Source of the DNA: Rhizobium sp. WSM4643 | GTDB taxonomy: Bacteria > Pseudomonadota > Alphaproteobacteria > Rhizobiales > Rhizobiaceae | Direction of reading: 5' to 3' | Length of the DNA stretch: 64,000 nt | Assembly (NCBI RefSeq): GCF_025152745.1 | Contig: NZ_CP104042.1 | Span: forward strand, 484,968 to 548,967 | Shown here: positions 1 through 64,000 of the stretch, in pieces | Layout of the letters: each line of letters opens with the position of its first letter | Numbering within the stretch: position 1 is the first letter of the stretch | Translations under genes and position numbers: made by a program | The notes under the pieces: generated by a model | Database searches by the model: none | The model's input: only the letters and a program-made list of their open reading frames with translations | Told to the model about the DNA's origin: nothing

Positions 1-634
1 CCACGCTGTCAAAGGCGTTGCCCTGATGAAAACGGCCCCTAAGAGAGCGTCCCTCCAAAGGAAATGTCTGGTCGGCGGTTCCATGGAAATGGATCATCGG
101 CGGAAGGTCTGCAACACAGTCCTGGGCCTCTGGAAGTGGATCCCAGAAGACACCGGAAAAGGTGAGCATGGCTGCCGCCTTTTCGCCTTGCTGACAAGCC
201 GTGTACCATGCCATCGAGGCGCCGATGGAAAATCCTCCGATAATAGTTTTTTCGGCCGTGAAGCCGTAGCGTTTCCGCAGGTCCTCAAGAACATCGGCAA
301 TGAATGCCTTTTCGTCTCGTCCAGGACGGACGCTGTTTGGGAATGACCAACTCCCATCGGTACCGTCAACCGCCACAAAGGCGAGATGATGAGATATGGT
401 CGTATCGACGAGGGGGCGTTGTTGCATTTGCAGCTCGGCGGAACTTTTGTAGCCGTGAAAAAAGACGTAGGCGCCCCGAACATCGCCGCCTTTTGGCAAC
501 TCGATCCTATAATCGCCGCCCTTCACGGGACAGGCAATGGAGCCGCCGCAAGGAACCCCAGCGAACGAGGGGCCCGACATCGCCGCCAGTACAGAATACG
601 AAAATAGAAAGGCTCTAATCACGAGGGACCTCAT
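1..634 (-). CDS. Exported alpha/beta hydrolase, polyhydroxyalkanoate-depolymerase-like (3' end outside window)
   Basis: The minus strand is open from an ATG at 634 to the window edge, so the C-terminus is missing. The protein begins with a signal peptide (MRSLVIRAFLFSYSVLAAMS) and a cysteine-containing motif (GVPCGGS). It then shows the hydrolase core: an HGYKSS oxyanion-hole segment near residue 66, VAVDGTDGSWSF, and a nucleophile elbow GGFSIGAS near residue 142, followed by PPMIHFHGTADQTFP, which usually carries the catalytic Asp. This order is typical of LpqC/PHB-depolymerase-type esterases that act in the periplasm. The substrate cannot be read from the sequence. Confidence 0.75.
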   Translation of the reverse strand, partial: MRSLVIRAFLFSYSVLAAMSGPSFAGVPCGGSIACPVKGGDYRIELPKGGDVRGAYVFFHGYKSSAELQMQQRPLVDTTISHHLAFVAVDGTDGSWSFPNSVRPGRDEKAFIADVLEDLRKRYGFTAEKTIIGGFSIGASMAWYTACQQGEKAAAMLTFSGVFWDPLPEAQDCVADLPPMIHFHGTADQTFPLEGRSLRGRFHQGNAFDSV

Positions 635-1186
635 CAACACTGGACTGATTAAAGGCGTCGAGCCTCGGGCCAAGGCAGGTAATTTCCTCTGGCATCAAAT
701 TTCCGAGAGGATGCGGTACCAAGAATTTGAACGACTACCATCCTGAATTCACTTTGGGCCTTTGGTTCCGATGCGGCTTCCGACTTGGGTGTGTAAAATG
801 CCGCCACTATGCCCGATAAAGTCTGTTAGTACACGGTCAACGTGTCAGTGGAGATCGCTCTTCCGCCTAGCGTGGCAAAGGTCGTGGCCTTCCTATGGTG
901 GTCTAAGAAGATCGTGCCTCTCCCGAGATCCATTAGTTTTCGCGCCCTTCGGCTTCTTTTGTAGGAGGAAGGGCGCGGAGATATTCCGTCTTGGAGCGGC
1001 GGTCGGCTTCTTTGTGACGGATCGTGCGCACCGCGCTGTCGTTGAGGCGGTTGGTGTCAGCCTTCACGTATGAACCCGCTGTCACCAACCTTATCTGGCA
1101 TCAAGCACCTCCGACATCCTGCCCGAGCTGATCGCGTAAAACTGCGTGAGGAACGTGAAACAGATCGACGCTCGATTCCGACGTAT
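635..1186. other. No supportable gene
   Basis: Short open frames occur on both strands, but none has a ribosome binding site, a recognisable family or continuous coding character. I see no RNA gene or terminator. Confidence 0.5.
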
Positions 1187-2170
1187 CTATTGGTGGAGCA
1201 TCATGTTCAACCCTTTCCATCCAGGCGATGGCAAGGCCTCTACGTTTCCCTGCACGGCATTGCGGCGGAATAGAAGCCCCGGCTTGCCGGAGAGATCAAT
1301 TGCTTTGACGATCTGGCCGTCAGGAAGGCTGACCGGCATACCGGCGGTTACGTAGCAACCGGCTTCGACAACGCAATCGTCGCCCAGCGCGATACCAACC
1401 CCGGCATTTGCTCCGACCAGGCAGTTTCTGCCGATCGTCACCACTTGCTTGCCGCCGCCGGATGTCGTCCCCATAAGGGAGGCGCCACCGCCGATGTGCG
1501 TTCCTTCGCCAACGCTGACACCGAGGCTAAGCCGTCCCTCGATCGCTGTCGCCCCACGAGTCGAGGAACCCGTGTTGCAGAAACCAGCGCCGAGCACAGT
1601 CGTTCCTGGCGCGAGATAAGCGCCCAAGCGTACATTCTCAGTGTTCATAACCTTGACGCCCGTTGGCACAACGTAATCCGTCATACGCGGGAAAGGCCAG
1701 ACACTCCCGACTGTCACTTCCTGCCCGCTAATTCGTGCCGTGTGCTGCACCTCCTCGACGCGTTCTGGTAGACAGGGGCCCACCGAAGTCCAGGCAACGT
1801 TGACAAAAAAGTCCAGAGCGCCCGCGAGACTGACCTGATCAGGTGTCGCCAGGCGGGCGCTTAGGAGGTAAAGGCGCAAGTAAACATCACAGAGATCTAC
1901 CGCCTTCTCGTGAAGATCGCGGATTTTGGTTCGAATCGGGACGATGTAAACGTCCCGAACGGCGTCGTGTCGGGCGACGCCGGAGAAAGATCGTCCGAGG
2001 CGTCGCGAGAGGTCGGCTTCGTCGATGCGAACCGTACCTGTATGATCATCGTCATCACCACGCCATGTCCTGAGGTAACGAGCCTCAATGAACCGTCCAC
2101 TGCTATCGACTGACGACAGACCTAGCGCTGTTACACCTTTACCGAATTTTTTTTCGTTATCTTTGAGCAT
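1187..2170 (-). CDS. dapD: Tetrahydrodipicolinate N-succinyltransferase, actinobacterial-type DapD
   Basis: This 327-residue protein would transfer succinyl from succinyl-CoA to tetrahydrodipicolinate in the lysine/meso-diaminopimelate pathway in the cytoplasm. The N-terminal third carries YDAYLRL-type sequence (CDVYLRLYLLSARL). The second half is a left-handed beta-helix of hexapeptide repeats (VRLGAYLAPGTTV, LVGANAGVGIALGDD), ending with LLFRRNAVQGNVE. As I recall them, these landmarks follow the Mycobacterium/Corynebacterium DapD (about 317 aa) rather than the shorter proteobacterial DapD, so transfer is likely. It stands alone here without other lysine genes and starts at an ATG at 2170. 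A redundant or peptide-modifying role cannot be excluded. Confidence 0.85.
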   Translation of the reverse strand: MLKDNEKKFGKGVTALGLSSVDSSGRFIEARYLRTWRGDDDDHTGTVRIDEADLSRRLGRSFSGVARHDAVRDVYIVPIRTKIRDLHEKAVDLCDVYLRLYLLSARLATPDQVSLAGALDFFVNVAWTSVGPCLPERVEEVQHTARISGQEVTVGSVWPFPRMTDYVVPTGVKVMNTENVRLGAYLAPGTTVLGAGFCNTGSSTRGATAIEGRLSLGVSVGEGTHIGGGASLMGTTSGGGKQVVTIGRNCLVGANAGVGIALGDDCVVEAGCYVTAGMPVSLPDGQIVKAIDLSGKPGLLFRRNAVQGNVEALPSPGWKGLNMMLHQ

Positions 2171-2882
2171 TAAAGTGCCTCAAACTATGGATTGCGAGTT
2201 GCGAGATAAAGGAGCGTCTTAGCCAAGATGCGTTTACCGTCTTGAGGATTTGCCAGCGGATACAAAGGATCCCCAAGCAAACGAAATCGCTGAAGCTCGC
2301 AGTGGGGAATTCTCTACTGATAACATCATGGCCATAGCCATTCCTTCCTGTTTGAACCAATTCCTCTTTTCGTTCCAGCGAGCGCGGACGTTACAGAAAG
2401 TGTCATCACGAAGTGGTGTAATGGATGCTGCCGGATGAATACCGTTGACAGAGAATCTGGGCAAACCGCGTCGTATATTCGACGAGCACCAACTCGAGTT
2501 CGGATTGCCCCGCTCGACAAGCGCCTGCGTAAAAGCGCCCGTTCCACCTGCGCTTATCTCGGACGTTATCAATTGGCCCAATGCCTTCCCGAGGGAACGA
2601 CAGAGGCAATGCGGAGCGGATGTGCCGCCCAGGTGCGGAAGAATGGCAAAACATCGGACATATAGGCTCTCTCCAGAGTGGGGAATACGTTCAAGGCAGC
2701 TGGCCGATTTCAGGGCCACACCGGCGCGGAAAAATGATCTAGAAAGGCCATCAATCAGCAGTCACGGTCCCCTTCCCACTCAACCATAGCCGAGCAGCTA
2801 TCCGGTCCATCGATGCTCGCCGCGGCGGCGCGCAGCACCGGATAGCGAAATATTCGACATTGCATAAGGCACACGTTTTGCC
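2171..2882. other. No supportable gene
   Basis: Several overlapping short frames occur on both strands (the longest runs 2234-2719 on the minus strand), but none shows a family motif or a credible start. The segment between dapD and a truncated dehydrogenase is probably degraded sequence. Confidence 0.45.
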
Positions 2883-3308
2883 GTGCGCGGCACCCTACGC
2901 ACGCTCGGGGCAGATCACACGATCAACTACAAAGCCACGCCCGAATGGAGCAGTGAGGTCTTGCGGCTGACGGGCGGAGAAGGCGCGAGCCATGTCGTCG
3001 AAATCAGCGGCCCAGGCACCTTGCCACAGTCGATCAGGGCCACACGGGTTGGCGGGCATATCGCGCTGATCGGCGTGCTCACCGGGCTCGAGGGTCAGGT
3101 GCCGACGGTGGAGCTCATGCGCAAGCAAATTCACCTGCAGGGATTGATCGTCGGCAGTCGGCGCGATCAGCAGAATTATATCGCAGCGCTTGAAGCGACC
3201 GGCGTCCGTCCCGTCATCGACCGCACCTTTGCCTTCGGGGAGTTGCCTGAGGCGTTCGCATATCGGCTGAGCGGCGAACATTTCGGCAAGATCTGCGTCC
3301 AATGGTGA
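2883..3308 (+). pseudogene. Zinc-less alcohol dehydrogenase/quinone oxidoreductase, C-terminal part only
   Basis: The frame encodes the C-terminal 140 residues of an MDR-family NAD(P)-dependent alcohol dehydrogenase: RTLGADHTINYKATPEW, then the second half of the Rossmann fold (GGHIALIGVL), ending in the family tail GEHFGKICVQW. Family members are about 335 residues. The first codons (VRG, from GTG at 2883) do not fit the family, and homology begins at Leu-Arg near 2895. The missing N-terminal half lies on the opposite strand at 6185-6622 and ends at exactly the complementary residue, which points to an inversion breakpoint at the CCTAC at 2894-2898. Confidence 0.85.
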
Positions 3309-3552
3309 AGGGAAGCTTCTTTTCGCGCAGAGGCCAGCATGACGGGACGGTCTTGGAAAGGAGGCGACCGTCCTGTGTTGCATAACTCCCAACTACGCGA
3401 CAACGTCAGCCCTCCTTTGTTTTTCAGGCATTTCATATGTCGGTCAAGTCTGTCGCAGGTGGTATAAAATCTGCGACGTGATTTGCGACAAGTGCAGCTG
3501 CAATCCACCTTGGCTGCTGGAGAGAGGGGACAAGCGCTAGAACGGAGGGGGA

Positions 3553-3753
3553 TCACCCAGCCAAGGGGCGGACGAATGACGTTTGGCCGTGCTGCAGGCC
3601 GTGATCGCCGAGTTCATCGCGAAGCCGCGCCAGCCGTGCCGACAACGTGGGTTGGCTCAGGTTCAAGAGCCGGGCGGCACGCGCAACGTTTCCTTCCACC
3701 AGAAGGGCTTCGAGCGTGACGAGCAGGCCGAGATCGAGGTTTTTGGTATCCAT
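3553..3753 (-). pseudogene. LysR-family regulator, N-terminal fragment
   Basis: The first 50 codons encode the winged HTH of a LysR regulator (MDTKNLDLGLLVTLEALL, then LNLSQPTLSARL) and are nearly identical to the intact gene at 11363-12256. Similarity stops after RDELGD, and the reading frame ends 16 codons later, so the effector domain is gone. The 45 bases upstream of the ATG (GTTGTTATC, AAATCGAAC) are also shared with the intact copy, so promoter and start were duplicated together. Any product would be a non-functional stub. Confidence 0.85.
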
Positions 3754-3915
3754 TCGTTAGATAACAACATGCAGAAAGTTCGATTTCCGCCTCGGCGACG
3801 TACCGAGTAGTATGTGGAGCGGCCTTAGGCTCTCAATCATTCACCGATAATACGGATAGCCGATTGGTGGACGCCCTCTCCATCGAACCGCATCCCAGCT
3901 TGAGCGGAAAACATC

Positions 3916-5055
3916 ATGATTTCACCCTACACGATCAACATCCCTGACGAACGGCTCGCCACGATCAGAGCCAAGGTCGAGGCTTTTGACTGGAGCCCGC
4001 TGCCGGATGCGGGAGGCTGGTCAGCGGGGGTCGGGGTTGAAGACCTCAGGCGGCTCGTCGCGTATTGGCGGGACAGCTACGACTGGCGTGCGGTCGAACG
4101 ACGCCTCAACGCACTCCCCAACTTCACGGCCGACGTGGAAGGCGAGCACATCCACTTCGTTCATGTGAAGGGCGACGGCTCCAAGCCGCCCGTCCTGCTT
4201 CTCCACGGCTGGCCGGGCTCGTATCTCGAATTCGAGCGGCTCTTGGAGCCGCTCGCAGCGGACGGGCACGATGTTGTCGTCCCCTCGCTTCCTGGCTTCG
4301 CGTTCTCCAACCCGATCACGGGCCCGATCGGCCCGCGGCGGGCTGCTGCGCTCGTGCATGGGCTGATGATCCAACTGTTCGGCGACGCGCCGTATTTCAT
4401 TCAAGGGGGCGATTGGGGTCACGCCCTCGCGGTCTGGGCAGCGCATGATCGACCGGACGTTCTGCTCGGCATCCATATCAACATGATGACCGTGCGTGCG
4501 GAGGATGCCGCTCCCACGACCGACGAGGAGAAGTCCTTCGCCGCCAAGCGGGCGGCGATTGCCGATCAGGAGAGCGCCTACTTTCACGAGCAGGCAACCC
4601 GCCCGCAAACGCTCGGCGTCGCGATGGCCGATAGCCCGGTCGGAGCGGCGGGCTGGATACTCGAAAAGTTCGGCAAGTGGGCCGATCTTCCGACAACCGC
4701 CGATGGCGACCCGGACATCTGGAGCAAGTTTTCCGAGGAGGAACTCCTCACCAACATCATGCTCTACATCGCGCCTGCATCGTTCGTGACTGCAACCTGG
4801 ATCTACTACGGCAGCCGGCTTGAGGAGTCGCGGATGCTTCCGGCCAGCACCCGCATCCAGGTGCCGACCGGTTTTGCGGCTTTCCCTGATCCGGTGTTCT
4901 TGCCGCCGCCGCGCTCGTTCGCGGAGAAGACCTTTAACATCGTGCATTGGACCGACATGCCGCGGGGCGGGCATTTCGCCGCGCTGGAAGAGCCGGAACT
5001 GATGCTGGCCGACCTGCGCGCCTTTATCGCGACGGTGTCAGCAGCGCGCTCCTGA
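3916..5055 (+). CDS. Epoxide hydrolase, alpha/beta-hydrolase fold with EHN domain
   Basis: This 379-residue soluble enzyme would hydrolyse an epoxide to a vicinal diol. The N-terminal EHN region (residues 1-75, including YWRDSYDWRAVERRLNALP) precedes the hydrolase core. Visible features are the oxyanion-hole HGWPG (97-101), the nucleophile Asp166 in QGGDWGHA, and the catalytic His353 in GGHFAALEEPE. Length and order match the microsomal/juvenile-hormone-type epoxide hydrolase family. It sits on the strand opposite its AraC neighbour and inside the segment inferred to be inverted. The natural substrate is unknown. Confidence 0.9.
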   Translation: MISPYTINIPDERLATIRAKVEAFDWSPLPDAGGWSAGVGVEDLRRLVAYWRDSYDWRAVERRLNALPNFTADVEGEHIHFVHVKGDGSKPPVLLLHGWPGSYLEFERLLEPLAADGHDVVVPSLPGFAFSNPITGPIGPRRAAALVHGLMIQLFGDAPYFIQGGDWGHALAVWAAHDRPDVLLGIHINMMTVRAEDAAPTTDEEKSFAAKRAAIADQESAYFHEQATRPQTLGVAMADSPVGAAGWILEKFGKWADLPTTADGDPDIWSKFSEEELLTNIMLYIAPASFVTATWIYYGSRLEESRMLPASTRIQVPTGFAAFPDPVFLPPPRSFAEKTFNIVHWTDMPRGGHFAALEEPELMLADLRAFIATVSAARS

Positions 5056-5214
5056 ACGTGGAGATCTCCGTTTCCCGAAGCGCGGCGCGTGGCGCTTTGC
5101 GCCCAGTCCGTGCAGCAGCGCTTGGAAAGTCCAGAGACTGGTCTGATCGTAGTAGGTGAAGAACAGTCCTACGTTGCCTTGATCGATCAACCTGATCCTG
5201 CCGGCAAGAGCAAA

Positions 5215-6159
5215 TCACAAATCAAGCGTTCGTCCTCCAGCGGCGCGACCTTTGGCGCGGTCGGTACGGGGGAGATCATTTCGAGGGGGCGCGCCGAATT
5301 TACGCGAATACTCCCGGCTGAACTGACTGGCGCTTTCGTAGCCGACCTCTAACGCGACGGACGTGACAGTGCGACCACCGAGCGACAACAAACGCTTGGC
5401 CTCGATCATGCGAAAGTCCTTTTGATATTGAAGCGGACTTGTCCCAGCGATCGATCTGAAGTGATGGTGAAACGACGACAGACCCATTCCCACTGCGCTG
5501 GCCAGCGAGGTCAACGACAGTCTCTCGCGAGCGCCATCCTGGATCAGCGCGATAGCTTTGGCGATCTTGCTGGCATGGCTGCCCGGCAACAAAAGGTTGC
5601 GCAGCATCCCGCCATGCCTGCCGACCAAAACACGAAAATGAACTTCTCGGCGGATCAAGGGGATTATGACGTTCGCCTCGACCGAATTTTCCGGGAGCGA
5701 CAGATATCGATCAACGGCTTCAATCAAAACCGGTTCGGCCGATCCCGCCTCCAGCGTTTGAGCGTGTTTGTTCTCCGCCCAGTCCTCGCTGATCTGCTCA
5801 GCAAGGCTCCTTATGATTGTCAAATCGACAGAAATTAAAACCGCAAGATAAGGAGCAAAGGGAGCGGCATGTTTGACGCGTGTGGCGACCGGCAAGTCAT
5901 GGCTGACGACCAATAGGTCGCCCGACGCAATTGACAGGGATTGCATGCCGGCAGAAATCTCCGTCGATCCCTGCAGAACTAACCCAAAGACGGGGCCGCA
6001 GATCGGCGCCTCAACTTGACCAGGGTGCGTCCTACACATTACCACCAACCCCGGCAGGTGGCTCCGTTTCTTCTCCTCCATGAGGGTGGCGCAACCCGAG
6101 GGTTCGTCCGCAAGCCGGGCAAGATGTTGCGCCTTGGAAACAAGTTGTTCAATCCGCAT
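5215..6159 (-). CDS. AraC-family transcriptional regulator
   Basis: The protein has 314 residues. An N-terminal AraC_N-type cupin region (about 20-180, including GPVFGLVLQGSTEI and SGDLLVVSHDLPV) is followed by two HTH motifs (LTSLASAVGMGLSSFHHHFR and VTSVALEVGYESASQFSREY). Members of this subgroup often control an adjacent oxidoreductase. The ATG at 6159 lies only 25 bases from the inferred inversion breakpoint at 6184-6188, so its native promoter was probably replaced by the interior of the broken dehydrogenase gene. Confidence 0.9.
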   Translation of the reverse strand: MRIEQLVSKAQHLARLADEPSGCATLMEEKKRSHLPGLVVMCRTHPGQVEAPICGPVFGLVLQGSTEISAGMQSLSIASGDLLVVSHDLPVATRVKHAAPFAPYLAVLISVDLTIIRSLAEQISEDWAENKHAQTLEAGSAEPVLIEAVDRYLSLPENSVEANVIIPLIRREVHFRVLVGRHGGMLRNLLLPGSHASKIAKAIALIQDGARERLSLTSLASAVGMGLSSFHHHFRSIAGTSPLQYQKDFRMIEAKRLLSLGGRTVTSVALEVGYESASQFSREYSRKFGAPPRNDLPRTDRAKGRAAGGRTLDL

Positions 6160-6184
6160 CTAGTGCTCCGCCGCCTGATCGGGG

Positions 6185-6622
6185 TAGGCGCTCGCACTTT
6201 TCGTCTGAGGAGAAGGTGGCTGCTACATGCGCACCCATCGCTTTGGCGAGTTGAAGTGCGGCAAGTGACACCCCGCCGCTGCCCAGGGTCAGCACGGTTT
6301 GACCCGCCTGCAGCGCGCCGTCGATCACGAGCGCGCGCCAAGCGGTAAGCCCGGAGGTGGTAATAGTCGCGGCTTCGGGATGGCTCCAGCCCTTGGGCGC
6401 TCGGGTGAAAGCTGAAACAGGGCGCACGACATGCGTCGCCGCCATGCCGTCGATCCCGCCGCCCGGCGTCCCCGCGAAGTTGCCGACTGCGGTAAAGGGC
6501 CTGCCGGCGGTCCAATGCGGAAAGAAAGTCGAAACGACATGATCGCCCTCGCCCGGATCATCCCGCTCGACGATTTCAAGACGATCTAAACCGCCGGGGG
6601 GGCGCACGACATAGGTCTCCAT
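6185..6622 (-). pseudogene. Zinc-less alcohol dehydrogenase, N-terminal part with internal deletion
   Basis: The frame starts METYVVRPPGGLDRLEIVERD and runs through FTRAPKGWSHPEAATI and the first Rossmann motif (GQTVLTLGSGGVSLAALQLAKAMGA) to SSDEKCERL, where homology stops. The next 10 codons (to 6149) are unrelated. Between DDPGE and GDHVV about 50 residues expected in the family are absent, including the SSLN-HD and DGAG motifs, without loss of frame. It starts inside the 3' end of the MFS gene (47-base overlap). The C-terminal half is on the other strand at 2895-3308, and the two ends join in frame as KCERL-RTLGADH. Confidence 0.85.
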
Positions 6623-7844
6623 AAGACAGTCCTTTCGCTAAGTGTTGATCAGGCTGCAGGATTAGATCTTTCGCCGGAAATCGGCATGCGCCCCGGCTGG
6701 TGTGAGCGGACAAACAAACTGGCGACAAGCGCAGCGCAGCCAGCAGCTGCGCCCCCCAGGGCGTCGTCATAATACCGGGGCCGGCCACGAGCAGACCGCC
6801 GATCGCGGAGAATGTTGCGATGCCGAAGTTGAACGCGGCGATGTTGAAGCCCGAAGCCGTCGCGACCGCGCCGGGCGCGACCTCTTCCGCCGCCGCGACC
6901 ACGCCCGATTGAACGATGGGGCCAAGACAGAAGCAGCAGGCAGACCAGAGGAGCAGGTTGGCGAACATTGTCAGGACGTGCGGGGCTGAAAAGGGCAGCG
7001 TCGCAAGCGCCAGGACGAGGCCGACCAGCGCTGCGATGAGGCCGCGCCGCGTGCCGAGCGCATCGCTAAGCCGGCCTCCGCCAAAATTCCCGACCACCGC
7101 AGCTGCGCCGAATGCCATGAGCGCCAAACTGACTGCGGCCGGTGACACGTGGGTTACCTCCCTCAGCAGCGGTGCGAGAAAGGTGAAAACCACGAATGAT
7201 CCACCAAACCCGGTCATAGCGATGAAATAGAGCGCCAGGAGGCGGGGCTTCATCAGTACGGCGAACTGCGACTGCAATCCGGCGGGCCGAACGTGGGGGA
7301 TTTCCCGCGGCAACAAAAGTCGCAATAGCGCTGTCGCGAGGCATCCGAGCACAGCCACCGCTAGCAGCGGTGCTCGCCACCCAAGGCTCTGCCCGACGAT
7401 TGTGCCGAATGGGACACCGATGACCATTGCAAAGGTAAGCCCTGCGAACATCGTCGCCACCGCCCGCGCGCCACGCTCACGATCCGCCAGGCCCATCGCA
7501 ATCGGTGCGCCGACTGCGAAGAACACTCCGTGCGCCACTCCGGTCACGATCCGCCCGGCCAGCAGCACTTCATAAGTCGGCGCAGCGCCGCCGAGCAGAT
7601 TTCCGAGCGTGAACAGGCCCATCAGCCCAGCCACAAGCCCGCGGCGGGGAAGCCTTCCAGTAAGGGCCGTGACCGTCGGCGCCCCAACGGTCACGGCCAG
7701 GGCATAGCCAGTCACAAGCAGACCGGCTTGGGGTATCGTTACCGTAAGATCGAGCGCGACATCCGGGACAAGCCCGATCATGACGAACTCTGTCGTGCCG
7801 ATGGCGAAGGCCGCCACGGCAAGCGCGAACAATGCAGGCGACAT
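6576..7844 (-). CDS. MFS drug/metabolite exporter (DHA1, AraJ/PbuE-like)
   Basis: This inner-membrane transporter of 422 residues has about 12 hydrophobic segments. It starts ALFALAVAAFAIGTTEFVMIGL and carries LVTGYALAVTVGAPTVTALTGRLPRR and the motif GRIVTGVAHGVFFAVG, all typical of proton-driven DHA1 efflux proteins. The family usually ends near residue 390. Here the last 40 residues (after GAQLLAALRL) are hydrophilic and overlap the start of the next gene, which suggests a small frameshift near 6710. Transport function may be weakened. The substrate is unknown. Confidence 0.85.
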   Translation of the reverse strand: MSPALFALAVAAFAIGTTEFVMIGLVPDVALDLTVTIPQAGLLVTGYALAVTVGAPTVTALTGRLPRRGLVAGLMGLFTLGNLLGGAAPTYEVLLAGRIVTGVAHGVFFAVGAPIAMGLADRERGARAVATMFAGLTFAMVIGVPFGTIVGQSLGWRAPLLAVAVLGCLATALLRLLLPREIPHVRPAGLQSQFAVLMKPRLLALYFIAMTGFGGSFVVFTFLAPLLREVTHVSPAAVSLALMAFGAAAVVGNFGGGRLSDALGTRRGLIAALVGLVLALATLPFSAPHVLTMFANLLLWSACCFCLGPIVQSGVVAAAEEVAPGAVATASGFNIAAFNFGIATFSAIGGLLVAGPGIMTTPWGAQLLAALRLSPVCLSAHTSRGACRFPAKDLILQPDQHLAKGLSYGDLCRAPPRRFRSS

Positions 7845-7852
7845 CGGTGTTG

Positions 7853-7915
7853 CTCCTTATGCGTCGACCAGATCGGCAATGCGCGCGGCGAGGCCGGTTT
7901 GGCCCGGCGCAACAT
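7853..7915. repeat. Direct repeat, copy 1 (63 bp)
   Basis: 63 bases beginning ctccttatgcgtcgaccaga match 9788-9850 with three mismatches. In copy 2 these bases are the 3' end of the flavodoxin-fold reductase gene plus the ribosome binding site of the next gene. In copy 1 they are fused to a dehydrogenase fragment. Confidence 0.9.
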
Positions 7916-8055
7916 GGTCGCCGAGCTTAAACTCCGTGACTTCCGCACCAGCCGCCTCCACCACCCCGGCGCCATCGGCCATGGGGATACGGCCATCGAC
8001 GGCCGGCTGCCGCCCTGTCACCCGCGCCCTGGGGCGTGGAAGTTCAGGGATGACA
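7861..8055 (-). pseudogene. Chimeric scrap: dehydrogenase middle joined to reductase tail
   Basis: Read on the minus strand, the segment begins SSLNFH, shifts frame, then continues VTGRQPAVDGRIPMADGAG and AEVTEFKLGDHV, the middle of an MDR alcohol dehydrogenase. It switches in frame to APGQTGLAARIADLVDA-stop, the tail of the flavodoxin-fold reductase found intact at 9792-10574. The dehydrogenase part covers roughly the residues deleted from the fragment at 6185-6622, but the shared GDHV codons differ in base sequence, so it probably comes from a paralogue. Confidence 0.75.
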
Positions 8056-8063
8056 GCGTGCCC

Positions 8064-8849
8064 TCAACGGGGTTTGCGGAAGCGGTAAATGATGCGGTCA
8101 GTCTTTCCGCGGATCGCGGGATCGAGCGACAGCTTTGAATGATCGTCGTCGGGGTTGCGCAGCAGATCGGACTCGGCTTCGAGCTTAAACCCCGCGCGCT
8201 CGAAATCCGCTCGGAGCACCGCCGGGTCGATGCGGTGGAGCTTTCTGACGACCGCGCGTGCGTCGCCGCCGGGCGCGGCGACGTGATCGACGACGCCGAC
8301 AATCCCGCCTGGCTTGGTCGCCGCGAAGATTTTGGCGAGGAACGCGTGCGGGTCCATCCGAGGAAACTGGAACTCTTCGTTCTCCCAATAGGTGTCGTGA
8401 TAGACGAGGTGCATTAGCACAAAGTCGAAGCTCGCAGGGTCGAGCGTCAGATCGGCGGCGGTGCTCGAGATCAGGTGGACGTTGGGAACGCGCGCGATCA
8501 GGCCGGCAAAGTTCTTCTTGCCTGCATCGTCGAGCAGATTGGCAGGCTCCCACGCGACCACCGCACCCTTGGGACCGACCGCGCGGCCGATGATCTCGGC
8601 ATAATAGCCGACGCGCGTAAACGGGGCCGCGGTCCCGGTGAACAGGTCGAGCGCGCGGTCGCCCTGTTCAAGCCCGAGAAACTTCAGCACCTCGACGGGC
8701 TTGCGGCTTTCGTCGAGCGCGACCGCCTCGCCCGGCCTCCTGGGAGCGGCGACGGCCGCCGGCACATCGGCGGGAGCGGCTTGGACTGTCGCCATCGGCA
8801 ATGGCGCGGCGAGTATAAGCGGGAGCAGGAGCGGTTTCAGAATGCGCAT
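8064..8849 (-). CDS. Exported class I SAM-dependent methyltransferase-like protein
   Basis: Translation most likely starts at the ATG at 8849, preceded by GGAGAAAACC. It gives a 261-residue protein with a clear signal peptide (MRILKPLLLPLILAAPLPMA, Ala-X-Ala site near residue 24). The core has the SAM-binding strand ALDLFTGTAAPFTRVGYYAE and, later, FDFVLMHLVYHDTYWE and KPGGIVGVVDHVA. Periplasmic methyltransferase-like proteins of this type are common in proteobacteria and have no agreed substrate. The gene follows the reductase genes on the same strand. Confidence 0.8.
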   Translation of the reverse strand: MRILKPLLLPLILAAPLPMATVQAAPADVPAAVAAPRRPGEAVALDESRKPVEVLKFLGLEQGDRALDLFTGTAAPFTRVGYYAEIIGRAVGPKGAVVAWEPANLLDDAGKKNFAGLIARVPNVHLISSTAADLTLDPASFDFVLMHLVYHDTYWENEEFQFPRMDPHAFLAKIFAATKPGGIVGVVDHVAAPGGDARAVVRKLHRIDPAVLRADFERAGFKLEAESDLLRNPDDDHSKLSLDPAIRGKTDRIIYRFRKPR

Positions 8850-8932
8850 TTGGTTTTCTCCGATGGTGGCGTTCACAGGAAGACGACAGCGCCCTCCGTC
8901 TCAGTCCGGAATCAGGTGAGGTTTGTCGACGT

Positions 8933-9781
8933 CTAATCTGTCTGGCCAACCGCAGACCAATCGCGCTCCCCACCGCCAGCGGCGATAATCGCGTCCATGC
9001 GTCTGGCGATCAGCTCCGTCAGCGGCAGTTCGGCATCGCCTGCCGCCGCGAGCGCCAAGCCCACATCCTTGCGGCCCAATCGCATAGGGAGTCCCGCCGG
9101 CTCGAACCGCTTTTCCGCGATGATCGGTCCGTAACTACCAATCAGGCGATTGCCGTAGTTCACTTCGAGCAGCAGCGCCGCCATCCGATCCGCGGCGATA
9201 CCGTGGGCGGCAACGATGCGGAACTGCTCCGTCAGCATCTGCATGATGGCTGGGATGCCGGCGTTGAAGGCGAGCTTCGCCGCCGCGGCCATCACCGGGC
9301 GGCCGCCGACCCGATGTGTCGCCGCCCCGATCGCGTTGAACAAGGGCTGTGCTACGTCCAGATCGTCCGCCGCGCCTGCCGCGATGACCGACAGCTTGCC
9401 GGCGGCCGCGACGTCTGGGCGGCCCAAGACCTGCGCCGACACGAACCGCTGTCCTGCCGCGACATGCGCCTCCGCCAGCGAAGTGGTGAGGTCCACGCTG
9501 ACCGTGCTGCACGAGATATGGAGCAGGCCGGGACCTGCAGCGAGCAGCCCGCCGTCGCCGAACGAGACCGCCTCCACAGCGGCGTCATTGGCAAGCATCG
9601 TCACGACGGTGCCAGCCCGAGCGGCCGCGGCAAGATCAGCGGCGACCGTCGCGCCCCGCTCAGCGAACGGCTCAGCCTTGGTCCGGTCCCGGTTCCAGAC
9701 GGTAACCTGGTGGCCGGCCGCCACGAGGTTGTCGGCCATACCCGAGCCCATTTGCCCAAGTCCGATGAATGCTACATCCAT
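8933..9781 (-). CDS. NAD(P)-dependent beta-hydroxyacid dehydrogenase-like reductase
   Basis: The ATG at 9781 has an AAGGAG site just upstream and gives 282 residues. The N-terminal Rossmann domain (MDVAFIGLGQMGSGMADNL, VTVWNRDRTK) uses Arg after the second strand, which suggests NADP. The middle carries the cofactor-site segment SCSTVSVDLT, and the C-terminal helical domain has GRPVMAAAAKLAFN, with the Lys where the catalytic Lys of the 3-hydroxyisobutyrate/6-phosphogluconate dehydrogenase family sits. It is probably an imine- or glyoxylate-reductase-like enzyme. It is 10 bases from the upstream reductase gene, in one transcription unit. Confidence 0.85.
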   Translation of the reverse strand: MDVAFIGLGQMGSGMADNLVAAGHQVTVWNRDRTKAEPFAERGATVAADLAAAARAGTVVTMLANDAAVEAVSFGDGGLLAAGPGLLHISCSTVSVDLTTSLAEAHVAAGQRFVSAQVLGRPDVAAAGKLSVIAAGAADDLDVAQPLFNAIGAATHRVGGRPVMAAAAKLAFNAGIPAIMQMLTEQFRIVAAHGIAADRMAALLLEVNYGNRLIGSYGPIIAEKRFEPAGLPMRLGRKDVGLALAAAGDAELPLTELIARRMDAIIAAGGGERDWSAVGQTD

Positions 9782-9787
9782 TTTAAT

Positions 9788-9850
9788 CTCCTTATGCGTC
9801 GACCAGATCGGCAACGTGCGCGACGAGGCCGGTTTGGCCCGGCGCAACAT
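9788..9850. repeat. Direct repeat, copy 2 (63 bp)
   Basis: This is the native-looking copy of the 63-bp repeat at 7853-7915. It covers the last codons of the flavodoxin-fold reductase and the ribosome binding site before the next gene. Confidence 0.9.
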
Positions 9851-10574
9851 CGTCGGACATGGTGTGGCGATCGGGGAAGTCGCCGCCGTTTTGCGACCGG
9901 AAGGGGATCGGCGTGTCGGTGAATAGCCCGGCGAGGCGCACACGCCATGCCGCTTTGATCGCCTCGACTTCCTCCGCCGTGGAAACGTGACCCGCGCCAT
10001 AGACCGCGTGCGTCGGGAGCACGTCCATGCCGGGGTAGAACAGCGCGCCATGGGTCAGCGGGAACAACAGCTGCTCGATCGGACCGTTGATACCCCGCGG
10101 GCCATAGTCGGCCGCTGGGCCGCCTGCCTGCACGTTGACCAGCGCTCGCTTGCCCTTGAGGATGCCGTCGCCAAAGCGGAACTCGTTGGAGCCATTCTGA
10201 TAGCCGTAGGCAAAACCGAAGGCATAGACCCGCTCTATCCAGCCCTTCAGGATCGCGGGCACGCCGTACCACCACAACGGGAATTGCAGGACCACAGCAT
10301 CCGCCGTGAGCAGCTTCTGCTGCTCGGCGATCACGTCGGGCGTCTGATGCCCGCTTGCGTAAGCATTGCCTGACTCCATGATGAACGACAGCCGTTCAGG
10401 GTTGCTGCGCATCGGAAAGTCATCGGCGTCGTACACCGCCTTCCACTTCATGCCGTAGAGGTCCGAATGAACCACGGTGTGCCCAGCTGCCGACAGCGTC
10501 TCAGCGGTCACGTCGACCAGTTGCCGTGTCAGCGAAGTGGGCTCAGGGTGCGCGTAAACAATAAGAACTTTCAT
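9792..10574 (-). CDS. Flavodoxin-fold NAD(P)H:quinone oxidoreductase (NQO1/MdaB-like)
   Basis: The protein has 260 residues and starts at the ATG at 10574 (AAGGAATCATC upstream). The N-terminus MKVLIVYAHPEPTSLTRQL carries the His-Pro-Glu loop of the NQO family. QFPLWWYGVPAILKGWIERV is the conserved flavin-contacting segment, and GKRALVNVQAGGP follows. Such FAD/FMN enzymes reduce quinones by two electrons in the cytoplasm. It heads a same-strand group with the reductase at 8933, which fits a xenobiotic or oxidative-stress role. Its last codons are duplicated at 7861. Confidence 0.88.
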   Translation of the reverse strand: MKVLIVYAHPEPTSLTRQLVDVTAETLSAAGHTVVHSDLYGMKWKAVYDADDFPMRSNPERLSFIMESGNAYASGHQTPDVIAEQQKLLTADAVVLQFPLWWYGVPAILKGWIERVYAFGFAYGYQNGSNEFRFGDGILKGKRALVNVQAGGPAADYGPRGINGPIEQLLFPLTHGALFYPGMDVLPTHAVYGAGHVSTAEEVEAIKAAWRVRLAGLFTDTPIPFRSQNGGDFPDRHTMSDDVAPGQTGLVAHVADLVDA

Positions 10575-10597
10575 GATGATTCCTTCTTGATAGTTGG

Positions 10598-10713
10598 GGG
10601 GTGCCGGATTCGACGACGATCTTGCCGGAGTGGCTGCCAGGTTCCTGGAGCCGGAAGGCGTCCGCGATTTCGGCCAGCGCGAGCGCGAAACCTGCCACCT
10701 GGTGGATCTGCCG
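10598..10713 (-). pseudogene. MDR alcohol dehydrogenase, C-terminal scrap
   Basis: About 38 codons read ALALAEIADAFRLQEPGSHS then GKIVVES, the standard C-terminal tail of a zinc-type/quinone oxidoreductase. It differs from the tail encoded at 3250-3308 (GEHFGKICVQW), so it comes from another gene. It lies between the end of the SnoaL-like gene and the start of the quinone reductase gene, with no start codon of its own. Confidence 0.7.
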
Positions 10714-10719
10714 TTGCGA

Positions 10720-11138
10720 TCAACTCGCCGCTGGCACGGCACCGATCTGCTGCATCAGCCCGAGGAGATCGGGCTGACCGCGCTCGCCGACGATCTTCCC
10801 GTTGACCACGAGATAAAAGTTCATGGCTTGGACGGCGATCCGCCTTCCGGTCGCCTGTACTCCGAAGAACGTGCCTTCGTGTGTGCCACGCATCGTGTTC
10901 CTCGCGGCGATCTTCTCACCCTCGACGATTAACTCCTCGAGCGTCCACTGGATGTCCGGAAAGCCGCCGCGCATCACCCGATGGCTTCGAGATAGCCCGG
11001 CGGCCCTATGAGCGGTTCGCTTTGATAAGGAACGTAAAACTCCGCATTCGGCGCGATGAGTTCCTCGCCAAGCTTTTCGTCGGCAGTGTTGATGAACTGC
11101 ACGAAGCGACGCATGAAAGTGTTGCCTAGGTCAGACAT
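10720..11138 (-). pseudogene. SnoaL-like/ester cyclase family protein, frameshifted
   Basis: An ATG at 11138 with AGGAGAACATA upstream opens MSDLGNTFMRRFVQFINTAD and reaches PPGYLEAIG, where TGA interrupts. The next frame continues exactly as the family does (MRGGFPDIQWTLEELIVEG, later GRRIAVQAMNFYLVVNGKIV, ending PDLLGLMQQIGAVPAAS). Loss of one G at about 10978 explains both halves. The intact protein would be about 139 residues, the normal size for this NTF2-like family. Confidence 0.85.
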
Positions 11139-11362
11139 TATGTTCTCCTGAATGGTGTGGGTGATGCCTATCGAGCGCGGTCAACCGTGGGCTGCCGAGC
11201 CTGGACTAGGGATTTCGAATAGGTTGACGGCGTTCGTCCGGATAGTCGCATCGATCCCTTCCGCTTAAGGGCTCTATGCCCCTGCAACTTATTTACGATC
11301 TTCATATAAAGCCGCATGGTGCGGTGTTGAAATCGAACCTTCTGTCTGTTGTTATCCAGCAA

Positions 11363-12256
11363 ATGGATACCAAGAACCTTGATCTCGGCCTACTCGTCAC
11401 GCTCGAAGCTCTGCTGGCGGAAGGGAACGTCACACGTGCCGCCCGGCGCTTGAACCTGAGCCAGCCCGCCTTGTCGGCCCGGCTGGCGCGGCTTCGAGAT
11501 GAACTCGGCGATCCCCTCCTCATTCCGGCTCAGCGTGGGATGGTGCTGACCCAGCGCGCCGTCGAGCTTCGGCAACCGTTGCATGACGCGCTAGAGGGTG
11601 TCCGTAGGGTTGTGGCAGAGGGAATGTCGTCCGACCCGGCGACCATGGAGGCCACCCTCGTCATCGCCGCGAGTGACTATGTGCAGTTTGCTCTGCTTAG
11701 CCGCTTCTCGGTCGCGCTCAAAACCGAGGCACCCAAGGTCCGCATCGCCTGGCGTGCCCTCGACTTGCTGGCGCTCGCCACGCAGTTGGAGCGGGGCGAA
11801 GTCGACTTGGCCTTGGCATCTCCAGACCATGCACCGGCGGCCATGCGCCAGCGCCAGCTCTTTCAAGAGAGTTACGCGGTGATCGCCCGGAAGGGACACC
11901 CGGCCGTGCAGGGCCGTCTCAGCCTGGACGTATTCTGCGCTCTGGAGCACGTCGTCGTGTCACCCCAGGGCGGCGGGTTCTCGGGACCTACCGATGCAGC
12001 ACTGGAGGCCGTCGGCCGCCGCCGCACCGTAGCCCTGTCCACGTCGGGCTTTCTGATCGTGCCAGAGGTCGTGTCGCGGTCCGACATGATCGCTTTGATC
12101 CCACGGCGGATTGCCGATGGCTGGTCGGATCGGGTGCAGGTGTTGGAACCGCCACTCACCATCCCCGGCTTCACCATCGTGAGTGTCTGGCACGACCGGA
12201 CCACCAACCATCCGGCACAACGCTGGCTGCGTGACAGGCTTGCTGCGTTGGCATGA
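11363..12256 (+). CDS. LysR-family transcriptional regulator
   Basis: The start is placed at the ATG at 11363 because MDTKNLDLGLLVTLEALL is the normal NodD-like LysR beginning, although the frame is open further upstream. The 297-residue protein has the winged HTH (residues 1-65, with LNLSQPALSARL) and a full periplasmic-binding-protein-like effector domain. Its ATG faces the divergent, decayed SnoaL/reductase group, so that group was the likely target. A nearly identical 5' copy, including the promoter, is at 3553-3800. A second paralogue of the same subgroup is at 24097. Confidence 0.9.
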   Translation: MDTKNLDLGLLVTLEALLAEGNVTRAARRLNLSQPALSARLARLRDELGDPLLIPAQRGMVLTQRAVELRQPLHDALEGVRRVVAEGMSSDPATMEATLVIAASDYVQFALLSRFSVALKTEAPKVRIAWRALDLLALATQLERGEVDLALASPDHAPAAMRQRQLFQESYAVIARKGHPAVQGRLSLDVFCALEHVVVSPQGGGFSGPTDAALEAVGRRRTVALSTSGFLIVPEVVSRSDMIALIPRRIADGWSDRVQVLEPPLTIPGFTIVSVWHDRTTNHPAQRWLRDRLAALA

Positions 12257-12369
12257 CGTTCCGCCCAACTTATAAAAGACTAGGACCAATCGACATTCAG
12301 GATTGAACGAAGCCGCTTGCGCGGCATGTGGAGTGCGGGATTTGCATGATGCGCTTCTGATTTGAAGGA

Positions 12370-12388
12370 TTGGGCTGTTTTAGCCCAA
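12370..12388. terminator. Hairpin in front of the IS91-associated recombinase
   Basis: TTGGGCT and AGCCCAA form a 7-bp stem with a short T-rich loop, 20 bases before the recombinase start. It could end transcription entering the element or be part of its terminal structure. No long T-run follows, so this is tentative. Confidence 0.4.
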
Positions 12389-12408
12389 CCTTTGAACAGG
12401 AGATGACG

Positions 12409-13269
12409 ATGACAGAGATAAGCCCGCTACGCCGGCGCATGATCGATGACATGACGATCCGCAATCTTTCGCCAGCGACGCAACGATCGTATTTGCATGC
12501 GGTGACGAAGTTCTCGCGCTATTTCGGCCGATCGCCAGACCGTCTTGGACTGGCAGACGTGCGCGCGTTTCAGGTGCATCTGGTCTCCTCGGGCCTATCG
12601 TGGCCGGCCTTGAACCAGACAGTTTGTGCCCTGCGGTTCTTCTTTGGCGTCACGCTCGGTCATGCCGAGATACCGGAACGCATTGCCTATGCCCGGACAC
12701 CCGCCAAGCTGCCGACGATCCTAAACGGCGACGAGATCGTGCGGTTTCTGGAAGCGGTTCCGAGCCTGAGGACCCGCACCGCACTGACGACAGCTTATGC
12801 AGCGGGGCTGCGCGCCTCGGAAGCTGTCCATCTCAAGGTCCGCGACGTTGATGGCGAACGCGGCATCATCCGCGTCGAGCACGGCAAGGGCGGAAAGGAT
12901 CGCAACGTCATGCTGTCAGCGCAGTTGCTCGCGATCCTGCGGGTCTATTGGCGGCTGGCGAGACCCGAGGTCTGGCTGTTCCCGGGCCGGGACGAGACCA
13001 AGCCCATCGACGTCCAGGTTCTGTATTCTGCCTGCCGTTCGGCGTGCACTGCTGCCGGCATCGACAAAAGGGTGACGGTCCATACGCTGCGTCACAGCTT
13101 TGCCACCCATCTTCTGGAAAGCGGAACCGACATCCGCATCATCCAGGTTTTGCTCGGCCACAACAATCTGTCCACCACGGCACGCTACACGAAGGTTTCC
13201 AATACCCTGATCCGCAGCACGACCAGCCCGCTCGACCGGTTGACGTTAGAGGTGGTGCCGCCAGGCTGA
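12409..13269 (+). CDS. Tyrosine recombinase accompanying an IS91-family transposase
   Basis: The best start is the ATG at 12409, six bases after AGGAG, giving 286 residues. The N-terminal SAM-like core-binding domain (MTIRNLSPATQRSYLHAVTK) is followed by the catalytic domain. Visible catalytic residues are Arg in GLRASEA, His-Leu-Arg in VHTLRHSFATHL, His in LLGHNNLSTT and the nucleophile Tyr in TARYTKVS. The gene ends 13 bases before the IS91-type transposase, the pair arrangement seen in many alphaproteobacterial IS91 relatives. It appears intact. Confidence 0.9.
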   Translation: MTEISPLRRRMIDDMTIRNLSPATQRSYLHAVTKFSRYFGRSPDRLGLADVRAFQVHLVSSGLSWPALNQTVCALRFFFGVTLGHAEIPERIAYARTPAKLPTILNGDEIVRFLEAVPSLRTRTALTTAYAAGLRASEAVHLKVRDVDGERGIIRVEHGKGGKDRNVMLSAQLLAILRVYWRLARPEVWLFPGRDETKPIDVQVLYSACRSACTAAGIDKRVTVHTLRHSFATHLLESGTDIRIIQVLLGHNNLSTTARYTKVSNTLIRSTTSPLDRLTLEVVPPG

Positions 13270-13282
13270 GCATAGCTTCGCC

Positions 13283-14458
13283 ATGGCGGCGGGACTGGAG
13301 GTGGCGGACATTTTTCGCCGCCACGGGGAAAGATATCGTCAAACACACGACGCTCATCTCGGGCGTGTCGAACGCCGGGTCATGAGTGCGGTCGAGATGT
13401 GCCGGACCGCTCGCCTGGGCGGGCATGTCCAGCAATGTCAGGACTGCGCGGCGTTCCGCATCGCCTATAATTCCTGCCGCAACCGGCATTGCCCAAAGTG
13501 CCAGGGACAAGCGAGCCGTGACTGGCTTGCTGCACGGAAGGCCGACCTTCTGCCTGTCGGCTATTTCCACGTGGTCTTCACCCTACCGCAGCAGATCGCT
13601 GCAATCGCCTTCCAGAACAAGAATACCGTTTACACGATCCTGTTTCGCGCCATCGCCGAGACGCTGCGCAAGCTTGCTGCGGATCCCAGACATCTGGGTG
13701 CGGAGATCGGCTTCATCGCGGTGCTGCACTCCTGGGGACAGAACCTCCATTATCACCCGCATATCCATTGCATCGTGCCGGGCGGTGGGTTGTCATTCGA
13801 CCAGTCCCGTTGGGTTGCCTGCCGGCAAAGCTTCTTTCTGCCCGTACGGGTCCTGTCGCGTCTGTTCCGGCGGCTGTTTCTCAACGAGCTGAAGCAGGCC
13901 TACGATCTGGGCCAACTTCAATTCTTCGGCGATATCGCCGGTCTGGCCGATCCGCTCGCCTTCAATCGAACCATCAAAGCAGCGCGTCGCATCGACTGGG
14001 TGGTCTATGCCAAGCCGCCATTTGCCGGACCCGAACAGGTGCTGGCCTATCTCGGCCGCTATACCCATCGCATTGCCATCTCCAATTCCCGCCTGGTCAG
14101 CATCGATGGCGATCGAGTCACATTCCGATGGAAGGACTATCGAACGGGCGGCAGGCAAAAGGTGATGACGCTCGATGCCCACGAGTTCATCCGCCGTTTC
14201 CTGCTTCACACGGTTCCGGACAGCTTTCACCGCATTCGTCATTACGGCCTGCTTGCCAATGGCCATCGGCAACTGAAGCTGGACCTGTGCCGAAGCCTGC
14301 TCGACATCCCGCCGCCGGAGCAGACGGCCGAAGAACCGGACGCAAAGCCACCACCTTTGGCGCAGCGCTGCTCCTGTTGCGGCGGAACCATGACGATCAT
14401 CGGCGCGTGGACCCCGCTCCAGCCCGTACGTCGGCCAGCATGGAACGACAGTTCATGA
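13283..14458 (+). CDS. IS91-family HUH transposase
   Basis: This 391-residue rolling-circle transposase has an N-terminal zinc-binding domain with paired cysteines (HVQQCQDCAAF, NSCRNRHCPKCQ). The HUH-type metal site is in WGQNLHYHPHIHCIVPGG. The segment containing Tyr in VLAYLGRYTHRIAISN carries the nucleophilic tyrosine region, and a C-terminal cysteine cluster RCSCCGG follows. No stop or frameshift is visible, so the element may still be active. Confidence 0.92.
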   Translation: MAAGLEVADIFRRHGERYRQTHDAHLGRVERRVMSAVEMCRTARLGGHVQQCQDCAAFRIAYNSCRNRHCPKCQGQASRDWLAARKADLLPVGYFHVVFTLPQQIAAIAFQNKNTVYTILFRAIAETLRKLAADPRHLGAEIGFIAVLHSWGQNLHYHPHIHCIVPGGGLSFDQSRWVACRQSFFLPVRVLSRLFRRLFLNELKQAYDLGQLQFFGDIAGLADPLAFNRTIKAARRIDWVVYAKPPFAGPEQVLAYLGRYTHRIAISNSRLVSIDGDRVTFRWKDYRTGGRQKVMTLDAHEFIRRFLLHTVPDSFHRIRHYGLLANGHRQLKLDLCRSLLDIPPPEQTAEEPDAKPPPLAQRCSCCGGTMTIIGAWTPLQPVRRPAWNDSS

Positions 14459-14866
14459 TCATATCATGCGCGGCATCATTGCAACGATCAGCGTCGGCAT
14501 GCCGAGGGGCCGCGGGGCGAGTGCTTTGGCCAATCGTGCCTGAGCGACGTAAAGCGCAACACCACCAAGGGTTCGGTCGATGCAAACCAGCCGACAGGGG
14601 CGTCAAAGACACCGCAAATACCGGCAAGACTCTCCTTCCAAACCTGTCCACGTGCTCCAGCAAGGCTCGACCTTGCCAAACACCATCCACCGCTTCGGCT
14701 AAATCCCCATAGCGCCAAACAAACCGCGCCTTCGCTCAATCCGGCTTCAATGAGGTCCGATCAGTGAATGCCGCACGCACAGCGCACGGACCTCACAGAA
14801 CCCTCCAGATTCCCAAATCAGTTGATCGCTGATTCATAGGACACCGTGTTTTGCACGGAGGCCCTG
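14459..14866. other. IS91 3' end and spacer, no gene
   Basis: Only short frames are present. The stretch presumably contains the terminal structure of the IS91-type element and then the left part of the IS5 remnant. Confidence 0.5.
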
Positions 14867-15220
14867 ATGGCTGTGAAGCGGTACGAGTTGAACGAGGCGC
14901 AATGGTCGAGAATTGCGCCCTTGTTGCCCGGTAAGTCGGGCGATCCAGGCCGGACGGGAACCGACAATCGATTGTTCGTGAACGGTTGTTTGTGGATCCT
15001 CCGCTCGGGTGCGCATTGGCGGGACCTGCCGGAACGCTACGGAAAATGGAAAACGGTCCATCGCCGGTTCAGTCGCTGGTGCCATGCCGGGGTGTGGGAG
15101 CGGGTTTTCGACGCCCTGACGGCCGACAGGGACAATCAGTATTTGATGATCGACAGCACCATCGTTCGGGCCCATCAACAGGCAGCGAGCGGAAAAGGGG
15201 GGCCAAGGATCAGGCGCTGG
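14867..15220 (+). pseudogene. IS5-family (IS427-type) transposase, 5' fragment
   Basis: The frame begins MAVKRYELNEAQWSRIAPLL, continues LRSGAHWRDLPERYGKWKTV and reaches the first catalytic Asp in YLMIDSTIVRAHQQA. One extra G in the run near 15200 shifts the frame before KDQAL, and homology stops altogether at 15220. The remaining DDE residues are lost. Confidence 0.85.
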
Positions 15221-15650
15221 CGAACGTTTCTCAAAGAGGAGGCCTCCCCTCTAACACTACTGTAAGCGGCGTTTTCGTAGCACGTTGACCACGTACGATC
15301 GGCAAAGCCAAATATAATCCTATATCAACAGCAGGTATCAGACCAATTTCTAACTAGACCTCCGTTGTCATCCGAAATTGAAATTATTTTTTCAGCCAGA
15401 TTTATTTGCGACAGCAGCAATGGTGCGCTGCCGCGCCAGCCAAGCCTAGAAAAACAATCAATGTTATATGCAGATTGCGTCCGGCGAGCAAAGGCCAGTA
15501 GCGGCATCCCGATAAAGTTGAAGACGCCGAGCCCCAACAGGGTCGGCGCCAATCCGTTTGTCCCAGTGGAGGTACTTTGCCAGGGTCGACACTATTTCGT
15601 GGTCCCTTGACCAGTTCGTACCGATCTTCGTCGGGTTAATTCCTGGCGGT
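15221..15650. other. No supportable gene
   Basis: One minus-strand stretch (15656 to 15464) translates convincingly (GTNWSRDHEIVSTLAKYLHW, then DKRIGADPVGARRLQLYRDA) but has no ATG start and no family I know. It could be a truncated small gene. Confidence 0.35.
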
Positions 15651-15830
15651 TCACTCAGTCAACGCGATTATCGCCGAGATCTCCACCTTAGCGCCTTTCG
15701 GCAGCGCTTTGACCTCATAACAAGCGCGTGCTGGAAAGGGAGCGCCGGGAACCAGCGCGACCTCTGGTGGACGAAGCGGAGCGTTAATGCGCGGGTGAAT
15801 GTTGCCCTCGATGCCGGGCGACTCGTGGCG
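15651..15830 (-). pseudogene. RidA-family (YjgF/UK114) C-terminal fragment
   Basis: The last 55 codons read RPPEVALVPGAPFPARACYE then ALPKGAKVEISAIIAL, the conserved C-terminal half of RidA enamine/imine deaminases, including the substrate-binding Arg and the Glu of VEIS. Families are about 125 residues, and the N-terminal half is absent. It lies 65 bases downstream of the hydrolase gene on the same strand. Confidence 0.75.
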
Positions 15831-15895
15831 AATATGCGGCACCAAGAGAAGGGCGCCGCAAGCTGCTGCGAGATCGTTTGACAATCAGTCCCCCG

Positions 15896-16777
15896 CTAAA
15901 GCGTGTCGACCCATTCTGCAATCGCGACGTTGACGTCCTCCGGTCGGTCCTGCATGATCCAGTGTCCCGCATTCTTCCAGACATCAACTCTTGACTTTCG
16001 GCTCGTGAACCAGGTGCTCATGCGATCGGCTTGCGATTGGTCTCTGCACAGGTGGTAGAAGGGGACCCCCAGGGTCCGGCAGAATTCTTCGCTTGCACTT
16101 CCGACCCCGATTTGCCCCTCTCCGAAGAACAGCGGCCCGAACGATTCCCGCACCACATGCTGGGGTGTTCCCTGTAGCCGTCTTGTATGCCATCGCTTGA
16201 TTGCTGGCGATGTTGCGGCATCATAGGCCGTTTTGAAGAGCTCCGGCCCAACAATGCCGGGATCACCAGTTTTCAAGCCATCCGCGGTCTTCATGAAGAA
16301 GGCCCCCACCTCATCGGAAAAACCAAGTGCACCGTCCATGGACACCACCGCGGTGACCAGATCTGGCCGCTTTGAAGCAAGTCGAGCAGCGATCTGGCCT
16401 CCCATTGAGTGGCCCATCACGACAAATTTCTGGCTCGCGAAGTTTGCCGTGATCAGCGCTTCGATATCGGCGACGTAGTCATCGGGAGTATAGGTGCCAG
16501 ACGGCATGACCTCCGATCTACCATGACCTCGCAGATCGAGGGCGACAACACGATATTTGCTCTCCAACATCGGCAACTGCCAACTCCAATCGTGAGAGTC
16601 GCATGCCCAGCCGTGAAGAAGCATCACGTTGGTACCAGTTCCGACATCCGTGTAAAAAAGTCTTGCCGAACCCTTCGTAGCAGCAAGCGAATTGCTATGG
16701 GTTGCGGTTAGCGCCAAGGCTGTTCCACTTAGTTTGAGAAGCCCACGTCTCGAGAGATCGAAATTATCAGAAGCCAT
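15896..16777 (-). CDS. Tat-exported alpha/beta hydrolase
   Basis: The ATG at 16777 gives a 293-residue protein with a twin-arginine signal (SRRGLLKLSGTALALTATHS), so it is probably exported folded. The core has the oxyanion motif LLHGWACDSHDW, the nucleophile elbow VVMGHSMGGQIA, and the terminal catalytic His in NAGHWIMQDRPEDV. The family covers haloperoxidase- and lactonase-like hydrolases, and the substrate is not readable. A RidA remnant follows on the same strand. Confidence 0.88.
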   Translation of the reverse strand: MASDNFDLSRRGLLKLSGTALALTATHSNSLAATKGSARLFYTDVGTGTNVMLLHGWACDSHDWSWQLPMLESKYRVVALDLRGHGRSEVMPSGTYTPDDYVADIEALITANFASQKFVVMGHSMGGQIAARLASKRPDLVTAVVSMDGALGFSDEVGAFFMKTADGLKTGDPGIVGPELFKTAYDAATSPAIKRWHTRRLQGTPQHVVRESFGPLFFGEGQIGVGSASEEFCRTLGVPFYHLCRDQSQADRMSTWFTSRKSRVDVWKNAGHWIMQDRPEDVNVAIAEWVDTL

Positions 16778-16857
16778 TGTTCCATCTTCACTGAAAAATG
16801 TGTTGGTTGCCGCCCTTAGATGAAGTCTCGCGGTCTGTCGTTTGGCGGGACATGCGG

Positions 16858-17386
16858 TCAGCGATCCTGTCGGGCGACTTTTAGATAGCTGTATATTTCG
16901 GTGTGGTCGGCAGCTTTCCCCACTCGTTCCAAACTCTCCTTCCACAATGCGGCCGCATGCTCCAGCCCCGGTTCCGGTTTCCCTAACTGTAGGGCAAGCG
17001 ATGCTGCTGTTTCTATATCTTTCGCCATCAACGCCATGGCAAAGCCAGACGTGAAGTTTTCCGGGATGATGAACGGCTTGAGCTTTACCTCGGTAGAGTT
17101 GTTCTTTCCTGTCGACAGATTGAGGACATCGGTTAGCACATTTGGATCGATGCCAAACTCACGACCGATCAGGATCGCCTCGCACGCCGCCTGTAATCCC
17201 GCCGCAGAAACATAGTTGTTCAGGGCCTTCGCTGCGTGGCCGGATCCGATCGCGCCTGTCGCGGTAACGGTACTGCCCATCGCTTTTAGCAGCGGTCTGG
17301 CTTTCTCGATCATGGCAGGCGCGCCTCCGACCATAATAGCCAAACTGCCATCCTCCGCACGACGGGCGCCACCTGAGACAGTAGCT
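16858..17386 (-). pseudogene. 3-hydroxyisobutyrate-dehydrogenase-like protein, N-terminally truncated
   Basis: The readable part runs from TVSGGARRAEDGSLAIMVGG through the catalytic-Lys segment GSGHAAKALNNYVSAAGLQA and the helical C-terminal domain to VARQDR. The NAD-binding Rossmann half (about 125 residues) is missing. The sequence joins abruptly to a group II intron reverse transcriptase fragment at about 17388 on the same strand. Confidence 0.85.
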
Positions 17387-17387
17387 C

Positions 17388-18079
17388 ACCTTCCGCGTTT
17401 CGATTCCGACAAACAGAGCGTCATGCTGGCCGCGTTCTGGTCGGAACCCATAGCTGAACCGGAGGAAGTCTTCCTCGTAGATTTGGTTCAGCACCGTCGC
17501 CGTCGCCCTCTGGACAATCTTGTCTTCAAGGGCGGCAATTGCGATCGGTCGCTGCCGTCCGTCTGTCTTCGGTAGATACGCCCGCCGGGACGGAAGGGCA
17601 CGATACACTCCCCGTTGAACCCGACTATGCAGGTCCACGATCCTTTGATCGAGGTCTGCTTCGTAGGCTCCCCACGTTTGTCCGCCCACGCCGGGGGCTG
17701 CGTTACGCTTGAGTGCGTAGAACGCCGTCGTCAGCATCTCTGGATTGATGTGATGGAGGAGAGCGGTGAACTTCTCCTTCTTCCTTTGCCTTGCAGCATT
17801 CCGTATGCGGTCCAGCGCATGGGACACACTTTCCCGGTCCTGTGCCCGTCGCGTGCTTTGCTGGTCCGCATTCCCCTTGGTTCCTGCCCTTGGCTCCCCT
17901 TGCTCCGCCACCGATACTCCGGCGTTGTTCGCAAGGTTCGTTGCTACTATGGCAGGATCTGACTCCTCGAGATCGTTCTTCACCGGATTCGGCTCCTCGC
18001 CTTCCCGATGCGGACCAGCAGTGGCATCCCACTCTGGCCAATCCCGAGGTCTCCCGGTTCCCGCGCAAGGAGCGTCCAT
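17388..18079 (-). pseudogene. Group II intron reverse transcriptase/maturase, N-terminal half
   Basis: The frame opens near an ATG at 18079 and contains RT blocks 0-3: PEMLTTAFYALKRNAAPGVG (the AxGVDG-like segment), YRALPSRRAYLPKTDGRQRP, ALEDKIVQRATATVLNQIYE and FLRFSYGFRPERGQHDAL. It stops just after, before the YADD catalytic motif, where it fuses to the dehydrogenase fragment. It cannot make an active RT. Confidence 0.88.
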
Positions 18080-18344
18080 GCATGTCACGGTCTCAGACCA
18101 CGCCGGGTTGAATCGACACTCGCGCTGTCGCACCGATTCATATTGCCTTCCGCACACAAGACGAACGTCGGCACCCGAGAAGCGTCAATTTCGCGGTTCA
18201 ATGGCTGGCCTACATGCTCCCCTGTCAACGCTTCACGCACAGCCTCACGGCTGCCCGCGCATGACTCAGGGTCAATTTGGATCGCTACTCCTTCATTGCA
18301 ATGGACTTTCACCATCTACTCCTTGCCGGTTTCTACCGGCGCAC
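17388..18344 (-). mobile_element. Group II intron, 3'-truncated
   Basis: The 5' end is recognisable on the minus strand at 18344. GTGCGCCGG, then TAGAAACCGGCAAGGAG and GGTGAAAGTCC, match the domain I start of bacterial group II introns. The ribozyme 5' part and the RT N-terminus remain. The catalytic RT region, domain V and domain VI are lost at 17388, so it cannot splice. Confidence 0.85.
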
Positions 18345-18693
18345 CTTGTTCCGACCCCTAATTCGAGGTTATTGTCCTCGCAGAAGATCGTTAGTGCCCG
18401 TTTGGCTTCACGGAACCGCCAAAGTCCAAACGACATTTTCATTGCTCCAAGCTGTTTCCACCGACGCGATATTGCCAGTGCGATGTCGCTTGGTGTGCCG
18501 GAGATGTAACAAGTAGTACCGGCGGGAATTATACATCCGCAGGTAAAACCTATTGCGCACTCTTCAGATTCAGAGACCGCGTTGCTGTCGCTCTTTAGCC
18601 TGGTTGGGTGAGGTCCAGAGCCAAAACGGAGCTGGGGACCGGTGGACGCCAGATTAGTTCCACCGGCTATACCATCACGGCCAAAACTTGATC
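18345..18693. other. Exon-side sequence upstream of the intron, no clear gene
   Basis: A minus-strand frame (KMSFGLWRFREAKRALTIFC, then EDNNLELG) runs into the intron 5' end and looks protein-like, but it has no family I recognise and no clear start. It may be the gene the intron entered. Confidence 0.35.
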
Positions 18694-19494
18694 TTAAGCC
18701 GAATGTCGAGAGAAAAGCTGAAGCGACGAATTCGAGCGCAGGCCTATCCGTTCGTAAACCGGCTTCCCGTCTGCTGTTGCTTGAAGGCAGACGCGTTTGA
18801 TGCCGGTTGACTGGCTTGCCTCGTATAAGGCCTTGCGCGTGACAGCTTCTCCAAAGCCGAGCCGGCGGCGCTTTGCTTCTGTGGCAACCAAGACCAGAAA
18901 TAATCGCCCGTCCACCACACAGGCGCCTGCGCAAGCAACAGGATTTGAGCCCTCGTAAGCAACGAAAGCGAATATCTCTTCGCGCCAGAGGCGCGACCCG
19001 CGAAACGTTGACATCGCATCCTCTTCGGATAAGCCGTATGCCCTGGCATTCAGGCTGGCATATGCGTCAAGATGCTGCGCGCTGGTTACCCGCTCAAACC
19101 GCAACAAAGGGTGGCTGGGTTCATCTTGGGTTATCAGATCGCCTGCCATTCCCCAACACGTGAACGAACTGATCAATCCGCTCTCACGCGCCAACGAGCC
19201 GATCTCAGCTCTGAGGTTCGGCGAAACCAAGTCATCAAAAAGCCAAACGCAACCTGGTTGCGCACGGCCATCCATGAACTCTGACGACCGCAAAAGAAGC
19301 CGTCTCAATTGCTCCTCGGTCTCCACTGGAGCAGTCACAACAAGCGCATTGTAGAAGGCAAACTTCGCATCGGCCCATCGCACCGCAAGCCCTTCATCGT
19401 CGGTCACAGCACCGTTTACGTCCGCGACGAGTTTGCCCCACATTTCAGAGAGCTGGTTGACCGATTCAATTGCTTCAGCGTTGATATGAAACAT
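18694..19494 (-). CDS. GNAT-family N-acetyltransferase
   Basis: The protein has 266 residues and starts at the ATG at 19494 with AAGGAG upstream. The N-terminal 130 residues are a divergent, GNAT-like half (FYNALVVTAPVETEEQLRRL). The C-terminal half holds the acetyl-CoA site (LFLVLVATEAKRRRLGFGEAV) and the strand ending ATADGKPVYERIGLR. Double-GNAT proteins of this kind modify unknown small molecules. A degraded GNAT fragment immediately upstream suggests the two were once cotranscribed. Confidence 0.8.
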   Translation of the reverse strand: MFHINAEAIESVNQLSEMWGKLVADVNGAVTDDEGLAVRWADAKFAFYNALVVTAPVETEEQLRRLLLRSSEFMDGRAQPGCVWLFDDLVSPNLRAEIGSLARESGLISSFTCWGMAGDLITQDEPSHPLLRFERVTSAQHLDAYASLNARAYGLSEEDAMSTFRGSRLWREEIFAFVAYEGSNPVACAGACVVDGRLFLVLVATEAKRRRLGFGEAVTRKALYEASQSTGIKRVCLQATADGKPVYERIGLRSNSSLQLFSRHSA

Positions 19495-19521
19495 CTAAAA
19501 TCTCCTTATGTTTCTAAGAGT

Positions 19522-19720
19522 TCAAAGTGTCTTGCCGTAATAAATAACGGGCAGAATGTTATTCCAGTACGGATTGATCCTCTGGAAGCCCAGTGCCTCA
19601 TAGGCCGCGATCGCGGAGGTCATAGCGGGCATGGTATCGAGGACCAGACGTCTGCACCTCATTCTTCTCGCCGTATCAAGCGTAGCTTTGATCAGTGAGT
19701 TTCCGATCCCGATCGCGGCC
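19522..19720 (-). pseudogene. GNAT acetyltransferase C-terminal fragment
   Basis: The frame IGIGNSLIKATLDTARRMRC, then VLDTMPAMTSAIAAYEALGF and INPYWNN, is the C-terminal half of a GNAT protein. Upstream of 19720 the family sequence is recognisable only in other frames (DYLREVL), so there is at least one frameshift, and the N-terminal half is not intact. Confidence 0.75.
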
Positions 19721-19883
19721 GCAGCTGAACACGAAGAACCTCGCGGAGGTAATCTGCGACCATCGGGAAAGAGGCTGCGGCGACGGTCACATGGCAGTAG
19801 GTTGGCTAACCCCGTTGAAGTCATCATCCGTCAAGGCTCATTCGTCCCGAGGGTCCCGCCAATGCCACCACCTCTCCGGCCGT

Positions 19884-21314
19884 TCACGAAAATTCCGGGA
19901 CGAGCGAGGCAGCCGCTTCCTGTATTGCCCGCCAGACCATTTCTATATCGCTCGCTGCCGTCGCTATTGTACCGATCGAGACGCGGACCATCCAATGCCC
20001 TGCCGCCGTTGCCGGCGTGATATAGGCCTGGCCTGACGTATTGACCGCATGCGCCCAGGCGCGAGTGAAATCATCGAGACGGTCGGGCGGAACAGCCTTC
20101 GGCCGATAAACAATACAGACGGTCTGCAGAACGACGGGGGCGATGACCTCCCAATCAGGGGCGGCTTCCACTTTCGACCGAAGATCCTGAGCCAGGCCAA
20201 TGTCTCGCCGCAACCTGGCTTGCAACCCGGACACGCCCTGTTCGCGTATGGCGAACCAGAGTTTCAAAGCCCTGAACCTTCGTCCCAGAGGAATGCCGGC
20301 GTTGCGTAGGTTACGCACTTTTTCGTCGGCACTCGATTGAAGGAAGCTCGGATCGGCAGACATCACCCGAAGCAGATGAGGCTCGTCTCGAACGAAATAG
20401 AGCGAGCAATCAAATGGGACGCCCAGCCATTTGTGCGCGTTTATTACCACGCTGTCTGCGTCCTCGATACCGTCCCACATCCAACGCAACTCCGGCAGGA
20501 TCATCGCGTTACCGGCCATGGCGGCATCGACGTGCAGCCACAAGCCGTGTCTGAGCGCGATGTCAGCGATGTTGGACAGTGGATCGATCGACACGGTAGC
20601 GGTCCCACCGACGGCGGCTACGATCGCACAGGGAGTGGAACCGGAGTGGATGTCCGCGACGATGGCATGCTCGAGTGCCTCAGGACGCATCGCGAAATTG
20701 CGGTCGGTATCCACCATGCGGACATTCTCACGACCGAATCCCGCCAGCAGTGCCGCTTTTTCCACCGATGAATGGGCGCTCGCCGACGTGTAGATTGTGA
20801 GTGGCCGGTGTTCAGCCTGCAGGCCGCGCCCGGCAAGAGAAAATCTCGTCGTTTTCTCCCGCGCGCACAGCAAAGCAACCAATGTGCTCGTCGACGCAGT
20901 GTCGTTGATAACTCCGAACCACGCCGATGACAGGCCTACCATTTGCCTGAACCAGTCGACCGCGACTTCCTCAATTTCAGTCACGGCGGGAGATGACTGC
21001 CAGGACAGGCCGAGCACGCCAAGTCCGCTACTTACGAGGTCACCCAAGATACCAGAGCCAAGGGAGTTAGAGGGGAAGTAGCCAAAGAACCTTGGGTGTT
21101 GCCAATGCGAAATATTCGGGAGAACGACCTTGTCGAGATCAGCGATGATCTGGTCAAAACCCTCAGCTTCTACCGGCGGTACGGCAGGAAGCATCGCTTT
21201 GACATCACCCGGCTGTGTCGCAGGTTGGACCGGATAGTCAGATATCTTCGCATGATAGTCCGCGAGCCAGTCAATGATTTCATGACCTCTCTGTCGGAAT
21301 TCTTCGGGCGTCAT
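19884..21314 (-). CDS. PLP-dependent aromatic-L-amino-acid decarboxylase family
   Basis: This 476-residue group II decarboxylase removes CO2 from an aromatic amino acid (tryptophan, tyrosine, phenylalanine or DOPA type). It has the N-terminal three-helix bundle (MTPEEFRQRGHEIIDWLADY), HPRFFGYFPSNSLGSGIL, the PLP-stacking His181 in SASAHSSVEKA, Asp263 in LHVDAAMAGN and the Schiff-base Lys295 in NAHKWLGVPFDCS. Length is normal and no disruption is seen. It stands alone between GNAT genes and the sigma/NrsF pair. Which amino acid it uses is not decidable here. Confidence 0.93.
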   Translation of the reverse strand: MTPEEFRQRGHEIIDWLADYHAKISDYPVQPATQPGDVKAMLPAVPPVEAEGFDQIIADLDKVVLPNISHWQHPRFFGYFPSNSLGSGILGDLVSSGLGVLGLSWQSSPAVTEIEEVAVDWFRQMVGLSSAWFGVINDTASTSTLVALLCAREKTTRFSLAGRGLQAEHRPLTIYTSASAHSSVEKAALLAGFGRENVRMVDTDRNFAMRPEALEHAIVADIHSGSTPCAIVAAVGGTATVSIDPLSNIADIALRHGLWLHVDAAMAGNAMILPELRWMWDGIEDADSVVINAHKWLGVPFDCSLYFVRDEPHLLRVMSADPSFLQSSADEKVRNLRNAGIPLGRRFRALKLWFAIREQGVSGLQARLRRDIGLAQDLRSKVEAAPDWEVIAPVVLQTVCIVYRPKAVPPDRLDDFTRAWAHAVNTSGQAYITPATAAGHWMVRVSIGTIATAASDIEMVWRAIQEAAASLVPEFS

Positions 21315-21619
21315 GTAGATCTCCTGCTTGTGCTTAAAAATTCGTCGTATAATTGCGAGCTTTCGAAAATGTATCTCACGCGACTCCGTGTGTTCATTGC
21401 CTTGGAAGTTCCAGTATCAGTCGTGCTCAGGTGCCTGATCCTGCACAAAACCTGCCTGTTCCTGCTGTAGCGGGGTCTAGGTCGGCCGGGTGTCCTGCTA
21501 CTTACTCCCACGCCCATAGCAGTCCGTAGGTCTTCTTGTAGCTTAAGGGTCCAACAAAACGCATAGGAGATTCCGTAGGGACACAGCTAGTCGCGAAACT
21601 GAAGCACCAATTCAAAGAT
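21315..21619. other. No supportable gene
   Basis: The sequence between nrsF and the decarboxylase has slightly lower GC and only short frames. It must contain the decarboxylase promoter, but no clear boxes are visible. Confidence 0.5.
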
Positions 21620-22255
21620 CTACCACCGCAATAGTTTATGGCCGGCCAGAGCGCCAATTCCTGTAACAACGGATATGGCGATCGGATACCAGAGGAGGAC
21701 GAAGAGCGGGCTGTCGTCATTGCAATTTGCGGCATAGAATGTGGCGGCGATTCCGGCTGACGCTAGGCCCGCCGCGGCTCCCGCAATTCCCGGCTGAGCC
21801 GGCGCTCCGTGCCTAAGCGCCACAAGAAAACATGCAAGAGGCCCGGCCGACAAGGAAGGAATGATTGTCAGACAGAGCCGCGAATTATGTCCGATCATGA
21901 GCGACATCCAGATTTCAGGGGGCATGACCGAAAGCTCGAATACTGCCGCGCCAACGGACAATGCCAACGGCACCAGCAAAGCCCAGGCCCACCACAGCAA
22001 CGGGACGCCCGGCCTACCAACACGGTACATGACAAGGCCACCGGTGACTGCGAGCGCGATCGTGATAACGAATTTGAACAGGAAGCGACCGGTGTCCATT
22101 GCGGTGTCGATGTCCGGTCGGAAACCGATCGCCGAAAAAAAGGCGATCGCAACGATCAGAACGGCCGCGATGCTCGCCTGCTGGAGCATATGACTGAGAT
22201 TAGACCTTACAGGCGCGTCCTGCGCAAGCAGCTCTATGAGATGATCTGTCTTCAC
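21620..22255 (-). CDS. nrsF: NrsF/DUF1109 anti-sigma factor
   Basis: This 211-residue inner-membrane protein has six hydrophobic segments (from ASIAAVLIVAIAFFSAI to VTGIGALAGH). The family is the membrane anti-sigma partner of SigF-type ECF factors, which sense metal or oxidative stress in Caulobacter. A conserved-looking Cys pair is present in the loops (LCLTIIPSLSAGPLACFL). Its ATG overlaps the sigma stop (ATGA, 22252-22255), so the two are translationally coupled. Confidence 0.88.
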   Translation of the reverse strand: MKTDHLIELLAQDAPVRSNLSHMLQQASIAAVLIVAIAFFSAIGFRPDIDTAMDTGRFLFKFVITIALAVTGGLVMYRVGRPGVPLLWWAWALLVPLALSVGAAVFELSVMPPEIWMSLMIGHNSRLCLTIIPSLSAGPLACFLVALRHGAPAQPGIAGAAAGLASAGIAATFYAANCNDDSPLFVLLWYPIAISVVTGIGALAGHKLLRW

Positions 22256-22809
22256 TTCAGCGGCTCCGAATAAAGGGCCGACAACGCCTTGAGCGCCCGG
22301 TGGAGCGACACACGCACCGCCACCTCTGTCATCTTCAGACGCTCTGCCGTCTCGCGGACGCTCGACCCCTCTATCGAAATGGATTGAACGATTGTTCGCT
22401 GAGGATCCTTCAGCCGGCCCAATATCTGTTCGATGTCCATCCTGTCAGCGGCCCCTGCTCCGTCATCGCTTTCGAGGATCGCAATCACGTCTTCGAGGGG
22501 AACGGCGGCCTGCTTGCCTCTCCGCCTCAGGCTATCGATCAATTTGTTGCGCACGAGAGCGGCCATCCACGGACCCAGGGGCCGGGATGGATCCCATGTG
22601 CCGCGTTTGAGATGGATAGCCAGCAATACTTCCTGAACCACGTCCTCGGCCTCACTTGCCGGCGCACCGAACTGTTCGCAGCGCCTACGAGCGATCACAC
22701 GCAGATGGGGTGTGATCGCTGTCAGCAGTCTGTGGTAGGCGCGTCCGTCGCCCGCGATTGCGGATCGCATCCAGGCCGCCCATTCTTCTTCGCGCGCCGA
22801 ATTCTTCAT
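22252..22809 (-). CDS. sigF: ECF RNA polymerase sigma factor, SigF-like
   Basis: The protein has 185 residues. Region 2 is EAEDVVQEVLLAIHLKRGTW (core and -10 binding), and region 4 is RETAERLKMTEVAVRVSLHR (-35 recognition HTH). It precedes nrsF with a 4-base overlap, the standard sigma/anti-sigma operon. The genes usually found with it (DUF692/BufB, DoxX) are not adjacent. A probable autoregulatory promoter lies at 22824-22849. Confidence 0.9.
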   Translation of the reverse strand: MKNSAREEEWAAWMRSAIAGDGRAYHRLLTAITPHLRVIARRRCEQFGAPASEAEDVVQEVLLAIHLKRGTWDPSRPLGPWMAALVRNKLIDSLRRRGKQAAVPLEDVIAILESDDGAGAADRMDIEQILGRLKDPQRTIVQSISIEGSSVRETAERLKMTEVAVRVSLHRALKALSALYSEPLK

Positions 22810-22823
22810 CCGACATGTTCCAG

Positions 22824-22849
22824 TTCGAAGAAAAGGCTCCAGTCGTTAC
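22824..22849 (-). promoter_or_regulatory. Probable SigF-dependent autoregulatory promoter
   Basis: On the minus strand GTAACG is followed by exactly 16 bases and CGAA, just upstream of the sigma start. The Caulobacter SigF promoter, as I recall it, is GTAACC-N16-CGAA, so only the last base of the -35 box differs. Transcription would begin about 8 bases before the ATG, leaving almost no leader. Confidence 0.65.
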
Positions 22850-23027
22850 ATGAGAGGATGGAAATTTCCTGCCAAGCTGCCGTATCAGCCTGCATGCTGC
22901 GCCAATCGTTCATATTCAAGCGGTTTCCAGTTGCTTCGTGCCGTCGGTTTCAAGGAGCGCGAAAACGGGCTTGATCAATCCTTCGAGCAGCTCCTTTTCC
23001 GGACGCGTGCGTGCCGACCGAGGTCTA

Positions 23028-23984
23028 CTAGCTGAGACCGAAAGCCCTTTTTTCGCCGTCCCAATCGGTCTTGATCAGGAACTGCTCCCAGGTGAGACTG
23101 GAGGGATTGATCCGCCTGCTCCACGAGAGATCCCGGTCTTTCCGGAAATAACCATATTCGACCGCGTATTCCGCCATGCCGATGTTCTCTCGAACGAGCT
23201 CGGGATTTTCCCCGAACTCCGGAAAATGACGAACCAGCTCATCAGGGGTGTAGGCGGATGCATACACAGCCTTCCGGCCCGTGACACGCTTGAAGGTCTC
23301 GATCATCTCGGCCGGTGATAGAACGTCCCCGATGATCGGTAGCGTTTGCCCGGCATAGATGTCGGGATGGTCGAAGATTTCCAGAACGGCTGGCCCTGTC
23401 GCCGTCAGCGGATCGACGAAGGGTGCTCGGAAATGCTCCGGCAGATAAATGGGAAAGACGAGCGTGTCGCCCTCCTTGCGCGGCGTATAATATTCGAGAA
23501 GGTTGGTGTAGAAGAACGCGAGCTCGACGAATGAGCTGCGAACATGAAGACCCTGGATATAAGCCTTGACGCGCGCCTTGTCCGTGAAATGCGGCGCGAA
23601 CTTCGACCCTCCGGTGATCTCATCGACGTTTTCCAGCGTGCTGAAGACGATGTGCTCGACACCCGCCTCGACGGCGGCGTCCGCGAGATCCCTACCGATA
23701 TCGAACTCGTAGGTTGCCGGCGGGGCGACGACTGGGGTCATCAGGAAGGCGCCCTGCGCTCCCCGAAACGCTTTCACAAAATCGCTCCTGTGGTTGATCG
23801 CAAGCGGCACGGCGATGAGCTCAGCGCCCTGCTGGGCCAGCTTGAGGGCCGCAGGCGAGTCTGTACGACTTGTCAGCGCACGAACGTGATACCGTCCACT
23901 CCCCAACAACGACTCCGTCACGCTCCGGCCCTGCTTGCTCAGGCTGCCTGCGACGACAATGGTAGGCTTTTGATCAATCGACAT
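23028..23984 (-). CDS. NmrA-like NAD(P)-binding protein
   Basis: This 318-residue atypical short-chain dehydrogenase starts with the Rossmann segment PTIVVAGSLSKQGRSVTESL (the usual GATGxxG is here GSLSKQG) and RALTSRTDSPAALKLAQQGA. It then follows the NmrA pattern (GAQGAFLMTPV, HIVFSTLENVDEI). Family members bind NAD(P) and often act as redox sensors rather than enzymes. It is divergent from the LysR gene at 24097, its probable regulator, across a 112-base intergenic region. Confidence 0.87.
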   Translation of the reverse strand: MSIDQKPTIVVAGSLSKQGRSVTESLLGSGRYHVRALTSRTDSPAALKLAQQGAELIAVPLAINHRSDFVKAFRGAQGAFLMTPVVAPPATYEFDIGRDLADAAVEAGVEHIVFSTLENVDEITGGSKFAPHFTDKARVKAYIQGLHVRSSFVELAFFYTNLLEYYTPRKEGDTLVFPIYLPEHFRAPFVDPLTATGPAVLEIFDHPDIYAGQTLPIIGDVLSPAEMIETFKRVTGRKAVYASAYTPDELVRHFPEFGENPELVRENIGMAEYAVEYGYFRKDRDLSWSRRINPSSLTWEQFLIKTDWDGEKRAFGLS

Positions 23985-24096
23985 ATTGGATCTCCATTAC
24001 TAGCCGGAGCAGCCGAACCGGCGCTCCTTGGAAATCAGAATCGCAGCCCATCAGCCATATGTGAAATCGATTGATTTATGCGCTACTATCCAGAAT

Positions 24097-24996
24097 ATGG
24101 ATATGAAGCGCATCGATCTCAACCTCCTCGTCAGTCTCGAAGCTCTGCTTGTCGAGCGCAACGTCACAAGGGCCGCAGCCCGGCTGTATATGAGCCAGCC
24201 GGCTCTCAGCGCCCAACTGAACCGCCTTCGCGACCTGTTCAAGGATCCCCTGCTCGTGCCGGCGCATCGTGGCATGGTGCCGACCGCCAAGGCCCTCGAG
24301 CTGATCGGACCGCTCAGAGCTTCGCTGGATCAGCTCCGCGGAACCCTCCAGAGCCACGACAGCTTTTCTCCCGCAACAGCCGAACTAACCATCTCGATCG
24401 CTTGCACCGACTACGTCGAGGCTGTGGTGGTAGCACCCCTGATCGTGGCGCTGCGCGAAAAGGCGCCCCATATCCGGCTTGCGGTGCACCGCCTTTCGCC
24501 GACAAGGTTAGCGCAGCAACTGGGAGATGGCGATGTCGATCTGGCCATCGCCACACCGGATGCCGGGCAGGCTCACCTGCGTACACGGCACCTGTTTGAG
24601 GAAAGCTATATTCTGATCGGCCGTCCCGGGCACCCACGGATCGCGGAAGGGGCGACTGCAGCCGGGTTCGCCCGGCTTGAACAGGTGATCGTCTCGCCTT
24701 CTGGCGGAGTATTTTCCACGCCGGTGGACGTCACCCTGGAGGCACTCGGTCACTCCCGCGTCACTGTCGCGTCTGCCGCCTCTTTCCTTGTGGTTCCGAG
24801 CATTGTCGGCAGCAGCGACCTTGTCGCACTGGTGCCGCGCCGTCTGATGCGGGATCGCTTGGCTGAGGTCGCATGGATAGACGTACCGTGGCTTCCGGAA
24901 CGGTTCCAGGTAGAGCTCATATGGCATGAGCGGACGCACGGGCACCGGGGTCAGCAATGGATCCGCGACCTGATTCACGATCTTGTCGCTCGCTGA
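24097..24996 (+). CDS. LysR-family transcriptional regulator
   Basis: The start is set at the ATG at 24097, where MDMKRIDLNLLVSLEALLVE begins as in other members. The product has 299 residues, with an HTH at LYMSQPALSAQLNRL and a full-length effector domain. It is a paralogue of the regulator at 11363: the same alignment landmarks recur (RDLFKDPLLVPAHRGMVPT against RDELGDPLLIPAQRGMVLT). It presumably controls the divergent NmrA gene. Confidence 0.9.
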   Translation: MDMKRIDLNLLVSLEALLVERNVTRAAARLYMSQPALSAQLNRLRDLFKDPLLVPAHRGMVPTAKALELIGPLRASLDQLRGTLQSHDSFSPATAELTISIACTDYVEAVVVAPLIVALREKAPHIRLAVHRLSPTRLAQQLGDGDVDLAIATPDAGQAHLRTRHLFEESYILIGRPGHPRIAEGATAAGFARLEQVIVSPSGGVFSTPVDVTLEALGHSRVTVASAASFLVVPSIVGSSDLVALVPRRLMRDRLAEVAWIDVPWLPERFQVELIWHERTHGHRGQQWIRDLIHDLVAR

Positions 24997-25039
24997 CGCG
25001 CGCTAACTCGAGGGATAGAGAGATGTCCCGGTCATTCGC

Positions 25040-25297
25040 TCAATGGCATTCCCTGACTGGAAACATGTCTTCGCCGTATTGATGGAGCCGGTTGTGATGG
25101 CGGCGGCACAACCATCGGACCATCAACGGCTCCTCGTATTGATCGTGAGGGGCGTCGACGGATTCGACACCGCAAACTTCACAAGTTTTCCTATCAATCT
25201 CGCCTGCCTTTAGGGCTCAATGAACCGCGAGATGGGCTTCGTATTTGCCGGGATTGGCCCGTCGCCAGTTGGCCTGGCGGGTGTCCGTCTTAAGCAT
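25040..25297 (-). pseudogene. Small HNH-type zinc protein with internal stop
   Basis: From an ATG at 25297 the frame reads MLKTDTRQANWRRANPGKYE then AHLAVH, a TGA, and continues ALKAGEIDRKTCEVCGVESV and WLCRRHHNRLHQYGED. The CxxC and HH pattern resembles small HNH-like phage/plasmid proteins of about 85 residues. One nonsense codon near 25216 splits it. Confidence 0.65.
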
Positions 25298-25407
25298 GTT
25301 TCGCTCCGCTTGATACGCTGTGATCGTTGAATAGCACGGGACTCGCGGCATCTTTTGACTAATCCGCGTCTACCTACGCTTGGCGAAAAAAGCTCTCGCC
25401 ACCCGAC

Positions 25408-25611
25408 ATGGGCTCTGCTCAGAAGGCATCGCTTGTCCGGGCTTCGATTATTGGCTCCTCGGAGAATCCCAGCAACGGCTCGAAGAGGAGCGGTGTCGGG
25501 CCGTGCAAAGACGTCGAAATCGTTCTCAGGAACGGCCGCTTGCTCAGGATTGCCGCGGACTTGGATCTCGGGGTGCTGGCGTCGTTGATCGCTTGTGTGG
25601 AGGCAGCATGA
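25408..25611 (+). pseudogene. IS66-family orf1 (tnpA), C-terminal remnant
   Basis: The last codons (VEIVLRNGRLLRIAADLDLG, then LASLIACVEAA) match the C-terminus of the IS66 accessory protein and overlap the following tnpB start by ATGA. The N-terminal HTH part is missing. Confidence 0.7.
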
Positions 25612-25815
25612 TCGGGCCTTCTGGCAATGTGCGAGTTTATCTGGCCTGCGGTGTGACCGAATGCGGCGTGGCATTGACGGGCTGTCGGCGATGGTGGAAG
25701 CGGTGATCAAAGAGGCGCCTGGTTCCGGTGCGATCTTCGACCTCCGCGGAAAACGGGCGGATGGGATCAAGCTTCTGTGATGGGACGGTCAGGGCTTCTG
25801 CCTGTTCTACAACAC
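25608..25815 (+). pseudogene. IS66-family orf2 (tnpB), frameshifted and truncated
   Basis: MIGPSGNVRVYLACGVT is followed by a one-base loss, then GIDGLSAMVEAVIKEAPG and FDLRGKRADGIKLL, a TGA in place of Trp or Tyr, and WDGQGFCLFY. All are landmarks of IS66 TnpB. Homology ends at 25815 where an IS21 fragment begins on the other strand. Confidence 0.85.
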
Positions 25816-25962
25816 CAACCGCCGCTGCGCGCTGCAGATTATCCTGCACCGTGCTACGCGCGATTCCAACACGACGGCAATCTCACGCGAGCTGGTGCCG
25901 CTTGCCGCAAGCCGCAGCATTTGTCGCAAATGTCTCATGGTCAGCCTTCTCTTTGCCGGCAT
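25816..25962 (-). pseudogene. IS21-family istA, 5' fragment
   Basis: From an ATG at 25962 the frame reads MPAKRRLTMRHLRQMLRLAA then SGTSSREIAVVL, the N-terminal HTH of IstA. After a one-base deletion it continues ARSTVQDNLQRAAAVGVV and is cut by the IS66 remnant. Confidence 0.75.
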
Positions 25963-26340
25963 CAAAGCCCCCCTCCTTCATCGCGAAGTGTTGGCAGGGA
26001 GAACCGCTTATTCTTTTCGAGCGTCAACCCTGTGATTGTCTCTGAGCGATGTCTAACCGCCCTGATCAGTTTGAAAGGCCGATCAGGTCGGCGGCGTACG
26101 GTAACATTCCGGCCTCGACAAGCGTAAAGAGATTAAGGCACCGGATTTTGGGACACTCAGACCTGAGCAATCAGAAGCTCAGAGGCAAAGAGTAGCGGGT
26201 GATGCAACAGGAAAGTGACAATTTACATTCCAACACATCAGCGCCTGCATGTCCTCCCTGCCCATGTAACCCATAAGCAAGGCAGCGCTGTGGCACGTGC
26301 GCTGCTTGCGCAACTATTCGACTGCAGAAGGAGATAGAGT
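25963..26340. other. Spacer without gene
   Basis: I see no coding frame of substance. The AraC gene's ribosome binding site (AGGAGATAGAG) lies at its right end. Confidence 0.5.
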
Positions 26341-27252
26341 GTGAGTTCTAGACACAGGAAATCATCCATCGCGCTTCCCGCCCGGCCCGCGGGCACGAAG
26401 GAGGAAGCATTCGCGATGCTCCAGGTCGGCGAAGAGATCAAGGTCCTCAGCGCGTCAGCTCCGACGTCGGAATACGGCATTGCTGTCGCACGAGTAAGTT
26501 TCAGAAAAGGCACGTTTACGAGCGGCGTGGCGACACATCATATGATCGGTATCGGTTGCTCGTTGCCGACATCGGTAGAACATATGATCGACGGCAAACG
26601 TCTCCGACATCACATTACACCGGGATCGTTTTGCCTTTGCCCCGTGCAGGCCTGTCACTCCACCGCTTTCGGCGGCTCGATGTCCGGAATTGTTTTACGG
26701 ATTTCACCAGAGTGCCTGGCGCTTGCAACGAGCGATCTGCTCGGCCACAACGCCGGCTTGATCGAGCAGCTCAACGGGCGAGATGGTTTCATTGCGCGCG
26801 TTGCTCACGTGCTGAAGGCGGAAGCTGCCGCTGGTCATCCGAACGGCACGCTATTCTGGAACGCAGCGACGGATGCTCTTCTTGCGCATCTGGTGCGACA
26901 ACATCTGGACCAAAGCCCTCCGCCCAATTGCGAGCAGTTGGACTTAAATAGCATCAATCATCTAGATAGCTTCATTCGCGCAAACTTGGCTGAAACGCTT
27001 AGTCTGGATAGCCTTGCGGAAATCGTAAGCTGTGGACGATTTCAGTTTGCACGCCTTTTCCAATCGACCATGGGCATCAGTCCTTACAAGTACGTCATTC
27101 GCCGCAGACTGGAGACGGCACGAGCGATGATCCAGGCTCGTAAGGTGTCGCTGGCCGAGATATCCGCGGCCACAGGCTTCAGTGACCAAAGCCACATGAC
27201 AAAGTGGATCAAGCGGGTATACGGCGCCACGCCAACCCAGCTCGCCGGCTAA
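26341..27252 (+). CDS. AraC-family transcriptional regulator
   Basis: The GTG start at 26341 follows AGGAGATAGA and gives 303 residues. The N-terminal sensing region (to about 190) is followed by the double HTH: LDSLAEIVSCGRFQFARLFQ and LAEISAATGFSDQSHMTKWI. An ATG start a few codons later is possible. The methyltransferase 116 bases downstream on the same strand is the most likely partner. Confidence 0.87.
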   Translation: MSSRHRKSSIALPARPAGTKEEAFAMLQVGEEIKVLSASAPTSEYGIAVARVSFRKGTFTSGVATHHMIGIGCSLPTSVEHMIDGKRLRHHITPGSFCLCPVQACHSTAFGGSMSGIVLRISPECLALATSDLLGHNAGLIEQLNGRDGFIARVAHVLKAEAAAGHPNGTLFWNAATDALLAHLVRQHLDQSPPPNCEQLDLNSINHLDSFIRANLAETLSLDSLAEIVSCGRFQFARLFQSTMGISPYKYVIRRRLETARAMIQARKVSLAEISAATGFSDQSHMTKWIKRVYGATPTQLAG

Positions 27253-27368
27253 CGTTTCGGATCGACGCGGAAGAATGTCGAGCCTGTGCAAGGATGTACA
27301 ATACCATCCCCCGCACCAGGCTTAAGGCTGTCGTCATCAAAGACAGGACGTGAGGATTTAAGCGAACT

Positions 27369-28232
27369 ATGGCGACCTACCCCGACACATCAAACACACC
27401 GAACTGGCAGGTAAGTGCGCCAGCCATCGACTACATGAGCGACGAGTTTGCGCGGGTCTACGAACTGACCGGCGCCCGGGTTACAGCGCCGATTGCGGTC
27501 GAAGCCCTTCGATTGATGGAGCCGGTCCCCTTCCAATCCCGAATTCTCGACATAGGTGCAGGCGCTGGAGCTCTCAGCGTCCCCGCAGCTTTTAGTGGCG
27601 TCAGCGTAGTTGCTGTCGATATCGCTCCTGGCATGGTCAGATTGCTATCGGATCGTCTCGCGCCGTTTCCCTTTGCGTCAGCGCATGTCATGAACGGCGA
27701 AGACCTACGCCTGCCGGACAACTCATTCGACCTTACGTTCTCAATCTTGGGGATCAGCCTTTTTCGTGATTGGGAAAAGGGGCTGAGCGAAATGCACAGG
27801 GTACTGCGGTCCGGCGGCAAAGCATGCATAGCGAGCTGGAAAACGCTACCGGGAGGAGGGCCATTCATGGTGATGGCGAAGGCGTTGCGAACCATATTCC
27901 CCGATAGTCCGCCCCCTCCCGCCTCCGATGCTTTTGTGACATTGGCCGATCCGGCGCGGGTTGCGACGGCGATGCAATCTGCCGGATTCACAGATATCAA
28001 GGTCGTAGAGTTCGAGACTATCTGGAAAGGATATGGCGGACGTGCCTACCTCGATGCGATGCGGGAGCTCCACACCTACATGGCCCCCTATGCGGCGTTG
28101 AATGACGCGGATCGCCAGAAAGTTGATGATGCCGTTCTGGCGATCATCGAGGACTATACCGTCGACAGCATCGTTGAAATTGCGTCACCTGTCTTGCTCG
28201 CCATTGCAGGTAAGACATCGCCTCAAGCGTGA
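27369..28232 (+). CDS. Class I SAM-dependent methyltransferase
   Basis: The protein has 287 residues. SAM-binding motif I is SRILDIGAGAGALSVPAA, motif II is GVSVVAVDIAPGMVRLL, and a UbiE/COQ5-like segment MHRVLRSGGKACIASWKTL follows. It is cytoplasmic with no signal peptide. The substrate is unknown. The AraC gene upstream on the same strand suggests an inducible small-molecule methylation. Confidence 0.87.
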   Translation: MATYPDTSNTPNWQVSAPAIDYMSDEFARVYELTGARVTAPIAVEALRLMEPVPFQSRILDIGAGAGALSVPAAFSGVSVVAVDIAPGMVRLLSDRLAPFPFASAHVMNGEDLRLPDNSFDLTFSILGISLFRDWEKGLSEMHRVLRSGGKACIASWKTLPGGGPFMVMAKALRTIFPDSPPPPASDAFVTLADPARVATAMQSAGFTDIKVVEFETIWKGYGGRAYLDAMRELHTYMAPYAALNDADRQKVDDAVLAIIEDYTVDSIVEIASPVLLAIAGKTSPQA

Positions 28233-28414
28233 ACGCTTCGGGCATTTGCCTCGGCTCGATCCCCTCGAAGTCATGTACCTCCCACCTGGGCTAGCGCGCA
28301 TGCCCGTGCTGTTGATTTGCGCTGAGAACTGATGGAGTGGATGCCCCCTCCCGACGGCATTGCAATGTGCCAGAGTGATGTTCGCCAGAACGTCACTTAG
28401 AGGAGAGAGCATCC

Positions 28415-28790
28415 ATGAAGGAAGTTAGCATCGTCGGCCTGGACCTTGCAAAGCGGGTGTTTCAGGTTCATGCCGCGGGAAGCGATGGAGGTGTGGTCTT
28501 GCGCAGGAAACTTTCTCGCGGTCAAGTGGTCACCTTCTTTACGGAACTGCCCAAATGCACCGTCGCGATGGAAGCCTGTGCTACAGCGCATTACTGGGCG
28601 CGTGAGATCAGCAAACTTGGCCATGATGTTCGCTTGATCCCGCCGGCTTACGTGAAGCCTTTTGTCAAACGACAGAAGAATGATGCGGCCGACGCAGAAG
28701 CGATCGTTGAAGCAGCGACCCGGCCGTCGATGCGGTTCGTCGTTCCGAAGACTGAATCCCAGCAGGCCTGCTCCATGCTGTTCCGGACGC
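28415..28790 (+). pseudogene. IS110-family transposase, 5' fragment
   Basis: MKEVSIVGLDLAKRVFQVHA carries the first catalytic Asp of the RuvC-like DEDD domain, and MEACATAHYWAREISKLGHD and KNDAADAEAIVEAA carry the following acidic residues. Homology ends near LFRTRE at 28790, where a flavoprotein fragment starts on the other strand. About 60 percent of the transposase is missing. Confidence 0.88.
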
Positions 28791-29308
28791 GGGAAAATGG
28801 CTGTCGAGGAATTCTCGAGGCGTAGTGAGCAGCAATCGTGCGAGACGCCAGATGCCCTCCATGCCGATCGTCCGATATGCCTTCCACAGCACGTTGACTG
28901 TGGCAAGCGAGGGCATGGGCGAGCCGAGCAGCGCAAAAATAAGTGGTGCATCGCGGCCGAAATCAGCCAGCATGCGCGTCCATGCCCTCGCGTCGGCCAC
29001 AGAAAGCGCCTCAATCGCAGCCGTTGTCGTAGTGACGTCGGGCGTGACGCCAAGATGCGTGCCATCGCGGAAGACGCTCGCAAAGCAATGCGACGCGGGA
29101 ACGAATTCCAAGCCCTCCTCTATAAGCTGGTCACGGTATTTTACAAGGAAAGCAGAGCCTGCGAACATGGATAGGTTCATGGCAGCGAGGTCATGCCTAT
29201 AGCCGGGTTCTGTCAATTCTTGAGTCTTCACCGCACCGCCGGCTTCGGATGCCGCCTCGACGACAACGAGCTTCCAGCCTTTACGAGCGAGGTGGACACT
29301 TGCTGCCA
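28790..29308 (-). pseudogene. FAD-dependent oxidoreductase (phytoene-desaturase-like), N-terminal fragment
   Basis: The reading frame [40 protein letters not shown], and TPREFLDSHFPASG is the FAD-binding beginning of an NAD(P)/FAD-dependent dehydrogenase. The first glycines of the dinucleotide fold have been replaced by the dnaE2 fragment ([14 protein letters not shown]), and the C-terminal two thirds were removed by the IS110 fragment. Confidence 0.83.
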
Positions 29309-29535
29309 GTCCGGGCTCTCGCGTCGCCGACGATCTGCGCCGGCGCGTAAAAACCCATCGGCTGCGAATTGATGAGCGCCGCACAGAAGGCTTCCGGATA
29401 ATGGCATTTGATGTAGCTCGACGCATAGGCGATCAACGCGAACGAAGCCGCATGGCTCTCCGGGAAACCATAGGAGCCAAAGCCTTCGAGCTGGGAGAAG
29501 GTCTTTTCGGCGAATTCCGGCGTGTAGTAAGATTT
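29309..29535 (-). pseudogene. dnaE2: Error-prone DNA polymerase DnaE2, internal fragment
   Basis: About 75 codons read [40 protein letters not shown] and [20 protein letters not shown], unmistakably the finger region of the roughly 1080-residue translesion polymerase. Both sides are cut: by the ligase fragment at 29535 and by the flavoprotein at 29308. Confidence 0.88.
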
Positions 29536-29540
29536 TTGGA

Positions 29541-30437
29541 AACGAATGGAGCTGGGAACTGAAACTGGACGGCTATCGCCTTGCCCTTCACATCGAGCCG
29601 CAAGGGATCCGGATCCTCACCCGTGGCGGCCATGACTGGACGCATCGGTTTCCGGCCATAGAGCAGGCCGCCCGAGCGCTCGGGCCGGCGACGATGATCA
29701 TCGATGGGGAGGCGGTTGTGCTCGACGAAGAGGGCCGGCCGGATTTCGGGCTGCTACAGCAATCGCTGGGCGCATCCGGCAAACAAGCCGGCAACCGGGC
29801 GTCGGACGCTGTCTTCTACGCTTTCGATCTTATCTATCTTGATGGCCACGATCTGCGCGGTGTCGAATACCGGTCTCGACGACACCTTCTCGAGGACACC
29901 TTGAATGGCCCAACGAGTGATCAGATCGGCGCCGTCAGGCTATCGGAAACTCTCGATGGCGAACCAGCTGTCCTGCTGGAGCATGTCTGCCGCCTCGGGC
30001 TGGAAGGCATCGTCGGCAAGCACCTCGACCGGCCCTATCGTTCCGGCCGGACCGGGGACTGGGTGAAAGTCAAATGCATCCAGAGCGAGGCCTTTTTCGT
30101 CATCGGCTATGAGAGGTCGACGGCATCCCCTGCCGGCTTCGGCTCGTTGGTGCTCGCGGCGTATCGCGGTGATGAGCTCGTCCACGTCGGAAGCGTCGGC
30201 ACGGGCTTCAAGGAAGCCGAGGCGATCCGATTGCGGAAGATGCTGGACATGCTGCGATGGAAGCGAAAGCAGCCGCCCCTGCCCTATTCCGGAAATGCCG
30301 ACATTGTCTGGGTCGAGCCAACGTTGATTGCTGAGATCGAGTTCCGCGCCTGGACGAGCGACGGAAAACTGCGCCATCCGTCCTACAAGGGCTTACGGGA
30401 ACGGCAGGACAATGCCGACGTCATCCGGCTCGACTAG
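29541..30437 (+). pseudogene. ligD: LigD-type ATP-dependent DNA ligase domain, N-terminally truncated
   Basis: The frame (298 codons) begins right before the nucleotidyl-lysine motif ELKLDGYRL and includes MIIDGEAVVLDEEG, GLEGIVGKHLDRPYRSGRTG and the OB-fold segment VGSVGTGFKEAEA to VIRLD. This is the ligase domain of the bacterial NHEJ enzyme. The phosphoesterase and polymerase domains and the start are absent. The frame is clean, so a shortened protein from an internal ATG is conceivable but would lack the active-site Lys. Confidence 0.85.
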
Positions 30438-30498
30438 CGAAATCAGCGCCATACGTTAGATTGTCGTCCATTCGAGCTCGGCGGAGTACATATCTAGC

Positions 30499-31287
30499 AT
30501 GTGCAACTTGTATCGCATGGAAGACAAGGACTGGGTCGCGAAATGGGCCTAGGACGCGGAAAGCCTGATCAACCTGATGCCGGTCTACCAGATGAACCCC
30601 GATCAGATGGGGCCGATCGTCCGCAACACCGCCGACGGGAAGAAGCAACTGGTCCATGCGCGCTGGGGACTGCCCTCGCCGCGCTTCGCGCTCGAGAAGA
30701 CGGCCAAAATCAAGGCCGAGAAACTTGCGGCCAAAGGCAAGCCATTCGATCTCGAAGAACTGATCCGCATGGAAGCCGACCGCGGTACGACAAACGTGCG
30801 CAAGCTGAATTTTCCGCACTGGAAGCGATGGTTCGGTGTCGAAAACAGATGCCTCGTCCCGGTCACGAGTTTTGCGGAACCGGATCCGGCCAGCCGGCAA
30901 GATGGCGGAAACGTGCCGAATGCCTGGTTCGCGCGCGACGAGCAGAAGTCGCTGATGTTCTTTGCCGGTCTCCATGTGCCGCAATGGCTGAGTGTCCGAA
31001 AGGTCAGGGACGGCCTGACCACCGATGATCTCTACGGGTTTTTGACCACGGATCCCAACGACCTGGTGAAGCCGATTCACGACAAGGCCATGCCGGTCCT
31101 GTTGCGGACGAAGGAAGAGACGGACATCTGGATGCGGGCGCCCTGGGAAGAGGCCAAGGAACTGGCCAAGCCGTTACCCAATGACGCGCTGATCATTTCG
31201 TCGCGCGAACCGTACGGATCCACGATCGTGTCCAAATCCGGAGAGCCGGTGGAACAGGGCACTTTGACGCCTGGGCTCAGAGCTTGA
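30499..31287 (+). pseudogene. SRAP/YedK-type abasic-site protein with one nonsense codon
   Basis: The natural start MCNLYRMEDKDWVAKWA is at 30499, with the catalytic Cys2 that crosslinks to abasic sites in HMCES/YedK proteins. Codon 18 is TAG (30550-30552). The frame then runs unbroken to 31287 through NLMPVYQMNPDQM, ARWGLPSPRFALE, CLVPVTSFAEPD and the His of IHDKAMPVLL. A single C-to-T change (Gln to stop) explains it. Restart at the ATG at 30577 would lose Cys2, so no active protein is expected without readthrough. Confidence 0.85.
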
Positions 31288-31299
31288 ATGTATCGGAAA

Positions 31300-31456
31300 A
31301 CGAAAAAGCCTGCCGCGGGAGGAGGTGCGGCAGGCTTTTCGAAAGAATTGAACCACGGCTGGGAGGAGGAGGGCCGTTGTTCCGTCAGGCTCCCCTGGGA
31401 GGAGGAATGGGTCGCCTGAAACACGAAGCTCTGCGGGAGGAGGTGCATTGCTTCGT
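31300..31456 (-). ncRNA. Small RNA with four anti-Shine-Dalgarno hairpin loops (alpha-r14/NfeR1-like)
   Basis: On the minus strand four consecutive hairpins each show CCTCCTCCC in the loop: stems CGAAGC/GCTTCG (31450-31455 with 31424-31429), TCAGGC/GCCTGA (31414-31419 with 31385-31390), ACGGC/GCCGT (31373-31377 with 31355-31359) and GCCTGCCGC/GCGGCAGGC (31327-31335 with 31308-31316). The last is followed by a T-run and would be an intrinsic terminator. Rhizobial alpha-r14 RNAs have this architecture and bind mRNA ribosome sites. The 5' end is estimated, and known members, as I recall, have three such loops. Confidence 0.8.
31302..31335 (-). terminator. Intrinsic terminator of the anti-SD RNA
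   Basis: A perfect 9-bp GC-rich stem (GCCTGCCGC/GCGGCAGGC) with a 10-base loop is followed on the minus strand by five T residues. On the plus strand the same stem is followed by four T, so it may also end transcription from the SRAP pseudogene. Confidence 0.8.
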
Positions 31457-31561
31457 TGATCCGAAGATATCAGAGGCTGTCCCGACCGCCAGCGCTCAGA
31501 TCGCAGTGCAGCCATGCGTTTGTTGCAACGCAATATAACTCCTGTGCTCATTTTTCGGCCA

Positions 31562-31876
31562 TTATGGTCGAGACGCCGCTTTCTCTGTGCTGGGCTCGAA
31601 ACCGAGAACGAATTCGATCACCTTGGCAGAGGACATTTCGCAGGGGTTCAGTGCCGATCCCCGCCCAGCCAATCGATAGAGGTTGAAGCTGACGATATCT
31701 GTTCCGCCAAGCTCCTCGCCATAAAGCCAGGTCCGTTTGCCATCCTGCGACCGCTTGACGGTCACGCCCCATGATCGATTACCAAAATATCCGTCGACAT
31801 AGCCGTCCGGCAATTTCGCAAGCGCGTCTTCGAACGTCGCCTGAATTGTTGGAGGTGTTTTGCCATTGGCCGTCAT
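31562..31876 (-). CDS. Conserved-looking small protein of unknown function
   Basis: The start is placed at the ATG at 31876 (MTANGKTPPTIQATFEDALA), which overlaps the stop of the upstream zinc-ribbon gene in ATGA, so translation is coupled. The 104-residue protein contains KLPDGYVDGYFGNRSWGVTV and a hydrophilic C-terminal tail. I do not recognise a domain. Its even composition and coupled start argue that it is real. No signal peptide or membrane segment is visible. Confidence 0.65.
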   Translation of the reverse strand: MTANGKTPPTIQATFEDALAKLPDGYVDGYFGNRSWGVTVKRSQDGKRTWLYGEELGGTDIVSFNLYRLAGRGSALNPCEMSSAKVIEFVLGFEPSTEKAASRP

Positions 31877-32049
31877 GGTGCGAGGCATTCGTCGCAGATC
31901 CCGCAGCCATCGTCATCCATGCTTGAGGCCGGACGTAACCTGCGACAGCACGGACACGTCGTTGCATCCGGTGCACACTCTTCATCGCGGTCCGGGGGAA
32001 GAATTTCGATACAGACGTTCGACAGGACATCGGCCGCGCTTCGATCCAT
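31873..32049 (-). CDS. Small zinc-ribbon-like protein (58 aa)
   Basis: An ATG at 32049 preceded by GGAGCATCGC opens MDRSAADVLSNVCIEILPPD. The C-terminal half carries two CxxC-type pairs (TCPCCRRLRP and GCGICDECLAP), enough to bind one zinc ion. The stop overlaps the ATG of the next gene, forming a two-gene unit. The function is unknown. Zinc-ribbon peptides of this size often bind nucleic acid or proteins, but that is inference. Confidence 0.6.
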   Translation of the reverse strand: MDRSAADVLSNVCIEILPPDRDEECAPDATTCPCCRRLRPASSMDDDGCGICDECLAP

Positions 32050-32421
32050 GCGATGCTCCAGTGTTGGGATACACTAGAGATAGTGAACCTCGAAGGCTGC
32101 ACAAGCCGGCAGAGATTGCTGTCGGAGATTGGCCAGTGCGGAACCTGTGCCGACCGTCTCAAATTAATTGCCAAGAGCTGCTCTAACCGGCGCATTCTCA
32201 CGATTAGCTGCCAACACGGCCACCGTGCTCGACGTAACATCATTGCCAATCGGCGCCTAAACACGGGCGATCAGCTTGACAGAAGATTAGCGGCTCGGAG
32301 ATACCTGCAGGGTCTTTTCTAATAGTGGAAATGACGTTGCTGCAAGTTCTGAGGACATTGTGGACGCGGGGAGCAAGTGCCGAACACATGTCGTTCTGAA
32401 GGGACATAAGGAAGCAAGACT
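32050..32421. other. No supportable gene
   Basis: A plus-strand open frame at 32053-32322 has no motif or ribosome site. The region must hold promoters for the flanking divergent genes. Confidence 0.45.
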
Positions 32422-32748
32422 GTGATCTATGAGCTTAGAATTTACGACTGCCTGCCCGGCCGATTGCCCGCGCTACTCAACCGCTTTGCCGAACATACGC
32501 TGGCAATATGGGACAAGCACGGCATTAAGCAGGCAGGTTTCTTCACCACAATCGTGGGCGAAAGCAGCCACCGTCTCACCTATCTCATCGCCTGGGAATC
32601 GCTAGCCGATCGCGAGGTGAAATGGAAAGCGTTCACCACTGATCCTGCATGGATTAAGGCCCGCGACGAGTCAGAGCGCGACGGGCAAATTCTCGACAAT
32701 ATCTCTAACCAGCTGTTGTCGCCGACCGCCTTTTCGGCAGTAAAATAA
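32422..32748 (+). CDS. NIPSNAP-family protein
   Basis: The GTG start at 32422 follows AAGGAAGCAAGACT. The 108-residue ferredoxin-like alpha+beta-barrel protein shows the family landmarks MIYELRIYDCLPGRLPALLN, FAEHTLAIWDKHGIKQAGFF and YLIAWESLADREVKWKAF. Bacterial members are dimeric and of uncertain role, often next to oxidoreductases as here. Confidence 0.88.
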   Translation: MIYELRIYDCLPGRLPALLNRFAEHTLAIWDKHGIKQAGFFTTIVGESSHRLTYLIAWESLADREVKWKAFTTDPAWIKARDESERDGQILDNISNQLLSPTAFSAVK

Positions 32749-32903
32749 GACACTACCGATCCCCGCTTGCCGCCAGTCGGAATTTCCACCCGATCGGGTC
32801 ATCCGCCGAAGCGATGACGAACGGCAGGCTTAGGAAACCGCCAACACTGCCCGTGCAATGCGCACCCCTGGGGGAATCCTTCCAAGGAGTGCGCGTGTCG
32901 TGC

Positions 32904-33821
32904 TCAAGGGAGAACGGAGATGACCGTCTTTCCCGCGCGCCGCTCCGTGGAATTGAAGGTGGCGACCGCATCGTCCAGACTTGAAACCTTGCCGATGTTC
33001 GTCAGCAGTCTTCCGTCCCGAACCCGCTGAACGATCGCAGATAGCTGGGCACGATCTGCCTCGACGACGAAGTCAACCGTGAGGCCATCCACAGGTCGAA
33101 TATCCGTCGGTCCGACGGCTGTCACAAGCGTTCCTCCCGCCCGGATCAGCGCTGCGGACCGTTTCTGAACATCGCCGCCGATAACGTCGAATACCAGATC
33201 GACGCCGCCGACGTCTTCCAGGGTGTCGTTTCCAAGATCGACGAATTCATTTGCACCGAAGTCCAGGGCCTTCTGGCGGTCAGCGGCGCGTCCGGTGCCG
33301 ATGACATAGGCGCCGGCTTCCCGCGCAAGCTGCGTCACGATCGAGCCGACGGCGCCGGCGGCGCCGTGTGCGAGGACGCTCTGCCCCGCCTGAAGGCGGC
33401 CATGCTGAAACAGTCCCTGCCATGCGGTCAGGCCAGATATCGGCAGGCTTGCGCCCACCGTGAAGTCGACGCTGCCGGGCAGCGGCGCGAGATTGCGGGC
33501 CTCCACAGCGACGTACTCAGCGAGTGTGCCGTCGCGATACCAGTCAGTCAGGCCGAACACCCGCTGACCGATCGACAGCCCCGCGGTGCCATAGCCCAGC
33601 GCGGTGATCACACCGGCCAGCTCATGGCCGAGGATCGATGGCGTCCGGTCACGAAAGGTTCGATCGGTCCAGGTCGAAGGCCAATCCAGTTCGGTGTTGA
33701 CGAAGCCCGCTGCATGGACCTCAACGACGACGTCGTTGATCGCTGCCTGTGGCCTGGGTCGTTCCACCAGCTTCATTCCGGCTGTTCCCGCAGCCTGGTC
33801 GGTCACTACGATCGCTTTCAT
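32904..33821 (-). CDS. NADP-dependent quinone oxidoreductase/zinc-less alcohol dehydrogenase (MDR)
   Basis: The protein has 305 residues. The N-terminal GroES-like domain (VHAAGFVNTELDWPSTWTDR, ILGHELAGVI) precedes the Rossmann domain with GQSVLAHGAAGAVGSIVTQL. VIGTGRAADRQKALDFGANE and the C-terminal RAGKTVISVL complete the family pattern. No zinc ligands are present, as expected for the quinone-reductase branch. It is the last gene of a same-strand redox group (37546 to 32904). Confidence 0.9.
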   Translation of the reverse strand: MKAIVVTDQAAGTAGMKLVERPRPQAAINDVVVEVHAAGFVNTELDWPSTWTDRTFRDRTPSILGHELAGVITALGYGTAGLSIGQRVFGLTDWYRDGTLAEYVAVEARNLAPLPGSVDFTVGASLPISGLTAWQGLFQHGRLQAGQSVLAHGAAGAVGSIVTQLAREAGAYVIGTGRAADRQKALDFGANEFVDLGNDTLEDVGGVDLVFDVIGGDVQKRSAALIRAGGTLVTAVGPTDIRPVDGLTVDFVVEADRAQLSAIVQRVRDGRLLTNIGKVSSLDDAVATFNSTERRAGKTVISVLP

Positions 33822-33954
33822 GGGAATTGTCTCCTCAGATATTTGTTGGTTGGATAATTGCAGGCGTGGAAGGTCTTTTCGATCTCTCGCGCGACATGTG
33901 ATCGGCTTGACGCCTTTCGCGAATATCGAGCGGCGAGCCCGGCTTGTTTCGGCT

Positions 33955-34422
33955 TCAACTGCGCGGCAGTGGCGGGCGCTTCATTGTCAGAAGTTCCGTC
34001 ACATCATGCAGATCGTCTGCCGATGAGATGGTAAGCGTCAGCCATTTTCCGTCGATGTATGTTTTGGCTTCATCGTAAAGCTTGACCAGTTCCGGGCGCC
34101 AGACATAACGCCGCTCCTCGAACTTCTCTCGCTCTGCTCCGCCCATCACCACGACAGCCGAAAACTGCCGGTATTCCGGCACCAGGGTGGTGAACGCCTT
34201 CGTTTTCTTATAGCGCAAGGACCAACCGCGGTTCTTGCCGCCGTAGAGCCAGTCCGGCGCGAAAACTCCCGGATAGAATTCGTCAATCCAGGTCCGCAGT
34301 TCGGTCCAATGGCCGAACGCTTCTGCTCCGATCCATTCGCGGACGGCACTGTCATCAGGCGGTGCTGATTTGCCTGTGATCCTGTCGCCGATTTGGGGAA
34401 ACGTATTGGTAGGTAAAATCAT
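33955..34422 (-). CDS. DUF3788 family protein
   Basis: This 155-residue cytoplasmic protein contains WTELRTWIDEFYPGVFAPDW, YGGKNRGWSLRYKKTKAFTT and VVMGGAEREKFEERR, the pattern of DUF3788 proteins (YdhG/DUF1801-like phosphate-sensor fold by general resemblance). The function is unknown. It sits inside the redox gene group, 40 bases before the azoreductase gene ends. Confidence 0.75.
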   Translation of the reverse strand: MILPTNTFPQIGDRITGKSAPPDDSAVREWIGAEAFGHWTELRTWIDEFYPGVFAPDWLYGGKNRGWSLRYKKTKAFTTLVPEYRQFSAVVVMGGAEREKFEERRYVWRPELVKLYDEAKTYIDGKWLTLTISSADDLHDVTELLTMKRPPLPRS

Positions 34423-34461
34423 AACGAGACCTCATGTTCACTGTCCGGCGGCGGCCGGAGG

Positions 34462-35205
34462 TTAAGATGCGGGCGTGCCAAGAACCTGCGGCGCGCGGTC
34501 AGAATGCTGCTGGCGACGCTCTCCCGAGCAGAGGGGATCGCGAAACGGTCTGCCAGCGCTCGTAAGCACCGCAGGACGAACGTGGAATTCTCGAAAATGC
34601 TCAGCGGCGGTCAGGTCGAGAGCGGCGAGGGCTTTGTCCCTCGCTAACGGCGCCTGGCTCCAATCCAGGAAGGCGGTCCCTCGAAGCGGGAGAAATTGTT
34701 GCGTTTTCAGCCCAATGGAGCTGAGTGCCAGCGACAGATAGGGTGTGAGAAAATCCGGCTGGTTGGCTCGCTCACCGGTGAAGAAGCCACCGGAAGCCAC
34801 GCCGATATAGACCGGTCGGTCCCGGAGCATTCCCACCTTCCCGGCCGGCGTCGACTTCATTGTGCGGCCGACACGCAGGATCTGATCGATCCACGCCTTG
34901 AGGACCGAGGGTATCGTCAAATTGTGCATCGGCGTTCCGATGACAATCACATCGGCGGCTTCGACTTCCTGAATAAGCGCTTCGGAAAGATCGAGAGAAC
35001 CCATCGGCGGGGCGGCCAACATTGCCGGCGACGCCAATGCGGCGGCGTAGAGGGCTTCGGTCTGCGGCAGGGGTTCAGCCCCCAGGTCGCGCCGGGTGAC
35101 GTTTGCCCCGGGCGCAACCTCAAGAAGCTTTTCGACGATCGCCGCCGAAAGCTGACGGCTGTGCGATCCCTGCCTCGGGCTGCTATCGATATGGAGAATA
35201 TTCAT
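34462..35205 (-). CDS. azoR: FMN-dependent NADH:quinone/azo reductase (AzoR-like)
   Basis: A flavodoxin-fold protein of 247 residues: MNILHIDSSPRQGSHSRQLS (phosphate-binding loop), APPMGSLDLSEALIQEVEAA, IVIGTPMHNLTIPSVLKAWI and VASGGFFTG follow the AzoR pattern. Typical AzoR is about 200 residues. The last 35 (after HVRPAVLTSAG) are Arg/Pro-rich and look like frameshifted tail. It reduces quinones and azo compounds using NADH. Confidence 0.87.
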   Translation of the reverse strand: MNILHIDSSPRQGSHSRQLSAAIVEKLLEVAPGANVTRRDLGAEPLPQTEALYAAALASPAMLAAPPMGSLDLSEALIQEVEAADVIVIGTPMHNLTIPSVLKAWIDQILRVGRTMKSTPAGKVGMLRDRPVYIGVASGGFFTGERANQPDFLTPYLSLALSSIGLKTQQFLPLRGTAFLDWSQAPLARDKALAALDLTAAEHFREFHVRPAVLTSAGRPFRDPLCSGERRQQHSDRAPQVLGTPAS

Positions 35206-35247
35206 GTCAATGATCCCAAAGCTTCAAAAGGTTGCGCAGTCGAAGGC

Positions 35248-35793
35248 TCAGATCGAGCCAGCCGGAGTGACGAGAGGGAAGTCCTTCTCGGGATCGAAGA
35301 CGTTGTTGAAGAAGTTCGTCAGCGAATACATCGCCACCAGTGCGATGATCTCGATGATGTTGGCGTCGGTGTAGCCGACATCCCGGACCTCTTTCAGGTC
35401 GGCGTCGCTGACTTGCCCGCGGGTCTCGACGACCTTGCGTGCAAACTGGACGGCGGCGTCCCGCTTCGGGTCGGTAGCATGACCCTTGCGCGCGAGAATG
35501 ATGTCATCGGCCGGCAGTTTAGCCATATGTTCAGCGGTGAAGCTGTGAACAGTCAGGCAGTAATTACACCCGTTCACCTCCGAGACGGCAAGGCCGATGC
35601 TGTCGCGTGTCTTTACGTCGAGTGCCTTGCTCAGGGAGCCGAGCAGGGTGGCCCAGGCGTTGAACGCGATAGGGCTCTGCGCGAAAGCCGCCATCATGTT
35701 GGGCGTGAACCCGATGTTCTTGGTGAACATATCGAGGGTCTGTTTCGATTCCGCCGGCACCTGTTCCGGCGTCAGAACAACGGTTCTGGACAT
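35248..35793 (-). CDS. Carboxymuconolactone-decarboxylase-family peroxidase-like protein (AhpD-type)
   Basis: The 181-residue protein carries the AhpD signature VNGCNYCLTVHSFTAEHMAK, with the CxxC pair and the downstream His used as a thiol peroxidase/adaptor site. LARKGHATDPKRDAAVQFAR and YTDANIIEIIALVAMYSLTN continue the helical family fold. Together with the azoreductase and nitroreductase on either side, it suggests defence against electrophiles or peroxides. Confidence 0.87.
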   Translation of the reverse strand: MSRTVVLTPEQVPAESKQTLDMFTKNIGFTPNMMAAFAQSPIAFNAWATLLGSLSKALDVKTRDSIGLAVSEVNGCNYCLTVHSFTAEHMAKLPADDIILARKGHATDPKRDAAVQFARKVVETRGQVSDADLKEVRDVGYTDANIIEIIALVAMYSLTNFFNNVFDPEKDFPLVTPAGSI

Positions 35794-35825
35794 TGTAATC
35801 TCCTATTTTTTGATTGGATTGGTAA

Positions 35826-36479
35826 TCAGGCGAAGTCGAGGACGTCGGCCACAGGCATGCGCGGTTTCTGCGGCCAGTTGCCGGCCCGTTCCGGCCCGAC
35901 GGTCAGCAGCATCACGGGGATTTCGTCTTCGGCGAGGCCGAACTCGAGATGCACCGCGTCTGCGTCGAAACCGATCATCGGTGTCGAACCCAGGCCGAAG
36001 GAGCGGGCCGCATAGATGATCGCCGCCGTGCCGAAGGTGGCGGAGCGCACTGCTTCGTCACGCTGGCGTTGCGGCTGATCGTCATACAGACCGCGAGCGG
36101 GGATTTCCCATTCCGGCACCAGATGCGCCGGCATGATGCCGGCTTCCACGACCGGAGCCAGACGCGCGGGGATCGTGCTGGCATCGGCCAACTGGCCGAC
36201 GATGATGAAGGTGACGGCGGCGTCGAGGATCGCGGGTTGCTTCCAGGCGATCGAATGGAGCCGTGCCTTGGCGTCAGGCGAGCGCACGGCGATAAACCGC
36301 CAGTTTTGCAGGTGGAACGATGTCGGTGCGGACGTGCCGATCCGCACCAGATCGCGGATCTCATCGTCGCTCAATGTGGCGGCGGTGTCGTAGTACTTGG
36401 CAGCACTACGGCTCAGGATGGTTTCGATGACGGCGTTCGTCGGCGTCAGTTCGTTGGCTGCGTTGCTGATGTAGTTCAT
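35826..36479 (-). CDS. Nitroreductase-family FMN oxidoreductase
   Basis: The protein has 217 residues. RSAAKYYDTAATLSDDEIRD then APTSFHLQNWRFIAVRSPDA is the N-terminal FMN-binding pattern, and IIYAARSFGLGSTPMIGFDA and VMLLTVGPERAGNWPQKPR close the fold. It uses NAD(P)H to reduce nitro or quinone compounds. It is adjacent to the AhpD-like gene (32 bases) and probably cotranscribed. Confidence 0.9.
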   Translation of the reverse strand: MNYISNAANELTPTNAVIETILSRSAAKYYDTAATLSDDEIRDLVRIGTSAPTSFHLQNWRFIAVRSPDAKARLHSIAWKQPAILDAAVTFIIVGQLADASTIPARLAPVVEAGIMPAHLVPEWEIPARGLYDDQPQRQRDEAVRSATFGTAAIIYAARSFGLGSTPMIGFDADAVHLEFGLAEDEIPVMLLTVGPERAGNWPQKPRMPVADVLDFA

Positions 36480-36574
36480 GGGGTGGCTCCCTCATCAAGT
36501 GATTACGGAGCCCAATTTACGGTCGTCAGTGAGAATATCGAGACTGGATTACCTCAATATAATGCGCGAAAGGA

Positions 36575-37546
36575 TCATTCCTCGGAACGCGCCGGCCCGG
36601 CATGCGCTTGTCGGCGCCATTCCCCGGGGGTCATTCCCATTCTCTCAGTAAATACACGACGGAATGCCGAGACAGATTGATAGCCGACCGTTTCGGCCAC
36701 AGCCTCGGTGCTGATTGCTGGCTTCTTTAGCTCGTTGGCGGCCAAACTCATGCGGAGATCGGTCAACAGGTCGAGCGCGGAGCAACCCAGCCTGTCTTGA
36801 AAGTGCCGCATGAAGGTGGCGCGCGACATGCCACACAGGTCCGCCAGATCAGGCAGTTTCCATGGCTGGGCCGGATCGGAGAGCATGGCCGCAATTGCCG
36901 GAGCCAATCGCGGATGGCCGGCCAGGGCCAACAAGCCTTCGGGGGCTTCCTCGGATTCGCTCGCCGCTCGCAGCACCAGCGTGAACAGGGCCGAAGAAAG
37001 CGCGTTGAGAACGGCGCGTCCTCCTGCTCGGTCACCGGCGGACTCCATTCGCATCAGGCCCACCAGACTGGCCAGTTGATTGGCAGCAGATCCGATACCG
37101 TCTCTTCCGGGGCTGTCGATCGTCCGGGCCACTAGATTTGTGGGCAGATAATTGCGGATCAGTCGATCATGGGGCGGCGCAATAAAAAACCGTCCGCACA
37201 GCAGATCCAGTTGCTCGCCCTGGCCATCGTTTTCGCTGAGCATCCATCCGGCTGAACCCACGCTTTGATGTGTGCGGATTGGTGTTTGCCCACTACCGTC
37301 GTGCAGCACATGCGCCGCACCGTGAGGCAGAAACACGATATCTCCGCTCACCAGCTCCCTTGCTGTTCTCGTCTCCGGATCTTCGAAAATAGCTCGGCCC
37401 TTGACGATGACGTGGTAGGGAATTTCGTTCGCCGCGGCCCGGCTCCAGGCAACACGCCATGGTGCGCCGTAGGCACAGCGCACCTCGAGCTGACCGGTTA
37501 CCGTGACGATTTGCAGGAGATGGCTTAACCAATCGACTTCAGACAT
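36575..37546 (-). CDS. AraC-family regulator with cupin sensor domain
   Basis: The 323-residue protein starts MSEVDWLSHLLQIVTVTGQL. A cupin_6-type domain (about 10-190: GDIVFLPHGAAHVLHDG) precedes the HTH pair LPDLADLCGMSRATFMRHFQ and ISTEAVAETVGYQSVSAFRR. It is the first gene of the same-strand redox group and is its likely activator. The 95-base gap before the nitroreductase gene would contain the operator. Confidence 0.9.
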   Translation of the reverse strand: MSEVDWLSHLLQIVTVTGQLEVRCAYGAPWRVAWSRAAANEIPYHVIVKGRAIFEDPETRTARELVSGDIVFLPHGAAHVLHDGSGQTPIRTHQSVGSAGWMLSENDGQGEQLDLLCGRFFIAPPHDRLIRNYLPTNLVARTIDSPGRDGIGSAANQLASLVGLMRMESAGDRAGGRAVLNALSSALFTLVLRAASESEEAPEGLLALAGHPRLAPAIAAMLSDPAQPWKLPDLADLCGMSRATFMRHFQDRLGCSALDLLTDLRMSLAANELKKPAISTEAVAETVGYQSVSAFRRVFTERMGMTPGEWRRQAHAGPARSEE

Positions 37547-37786
37547 TGGACCTCAAGAACCGGAAACGAAACATCTTACCGCAATTGTGCGCTCGTTCCA
37601 CTTACCGGCGTGGCTTGGTCAGCCGATCACAGCTTTCAGGCAAGGCGAGAGTGATGTCACGGCTCAATGGCCTTCGTTCGGCATTGTTTCAGCCGCCATT
37701 GCGAAAACCAGCGATGCACGCCTTGAATGGGTACGAACCGCCGACCCGCCATTGTGGGTCGAAATTGTAATCGACCGAATGACTTA

Positions 37787-38719
37787 GAGCCTGACCGAAA
37801 AAGAGTTGAGTGAAATCAGCCAGTTGTGATTTCTGTTTGTTTGCTTAGGACGAACGGAGACCACAATGGGCTGGACTGATTTCACCCGTCGGCAATATGC
37901 CCGACGCGCAATGCGGTATGCAAGCGATCTGACGGACCGGGAATGGGGATTGATCTCGCCTTGCCTGCCTGAACCGAGGCGGTTGGGCAGGCCGCGCAGT
38001 ACCGATCTTCGCGAGGTGGTGAATGCGTTGCTTTACATCGCCACGACGGGGTGCCAATGGCGGATGATGCCCAAGGATTTTCCGCCTTTTACAACTGTGC
38101 AGTCCTATTTCTACGAATGGCGAGCGACAGGGTTATGGGGTCGGATCAACCATCATCTTGTGATGGAGGCGCGTGAACTGGAAGGCCGGGAAGCCTCGCC
38201 GTCTGCGGGCGTGATCGACAGTCAAAGCGTAAAAACCACGGAAAGCGGCGGCATTTCGGGCTATGACGCGGGCAAGAAGATTAAGGGACGCAAGCGTCAT
38301 ATCGTCGTCGACACGCTTGGACTGATGGTCGGCCTCGTGGTTCACAGCGCCGATATTCAGGATCGCGATGGTGCACCTGCCGTCCTCAAAACCATTCTCA
38401 AGCGCTGGCCGTGGCTGAGACATATCTTCGCCGACGGTGGTTATGCCGGACCGAAGCTGAAGGGCGCACTGCAAAAGATCGCAAAGTTCACTCTCCAGAT
38501 CGTCAAGCGGACCGACAAGGCAAAAGGCTTCGAGGTTCTGCCGCGTCGCTGGGTCGTGGAGCGCACCTTCGCGTGGCTTGGCAGATGCCGACGCTTGGCC
38601 AAGGATTGGGAAAAGTCCCTCGCTTCAGCCGAAGCATGGATCACTATTGCCCACATCCGCGTCCTGACACGACGCTTGGCAAGATACGGATATCGTTGAA
38701 ACCTTTTCGAGTCAGGTTT
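37787..38719 (+). mobile_element. Intact IS5-family insertion sequence
   Basis: Imperfect terminal inverted repeats can be read: GAGCCTGACCGAAAAAG at the left and, reversed, AAACCTGACTCGAAAAGG at the right. TTA flanks both ends (37784-37786 and 38720-38722), as expected for the 3-bp target duplication of IS5 relatives. One uninterrupted transposase gene fills it. Confidence 0.8.
37866..38699 (+). CDS. IS5-family DDE transposase
   Basis: The transposase has 277 residues with all three catalytic residues visible: Asp in AGVIDSQSVKTTESGG, Asp in HIFADGGYAGPKL and Glu in RWVVERTFAWLGRCRRL. The N-terminal DUF4096-type domain (DLTDREWGLISPCLPEPRRL) is present. No disruption is seen, so it is probably functional. 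Confidence 0.95.
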   Translation: MGWTDFTRRQYARRAMRYASDLTDREWGLISPCLPEPRRLGRPRSTDLREVVNALLYIATTGCQWRMMPKDFPPFTTVQSYFYEWRATGLWGRINHHLVMEARELEGREASPSAGVIDSQSVKTTESGGISGYDAGKKIKGRKRHIVVDTLGLMVGLVVHSADIQDRDGAPAVLKTILKRWPWLRHIFADGGYAGPKLKGALQKIAKFTLQIVKRTDKAKGFEVLPRRWVVERTFAWLGRCRRLAKDWEKSLASAEAWITIAHIRVLTRRLARYGYR

Positions 38720-38887
38720 TTAGTGAATCCCGCTGCCGCACCAAGGGCGGTTGCCTTTACAGGCTGCCGGCTGCCGGGCTAGACAAGGTCGGCGGCCGAG
38801 ACCATGAACATAAGGTTCTCAGCAGACGGCGCCTGATCGCCATGGAACCGGGTTGGCGCTCGAAGAGAACGGGATGCGCGACCGCAG

Positions 38888-40711
38888 TCATTGGCGTTTC
38901 GATCGGTTGGGTGTGTTGGGTCCGGCGCGTGCCGGTTTATCGGTCCAGTGAGAATGCCGACATGACAGGTTGGGGCATCTCGTTTTCGCTCTCGTCCGCG
39001 ACTGGACCTCCGCCTGCCATTCGTGATCGCATTTATAGCATTTCCAGTGAGCCTCTGATTGACTTACGGCACTGGTAATCTCTGGATCGAGACCGATAGC
39101 TTCATTTTTCCCGCGCTCCCAATCGCAAAGTAAGATAGGGAACTGGCTGGCCAGCGACTTACTTTTTCTCTTCTCGGCCCGACAAACAGTGCAGTTGTCA
39201 GCTTCTTCTTTTGTGCTTGCAATTCTAGCTTCGTATGAATGCCCTTCCTTGCAGAGGAACCATGCGGTCCCATCGCTACTGGCGGCGACGTCTGACGCAG
39301 GCTTGACGTTCTTTGTTTCGTCCCATTGAGCGGCGACCGAGGGCTTTTTCGCCGCCAGCGATCGCTCATACGTCAACCGGGGCCCCCTGCAAAAGGGGCA
39401 CCCCATCCGTCCGCTTCTCATCCTGTCGGCGATGCTAGCTTCGTACAAGTGATCCGGATTTGCGGCGCATATCCATTTAACCACGCGGTGCGACTTCACG
39501 TGAAAGGCATCGGGACCAAGGCGATTTTCAGGGTTCCATACATCGTAGACCCATGGATAGTGATCGCTCACAGACCCGCCTTCGGGAGGATAGGACGCTG
39601 AAGCGCATAGGCGTTCATAATGATCCTCGGCACGAAACGCCCCTTTAGAAAGCCAGTCTCCGGCAAAATCACGTAACTTTGTGACATTCGCGAACACCCA
39701 TTCTTGAAACTTTGAGAAAATGACAAGTTCGTCCAAACCAAAATCGATTGTGAAGCAAGGTTCGATCGGCTCAAGAACGTCCTGCCGCACGCGGATCAAA
39801 TCGATCCCAGCTTCGGCGAGGACGGTATTCTTTCGTCGATCCTGCTCGTAGCGGTGCTTGTGTCTGAACCCGTCAACCTCGATTCCCAGATTCAGACTAG
39901 GGATAAATATGTCGATTTCCGGTAACCTGCCCTCATCCGTAAACTGCGACGCGGCATCGGCAAATCGAGCGGCGACTTCGGCATGAAAGCGAGCCTCAAT
40001 CCTGGAAAACGTCGTCGAGCATTTTCGGCAACCGCACCCCAGATTGGTTCGGGTATAGGGTGTCGCATTCCAAACGTGGGTGCATTTCGGGCATAACCAT
40101 TTGACATTCTGCTTTGACCCGGCCGTCAGCTGGTGAATCGCCAACCGATTGTCAGAGTGGTACTCGATGATTAGCTCTGGATGGGTGACGTCGAGTGATG
40201 AAGAACGAGCCACCGCTCGTGCGAGATGGGCTTCCGATATAGCGGCCGGTTTACATCCGCCGCATCCGCCTCCCGATTCCCAAGTTTTAACTTGGTCAGA
40301 CACTTTCCGAAGGTAAATGGTCGTCTTGCCCGCTTGTGCGCACCTGCGGCACTTCCATAGCCGAGCAATGTTGGACTTTCGCGGTAAGCTGTCAAAGCTC
40401 ACATCATTCTCTTCGGCAAACCAAGGCGCCATGTCGGGAAAGACTTCAACCAAAAGGTCGCCTCTCGGGCGGCTGGGCTTAGGCTTGTCCCGGAGTGCCG
40501 TAACCGATCCGGAATTATAGCGTACAACCCATTCAGCGAGAACCGGGCGCGACATTCCCACGCGCGCAGCCGCTTCTCGTCTCGATTCTCCCTCGAGGAC
40601 AAAAGCGATCGCGAGAAGGCGCTGCTTTACTTTTTCATCGCATTCACCTTCAGCGATCAGGCGAAGCTCTTCCGGGCTCTTGTCCCTTCTCACGGCATGC
40701 GTCACGTGCAA
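38888..40711 (-). CDS. HTH + zinc-ribbon array + Vsr/DUF559-like nuclease fusion protein
   Basis: 607 residues. Residues 1-82 form an IS630-type helix-turn-helix (EAAARVGMSRPVLAEWVVRY, DKPKPSRPRG). Five cysteine-paired ribbons follow at about 120-153, 207-231, 414-441, 487-510 and 558-584. The last three resemble the PF14311 zinc-ribbon repeat (HWKCYKCDHEWQAEVQSRTR). Between ribbons 2 and 3 (235-315) is a nuclease-like core: IEARFHAEV, then EIDIFIPSLNLGIEVDGFRH with Asp267 and Glu278, and LAEAGIDLIRVRQD. It lies at the edge of the defence island, transcribed away from mcrBC. DNA binding plus cleavage is inferred. Confidence 0.75.
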   Translation of the reverse strand: MHVTHAVRRDKSPEELRLIAEGECDEKVKQRLLAIAFVLEGESRREAAARVGMSRPVLAEWVVRYNSGSVTALRDKPKPSRPRGDLLVEVFPDMAPWFAEENDVSFDSLPRKSNIARLWKCRRCAQAGKTTIYLRKVSDQVKTWESGGGCGGCKPAAISEAHLARAVARSSSLDVTHPELIIEYHSDNRLAIHQLTAGSKQNVKWLCPKCTHVWNATPYTRTNLGCGCRKCSTTFSRIEARFHAEVAARFADAASQFTDEGRLPEIDIFIPSLNLGIEVDGFRHKHRYEQDRRKNTVLAEAGIDLIRVRQDVLEPIEPCFTIDFGLDELVIFSKFQEWVFANVTKLRDFAGDWLSKGAFRAEDHYERLCASASYPPEGGSVSDHYPWVYDVWNPENRLGPDAFHVKSHRVVKWICAANPDHLYEASIADRMRSGRMGCPFCRGPRLTYERSLAAKKPSVAAQWDETKNVKPASDVAASSDGTAWFLCKEGHSYEARIASTKEEADNCTVCRAEKRKSKSLASQFPILLCDWERGKNEAIGLDPEITSAVSQSEAHWKCYKCDHEWQAEVQSRTRAKTRCPNLSCRHSHWTDKPARAGPNTPNRSKRQ

Positions 40712-40759
40712 ACTCCACTAATCCGCACCTTCTTCAACCTATATGCTGCCGATCTTTAA

Positions 40760-41094
40760 TCACCGGTAACGATGATCACGCCAGTCATCGGTCAAAGGCG
40801 CACCCAGGTCGATCTCGATGCTGGCGACGGGGCGCCTTAATGTCGTCGAGCGTGGACTGTTGAGGGCACATTTCCGCTTGAGATATCCTTGTCAACGAGG
40901 GTAAGGAAGGCACCGATCGACGGATCTACGTGATCATCTTCGGCTTTCGGCCCGACGACCACGGTGCCGTCAGGTAATACCTAGAAAGTGATCGCTTCCT
41001 TGCGCACGCCGAGCATACGGCGGAGGGGAGCCGGCACCCTCTTCGGACCGCGCTCGGTAATCGTCACATCGATGGAAAGTGTTGCAGTGCTCAT
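40760..41094 (-). pseudogene. PrlF-family antitoxin, interrupted
   Basis: From the ATG at 41094 the frame gives MSTATLSIDVTITERGPKRV then PAPLRRMLGVRKEAITF, an AbrB/PrlF-like swapped-hairpin domain. A TAG at 40982-40984 follows, and then VLPDGTVVVGPKAED and DPSIGAFLTLVDKDIS. The family C-terminus (VASIEIDLGAPLTDDW) appears in another frame down to 40760. No YhaV-type toxin gene follows, so the pair is dead. Confidence 0.7.
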
Positions 41095-41169
41095 CGCTAT
41101 CGCTCCTGTTTGAGGATTGGGTAAATGCAAATGCATTGCCGCCTCACTCACTGTCTACCGAACATCGTT

Positions 41170-41850
41170 TCAGTCGTAACGCCGCGACAAATATTCGTGG
41201 CGATCGGAGATATGATTGAAAAGAGCGATTTCTTCGTCCGTAATGCCGGCCTGGCCCGGGTCATCGTGGCGAGAACGATCCGCTCGCGCGACAAGCAACA
41301 TCAGCTCTGTTGTCACATGTAGGCCGTTTGCTTCAACGATTTCGACGATCTGTTTCATGGGATAGTCGCAATAGTAGTCCATCTCGGCTACAATAGAGAT
41401 GCCGCGGTCGAAGAGCGCCTTGAACGCATGACGGATCCCCACACTGCGCTTGCGGTAGGAGCCAAGCTCGTCCCATGCATGGATGACACGGCCACGCGAA
41501 CTAGGATAAGCTCTCGCCTCCACAATGATCATATGTCGCGTCATGAAGAGGGCGGCTAGAGGCCGATAAAGATTGAAAAGGCGCTCGCGGTCGCGATGGT
41601 CGACGCATGCTCTCCGCTGGGCGCGCGAAGCCCGAATGTCATTTCCAAGTTTGGCAATGGTGAAAATGGCAATGATCGTCGTGGCAAGAGGAACGTAATG
41701 CCGGATATCGGTCGGGATTATATTCCAAAATGGCGGCCAGAAGCAAATGGCCGACAATGCAAGCGTTGCCGCGCTCAGCAGCCAGCTTGGCACAGCCTTC
41801 AGCGTTTCAAGCGACTGTCTTGCCAATCCTACTCCAGCAGCGGCGTCCAT
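41170..41850 (-). CDS. Membrane protein of unknown function
   Basis: The 226-residue protein has two N-terminal hydrophobic segments (about 22-43, WLLSAATLALSAICFWPPFW, and 53-66, LATTIIAIFTIAKL). A cytoplasmic Arg-rich domain of about 150 residues follows, with no family I recognise. It sits between the decayed antitoxin and mcrB, on the opposite strand to mcrB, so it may belong to the island, possibly as a membrane effector. That role is inference only. Confidence 0.6.
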   Translation of the reverse strand: MDAAAGVGLARQSLETLKAVPSWLLSAATLALSAICFWPPFWNIIPTDIRHYVPLATTIIAIFTIAKLGNDIRASRAQRRACVDHRDRERLFNLYRPLAALFMTRHMIIVEARAYPSSRGRVIHAWDELGSYRKRSVGIRHAFKALFDRGISIVAEMDYYCDYPMKQIVEIVEANGLHVTTELMLLVARADRSRHDDPGQAGITDEEIALFNHISDRHEYLSRRYD

Positions 41851-42410
41851 TATGCTTTTCCCTCTTCAAGGCGTTTTCCCACATATAGCGGTTCGATGCT
41901 TCAATTGTGCATAATTCGTCGCATCGCCCGCCGATAGCGAAGTCGGCAACGACAATGATGTGAATCAAGGCCATAGCGGCAGTGTTTTTGTGGCTCCCGA
42001 ACGGTATCCATTGGCACCGTTGTAGCTTGGGTGTCTCACCGGCCATTGCATGCAGCGGGGATTGCCAGGACACGTGCCCAGGCAGGCCGAAGACTTGATC
42101 AGATGCAGCAGCGCACCCTGTGCTTACGAGCATTCTTCCCGATCAAGGCGACCGAGTGGACTGACCGCAACAAATTCTCGGTGGAAGGCGCCGGGTCGGT
42201 TCAGTACCAATCAAACGTCGGTTACTTTGATGCGATCTGAACAAGCGACACGTAGAAAAACGCTAAGCGCCTGCAACAAGATTTTGGATGTCGCGTGGTG
42301 TTTCGGTCGTTAGAGCCCCAAGCCAAACCGCCACATCCATTAGTTGCTAACGGCAGCGTTCGGATTGATGATCGCACCTGCCGAATCGCCGATACGAGAG
42401 AGCCAGAAAT
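41851..42410. other. Intergenic region upstream of mcrB
   Basis: Short overlapping frames on both strands show no family. The stretch should contain the mcrBC promoter, and I see no clear boxes or operator. Confidence 0.45.
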
Positions 42411-44591
42411 ATGCTTGATTCCGGAAAGACCTACAAAGCCTTACTGGCTGCCGCAAGAGAGCACCGCCTACTTACCTTCGACGACCTGGCACTCGCGAAC
42501 GAGGTCGATCGGAAAACAACCCGCGGTCAACTCAGGAAACATCTCGGTAAGCTAGCAAAGATCGGCCATGGACTCGGCTGGCCGCTTTTGTCATCAATCG
42601 TGGTGGAACAAAAAGATCTACAGTCCGGCGACTTAGCAGGAAGTGCGCTCAAAGAGTTTCTCACGGTCGCCACAGCCACCGGAGCCGACGTCGGTGATCC
42701 GTCCGATTTTCTCACCAGAGAGCGCGAGAAGGTGTTTCGTTGGGCAGCGACGGCTCCTGCGGAACCGGATTTGGAAAATATGACCGGGCCTCGTTTCGTC
42801 GAGTACTTCGGACCGGTCCTGGACGCACTGCGAAATCTCGGTGGATCCGGCACCCCCGAGCAGGTCACTGAGTGGATCAGGGCGAACGTAGACATCCCCG
42901 CAAACGAATGGAATGCCAAAACAAAAGGCGGAAATCCTCAGGTTCAGGACAAGATCAACTGGGCTCGCTTTTATCTCCTCAAGGCCGGGCTCATAGGTTC
43001 GTCGAAGCGCGGCGTCTGGTCGCTCACCGAAGAGGGCAAAGAGACCGTTCTTTCTTACGAGCAGGCGCTCCTTCTTTTTCGGGAGATCAAGCGCCGGTTT
43101 CAGATCGCACGAGAGGACGAGGACGCCATTCCGGAAGATGCCACGTCCGATCCGTTCGACGAGCCGGCACGCCGCTTCTGGTTCGTCGGCGCGTCGTGGG
43201 ACGACGGCGGCGATCAGTGCGATCGGTTCGTTCGTGACGGTATTTGGGAAAACGGCTACGAGGACCGTTACCTCGACGACGTCAGAAAAATGCGCAAGGG
43301 CGACCTCATCGCCATCAAGTCGACGTTCACGAGAAAGCTCGGTCTTCCCTTCGACAACAAGGGAAACGCCGTCTCCTGCATGCGGATCAAAGCGATTGGC
43401 ACCATCACCGCGAATCCCGGGAACGGACGAACCATTGAGGTCAGTTGGCATAAACTCAGCCCGCCGCGAGATTGGTTCTTCTATACATATCGGACCACCG
43501 TGCTCGAAGCAGATCGCGACGACGACCTCGCGCGCCGCCTGATACTCTTCACCTTCGCGGGCGAGCCACAGGACTATCGCTATTGGACCACTGAAGTTCC
43601 CTATTTTGCAAAAAAGTACGGCGAACCCGACGTCCCCGTGCCGGCAGACGGGCTGTACGAGGATTTGCCAGAGACCGAACGCGAGGTCGCCAATCCGTCC
43701 TACACGATCGAGAACATCGTCCGTGACGGATGCTTCATCCCGGACGTCCTCATTTATCGGCTGCTCGAACGCGTTAGATCGAAGAAGAATGTGGTAATAC
43801 AGGGACCACCTGGAACGGGAAAGACATGGCTCGCCAAACGGCTCGCTTATGCGCTCATCGGATCCAGTGACCCGAAGCTAACCAGGCAGCGTCTACGAAT
43901 AATTCAATTCCATCCATCCTATTCTTACGAGGATTTCGTATGCGGATGGCGGCCGACAGGCAACGGCACTCTTGCGCTTCTGGATGGAGTCTTCCTCCAG
44001 ATCGTCGAGGCGGCGAAGGCGCAACCCGATCGTCCGTTCGTCCTAGTGATCGAAGAGATAAATCGCGGCAACCCGGCCCAGATCTTCGGCGAGGTCTTGA
44101 CCCTTCTCGAAGTTTCGAAGCGGAATCGTGACGATGCCATGGAGCTCGCCTATCACACGGAGAAGCACGAAAAGGTCTACGTCCCCAAGAACGTCCACGT
44201 CATCGGTACGATGAATATCGCCGACCGATCGCTAGCCCTCGTCGACCTGGCACTCAGGCGACGCTTCGCTTTCGTGGACCTCGAACCCCAATTCAACGAG
44301 CATTGGAGGCGATGGTGCGTAGAACGGTGTGGTTTCCCGATCGAAGCCATTGATCTGATGCGTGCAAGGATCGCCGCCCTCAACGAAGAGATCGAAGGCG
44401 ACCGTGCTCTCGGCTCTCAGTTCCGAATCGGCCACAGCTACTTGACGCCCGCGGCCGATATGCCCGTGAGCGATCCCGTGGAATGGTTTCGGGACGTGGT
44501 GAGAACGGAGATAGTTCCACTGCTTGAGGAATATTGGTTCGATGCACCGGAAAAAGCATCTGCGGCTGCCCGTAACCTCTTGGCCGGGTAA
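42411..44591 (+). CDS. mcrB: McrB-type AAA+ GTPase of a modified-DNA restriction system, with EVE-like reader
   Basis: 726 residues. The N-terminus (1-65) and the region 130-215 (winged-helix Mrr_N-like, RFYLLKAGLIGSSKRGVWSL) precede an EVE-like domain at about 252-400 (FWFVGASWDDGGDQCDRFV, RKMRKGDLIAIKST), the probable reader of modified bases. The motor has Walker A QGPPGTGKTWLAK (about 464), Walker B VLVIEEINRGNPAQIFGE (about 544) and the McrB-type TMNIADRS (about 600). It would translocate on DNA with McrC as nuclease. mcrC follows 5 bases later. Confidence 0.92.
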   Translation: MLDSGKTYKALLAAAREHRLLTFDDLALANEVDRKTTRGQLRKHLGKLAKIGHGLGWPLLSSIVVEQKDLQSGDLAGSALKEFLTVATATGADVGDPSDFLTREREKVFRWAATAPAEPDLENMTGPRFVEYFGPVLDALRNLGGSGTPEQVTEWIRANVDIPANEWNAKTKGGNPQVQDKINWARFYLLKAGLIGSSKRGVWSLTEEGKETVLSYEQALLLFREIKRRFQIAREDEDAIPEDATSDPFDEPARRFWFVGASWDDGGDQCDRFVRDGIWENGYEDRYLDDVRKMRKGDLIAIKSTFTRKLGLPFDNKGNAVSCMRIKAIGTITANPGNGRTIEVSWHKLSPPRDWFFYTYRTTVLEADRDDDLARRLILFTFAGEPQDYRYWTTEVPYFAKKYGEPDVPVPADGLYEDLPETEREVANPSYTIENIVRDGCFIPDVLIYRLLERVRSKKNVVIQGPPGTGKTWLAKRLAYALIGSSDPKLTRQRLRIIQFHPSYSYEDFVCGWRPTGNGTLALLDGVFLQIVEAAKAQPDRPFVLVIEEINRGNPAQIFGEVLTLLEVSKRNRDDAMELAYHTEKHEKVYVPKNVHVIGTMNIADRSLALVDLALRRRFAFVDLEPQFNEHWRRWCVERCGFPIEAIDLMRARIAALNEEIEGDRALGSQFRIGHSYLTPAADMPVSDPVEWFRDVVRTEIVPLLEEYWFDAPEKASAAARNLLAG

Positions 44592-44596
44592 CAAAG

Positions 44597-45688
44597 ATGG
44601 GAACGCCTGCGACGATACGCACCATAGGGTCGATTCCTGTCCGCAACATCTGGCTTCTGTTCCTCTACGCATCCAACCTCGCGCAGTTCTTCGGTCGACA
44701 TTCGGTCCAAGTGGAATCCTCTCCGGATTTCGAGGACCTCGTCGCGCGCCTGCTGTGCTTCGCGGTCGAATTGCGACTTCGGCGCAACCTCAGTCGTGGT
44801 TATCGGCGGATCGAAGCGGTGCTTCCGCGCGTACGAGGCAGAATCGATTTGCTTCAAACCCATGCCCGCGGCCTCCTGGAGCGTGGTGCCGTCGCATGCC
44901 GCCTGGATGAATTCACATTCGACATTGCCCGCAATCGTCTCGCGCGAGCCGCTCTCGGCCGGCTAGCGAAAAGCCTGGACGATCGAGAACTTGCCGGCCG
45001 TTGCCGGCGCCTCGAAGGCGACCTGCTGCGGCTCGGTGTCGCGGGCCCCACGCCTTCACGACATGAAATCGCCGCCGACCGCGTCGGACGGCATGATCAT
45101 GACGACCTGCTAATGATCAGCCTCTCGCGCATCGTCTTCGATCTGGTTCTTCCGACCGAGGACGAAGGAGGGACGGTCGTGACAGACGTGGAGAAGAAAG
45201 CGATCCTCGTCAGGCGCCTTTTCGAGAAGGCGGTGGGAAATTTCTGTCGCTCCGAACTTTCTCCGCTGGGTTGGCGGGTCAGGCAAGCGAAGCGATTGGA
45301 TTGGCAATTCGATGATGCCAGCGATAGGATCCACTCGATTTTTCCGGCGATGGAAGTCGACATTGAGCTGGAAAGAGCATCGGAACGCTTGATCGTCGAC
45401 ACCAAGTTCACGTCTGTCTTTGCTCGCTCGCAATATCGGGAAGAGGTCCTGAAGAGTGCCCATATCTATCAACTCTATGCCTATCTTAGAAGCCAGGAAC
45501 GATCGGACGACCCACTGTCGCTCACGTCCGCCGGAATGTTACTCTATCCCACGGTCGGCGTAGAACTCGACCAGACCGCAACCATCCAAGGTCATACGAT
45601 TCGGTTCGTCACCGTAGATTTGACCGTTCCTGCGCTCCAGATCGTCGAAAGACTCCGCTCGATCCTGGTAGGTAGGGGACGTGAATAG
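44597..45688 (+). CDS. mcrC: McrC-type nuclease subunit
   Basis: The 363-residue protein has the N-terminal McrC beta-rich region (TIRTIGSIPVRNIWLLFLYA, GYRRIEAVLPRVRGRIDLLQ) and a C-terminal PD-(D/E)XK nuclease: Asp in MEVDIELERA and the Asp-Thr-Lys pair in RLIVDTKFTSV (about 253-270), then YREEVLKSAHIYQLYAYLRS. It works with McrB to cut DNA carrying modified cytosine. It ends 12 bases from the end of the convergent giant helicase gene. Confidence 0.92.
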   Translation: MGTPATIRTIGSIPVRNIWLLFLYASNLAQFFGRHSVQVESSPDFEDLVARLLCFAVELRLRRNLSRGYRRIEAVLPRVRGRIDLLQTHARGLLERGAVACRLDEFTFDIARNRLARAALGRLAKSLDDRELAGRCRRLEGDLLRLGVAGPTPSRHEIAADRVGRHDHDDLLMISLSRIVFDLVLPTEDEGGTVVTDVEKKAILVRRLFEKAVGNFCRSELSPLGWRVRQAKRLDWQFDDASDRIHSIFPAMEVDIELERASERLIVDTKFTSVFARSQYREEVLKSAHIYQLYAYLRSQERSDDPLSLTSAGMLLYPTVGVELDQTATIQGHTIRFVTVDLTVPALQIVERLRSILVGRGRE

Positions 45689-45700
45689 TCCGGCGCTCGC

Positions 45701-48700
45701 TCACGTCATTCCGAGCGGCCTGATCTTGGCGAACTCGACGGCCTTGACCGGCCTTCTCGCGGCATCGAAGGAATCGATGAAGTAAATCGCCGTCCCCTGG
45801 AGCTCCCCCAATACGTCCACGAGGCGACCTTCGCCGAGCGAAGCTTCGTCGAGACGCCAAAAGGGATGGACCATTAAGTAGGCGACGGACGATCCGCTCC
45901 GGTCTTCCCTCAGTACCGGCAGTCCCATATGCCCTACGCTGGATACCGAACGGGCGACCGGGTTGAGACGCTGCAACTCCGTGGCACTACGCTCTGCAAT
46001 CGTGCGCCAGTCCGCAATTTCGCGCGCGCTCCAGTCCCCGTCGAGACCGGCGGCCCAATCGACATCGATCATGCCACGCAGGAAACCCAGCCCGAGCCGC
46101 CAGTCGAGTAACCCGTGATAGCCACGATTGTTGTATCGCTGCATGCAGCGATAGCAGGAACGCGTGCAGGTCTGCGGATGATCGCTCTCGAAATATGGCT
46201 GGACGAGCCGGTCCGCATCCTCGACCATCGACCGGATGAGCCGGTACGCCAGCGGCGAACCGTCGACGACATCGGCCAGTCTTCGCGAAAATCCGGCTCC
46301 GTTGACGAGGCTGTCGGCGATCTGCAGTAGCGGCAAGCCGTCCCGCAAGCGTGGCTCGAGCGTTTCGAATTCCTCCGGACCGATATCCATCTCGAGCGCC
46401 GCGCGCTGCATCAGCAGCTGCGTCGCCGATACGGCGGCGGCCCGCATGCTGGTCTTGTGGACGCTCCGTCCTCCCAGGCGGTCGAAGGCGAGGCCCCTCG
46501 GGATCGATCGCATGCCCAGGTAGAAGGAGTCCGTGCGCTTCCGCGACATCAACCTGACGGCTTCAGGACTGGAGGCGATTCCCAACGAGTCGTGCGCCGC
46601 GGACCAGTTGAGCGTATCCGCAAGCGTGTCGGGAACCACGTATTGGTGCCGGAGGTTCTTGGCCCAAAGCGGCGGCGACCGCCGCATCATGACGTTCTTC
46701 TGAACGGCTTCTTGGATGACAAAGCCCTGGGCTTCTCCGTCGATGTCGATTGGCCCGTCGTTCTTCCGGATGACGGATGCCCTATCGCCCGTCGCGAACA
46801 GTAGGTTGGTCTCCGGCCATTCGACCGTCGTCAGATCCTCGATCTCCGACGAGGTCTCCCGTCGCGTCGGGCGGGCGAGAATCTCGTCTTCGTCTAAAGG
46901 CGACGGACGGAAGGACGTACGAAAGCCGGACGGCATGTAGTACGTGACGTAATCGGATGCCGAGATCGACGCGCCGCAGTCGGCGCAAGCCCCCTCCTCG
47001 ACTGCCTCGGCCGCCCTCGTGATGGTTGCGCCACATATCTGGCAGACGGCGATCGCCGCGCGGTCGGCGAACCACTGCGGACTCGGCGACCCCTTCAGGA
47101 ACGTCGCGGTCTGCTCCCGCTCGTTTTTTCGGACCGCGATAGGCGCCGTGAACCCGATCGCCGTGTGCTTGCGCTTGTCCCTGATCAGACTCTGGCCCGG
47201 GGCGAACTCATAGATCGCGATGTCGAGATCACGATCGACCGTATCCCATTCCGAAGAGCCCGTTTCGGCATCCGCGGGACCGAGGATCAGGTCGCGGACC
47301 CTCGTCGGCATCCCGTACATGGGCAACAACCCCGCTTCGGCCAGAAATCCCGCGAGGTTGCCTACCGCCGAGGCGCCGCTCTCACGCAACGCCTCTATTT
47401 CGGACAACAGGCTGTCCGTATGCAGACGGGAAAGTAGTTCTTCGGAGCGTCCCGGCCGTCCGGCGCCCAATGCTCTAGCCACTCGATCCCGCACGGAGCG
47501 GGAGCGATCCAGAGCGTCGCGCAAACGGTCGGGCCACTCCGATCCTACTGCGAAATAGGTGTCGCAGGAAACGAATTCGCCATGGACGTCCGAAGGAGTG
47601 TCGTCACCCGGATAATTCTTCCCGCTTTCGTCCCTGAGGAGTTCGAAGGCGGCGATCAACCAGAACTTTCGCAGCAGACGGAGTGGAATCGCCAAATGGT
47701 CCGACGTCAGGAAAGGAGGTGGCGGAGCGTCGCCGGTGATCGCTTGCGGGTGCTGGAAATAGTGCAGGTCGTGACTGCGACTGCGGCAGAGCGTCGCCAC
47801 CATTGAAAAGGCCTGTCCACGCCGCCCCGCCCGTCCGACGCGCTGCTGGTAGTTGAAGCGCTGCGGCGGCATGTTGGCCTGATACACGGCCTGGAGAGAA
47901 CCGATGTCGATGCCGACCTCCATGGTCGTCGTTACCGACAGCATATCTATCTCTTTCGCCTTACGGGACAATTCGTCGCCCCCTCCGGAAACACCGTCGA
48001 CGAAAATTCCCCTGAAACGGCGCAGCCGGTCCGCCGGCGATCCTGTCTGGCCGGTCAGCTCCTCACATCGGAGCCGGAAGCCGCCGGCGCCGCCGCCCTC
48101 GGCGTCGGTCATGCCGCGAGCGAGAAAGTGCCGTTCCCGAAGCTCACGAACCCGCCCGGTCGGTTCGCTGGGCAGCGGGCCCGTGCATCGCGTGCAGATC
48201 TCGGCTCCGCGGTGGAGGTGGACGCGCGTGCAGTTCTCGCAGGCGAAGTACCCGTGGTCGTCGTCCACCAGACGGACATAGAGCCGCTCGGGCTCTATGA
48301 AGCCGTTCTGGTGCCCTTGGTCGTGGAGAGCTGACAGCACGCGATCAAGCTCGCCCGTCCGGCCGCCGGGAGCCACAGCCTCGGCGAAGCCTCTGACGCG
48401 TCGGTTCGGGATGGCATGAGCGTCCGGCCACTCCTTGCGTTGGTCGTTCCTCTCGACCCAACGGTTGCCTCGAACGCGATAGGAATCGGCGAAAACCCTC
48501 AGATAGGCGTCCATTCGGTCGTGATCGGCGCCCCCAGTGGCATACAGCGACGGATAACCCAGCCCCGTCTCTTCCAAAGCGAAATACGTCTTGGAGAACA
48601 ACACGTCGTCGACGAGCGGTTTCATGTCGGCCACGATCTCGTTCCGCGCCACCTGGAATGCCAGCGCGTCCGTACCCACCCGCCAGTCGACCGCTCCCGC

Positions 48701-51589
48701 GTTCAAAGAGAACAGTCGGTCCCAATCCACACCTTGTCTGCCCGGCCCCTCTCCGATCCGCGCGATCCCGACGTCGTCCGTGGGATGCATTCCCAACGCC
48801 ACCATGCTCGCCAAGAGCGGCTTTGCCCTTCCCTCCACAACTTGGCCCGGGGTGACGGCGGTCTCGACGATCGAGCGCAACGCCACCCGTCCCGGCTCCC
48901 CGGCTTCCTGTCTCAAGGCCGCCACTCGCGCAGACAGCGTCGCGACCGCGGCCACGTCGTTCCGCTGCCAAGCCTCGTTCATGAGAGCGGTCGCTTCTTC
49001 AATCAATCGAGGTGCCGCTTCGGCAAAGTCCTTCACGCTTTGCACTAGGAGCTGACGCCGACCATCCTGATGATGCCGTCGCTCGATGTCGAGCGCGGCC
49101 CGTGAGGCATCCTGTCGACTGTCGGAGAATACGACCGCCTTCGCGCTGTCCCCGCTCGCGTGCAATATCGAGAAGAGTTCCGTCGCAACGAGCTGAGAGC
49201 TCTTGGCGAAGCCCGTGCGGAAGCTTCGTATGGGGGATTGCCGGAACCTTCTGCTTCTACCACTATAGTCTATCCCGCAGGCCGGGCAGCATTTCGGGCC
49301 CGCGGTCCCTGGCGTCCTGAGCGCGCCTCCGGCGTTCGGCGGCAAGCAGAAGATTCGCCCACGCACGGCGTGGGGTCGTTCGTCCCAGCCTCCCAAGACC
49401 ATGCCGTTGCGCGTATCGAGCGTCGCTTCCATCCACCGCTCGTCGTCCTGGTCGCCATGCTGGGGCCCGTGCCGACTCGGCCAGAAGACCGCGAAGTCCT
49501 GATAGCTCAGATCCTCGTAATTTCCACTCGCCCCGATCTCCGGGAGAGTCTCCAGCTCTGGAGAAGACGGCAGCAACTCTACCTGGATGCCATTGCTTCG
49601 CTCGGCCTCTCCACGTCGTCCTCCGACGAACTCCTCGCCACAGGATTCGCAATAGACCAGTTCGAATACGCGTTCGCTGACGGCCCCGTCGGACCCGTAT
49701 GTCGTGCCGCGCTCAATGGTGACGCCTTCGAAGCCGACGCTCTCACCGACGACGACGGGTGTGGCGAACAGGCCTTCGATACTCCTGATGAAGACGTGCT
49801 CGCGAAAGCTCGTCGTGCGATCGTCGATGTGGATTCCGAGGAGATCGTTGACGCGGTCGCCGAGCCCTCGCAGGATCACTAGCCCTCGCAAGGCAAGATG
49901 TGTCTCGCCCGAACTCGTACCGAAGACCCGTTCGGCAATGGTGTCGATCGCGGTTGCCCGCAGCCTGCCTTCGCTCTCCGATTGGCACGCGCTCGTCAGG
50001 ACCGAGGCCGCCGCCTCTATCGCCTGTCTGACCGCGAGCAAGGGGTCGGATGCCGGCGTCGACACGAGGGCACGCCCACAGGCGGTCACGGCGTCGGTCA
50101 ACCCCGGCCGCCAAGTGTCGAGCCGACCGACCAGCTGTCCGGCCGGCGACAAGAGCCGGATGAGGTCGACGAAGGGTCGCGTCCGCAGCGGGAACGGCAT
50201 TTCGCTGGCCGGGATCTCCTGTGTCCCCGTAACAATGGCCGACCCCCAGCTCGAGGGATCCGTCGCGCCGGCATCGCCCGCTCCTTTGCTCGTCCCGAAC
50301 GGGCCGAAGAAATCGTGAAGATACTTGAGGCTTTTCGATCCTTCCTCTCCATCCAATGGCAGGGACGCGCTCGACGCCAATATCCTGAGCTTATGGCTGT
50401 GTTCCGGTCGATCCAGCCCAAGGCGTTGCACGAGGGCCCGGATTAGGCCGGAAACCTCGGTTCCGGCAGACCCGCGAACGAGATGGAGCTCGTCCAGAAC
50501 CAGGAAGAAGTAAGCACCTTCTTCCGTTTCTAGCCACCGTCGTGTCTCATCGAAGATTCGCGCTTCGATCTCCCGAGACAACATGGTGCCGAGCATTGAG
50601 ACGTTGGTGACGAGCACGTCGGGCGGTGTCTCGTGCATGTCCCATCGAGCGACGAGCTCGTTAGCGTCGACGGACGGGAAAAGATAGCGTGTCGGATCGT
50701 CATCTGGGTGAGCCGCATCGTGGTGCCGTGCGAGCGATTGATCGTCCTCGTACCGAGTCATCGCTGCACGCACGCGGGCTACGCGCGCTTCCGCCCTTTC
50801 CCTCTCGATCCGAACGTCCCCGCGTCTCGGATGCACGAGATTGCCGGCTACCGGCGTCGCGCTCGTGTAACGGCCGAAGAATATCCGATTTCCTCGGAAG
50901 CGTTCGTCCATAACCGCCGTGGCCTCGGGGGAGGTCAGCGTCTTTCTCAAACGACTGAGCTGATCCTCGACAAGCGCGTTCATCGGATAGAGGATTAGTG
51001 CCCGGACGGCCTTGGGCCGAGCGGCGTGCTCCCCGTCGCGGTGATAGCGAAAATTCTTTGCGGTATCCCGCCACCAAGATGAAGCGAGATAGCCTGGCGA
51101 CGGTGCGGGCCATTGCGTGGCCTCCTCGGCGATCGTCGCCAGGATGGGCAGCATGAAGGCCTCCGTCTTACCGGAGCCGGTCCCGGACGTGACGATACCG
51201 GGCGTGCCGGACATCACGCCTCGTTTCAGCATTTCCATCTGATGCGTGTAGGGTTTGCGTGATCCTGCTCTTCGAATTTCTCCGTCAGCGGCAACTCCAG
51301 GAAACAGACCGGAAAGGGCGAGCTCAGCGAACGCGATGCGCCCCTCACGCGACATGCCCCCGATCGGATTGCGTTCGCCCGCGAGATCGACCAGCTCGTC
51401 GAGGCCCCATTCCGCAGAACGATACCGCGGCACCGGCTCGAGGAACGGCGCCGTCGCGAGGTTGCCCGGCTGGCGCAGCAGTGCGCGACGCCTATCCGCA
51501 AGCTCCGTCCGCCTCACTCGAAAAGCTGTATCGAGATACGAGATGTAAAGGTCTCTCATGCGCTCGAAGGCGCCAATCGGGTCGAGCAT
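45701..51589 (-). CDS. druE: Giant DEAD-box helicase with DUF1998-like C-terminus, Druantia DruE-like
   Basis: 1962 residues from the ATG at 51589 (GAGGAGG upstream; a TTG one codon earlier is possible). Motif I is TSGTGSGKTEAF (about 135-146), the DEAD-type motif II is VLDELHLVRG (about 370), and motif VI is YQQRVGRAGRRG (about 1253). Four CxxC clusters lie between and after the helicase lobes (VYCESCGEEF, FACENCTRVH, VCQICGATI). The C-terminal cluster CTRSCYRCMQRYNNRGYHG (about 1813) is the DUF1998/MrfA type. Size and architecture match DruE, the effector shared by Druantia systems. It is the last gene of the operon. Confidence 0.82.
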   Translation of the reverse strand: MLDPIGAFERMRDLYISYLDTAFRVRRTELADRRRALLRQPGNLATAPFLEPVPRYRSAEWGLDELVDLAGERNPIGGMSREGRIAFAELALSGLFPGVAADGEIRRAGSRKPYTHQMEMLKRGVMSGTPGIVTSGTGSGKTEAFMLPILATIAEEATQWPAPSPGYLASSWWRDTAKNFRYHRDGEHAARPKAVRALILYPMNALVEDQLSRLRKTLTSPEATAVMDERFRGNRIFFGRYTSATPVAGNLVHPRRGDVRIERERAEARVARVRAAMTRYEDDQSLARHHDAAHPDDDPTRYLFPSVDANELVARWDMHETPPDVLVTNVSMLGTMLSREIEARIFDETRRWLETEEGAYFFLVLDELHLVRGSAGTEVSGLIRALVQRLGLDRPEHSHKLRILASSASLPLDGEEGSKSLKYLHDFFGPFGTSKGAGDAGATDPSSWGSAIVTGTQEIPASEMPFPLRTRPFVDLIRLLSPAGQLVGRLDTWRPGLTDAVTACGRALVSTPASDPLLAVRQAIEAAASVLTSACQSESEGRLRATAIDTIAERVFGTSSGETHLALRGLVILRGLGDRVNDLLGIHIDDRTTSFREHVFIRSIEGLFATPVVVGESVGFEGVTIERGTTYGSDGAVSERVFELVYCESCGEEFVGGRRGEAERSNGIQVELLPSSPELETLPEIGASGNYEDLSYQDFAVFWPSRHGPQHGDQDDERWMEATLDTRNGMVLGGWDERPHAVRGRIFCLPPNAGGALRTPGTAGPKCCPACGIDYSGRSRRFRQSPIRSFRTGFAKSSQLVATELFSILHASGDSAKAVVFSDSRQDASRAALDIERRHHQDGRRQLLVQSVKDFAEAAPRLIEEATALMNEAWQRNDVAAVATLSARVAALRQEAGEPGRVALRSIVETAVTPGQVVEGRAKPLLASMVALGMHPTDDVGIARIGEGPGRQGVDWDRLFSLNAGAVDWRVGTDALAFQVARNEIVADMKPLVDDVLFSKTYFALEETGLGYPSLYATGGADHDRMDAYLRVFADSYRVRGNRWVERNDQRKEWPDAHAIPNRRVRGFAEAVAPGGRTGELDRVLSALHDQGHQNGFIEPERLYVRLVDDDHGYFACENCTRVHLHRGAEICTRCTGPLPSEPTGRVRELRERHFLARGMTDAEGGGAGGFRLRCEELTGQTGSPADRLRRFRGIFVDGVSGGGDELSRKAKEIDMLSVTTTMEVGIDIGSLQAVYQANMPPQRFNYQQRVGRAGRRGQAFSMVATLCRSRSHDLHYFQHPQAITGDAPPPPFLTSDHLAIPLRLLRKFWLIAAFELLRDESGKNYPGDDTPSDVHGEFVSCDTYFAVGSEWPDRLRDALDRSRSVRDRVARALGAGRPGRSEELLSRLHTDSLLSEIEALRESGASAVGNLAGFLAEAGLLPMYGMPTRVRDLILGPADAETGSSEWDTVDRDLDIAIYEFAPGQSLIRDKRKHTAIGFTAPIAVRKNEREQTATFLKGSPSPQWFADRAAIAVCQICGATITRAAEAVEEGACADCGASISASDYVTYYMPSGFRTSFRPSPLDEDEILARPTRRETSSEIEDLTTVEWPETNLLFATGDRASVIRKNDGPIDIDGEAQGFVIQEAVQKNVMMRRSPPLWAKNLRHQYVVPDTLADTLNWSAAHDSLGIASSPEAVRLMSRKRTDSFYLGMRSIPRGLAFDRLGGRSVHKTSMRAAAVSATQLLMQRAALEMDIGPEEFETLEPRLRDGLPLLQIADSLVNGAGFSRRLADVVDGSPLAYRLIRSMVEDADRLVQPYFESDHPQTCTRSCYRCMQRYNNRGYHGLLDWRLGLGFLRGMIDVDWAAGLDGDWSAREIADWRTIAERSATELQRLNPVARSVSSVGHMGLPVLREDRSGSSVAYLMVHPFWRLDEASLGEGRLVDVLGELQGTAIYFIDSFDAARRPVKAVEFAKIRPLGMT

Positions 51590-51601
51590 CAAGTATCCTC
51601 C

Positions 51602-53656
51602 TCAACCTATCATCGACTTCAGCCAATCACGGCCGTCGGCAAACATTTTCGGGGGCGTCGTCCCAGCATTCTTGCCGAAGCGGCTCGCCCAGACGGTTCT
51701 GACAAGCTCGTCCGTCTCGGGGCCGCGGAACGGCCAGCCGGCCACATGCGCGCGCAGCGGAAAATCGATATCCTCGTCGATCTTCCACTCGAGGCAGCTT
51801 TGAACCAAAATTCGAAAATCGTCTTTCGTCGGTCGCGGACGTACGGCATCGTCGAACCAGACCCGATCCGTTGCGTCACCGAGCACGCGTCTCAACTGCT
51901 CGCCCGTCAATCCCGGTGTCTTCGCCGGCCGGATCGGTACGACGAGATCTTCGAGACCTATCACCCCTCGCCGGCCGTCTATCGGACGACCACCCATGCT
52001 CATGAAGACGAGAAGATTCGCCGGGCGCTCGGGAGAAGCGAGGAGCGACATGAACGAGAGGATCCATATATCCATCGGCGTTCGTTCGATGCCTTCGAGA
52101 AGTACGATCCTCAAGGTTGACCTGTCGAGGCATGCCGTCTTCCAGACACGGGAAAAAGTCGTGAGCGATCCCGTCGCCGGCGTCCGCCAGATGTCCTCGT
52201 GTCCGAGGATCGAAGTGTCGAGCGATTGCACCGAGAAAAGACCCTGAGCGACCGCCGACGCGTAACAGCGAACCAAGCCCATTGCGACATCACTGCCCAG
52301 CAGCACCGTTTCGCCCGATCTCGACAGGATGTCGATGCCCCTTAGATCCGATGCATTGAAACCATGGAACGTCGCCGCGGTGTTCAGGGCGGCGCCTATT
52401 TCCGACCAGGCTCTCGGCGCGATTTTCCGGTCGAAACGAGTCGGGCGCATCAGCGGCATCGGTATGTCGTCCGTGACCGTGATCAAATCGCCGCGATCGG
52501 CGAGGACGTGTTGGAGGTCAGACGCCAGCCTGCGCATCGGTTCGCCGGGGGTTTGTCTGTCGCTCGAGACCAGTGCCAGATCGGAAATCATTCTTTCGAG
52601 TGCGCCGACGATTTCGTCCTTTTCGGTCGATCGTCGGGCGATCTCCTCGGATATTAGCTCTCTCTTCGCTGCTAGCGTTTCGGTCTCGGCCAGGAGCGCG
52701 CGGTTCGTCTCCATCAACGCCGAATGGGCCGCTTCGATCTCCCTCCGCACCTCCTCCTCGAGACGCGTGCGCAGATCGTTTTCGATCCGCTCGCGTCGCG
52801 CTTCGATTTCGACCTTGAGCTTTTCCTCGATCGGAGACAATTCGCTGAGTACGGCGACGATCTGATCGACCTTTTCCACGCCGATCCGCAGGTCGGCCGA
52901 GAGGCGTTTGACACGATCGTTGGCCGCCCGCCATCCGCCCTGTTGCGAAGGGAACAATTCGAAGCGGTCGAGCGTGGTCAAGATCGCTTGGACCTGCGCC
53001 TTCGTGGCGGGAAACGGAACCGTGCCGTCCTCCGGCTTTCCGACCCGTTTTAGTCTCTTGATGAGCGCATCAAGGAAGTCCTTGTCGACCGACCAGTCGA
53101 TCACATCGCCCGGTTGGCCGACGGTGATCTGTGGGACCGAAAACCACTTGCCTTCGACCTTGGTCCCGTCGAAGAGCGCCGTGTCGAATTCGAAAGTCTG
53201 GAGTTTCTCGAGACCCGCGAGGTCGGCGAAGCTCTTCTCCTTGAAGGGGTTCGGCACCAGAGTGATCCGGACGCACCGGCCACCGGTCAAGGCTACGACC
53301 ACCTGCTCCCTACGGCCGCCACGCGCGCGTACGATGCCTATTTCGACCAGTTCCCGTCGTGCATCCTCGATATTGCGATGCGTGTAATCAAGGACTTCTT
53401 CGACCTTCTGAACGATGCCGAGCTGAAATTCGTCCGGTCCCGACGGATCCGACACATGTTGCGCATCGAAGGCGAAGGGAAATTCCGTCCCCATACCGGG
53501 ATGTTTGGGTGAGAATATCCTTCCTTCACGTGGGAAGGTTTCGCTCCATTTGTCCCAAGAAAGCCATGAGCCATCTTGCGCGAAGGCGAGTGGTTCGATG
53601 CGCGTGTACGGGCGGGGCTCATAAAGGCAGCGTCCCAAGAACCAACTCGTCGCCAT
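51602..53656 (-). CDS. Large coiled-coil protein with degenerate P-loop, Druantia DruG-position
   Basis: The ATG at 53656 begins MATSWFLGRCLYEPRPYTRI, two bases after the previous stop, giving 684 residues. A mixed N-terminal domain is followed by a long coiled coil (about 273-355, rich in Glu/Arg/Ala). A C-terminal domain resembles an AAA fold: VLLGSDVAMGLVRCYASAVA (451-470) stands where Walker A would be but lacks the Lys, and IVLLEGIERTPMDIWILSFM looks like Walker B. No known domain was recognised. In the order methylase-F-G-helicase of Druantia II it occupies the G position. Confidence 0.7.
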   Translation of the reverse strand: MATSWFLGRCLYEPRPYTRIEPLAFAQDGSWLSWDKWSETFPREGRIFSPKHPGMGTEFPFAFDAQHVSDPSGPDEFQLGIVQKVEEVLDYTHRNIEDARRELVEIGIVRARGGRREQVVVALTGGRCVRITLVPNPFKEKSFADLAGLEKLQTFEFDTALFDGTKVEGKWFSVPQITVGQPGDVIDWSVDKDFLDALIKRLKRVGKPEDGTVPFPATKAQVQAILTTLDRFELFPSQQGGWRAANDRVKRLSADLRIGVEKVDQIVAVLSELSPIEEKLKVEIEARRERIENDLRTRLEEEVRREIEAAHSALMETNRALLAETETLAAKRELISEEIARRSTEKDEIVGALERMISDLALVSSDRQTPGEPMRRLASDLQHVLADRGDLITVTDDIPMPLMRPTRFDRKIAPRAWSEIGAALNTAATFHGFNASDLRGIDILSRSGETVLLGSDVAMGLVRCYASAVAQGLFSVQSLDTSILGHEDIWRTPATGSLTTFSRVWKTACLDRSTLRIVLLEGIERTPMDIWILSFMSLLASPERPANLLVFMSMGGRPIDGRRGVIGLEDLVVPIRPAKTPGLTGEQLRRVLGDATDRVWFDDAVRPRPTKDDFRILVQSCLEWKIDEDIDFPLRAHVAGWPFRGPETDELVRTVWASRFGKNAGTTPPKMFADGRDWLKSMIG

Positions 53657-53658
53657 CG

Positions 53659-56214
53659 TCACACCCCCCCTGCAATGCTGTCCCAGCTCGGTCGTCGGGT
53701 ACCGCGACGACGCGCCAACGCCATGGCCGACCCGGTCGCCGGTCCATCTTCTCCCGGGCCGGCGAACCCTTCCCCGATGAAGCGCCTCAACCAGACCGTC
53801 ATCGACCGATCGAGATGATAGGCGTAGTCCCATGTCCCATCGCTGGCCATCACCGGTCCCGATGATCGCATCGTTCGGAACCGCGCCTGCCGAGCGATCG
53901 GACTGGGCAGATATCCGGATTTGCCGATGCGCCTCAACCTTTCGCCGTTCTGCGCGAAGAGAGCAATCTTGTTGAGTCGATGCCCTTCGAGGATCGCGGC
54001 GACTCGTGATGCGGTCTTTTTGAGGATCTCCGAGCCTCTTCTCAGCACGTAGAGATCGGCCTCGTCACCCCTGTCCCTCACCCAACGCTCGAGCGAAACC
54101 CGAGCGCTCTCGTCGTGCCGATCGACGAAGAGTCCGAGTCCATAAGACCAGGAGCTCGCATGCCGTCGGCCGTCCGGCGTTCTGGGATCTTCGATCCATT
54201 GGCGGATCGGGTCGGGTGCCGGCAGGGCAGACAGCGGCAAGACCGGCCATTCGAGCGTTTCGGCAAGGCGGGCCACGAACATTCCGTCGATGCGGATGCT
54301 TTCGGGTGACCAGGGTGCCCCTCCGTAACGTTTCAGCTCCCCGCCTGTCACCCCCAGCGCCTTCGACAAGGCCTTTTGAACGATGCAAGGGGTGGCGCCG
54401 TCGACGACGGCTTCGCTCTCAGACAGTAAGACCAAGCTGGGACGACGGCACGTCCACACGCGACCCCGCCAAGTCTGGGAAACGTATGGATCGAGCCAAC
54501 CGGCCTCCTGATAAGCCCGCAGCACGTCCCACACGAGATCGTGGGTCGGCACGACCCGTTCAATGAGAGCGATCAGTTCACCTTCGCGCCATCCGGTGCC
54601 CGCTTTCGAAAAGATCGCCTCGCCGAGATCGTCCATCGCGGTTCGGTCGGCGGCGACGTCGTCTTCGATCATCGCCCCAATTTGCAATGGGTGGCTGGGC
54701 GCTTCGTCCGACATCTCGCGATCCTGCCGCCATCCGGACTTCGAAGTGAAATCCGAATATGTGCTAGGTTCGGGCGCGCTGCCCTCCAGCACGCAGGTGA
54801 GATCCATTCTGTTGTCGCCCTCGGCCAGACCGATGCGCCAGACACCGTCCGTAGTCTCTTCGCAACGTAGGAGCCCGTTTGGCTCGACCCGCAACTCCCC
54901 CGGCCCTTCGCGCAGTCGCGTCACCGAGATCGCTGAGGAGTGGACGCCGCTCACCTCCGGCAAAAAAGACGGGCGCCCGAGATAGACATTGCGTTTCAGA
55001 CTCACCCCACCTGTCAATCTCGGACCGACGAGCTCTTCCGGAACGAACCCGTTCCTGGAGAGGTGACGCAGGACTTCGATGCCGTCGATCCGCCCGGATA
55101 TATCCCAATCGCGGTCTACCTCGGTCCAGGTCGTCCTTAGCCTCCAGTCTCGCGGCGCGGATCCTCGCCTTGCGACGACCATGCAGAAATCGTCTGTACC
55201 CGGTCCGCCCTCGTCACAGACCCAGGATCCCGCCCGCCGGACGAAGACTGCGTAGCCTTCGCCGATTCGACGAGCCACGTGCCCACTCTTATTTCCTGCG
55301 ACAGCCTGAAGAACGTCACTCCAAGCCCCCCCTGCGAAGTGACCGCCGCCGATTGAGCTCAATCGGCTCTGGCGCGCCGTTTTCAAAGAAAACTCCGCAA
55401 CGTCCTGGTCGAAACCCGCGAACCGCAACTCGATCCAGGCAGCCGCGTCGCCTCTTTCGCCGTTTTCCGCCGATATCTGTCGCTCGATACCGGATACCAG
55501 AGCCCAGAAGCGATGGCCGGCAAGCATCGTCTGTCCGGACGACAAACGTTCGGAAAAGTCCAGCAGCGCGTCCATAATGGCACTTGGTATGTCGAATCGT
55601 CGGTGGGTCCGCAGCAGTTCTTCGACCAGCCTCCTCGGAGAACCTCGCACCGACTGGGAAATGGTCTTCAGTATCGCGGCGAATTGTGCCTTGTCACGCC
55701 ATGCCGGAAAGGCCATCTTCACGGCATACCCGATCAGTCTCATGGCGCCTGGATCGGGGAGAACGACTTGTCGCACGGGACGCCCGGCCGATCTCTGCCG
55801 ATCACTCCAATTCGCGAGCCGCCGCCAAAGCCTGTTCACGCCGCCGACAGAGGTCAATTCGGCAATTCCGAACGCCTGTCCCATGCGGACACGGAAGTTA
55901 TGCGTATCGAGGTCCGTGCCGGCGACGTCGTTGACCGCAATCACGCATGTCAGGACGAGATATCGGAAGAAAGCAGGCTCCTCCTCGGCAGTATCGGAAC
56001 TCGAGCCGCCGCTCAAATAATGACCGACCAAGGCGATATCGAAGCTGTCGAGAAAGGAGCGGAGAGCGATCTCGGGGTCGAGGTCCGTGATGCCCGAGGC
56101 GATCGCGAGCTCCGACGACGTCGCGTCCAGATACGTCATCGGGCTTCCGCCGTTCGGACCGTCCGACGAAAGATAATGGCTCACCAGCCTGGCATTCCAT
56201 TGTTTACCGGACAT
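53659..56214 (-). CDS. Large protein of unknown fold, Druantia DruF-position
   Basis: The likely start is the ATG at 56214 (MSGKQWNARLVSHYLSSDGP), giving 851 residues. A TTG at 56265 is an alternative. No catalytic motif or transmembrane segment is visible. The N-terminal 200 residues are helical (YLVLTCVIAVNDVAGTDLDT), the middle is beta-rich, and the C-terminus is basic and Arg/Ser-rich. It ends two bases before the next gene and starts 149 bases after the GHKL gene. It is assigned to a Druantia-like set by position and size only. Confidence 0.65.
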   Translation of the reverse strand: MSGKQWNARLVSHYLSSDGPNGGSPMTYLDATSSELAIASGITDLDPEIALRSFLDSFDIALVGHYLSGGSSSDTAEEEPAFFRYLVLTCVIAVNDVAGTDLDTHNFRVRMGQAFGIAELTSVGGVNRLWRRLANWSDRQRSAGRPVRQVVLPDPGAMRLIGYAVKMAFPAWRDKAQFAAILKTISQSVRGSPRRLVEELLRTHRRFDIPSAIMDALLDFSERLSSGQTMLAGHRFWALVSGIERQISAENGERGDAAAWIELRFAGFDQDVAEFSLKTARQSRLSSIGGGHFAGGAWSDVLQAVAGNKSGHVARRIGEGYAVFVRRAGSWVCDEGGPGTDDFCMVVARRGSAPRDWRLRTTWTEVDRDWDISGRIDGIEVLRHLSRNGFVPEELVGPRLTGGVSLKRNVYLGRPSFLPEVSGVHSSAISVTRLREGPGELRVEPNGLLRCEETTDGVWRIGLAEGDNRMDLTCVLEGSAPEPSTYSDFTSKSGWRQDREMSDEAPSHPLQIGAMIEDDVAADRTAMDDLGEAIFSKAGTGWREGELIALIERVVPTHDLVWDVLRAYQEAGWLDPYVSQTWRGRVWTCRRPSLVLLSESEAVVDGATPCIVQKALSKALGVTGGELKRYGGAPWSPESIRIDGMFVARLAETLEWPVLPLSALPAPDPIRQWIEDPRTPDGRRHASSWSYGLGLFVDRHDESARVSLERWVRDRGDEADLYVLRRGSEILKKTASRVAAILEGHRLNKIALFAQNGERLRRIGKSGYLPSPIARQARFRTMRSSGPVMASDGTWDYAYHLDRSMTVWLRRFIGEGFAGPGEDGPATGSAMALARRRGTRRPSWDSIAGGV

Positions 56215-56363
56215 CGTGAAGATGGAAGCATTCCTCGCAAAAGACACGGCGCGCGCCCTACCCAAGCGCGAATCACAGCTTAGGAGAGGCTCACTCCAGC
56301 AACCACAAATATATTCGCTCTGCCCGGCGGGAAATTGCGACGAGCTTGTGACTTAGGTGAAAC

Positions 56364-58304
56364 CTACAGACTCGCGTCGATGGCATCGAGAATGGCGTAG
56401 ATCCGGCTGGCCGTCTTCGAAGCCTCCAAATACTCGCCATAGGCTCGTCGGGCGTTCCCGATCAATTGCTGGTATGTCATGACGCGAGCGTTGGCTTGCT
56501 CGAGAATGCTACGCGATTTCTCACGACCCTGCGGTTCGGACCAGTCCTTGAGATCTTTTCCGACGAGGCAGATGATCTCGTACGCTTCGGCTGATCGACC
56601 AGTTCCTGCCAAGAGCTGATCCATCTTTCTCTGATATTTGCGCACCTGCGCGAAGAGTTCGTCCGTGTCGCAGACCCTGCCCGCGCGCTTGAGCTCGATG
56701 ATGAGGTGCTCCCCGCCCGACTTCCTGTACTGGATGTCGACGCGCCCGATGGTCTCCATGTATTCGCCGACGAACTCTTCGTCGTTCAGAACGGCCTTCT
56801 TCACCTCCTTCTCCATCACCGGATCGATAGCCGCGCGATCCCACGACGGATCCAAGAGCCAGAGGTGCTGGAAGAGGAATTTTTGAAGGATCTTTTCGAG
56901 GCTATTCTCTTCGGTGAGGCCCTCGAAACTATTTATGAGATCGAGACGCCCCTTCGAGATCTCGTAGTAGAGTTGCGCCTCGAGTTCGTCGTGGTCCTCG
57001 AAGGCTTTCAGAAAGCCGGAAAAATCGCTGTCGGAAAGACTGTCCAGTCGACTGAGGCTGTCACGAAGCTTCAGCTTTTCGAACGCCAATACGCTGAACT
57101 TGAAGAGAGGCTTCTTGTCGCTCGGGTCGAGCTTCAGAGTATTGATCTTCCCGAACATCTGCGTCGCCTTATTGCGCTGGTCGGCGCCCAGCGTCTTGAA
57201 CCAGGCATCGACTTCCGGAACCTTCAAGGCTTCCTTGGATCCCTCCTTGTTTCTCAGGTCCGTCCACTTGTTCTGAATGTGCTTCAGTTCGGCTTGTATC
57301 TCGGCTCGAAGCCTCACGACACGATCGTCGTCCTCGATCAGCGCCTGACGGTTGCTGGTGGCGACATCTTCCTTCTCGTCGTCGTCCAGCCAATCCGCAT
57401 GGATCTCGCCGACCACATAGGAGGCGTAGAGGCCGTCCTCGCCGAAGAATTGCAACGTCTTCTCTTGAGCGACCCGGCCTCTGATCATGATCTGAATGTC
57501 ATTCAGATTGTCGCCATCCTCGCTGGCGAGATCGCCGGCCGATTTGACCGTACCTATCCAGCCAGAGAACGTCGCTTCGCGCGGGAAGACCTGCGTCGCC
57601 GAAGTGGACTTGCTGATCTCCTCTCCGAGATCTCCGTAAGTCCATATGAACTCGACCTTCTTATAATACTCCCTGTCCTCCGACGTGATGGGCACGCCGT
57701 TGACGTGGACATCGAAGGACTTCTCGTACTTCACCTGTCCGATGGAGGAAAAACGCCTGGCCAACCGTCGCCGAAGTGGGCCCGGCGCATTGTGCGTCGC
57801 CTTCCGAATGTCTCGGATCTCGATCCTCGTCCCTTGCGAGATCGAAATCTCTGCGAGCGGAACCACCGCTGGAACATATTCCTTTTCACCCGCGGCGATT
57901 GATGCCTGGATTCCAGGCAGACTCAGGATCAAGCCCGACCGCTCCCCGCCCCTGCAACTATGAACCTCGATCGTGTCGGCGATCGAGAAGAGCGAGAGCT
58001 TGCCTATCCCCTTCCTTCCCAGCACCGGGCGCCCATGCGGTGTCTTCGCTTCTCCGTTTTTTCGTCTCTGGTACCCGACGGTCAGGAATTTCCGGTTGAT
58101 GTCGTCGACGGACATGCCGTGTCCATCGTCCTGGATGATGATCTTGCCGGTCGCGACATCAATGCCGACACTCTCGGCATCTGCATCCCAGGCGTTCGCG
58201 ACCGCCTCGGAGATCACGGCGGGCACGCTGCTGTACAACTTGATGCCGAGATGGTTCAGGACATTCAAGTCGATCGTCATTCTGAACGGCGAGTTTTCAG
58301 CCAC
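56364..58304 (-). CDS. GHKL (MORC/MutL-like) ATPase with C-terminal nuclease-like motif
   Basis: The GTG at 58304 is preferred: it overlaps the methyltransferase stop and gives MAENSPFRMTIDLNVLNHLG, the usual family start (646 aa). ATP-site motifs are the N-box SEAVANAWDADAES (Asn38), G1 IIQDDGHGM (59-64) and G2 GRKGIGKLSLFSIAD (96-110). Charged helices follow, and near residue 535 comes IGRVDIQYRKSGGEHLIIEL with Asp and Glu-Leu-Lys-Arg, a PD-(D/E)XK-like site as in DUF4263/Shedu nucleases. MORC-like ATPases of restriction loci act as DNA clamps. Here clamp and nuclease look fused. Confidence 0.82.
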   Translation of the reverse strand: MAENSPFRMTIDLNVLNHLGIKLYSSVPAVISEAVANAWDADAESVGIDVATGKIIIQDDGHGMSVDDINRKFLTVGYQRRKNGEAKTPHGRPVLGRKGIGKLSLFSIADTIEVHSCRGGERSGLILSLPGIQASIAAGEKEYVPAVVPLAEISISQGTRIEIRDIRKATHNAPGPLRRRLARRFSSIGQVKYEKSFDVHVNGVPITSEDREYYKKVEFIWTYGDLGEEISKSTSATQVFPREATFSGWIGTVKSAGDLASEDGDNLNDIQIMIRGRVAQEKTLQFFGEDGLYASYVVGEIHADWLDDDEKEDVATSNRQALIEDDDRVVRLRAEIQAELKHIQNKWTDLRNKEGSKEALKVPEVDAWFKTLGADQRNKATQMFGKINTLKLDPSDKKPLFKFSVLAFEKLKLRDSLSRLDSLSDSDFSGFLKAFEDHDELEAQLYYEISKGRLDLINSFEGLTEENSLEKILQKFLFQHLWLLDPSWDRAAIDPVMEKEVKKAVLNDEEFVGEYMETIGRVDIQYRKSGGEHLIIELKRAGRVCDTDELFAQVRKYQRKMDQLLAGTGRSAEAYEIICLVGKDLKDWSEPQGREKSRSILEQANARVMTYQQLIGNARRAYGEYLEASKTASRIYAILDAIDASL

Positions 58305-59358
58305 GGCCGACGATCTCCGCCGAAATTTCCTTTGCGATGGCCTGAGCGAGCGCAACCGGAACCGCGTTTCCGATCCACTTTCCCACGGTCTTAAAGCCAG
58401 GAAATTTGTCCGCTTCGAAGAAAGCGTAGTCGGCAGGGAACGATTGAAGAATAGCCGCCTCGCGCAACGATATCGCGCGATCCTGCTCGGGATGGCCGAA
58501 GCGGCCGTTACCGAAACCGTAGCACTGCGTGGTCATGGTCGGTGCGGGCTGATCCCATCCCATACGTCCATATACTCCACCGTAACCTTTGCCCGTCTCG
58601 GCAGTATGGCAAGTGGCGACCAAGTCGGCTGGCCAGTCGCGCCAAGTCCCGCCCGGCTTCGACACCCTGATGCGCTCGAGGTTCAAATCCGAGAGCTTGC
58701 TCGCGCGATGCAGAGGATCGTTAGGATCGACTCCACCGGCCGTCAGCCGAGGGAGCCCTGCGATCGCCGCCCTCACCGTCGCGCCGGCCTCCTCGGAAGG
58801 GGCCGATAGCTGAACGACCTTCTTCTTCGATCCGATAACTACCAGCCGCTTTCGACGCTGCGGCACTCCATATTGCGAGCAGTCTACGACCTGGACGGAA
58901 AGCAAGTATCTCGTAGACAGCGCATCCAGAAATTCTTGAAACAGGCTACCGGCCTTGTACTCCAGCAGACCCGCAACGTTCTCCATCGTCACGAAATCGG
59001 CGTCGACCGATGTCGCGATCCTTGCGAAGCTCTTCAGCAGCTCCCAACGGCCGTCTGTCTTGCCTTTTTTGTAGGTGGAGAAAGGCTGACACGGGGCGCA
59101 ACCCACGAGCACCGAGGGCCTTGTCCCGGTGAATCTAGACTTTATCTCGTCGGCAGACAAAGAGCCGACGTCCTTCTTCACGAAACGCGAATCGTTGTTG
59201 GTCTCGAATGCATACCGGCAGCTTTCGTCCACATCATAGCCAGCGCGTATGTCGAACCCGGCGCGTTTGAACCCGTTGCTGATTCCGCCGATTCCGCAGA
59301 AGAGATCCACGACCTCGCCCACCGGCAACAGTGTTGAAGGACCGGAACTACTCGGCAT
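58297..59358 (-). CDS. C5 cytosine-specific DNA methyltransferase
   Basis: The 353-residue protein contains all the C5-methylase motifs: I DLFCGIGGISNGFKRAGF (19-36), IV GCAPCQPFS with the nucleophile Cys90, VI MENVAG, VIII SQYGVPQRRKRL, and X KWIGNAVPVALAQAI. The target-recognition region (about 215-270) is short. It is the first gene of the island's minus-strand operon and overlaps the GHKL gene by 8 bases. In Druantia II a methylase of this type (DruM) belongs to the set. With the divergent vsr it also looks like a restriction-modification pair. Confidence 0.93.
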   Translation of the reverse strand: MPSSSGPSTLLPVGEVVDLFCGIGGISNGFKRAGFDIRAGYDVDESCRYAFETNNDSRFVKKDVGSLSADEIKSRFTGTRPSVLVGCAPCQPFSTYKKGKTDGRWELLKSFARIATSVDADFVTMENVAGLLEYKAGSLFQEFLDALSTRYLLSVQVVDCSQYGVPQRRKRLVVIGSKKKVVQLSAPSEEAGATVRAAIAGLPRLTAGGVDPNDPLHRASKLSDLNLERIRVSKPGGTWRDWPADLVATCHTAETGKGYGGVYGRMGWDQPAPTMTTQCYGFGNGRFGHPEQDRAISLREAAILQSFPADYAFFEADKFPGFKTVGKWIGNAVPVALAQAIAKEISAEIVGRG

Positions 59359-59587
59359 GAGACGTCGTCCCGATTTCGCTTATCTTCGCATAGGGCAAGC
59401 TGCACGACCCCCGGTTGCAGTTTCAGGCTACTTTCTCCGATTTATCAAAAGAAATCAAGCCGCTGAATGGTCCGCCCGTCACTTTTTCTATTTCGCTCGG
59501 GGGTATGCGTTCTGCCGTAAAATCAGCGAGATTTGATGGTCGACTATTCGGATCGCCTCCATATCGGCCAGAGACACGGTAGGATTT
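59359..59587. promoter_or_regulatory. Divergent promoter region between methyltransferase and vsr
   Basis: This 229-base gap separates the divergent starts and must hold promoters in both directions. It is more AT-rich than its flanks (TTTATCAAAAGAAATCAAGC). I cannot fix boxes with confidence. Confidence 0.45.
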
Positions 59588-60061
59588 TTGACAGACGAAA
59601 ACGAAGCTGCTCCGACCGCATTTCGATCCGCCCTGATGGCGCGCGTGGGTCAGAAAAACACGCTGCCCGAAGTAAAGGTCCGAAAGATTCTTCACGGATT
59701 GGGCTATCGATATCGGATACATCGCCGCGACTTGCCCGGCAGTCCGGATATCGTCTTTCCAACTCGCAGGAAGGCTATCTTTGTTCACGGGTGTTTTTGG
59801 CACCGACATGCCGATTGCAGCAAGGCGACATCCCCAAAAACGCGTGTCGAATTCTGGAGAGAAAAGTTCGCGAAGAACGTCGAACGCGACAAGAGGAAGG
59901 AGCGTGAATTGCGCGAACTCGGTTGGGAGGTCGAAACGATATGGGAGTGTGAAACTAAGGACATGGAAGGCCTAGCGCGACGCGTCGTGTTTTGGCTTGG
60001 CTCCCGGTCGCCGGATCAAGCAAAAAAGTATGGAGACGAAGCGAACGTTAAGTCTTCCTAG
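59588..60061 (+). CDS. vsr: Very-short-patch-repair-type endonuclease
   Basis: The 157-residue frame starts at TTG 59588; an ATG at 59636 (MARVGQKNTLPEVKVRKILH) would still cover the domain. HGLGYRYRIHRRDLPGSPDI has the catalytic Asp, and FVHGCFWHRHADCSKATSP has the His/Cys residues that coordinate zinc. Vsr nicks T:G mismatches that arise at deaminated 5-methylcytosine. It is divergent from the cytosine methylase, as in many dcm/vsr loci, though MORC-type systems use Vsr as a restriction nuclease. Confidence 0.93.
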   Translation: MTDENEAAPTAFRSALMARVGQKNTLPEVKVRKILHGLGYRYRIHRRDLPGSPDIVFPTRRKAIFVHGCFWHRHADCSKATSPKTRVEFWREKFAKNVERDKRKERELRELGWEVETIWECETKDMEGLARRVVFWLGSRSPDQAKKYGDEANVKSS

Positions 60062-60096
60062 GCGTCGTTTTGGGATGCCGTCGCGGGTGTTCTGGA

Positions 60097-60963
60097 TCAC
60101 TTGCCGAAAATTCGTTCGTAGAATTCGCGCTGGCTCTCGATGAAAGCGGATTGAATTGGCTCGCTTGCGCGAGCGGTGGCCTCGAATGCGTTGCGGAACT
60201 TTTCTTCATCAATAAGGACGCCGTCGAAGTGCTGTCTCAATGCCTCGGCGCAGAACCAAGTCAAGCTCACCTGATCACTGACTATCCTCGCCACGTGACT
60301 GGACTCCAAGAGCCGCAACTCCTCTTGCGGACGTAAAGCACGATCAGCCATCAGATCCAAGGCTGCACCGTCTGCATGCGCAAGATGGCTGCACATTCCA
60401 TACATGTGCAAAATGCCTTGGAAACCATTCAGGGGCTCGCCCGCGATCAAGCGACCTTCCAGCGATGTGACAATTTCGGAGAACGACCACTTCTGTTCTA
60501 TTCTCTTTCGTTCCGCCTTGTTGCCTGCGATATTCTGGTCGAAAATGCTCTCTTGGGTCAGCGCTTCGAATATATCCGAAGCCACATGCTCTGCATCGGC
60601 TCCTCGAACTACCAACTCGGCCTTGCGTGCTCTCCGACGGTTGCCGATCGAGCCAAGTACGTTCCAAAATTCATTGAGGAGGACGGCCTTTTCCTCCTCC
60701 TCGGCAAGACAGATGAACAAGATCTTAGCAGCCGTCTCGTAAAACGACCGCAAGACAATTTCCGCGTCCCAACAATAACCCCAGGTTAAAAGAAACGTCA
60801 CCGCCTGAGCTCTCGACGAGAGATAAGCGAACAGTGGCCTCAACGTCGAAGTCGCTGCGGGTGTATTCTCGCCATATCGAGAAAAAAGACCGGCGATCTC
60901 ATCGCGGATGACTGCGTTGGCATCCATGCTGGTATCTTGCAAGTGCTGCAATGGAGATATCAT
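60097..60963 (-). CDS. DUF5677 family protein
   Basis: This mainly helical protein has 288 residues (or 276 from the ATG at 60927, MDANAVIRDEIAGLFSRYGE). LTWGYCWDAEIVLRSFYETA and YGMCSHLAHADGAALDLMAD, with conserved-looking His, Glu and Asp, match DUF5677 proteins, which occur near phage-defence loci and have no agreed function. It is convergent with vsr (35-base gap), at the right edge of the island. Confidence 0.7.
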   Translation of the reverse strand: MISPLQHLQDTSMDANAVIRDEIAGLFSRYGENTPAATSTLRPLFAYLSSRAQAVTFLLTWGYCWDAEIVLRSFYETAAKILFICLAEEEEKAVLLNEFWNVLGSIGNRRRARKAELVVRGADAEHVASDIFEALTQESIFDQNIAGNKAERKRIEQKWSFSEIVTSLEGRLIAGEPLNGFQGILHMYGMCSHLAHADGAALDLMADRALRPQEELRLLESSHVARIVSDQVSLTWFCAEALRQHFDGVLIDEEKFRNAFEATARASEPIQSAFIESQREFYERIFGK

Positions 60964-61123
60964 ACAGTTGTCCGCTCGGGCTTTCCACGTCTTTCCTGGG
61001 ACCGTAATTCAGCGACCTGCCTTTGTCTTCAAGACCCTGACCTATCGTGAGATCCGCTGTTGTTTTGTCGTGTCCATCACGTTCGGCAGAATGGTAGTTG
61101 GTTCATATAACGGGACTCCGCTG
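60964..61123. other. Short intergenic spacer
   Basis: No gene or repeat is recognised in this spacer between the defence island and the RHE_PE00001/integrase pair. Confidence 0.5.
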
Positions 61124-62254
61124 TTAAATTATTCCCCACGCCCGAAACCTCCCCCTCCCGGTCATCTCCCTGAGGCCCAGCTCCAAAACGATCCGCCGCG
61201 CCGCCTGCGGCGTCACCTCGAGCGTTTTCGCCACCATGTTTGCCGACACCAACGGTTTTGCCATCACCAGCTCGACCAGCTCCGGCAATTTCGAAGACGC
61301 CCGCCGTCCTTCGAGTTTTCGCTCGAACATCGTTTTCGCCAACGTGAGCCGGTCGTGTTCTTTCAGGCCGATATCGGCTGCCGCCAAAAATCCGTGGGCG
61401 ATGGCCAGCAGCCGGGTTTCGCGATCACGATGCCGGCGCCGATCGACCGGAATGGTTTTCAGGCCGAGGTTGATGGCGGCGAGACGGGTGCCGGTCGTGA
61501 TGCCGGCCTCCCGCAGGATGGAGGCAGCCAATAGCCGGCCGAGCCAGGGCGCGTGCTGAAGCACTGACAATTCGTTCCACGCATCAAGGGCGACGATCGC
61601 CTGCGTCACCGCCGGCAGGTCTTGCACCTGCCGCAACATACCGCGCCATTCGTCGAGCCGGGCATCCTCGTCCCAGTCGAGATCATAAATTAGCGGATCG
61701 GCCGGAGCCCGACCGGGCTTCCTGGCATTTTCGATTGCCGCTTCCGATCGGGCGAGCACCGCATCGATGGCGGCATAGTCGACGCCAAGCAGATGTTCGA
61801 TGTCGTCGGCATCTTCGCCCTCCCCTACCAGATCGATCACGCCGGCGCGTCGGGCGGCGCTGCCCGCCTTTGCTTCGTCGGCGCCGATCGACGCCACTGG
61901 CTCCGTCTGCCGGAGTATTCGAATGCCGTCGGCCGAAAGCGCCCAGCCAGGTGGTTGGGCGGCAATGCGCCGACGAGTGCGCAACACATCGCGGGCGATG
62001 GTGAGTTCATGGGTGGGTGTGCGAATATCCTTCGTGGCGTCGTGGAGGACGAGGTCTTCGAGATGGACGAGTTCGCCGTCGATCCACAGCGAGGCGCAGG
62101 CGTCGGCAAAGTTTTGGCGTTCGATCCAGCCGGCGCCGACCGTTGAACGGGCGATACGCTCGTCGAGACGTGCCAATTCGATACCGGCGCGAAAAGCCGG
62201 CTCTATCAGGGCTGTCATGCTGATTTTCGCGATATCGTAAGCCATTGAAATCAT
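61124..62254 (-). CDS. RHE_PE00001 family protein (DUF1612 with C-terminal HTH)
   Basis: 376 residues. An N-terminal DUF1612-type region ([24 protein letters not shown] start, [20 protein letters not shown]) leads to a C-terminal winged-helix DNA-binding segment ([38 protein letters not shown]). The family is almost confined to Rhizobiaceae plasmids. It is divergent from the integrase across 189 bases, a pairing common in rhizobia, so it probably regulates or accompanies that element. The ATG at 62254 or the one at 62245 could be used. Confidence 0.85.
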
Positions 62255-62443
62255 GGTAAATGATTTCTTACACGAACGCTATATGGATATTGAGGTTCGC
62301 CACATGGTACGGATGCAGGCTGAGGGTATAACCATCGATAAGTACCTCTTATCGATGGTAGATTGATTTCGAGGTCCAAATCAGCAAGAGTCGGCGCAAA
62401 TCACGGTCTCAGAGGCCGCCGAAACCGTCTTTCTGGAGCGTCC

Positions 62444-63592
62444 GTGGCGAAACCCAAAAAATCACTGACCGCGGTGGAGCGCCGCGCCGAAGAGCTCGAC
62501 ACCATCGCCGCCGTACTGCCGATCGAGCGCCGCGACGATCTTGCCGAGCTGCTCACCGACCAGGACGTCGAGACGCTGCGCCATCTCGTCAACCAGGGCA
62601 TGGGCGACAACACCCTTCGCGCCCTCACCTCGGATCTGACCTATCTCGAAGCCTGGGGATTGGCAGCCACCGGACGCTCGCTGCCCTGGCCGGCGCCCGA
62701 GGCGCTGCTGCTGAAATTCGTCGCCCATCACCTGTGGGATCCGCAGTGGCGGGAGAGTGACCCTGATCACGGAATGCCGGCCGCCGTCGACGAAAACTTG
62801 CGCAGCCAGGGTTTTCTCAAATCCGTCGGCCCGCATTCGCCATCGACGGTCCGCCGGCGGCTGGCCAACTGGTCGACGCTGACCAAGTGGCGCGGCCTTG
62901 ACAGCGCCTTCGCCTCCCCTGCCCTCAAATCGGCCATTCGGCTGGCGATCCGAGCCGCGCCAAGACAACGTCTTCGCAAGAGCGCCAAGGCGGTTACCGG
63001 CGATGTGCTGGCAAGACTGCTGGCGACCTGCGCCACCGACAGCCTGCGCGATCTCCGCGACCGGGCAATCCTGATGGTCGCCTTTGCCTCCGGCGGTCGC
63101 CGGCGCAGCGAGATCGCCGGACTGCGGCGCGAACAGCTGACGGTCGAGCCGCCGATCCCGGTCGAGGACGGCGCCCCCCTCCCCTCGCTCGCCATCCATC
63201 TCGGTCGCACCAAGACCACCTCGGGCGAACAGGACGATGTCGTCTATCTGACCGGCCGGCCGGTCGAGGCGCTCAACGCCTGGATGGTGGCCGCCAGGAT
63301 CGAGGGCGGAAGCGTGTTCCGGGCGATCGGTCGCTGGGGGACTGTTTCGAAGCGGGCGATCGATCCGCAGTCGGTCAATGCGATCATCAAGCAGCGGGCC
63401 GAGATGGCTGGGTTGGAACCGGGGGAGTTTTCCGCCCATGGGCTGCGGTCAGGTTATCTCACCGAGGCGGCCAATCGTGGAATCCCCCTTCCCGAGGCGA
63501 TGGAGCAGTCTCGCCACCGCTCGGTGCAGCAGGCATCGAGCTACTACAATAATGCTACGCGTCGAAGCGGACGGGCTGCCCGTATGCTTTAA
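62444..63592 (+). CDS. Site-specific tyrosine recombinase/integrase
   Basis: The GTG at 62444, preceded by TGGAGCGTCC, gives 382 residues. The SAM-like core-binding domain (residues about 45-190) is followed by the catalytic domain: Arg in FASGGRRRSEIAGL, His-X-X-Arg in FSAHGLRSGYLTEAANRG, His in SRHRSVQQASSYYN and the nucleophile Tyr in that last segment. Paired with the RHE_PE00001 gene, it likely delimits a mobile or plasmid-maintenance module. No att sites were found by eye. Confidence 0.9.
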   Translation: MAKPKKSLTAVERRAEELDTIAAVLPIERRDDLAELLTDQDVETLRHLVNQGMGDNTLRALTSDLTYLEAWGLAATGRSLPWPAPEALLLKFVAHHLWDPQWRESDPDHGMPAAVDENLRSQGFLKSVGPHSPSTVRRRLANWSTLTKWRGLDSAFASPALKSAIRLAIRAAPRQRLRKSAKAVTGDVLARLLATCATDSLRDLRDRAILMVAFASGGRRRSEIAGLRREQLTVEPPIPVEDGAPLPSLAIHLGRTKTTSGEQDDVVYLTGRPVEALNAWMVAARIEGGSVFRAIGRWGTVSKRAIDPQSVNAIIKQRAEMAGLEPGEFSAHGLRSGYLTEAANRGIPLPEAMEQSRHRSVQQASSYYNNATRRSGRAARML

Positions 63593-64000
63593 TTGCGGGA
63601 GGAGGAGGATTTTCTTAAACCCGAGCAGCTGCGTTGGACTGCAACCCCACAGCGGCCGTTTTTCCGCCCTAGCTGGTGGCAATGATTCTCGTCAGTGAAC
63701 TCGCTTGGATGCTAATTTGAGTCGCCAGATGGGTTGTCGCCACCGCAAAATGTATCCCTTGCGCCTATTGCTTCGCAGATTCCGGTGTACGGGTGAAAAC
63801 GGCGTCCGGAGATACACCCTCGATAACATTTTGTTGTTGCACAATAATGTTTAGATCTCTTTGCACGAGCGGCGGTCGGCATTAAGGTTTTGTTAACCCT
63901 AAATAGCTTGCCAGCCTGTTAGAATCGATGCTTATTGCAAGCAGCGGAGTGATTAGGAAATTCCGCTCAGAAGCGCTATTTCAAGAAATCAGGTCCGGGG
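63593..64000. other. Downstream region, AT-richer, possibly start of a next gene
   Basis: No complete gene is present. An ATG at 63928 opens a frame to the window edge (MLIASSGVIRKFRSEALFQE), but too little is visible for a call. GTTAACCC and AT-rich sequence precede it. Confidence 0.3.

Follow-up and report, generated by a model that had tools for sequence, protein, structure and literature searches.

A Druantia type II locus of Rhizobium sp. WSM4643 with a restriction-modification pair in the methylase position

The window analyzed here, a 64,000-nucleotide stretch of the Rhizobium sp. WSM4643 genome, contains a modular composite defense locus in which a type II restriction-modification (R-M) pair stands in for druM; a mechanistic fusion of the parts is unlikely. 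Druantia type II, also named type IV CoCoNuT, has the gene order druM-druF-druG-druE. We lean toward reading the locus as a Druantia type II system with a complete type II R-M pair in the methylase position, whose single methylase would provide the self-mark for both arms. This reading draws on the family scores, the intact motifs, the methylase clade and its conserved recognition region, the single methylase, the recurrence of the block in one other organism, and the hot-spot flanks. That Druantia shares the methylase is inferred, as is any activity against phage.

Results

Five minus-strand genes form the core of the cassette, in an order given by the ORF coordinates: a C5-cytosine methylase in the druM position (58297 to 59358), a GHKL-ATPase/PD-(D/E)xK restriction enzyme (56364 to 58304), druF (53659 to 56214), a probable druG (51602 to 53656), and druE (45701 to 51589). 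A vsr mismatch endonuclease gene diverges from them (59588 to 60061, plus strand). The genes for an McrB-type GTPase subunit (42411 to 44591) and the McrC nuclease subunit (44597 to 45688), both on the plus strand, converge on druE, and 12 bases separate the mcrC and druE stops. An earlier note on this DNA had given the same positions and strands for all eight genes. Judged by their sequences, the eight ORFs are real genes, because all products but DruG have strong family matches and all eight recur in a second locus, L001 of Neorhizobium xiangyangii, with dN/dS values of 0.04 to 0.27.

Several boundaries depend on the choice of start codon. The druE ORF spans 45701 to 51592, and counting from the ATG at 51589 gives the 1,962 residues reported before. 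The GHKL ORF spans 56364 to 58355; the 8-base overlap with the methylase gene that had been described holds if the start is the GTG at 58304. Within the druF ORF (53659 to 56265), the start is probably the ATG at 56214, since L001 differs by 1-nt indels a short way upstream of it. The gap between druF and druG is 2 nt, and that between druG and druE is 9 or 12 nt. The proposal of a single operon thus stands in part: the methylase/GHKL overlap and the tight packing of druF, druG, and druE favor it, but a noncoding spacer of 149 nt (56215 to 56363, minus strand, by alignment to L001) separates the R-M pair from the Druantia genes and is kept in L001. A promoter and terminator scan of positions 56100 to 59700 returned matches at chance level, and no convincing repeats were found at the cassette borders.

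The cassette has hot-spot flanks. An RHE_PE00001-type gene (61124 to 62254, minus strand; DUF1612 and HTH_13) has homologs or same-named genes flanking other Druantia II loci, and a tyrosine recombinase gene (62363 to 63592, plus strand; PF00589, 52.6 bits) encodes a protein 85% identical to one beside Druantia II in genome G934 and is 76% identical in DNA to its counterpart in L001.

The PADLOC profiles bear out the Druantia type II identity proposed earlier. DruE matches DruE2 (PDLC00014) at 2,205 bits over positions 1 to 1921 of 1928, and DruF matches DruF2 (PDLC00019) at 331.5 bits. DruE belongs to the YprA family of SF2 helicases and shows a weak MrfA-type Zn module (DEAD, 45.6 bits; Helicase_C, 30.9 bits; MZB, 19.9 bits, which is below its cutoff), and it matches PDB chain 9wae_A at 1,618.8 bits. 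DruG matches DruG2 (PDLC00025) at 23.8 bits over residues 274 to 369 only; its place in the gene order fits druG, and it is 34% identical to Sinorhizobium meliloti DruG, which itself scores 60.4 bits on this profile. No P-loop pattern was found in DruG; published work credits type II Druantia with a coiled-coil, McrB-like protein that is inactivated (PMC12458937). Solved-structure searches with DruF and DruG returned only noise, and scanning viral contigs with the DruF alignment gave no match. DruF has the highest dN/dS of the cassette relative to L001 (0.265).

The earlier assignments of Vsr and McrBC likewise hold up against family profiles. Vsr scores 140.4 bits on TIGR00632 (cutoff, 97.85), and McrC scores 350.8 bits on NF007277 (cutoff, 338) and 74.2 bits on PF10117. 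McrB has AAA_5 and Mrr_N domains above cutoff and scores 260 bits on PRK11331, below its cutoff of 637. As in type IV restriction, the locus includes mcrBC. It adjoins druE convergently here and also in L001 and G894 (McrBC was counted by the McrC profile together with the family survey), but this is a separate system on the opposite strand. DISARM (drmA, drmB, drmMII) resembles the locus in combining a YprA-family helicase with a methylase self-mark, and GHKL R-M pairs occur near DISARM too. However, DISARM divides its helicase and Zn module between two genes and lacks DruF and DruG. We rejected DISARM membership, as the DruE helicase scores 28.7 bits on DrmA versus 2,205 on DruE2 and the cassette holds no DrmA or DrmB match.

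The GHKL gene sits between the methylase gene and druF, as had been noted. Its product scores 778.6 bits on the curated NCBIfam model NF050001 (cutoff, 550), which places it among the type II restriction enzymes, in the BbrUII/HgiDII family. The GHKL motifs and residues E470, D523, and K539 are invariant in all 24 aligned sequences (the window and 23 homologs), and every one has a C-terminal nuclease core with (E/D)xK, in one case DxK. A solved-structure search with the GHKL protein returned nothing at an E value of 0.01. The methylase and GHKL genes overlap in one operon with Vsr alongside, as in BbrUII/HgiDII type II R-M systems (GTCGAC), and the adjacent cognate C5 methylase expected of that family is present, given the GTG start and the methylase clade. 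In the window, though, druF, druG, and druE follow the pair, whereas the viral pairs, in 79 loci from the best 80 of 90 stretches, lack Druantia genes. The protein also fits the published description of paraMORC3, a GHKL module with a C-terminal E-D-ExK nuclease and with cytosine methylase, Vsr, and SF2 helicase neighbors (Iyer et al. 2008, PMC2292703); the likeness is to that description. The helicases named in that account of MORC operons are Rad25-like, SWI2/SNF2, and a third SF2 type, with no YprA/DUF1998 helicase or Druantia gene among those named.

The cassette encodes only one methylase by gene list and profile search. It scores 185.8 bits on PF00145 and, among PADLOC profiles, 282.6 on MTase_II, 236.4 on DrmMII, and 234.8 on DruM2; the cytosine methylase characteristic of Druantia II operons is therefore present, with two other profiles scoring higher than DruM2. 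In a methylase tree it falls into a clade of 10 with 100/100 support, of which 8 members come from GHKL-enzyme loci and 2 from enzyme-free Druantia loci; the remaining 17 of 19 such Druantia-locus methylases lie in other clades. We call the clade M.HgiDII-type, M.HgiDII's own sequence being absent from the comparison. The tree tool warned that some long-branch joins may be false, and the Deinococcus and Rubrobacter branches are long. We compared the window methylase with 14 similar ones, including 7 members of the tree clade: the recognition region is 48 to 63% identical and the catalytic N-terminal part 39 to 58%, and this conservation of the recognition region suggests one target common to them all. 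M.HgiDII has been characterized on GTCGAC (PMC5867850). GTCGAC is the most likely predicted target, because the clade pairs with such enzymes and the recognition region is conserved, and the GHKL enzyme is likewise predicted to cleave this site. The window shows no signal of GTCGAC avoidance (41 sites observed versus 45 expected).

The cassette recurs in N. xiangyangii at 94% DNA identity over 16.3 kb. L001 carries all eight genes, with mcrB partial at the end of the locus, and conserves the 149-nt spacer. The dS values relative to the window are alike (0.15 to 0.24) for the methylase, GHKL, DruF, DruG, and DruE genes. The earlier note would have taken the arrangement as chance adjacency if GHKL homologs never occurred elsewhere with the helicase and its two partners; L001 has all of them together. 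The same five-gene order is found there, but not in a looser, independent co-occurrence from another phylum, on a plasmid of Rubrobacter marinus. On that plasmid the GHKL gene is close to the helicase gene and to a druF divided into two genes, and no recognizable DruG was found. The Rubrobacter methylase is a different one (34% identical to that of the window in the recognition region), the enzyme is at the other end, and a gene for a PD-(D/E)xK protein separates druE from the GHKL gene. Among seven Druantia plasmid records searched over the whole plasmid, only this one has the enzyme above cutoff.

We assessed co-occurrence in 26 DruE2 loci pooled from surveys, which are no random sample: the window, L001, eight plasmids (L064, L067, L068, L090 to L093, and L124), five loci from the order survey (G167, G203, G327, G224 on a 10-kb contig, and one G211 locus), nine family-survey genomes, and two phylum-survey genomes (G727 and G1381). 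Left out were the weaker DruE matches G364, G045, and a second G211 locus, all three without GHKL, as well as G1438, G510, G656 (DruF fragment at contig end), and plasmid hits H53 to H60. DruF was found in 21 of these loci; the five without it (G327, G224, G211, G727, and G1381) may belong to another Druantia type. The GHKL enzyme is present in three loci, two of them close copies. Beyond the window/L001 cassette this leaves 1 co-occurrence in 24 loci; the background frequency in the order, 1 in 396 other genomes, predicts about 0.06 by chance. With the single case in another phylum, the association does not clearly exceed chance. Vsr had been counted as part of a GHKL layout, yet it is unspecific, as 23 of the 26 loci have one.

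Among viral loci of the enzyme and its relatives (79 loci from the best 80 of 90 stretches, many with less than 10 kb on a side), 76 have a C5 methylase within 1.5 kb and none has Druantia genes; 29 of the 79 score below 550 bits on the GHKL profile built for this analysis. One merged system, as the earlier note proposed, is thus not the rule: 23 of the 26 DruE2 loci lack the enzyme, which mostly travels as an R-M pair.

Discussion

Like Druantia type II, the locus encodes a C5 methylase, DruF2, a probable DruG, and DruE2 in that order, and vsr is close by. It differs in the restriction enzyme gene between the methylase gene and druF and in a methylase of the enzyme-paired clade, whereas eight of the nine other family-survey loci carry a methylase of 616 to 673 residues instead. 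Under the reading we favor, the methylase would modify cytosine within one short, fixed sequence of host DNA, most likely GTCGAC. Copies of that sequence lacking the mark would be cleaved by the GHKL/PD-(D/E)xK enzyme, which would use its ATPase module to clamp or remodel DNA. DruE, DruF, and DruG would mount a second, helicase-based attack on invading DNA, with DruF and DruG as a possible faster-evolving recognition or activation layer. Vsr would repair T:G mismatches from 5-methylcytosine deamination, and McrBC would restrict incoming DNA bearing foreign methylation. We found no literature report that Druantia II needs DruM methylation or that explains the role of this methylase. An R-M partner with a predicted site makes that role testable, as GTCGAC is a candidate self-mark separable from the helicase arm.

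A possible but doubtful alternative is that a selfish type II R-M pair entered a defense hot spot and displaced druM, leaving druF, druG, and druE independent of the methylase. The viral loci fit this, since the enzyme usually accompanies its methylase alone, as do the spacer and the low number of co-occurrences (one in 24, about 0.06 by chance). G+C content also differs between the halves (methylase, 0.59, GHKL, 0.57, vsr, 0.54, and McrBC, 0.575, against DruF, 0.62, DruG, 0.60, and DruE, 0.635). However, a second organism retains the block, spacer included, with similar dS across the five core genes, and two enzyme-free Druantia II loci carry methylases of this clade, so that DruFGE seems to accept such a methylase.

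It is unlikely that the GHKL enzyme is an integral effector of a Druantia II variant, one methylation mark gating both activities and cleavage of unmarked DNA feeding DruE. If true, this would be a hybrid of sequence-specific restriction and helicase-based defense and a distinct Druantia subtype. Its specific form, in which the enzyme supplies the nuclease activity of the Druantia complex and its cuts at unmethylated sites give DruE loading ends, appears improbable. Such an enzyme would replace the nuclease reportedly lost by type II DruE, which is described with an inactivated Vsr-like nuclease domain (PMC12458937). GHKL enzymes close to genes of the related DISARM system in L066, L087, and L088, a GHKL gene directly upstream of a drmA-like gene on viral contig L145, and the PD-(D/E)xK gene in Rubrobacter point the same way. 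So does the behavior of DISARM DrmAB, which 5' overhangs activate and whose ATPase activity drops on methylated DNA (PMC9142583). Against this form, DrmAB hardly binds overhangs below 7 nt (PMC9142583), whereas an HgiDII-type cut would leave 4 nt; the 23 DruE2 loci without the enzyme also argue against it.

Very improbable, and rejected here, is a MORC-like DNA compactor without nuclease: the GHKL ATPase domain is present and MORCs are found in R-M neighborhoods (PMC2292703), but the curated restriction-enzyme score is well above cutoff, the nuclease core is in 24 of 24 sequences, and the MORC S5 motif GhXhhpXXRhl (pattern as printed by Iyer et al., run without a positive control sequence) is in 0 of 24, so that the "MORC-type" label used before does not apply.

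The composite locus also shows that druM can be exchanged, its methylases coming from several unrelated lineages and sometimes bringing a restriction partner of their own. The Druantia II loci L067 and L068 have another restriction-like module, DUF262 plus HEPN, near DruM, which indicates that partner swapping at the druM position recurs. Against the shared-methylase reading, the 149-nt spacer of the window allows separate expression of the R-M and Druantia halves.

A Druantia type II variant with a GHKL restriction enzyme

The cassette at 42411-60061, in a genome of 6.44 Mb on 4 contigs that its relatives place probably in the Rhizobiaceae, is a variant of Druantia type II. The methylase, GHKL, DruF, DruG, and DruE genes stand in series on the minus strand; vsr diverges from them and mcrBC converges on them, the same eight genes and strands that the earlier note had reported. 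Its Druantia label is also correct: against the PADLOC profiles, DruE scores 2205 bits for DruE2, DruF 331.5 bits for DruF2, and the methylase 234.8 bits for DruM2. DruG is matched weakly (23.8 bits), and an S. meliloti protein 34% identical to it reaches 60.4 bits for DruG2. A solved-structure search closely matched DruE to PDB chain 9wae_A.

The GHKL protein, encoded between the methylase and DruF, scores 778.6 bits against the NCBIfam BbrUII/HgiDII restriction-enzyme family (cutoff, 550). We aligned it with 17 of the 120 listed database matches plus 6 loci from plasmids or genomes. In all 24 sequences, the ATPase motifs are invariant, as are E470, D523, and K539 in the C-terminal part, and an R.D...H..(E/D).K core is present throughout (24/24), as a DxK variant in one. 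The MORC S5 motif as printed by Iyer et al. occurs in none of the 24; given this, the family score, and the nuclease core, the MORC label proposed from the sequence is wrong. The paraMORC3 proteins, according to Iyer et al., combine GHKL, S5, and a C-terminal E-D-ExK nuclease (PMC2292703), a description that the window protein matches.

Published work covers Druantia types II and IV (PMC8565338), the type II methyltransferase (PMC10273834), a YprA-type cassette with McrBC beside it (PMC12458937), McrBC associations (PMC11090510), and Druantia III (PMC13192584, PMC13316683). Among the papers listed on Druantia type II, DruM/DruF, Druantia together with GHKL, DUF1998, or DISARM, and HgiDII/BbrUII, none has a title or abstract opening that reports a Druantia II operon with a restriction enzyme in it.

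Proposed mechanism

The methylase would mark host DNA, and the GHKL enzyme would cut sites left unmarked; HgiDII-type cuts leave 4-nt overhangs. DruE, DruF, and DruG would attack invading DNA by a separate route. We infer that DruFGE may read the methylase's mark too, because the cassette has a single methylase and the same methylase clade occurs in other Druantia II loci. A closer link, with GHKL cuts feeding DruE, is attractive: GHKL pairs are also found near DISARM, and an inactivated nuclease is reported in type II DruE (PMC12458937). Against this coupling, 4-nt overhangs would be shorter than the 7 nt below which DISARM DrmAB is reported to bind minimally (PMC9142583).

Recurrence and divergence

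All eight genes recur in the same order on Neorhizobium xiangyangii contig NZ_JAJAWH010000034, with 94% DNA identity across 16.3 kb; the flanking RHE_PE00001 and tyrosine-recombinase genes are 76 to 78% identical. Between these two loci, dS is alike for the methylase, GHKL, DruF, DruG, and DruE genes (0.15 to 0.24). McrBC falls below this range (0.09, McrB compared in part) and Vsr lies far above it (0.91; window 59588-60061; protein 80% identical), so the vsr allele was probably exchanged. Uneven dS along DruE points to some recombination within it. GHKL (0.037) and the methylase (0.076) have the lowest dN/dS, followed by McrB (0.082), DruE (0.106), Vsr (0.125), and McrC (0.137); DruG (0.169) and DruF (0.265) have the highest. 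For this single genome pair, the pattern fits a conserved sequence-specific restriction-modification pair with faster-changing recognition proteins.

Among 26 DruE2 loci pooled from several surveys, Vsr is present in 23, McrC in 3, and the GHKL enzyme in 3 (window, Neorhizobium, and Rubrobacter). Of the 397 genomes in the order survey, 6 have DruE2 above 1500 bits and 2 have the GHKL enzyme above cutoff, the two together only in the window's genome. DruF occurs in 10/394 genomes of the family survey, with no GHKL enzyme near it in the other nine, and in 2/385 of the class survey, the window's genome and one fragment. Five of 398 genomes in the phylum survey carry DruE2 (E, 1e-80), and both loci above 1500 bits other than the window's lack a GHKL enzyme nearby. 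Searching whole Druantia plasmid records returned it above cutoff in one of seven, that of Rubrobacter marinus, which carries vsr, methylase, DruF in two pieces, a DruE2 helicase (1917 bits), and past the helicase a GHKL enzyme at 41% identity; DruG was not recognized at this locus. By these counts, the full five-gene order is known from a single cassette in two organisms, and outside it the GHKL-Druantia association is rare and not far from the chance level (about 0.06 expected in 24 loci, 1 seen). At the Rubrobacter locus (L064:9490-14377), an extra PD-(D/E)xK gene separates DruE from GHKL, with an Mrr-type enzyme past the latter and a tyrosine recombinase close by.

On viral contigs, the best 80 of 90 stretches with the GHKL enzyme or relatives give 79 loci (58 clusters at 90%): a C5 methylase lies within 1.5 kb in 76, DrmA occurs in 1, and Druantia genes in 0.

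Insertion site and related modules

In genome G934, counterparts of the window's recombinase (85% identical) and RHE_PE00001 gene (80%) are found beside a Druantia II operon that has the longer methylase and lacks a GHKL gene. The Druantia II loci on plasmids of A. pusense and S. medicae likewise have an integrase and an RHE_PE00001 gene next to them. These settings resemble a single insertion hot spot or carrier whose druM part has been exchanged. Window 59968-61124 has no DNA match in the Neorhizobium locus; a DUF5677 protein (60097-60963) is encoded there, with vsr on one side and the RHE_PE00001 gene on the other. A 607-residue protein (38888-40711), encoded between mcrBC and an IS4/5-type transposase (37866-38699), has an HTH, five matches to the DUF4379 treble-clef zinc finger, and a stretch that weakly resembles a nuclease (below cutoff).

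Druantia II may have taken up whole restriction-like modules repeatedly. On S. meliloti pSymA (L067:11520-13290), DUF262 (GmrSD_N) and HEPN_MAE_28990 genes lie between DruM and DruF, and the same kind of pair adjoins DruM in Roseomonas mucosa. On viral contig IMGVR_UViG_3300043178_000066 (L145:9917-14173), the gene for a GHKL restriction enzyme immediately precedes that for a DrmA-type helicase, and a profile search of 10 kb upstream detected no C5 methylase. Two haloarchaeal plasmids (L087, L088) carry a GHKL restriction-modification pair with DISARM drmB and drmA about 9 to 12 kb off. A close relative of the window methylase on a Celeribacter plasmid (L126:7034-10451) has its GHKL partner split by an IS1380 transposase.
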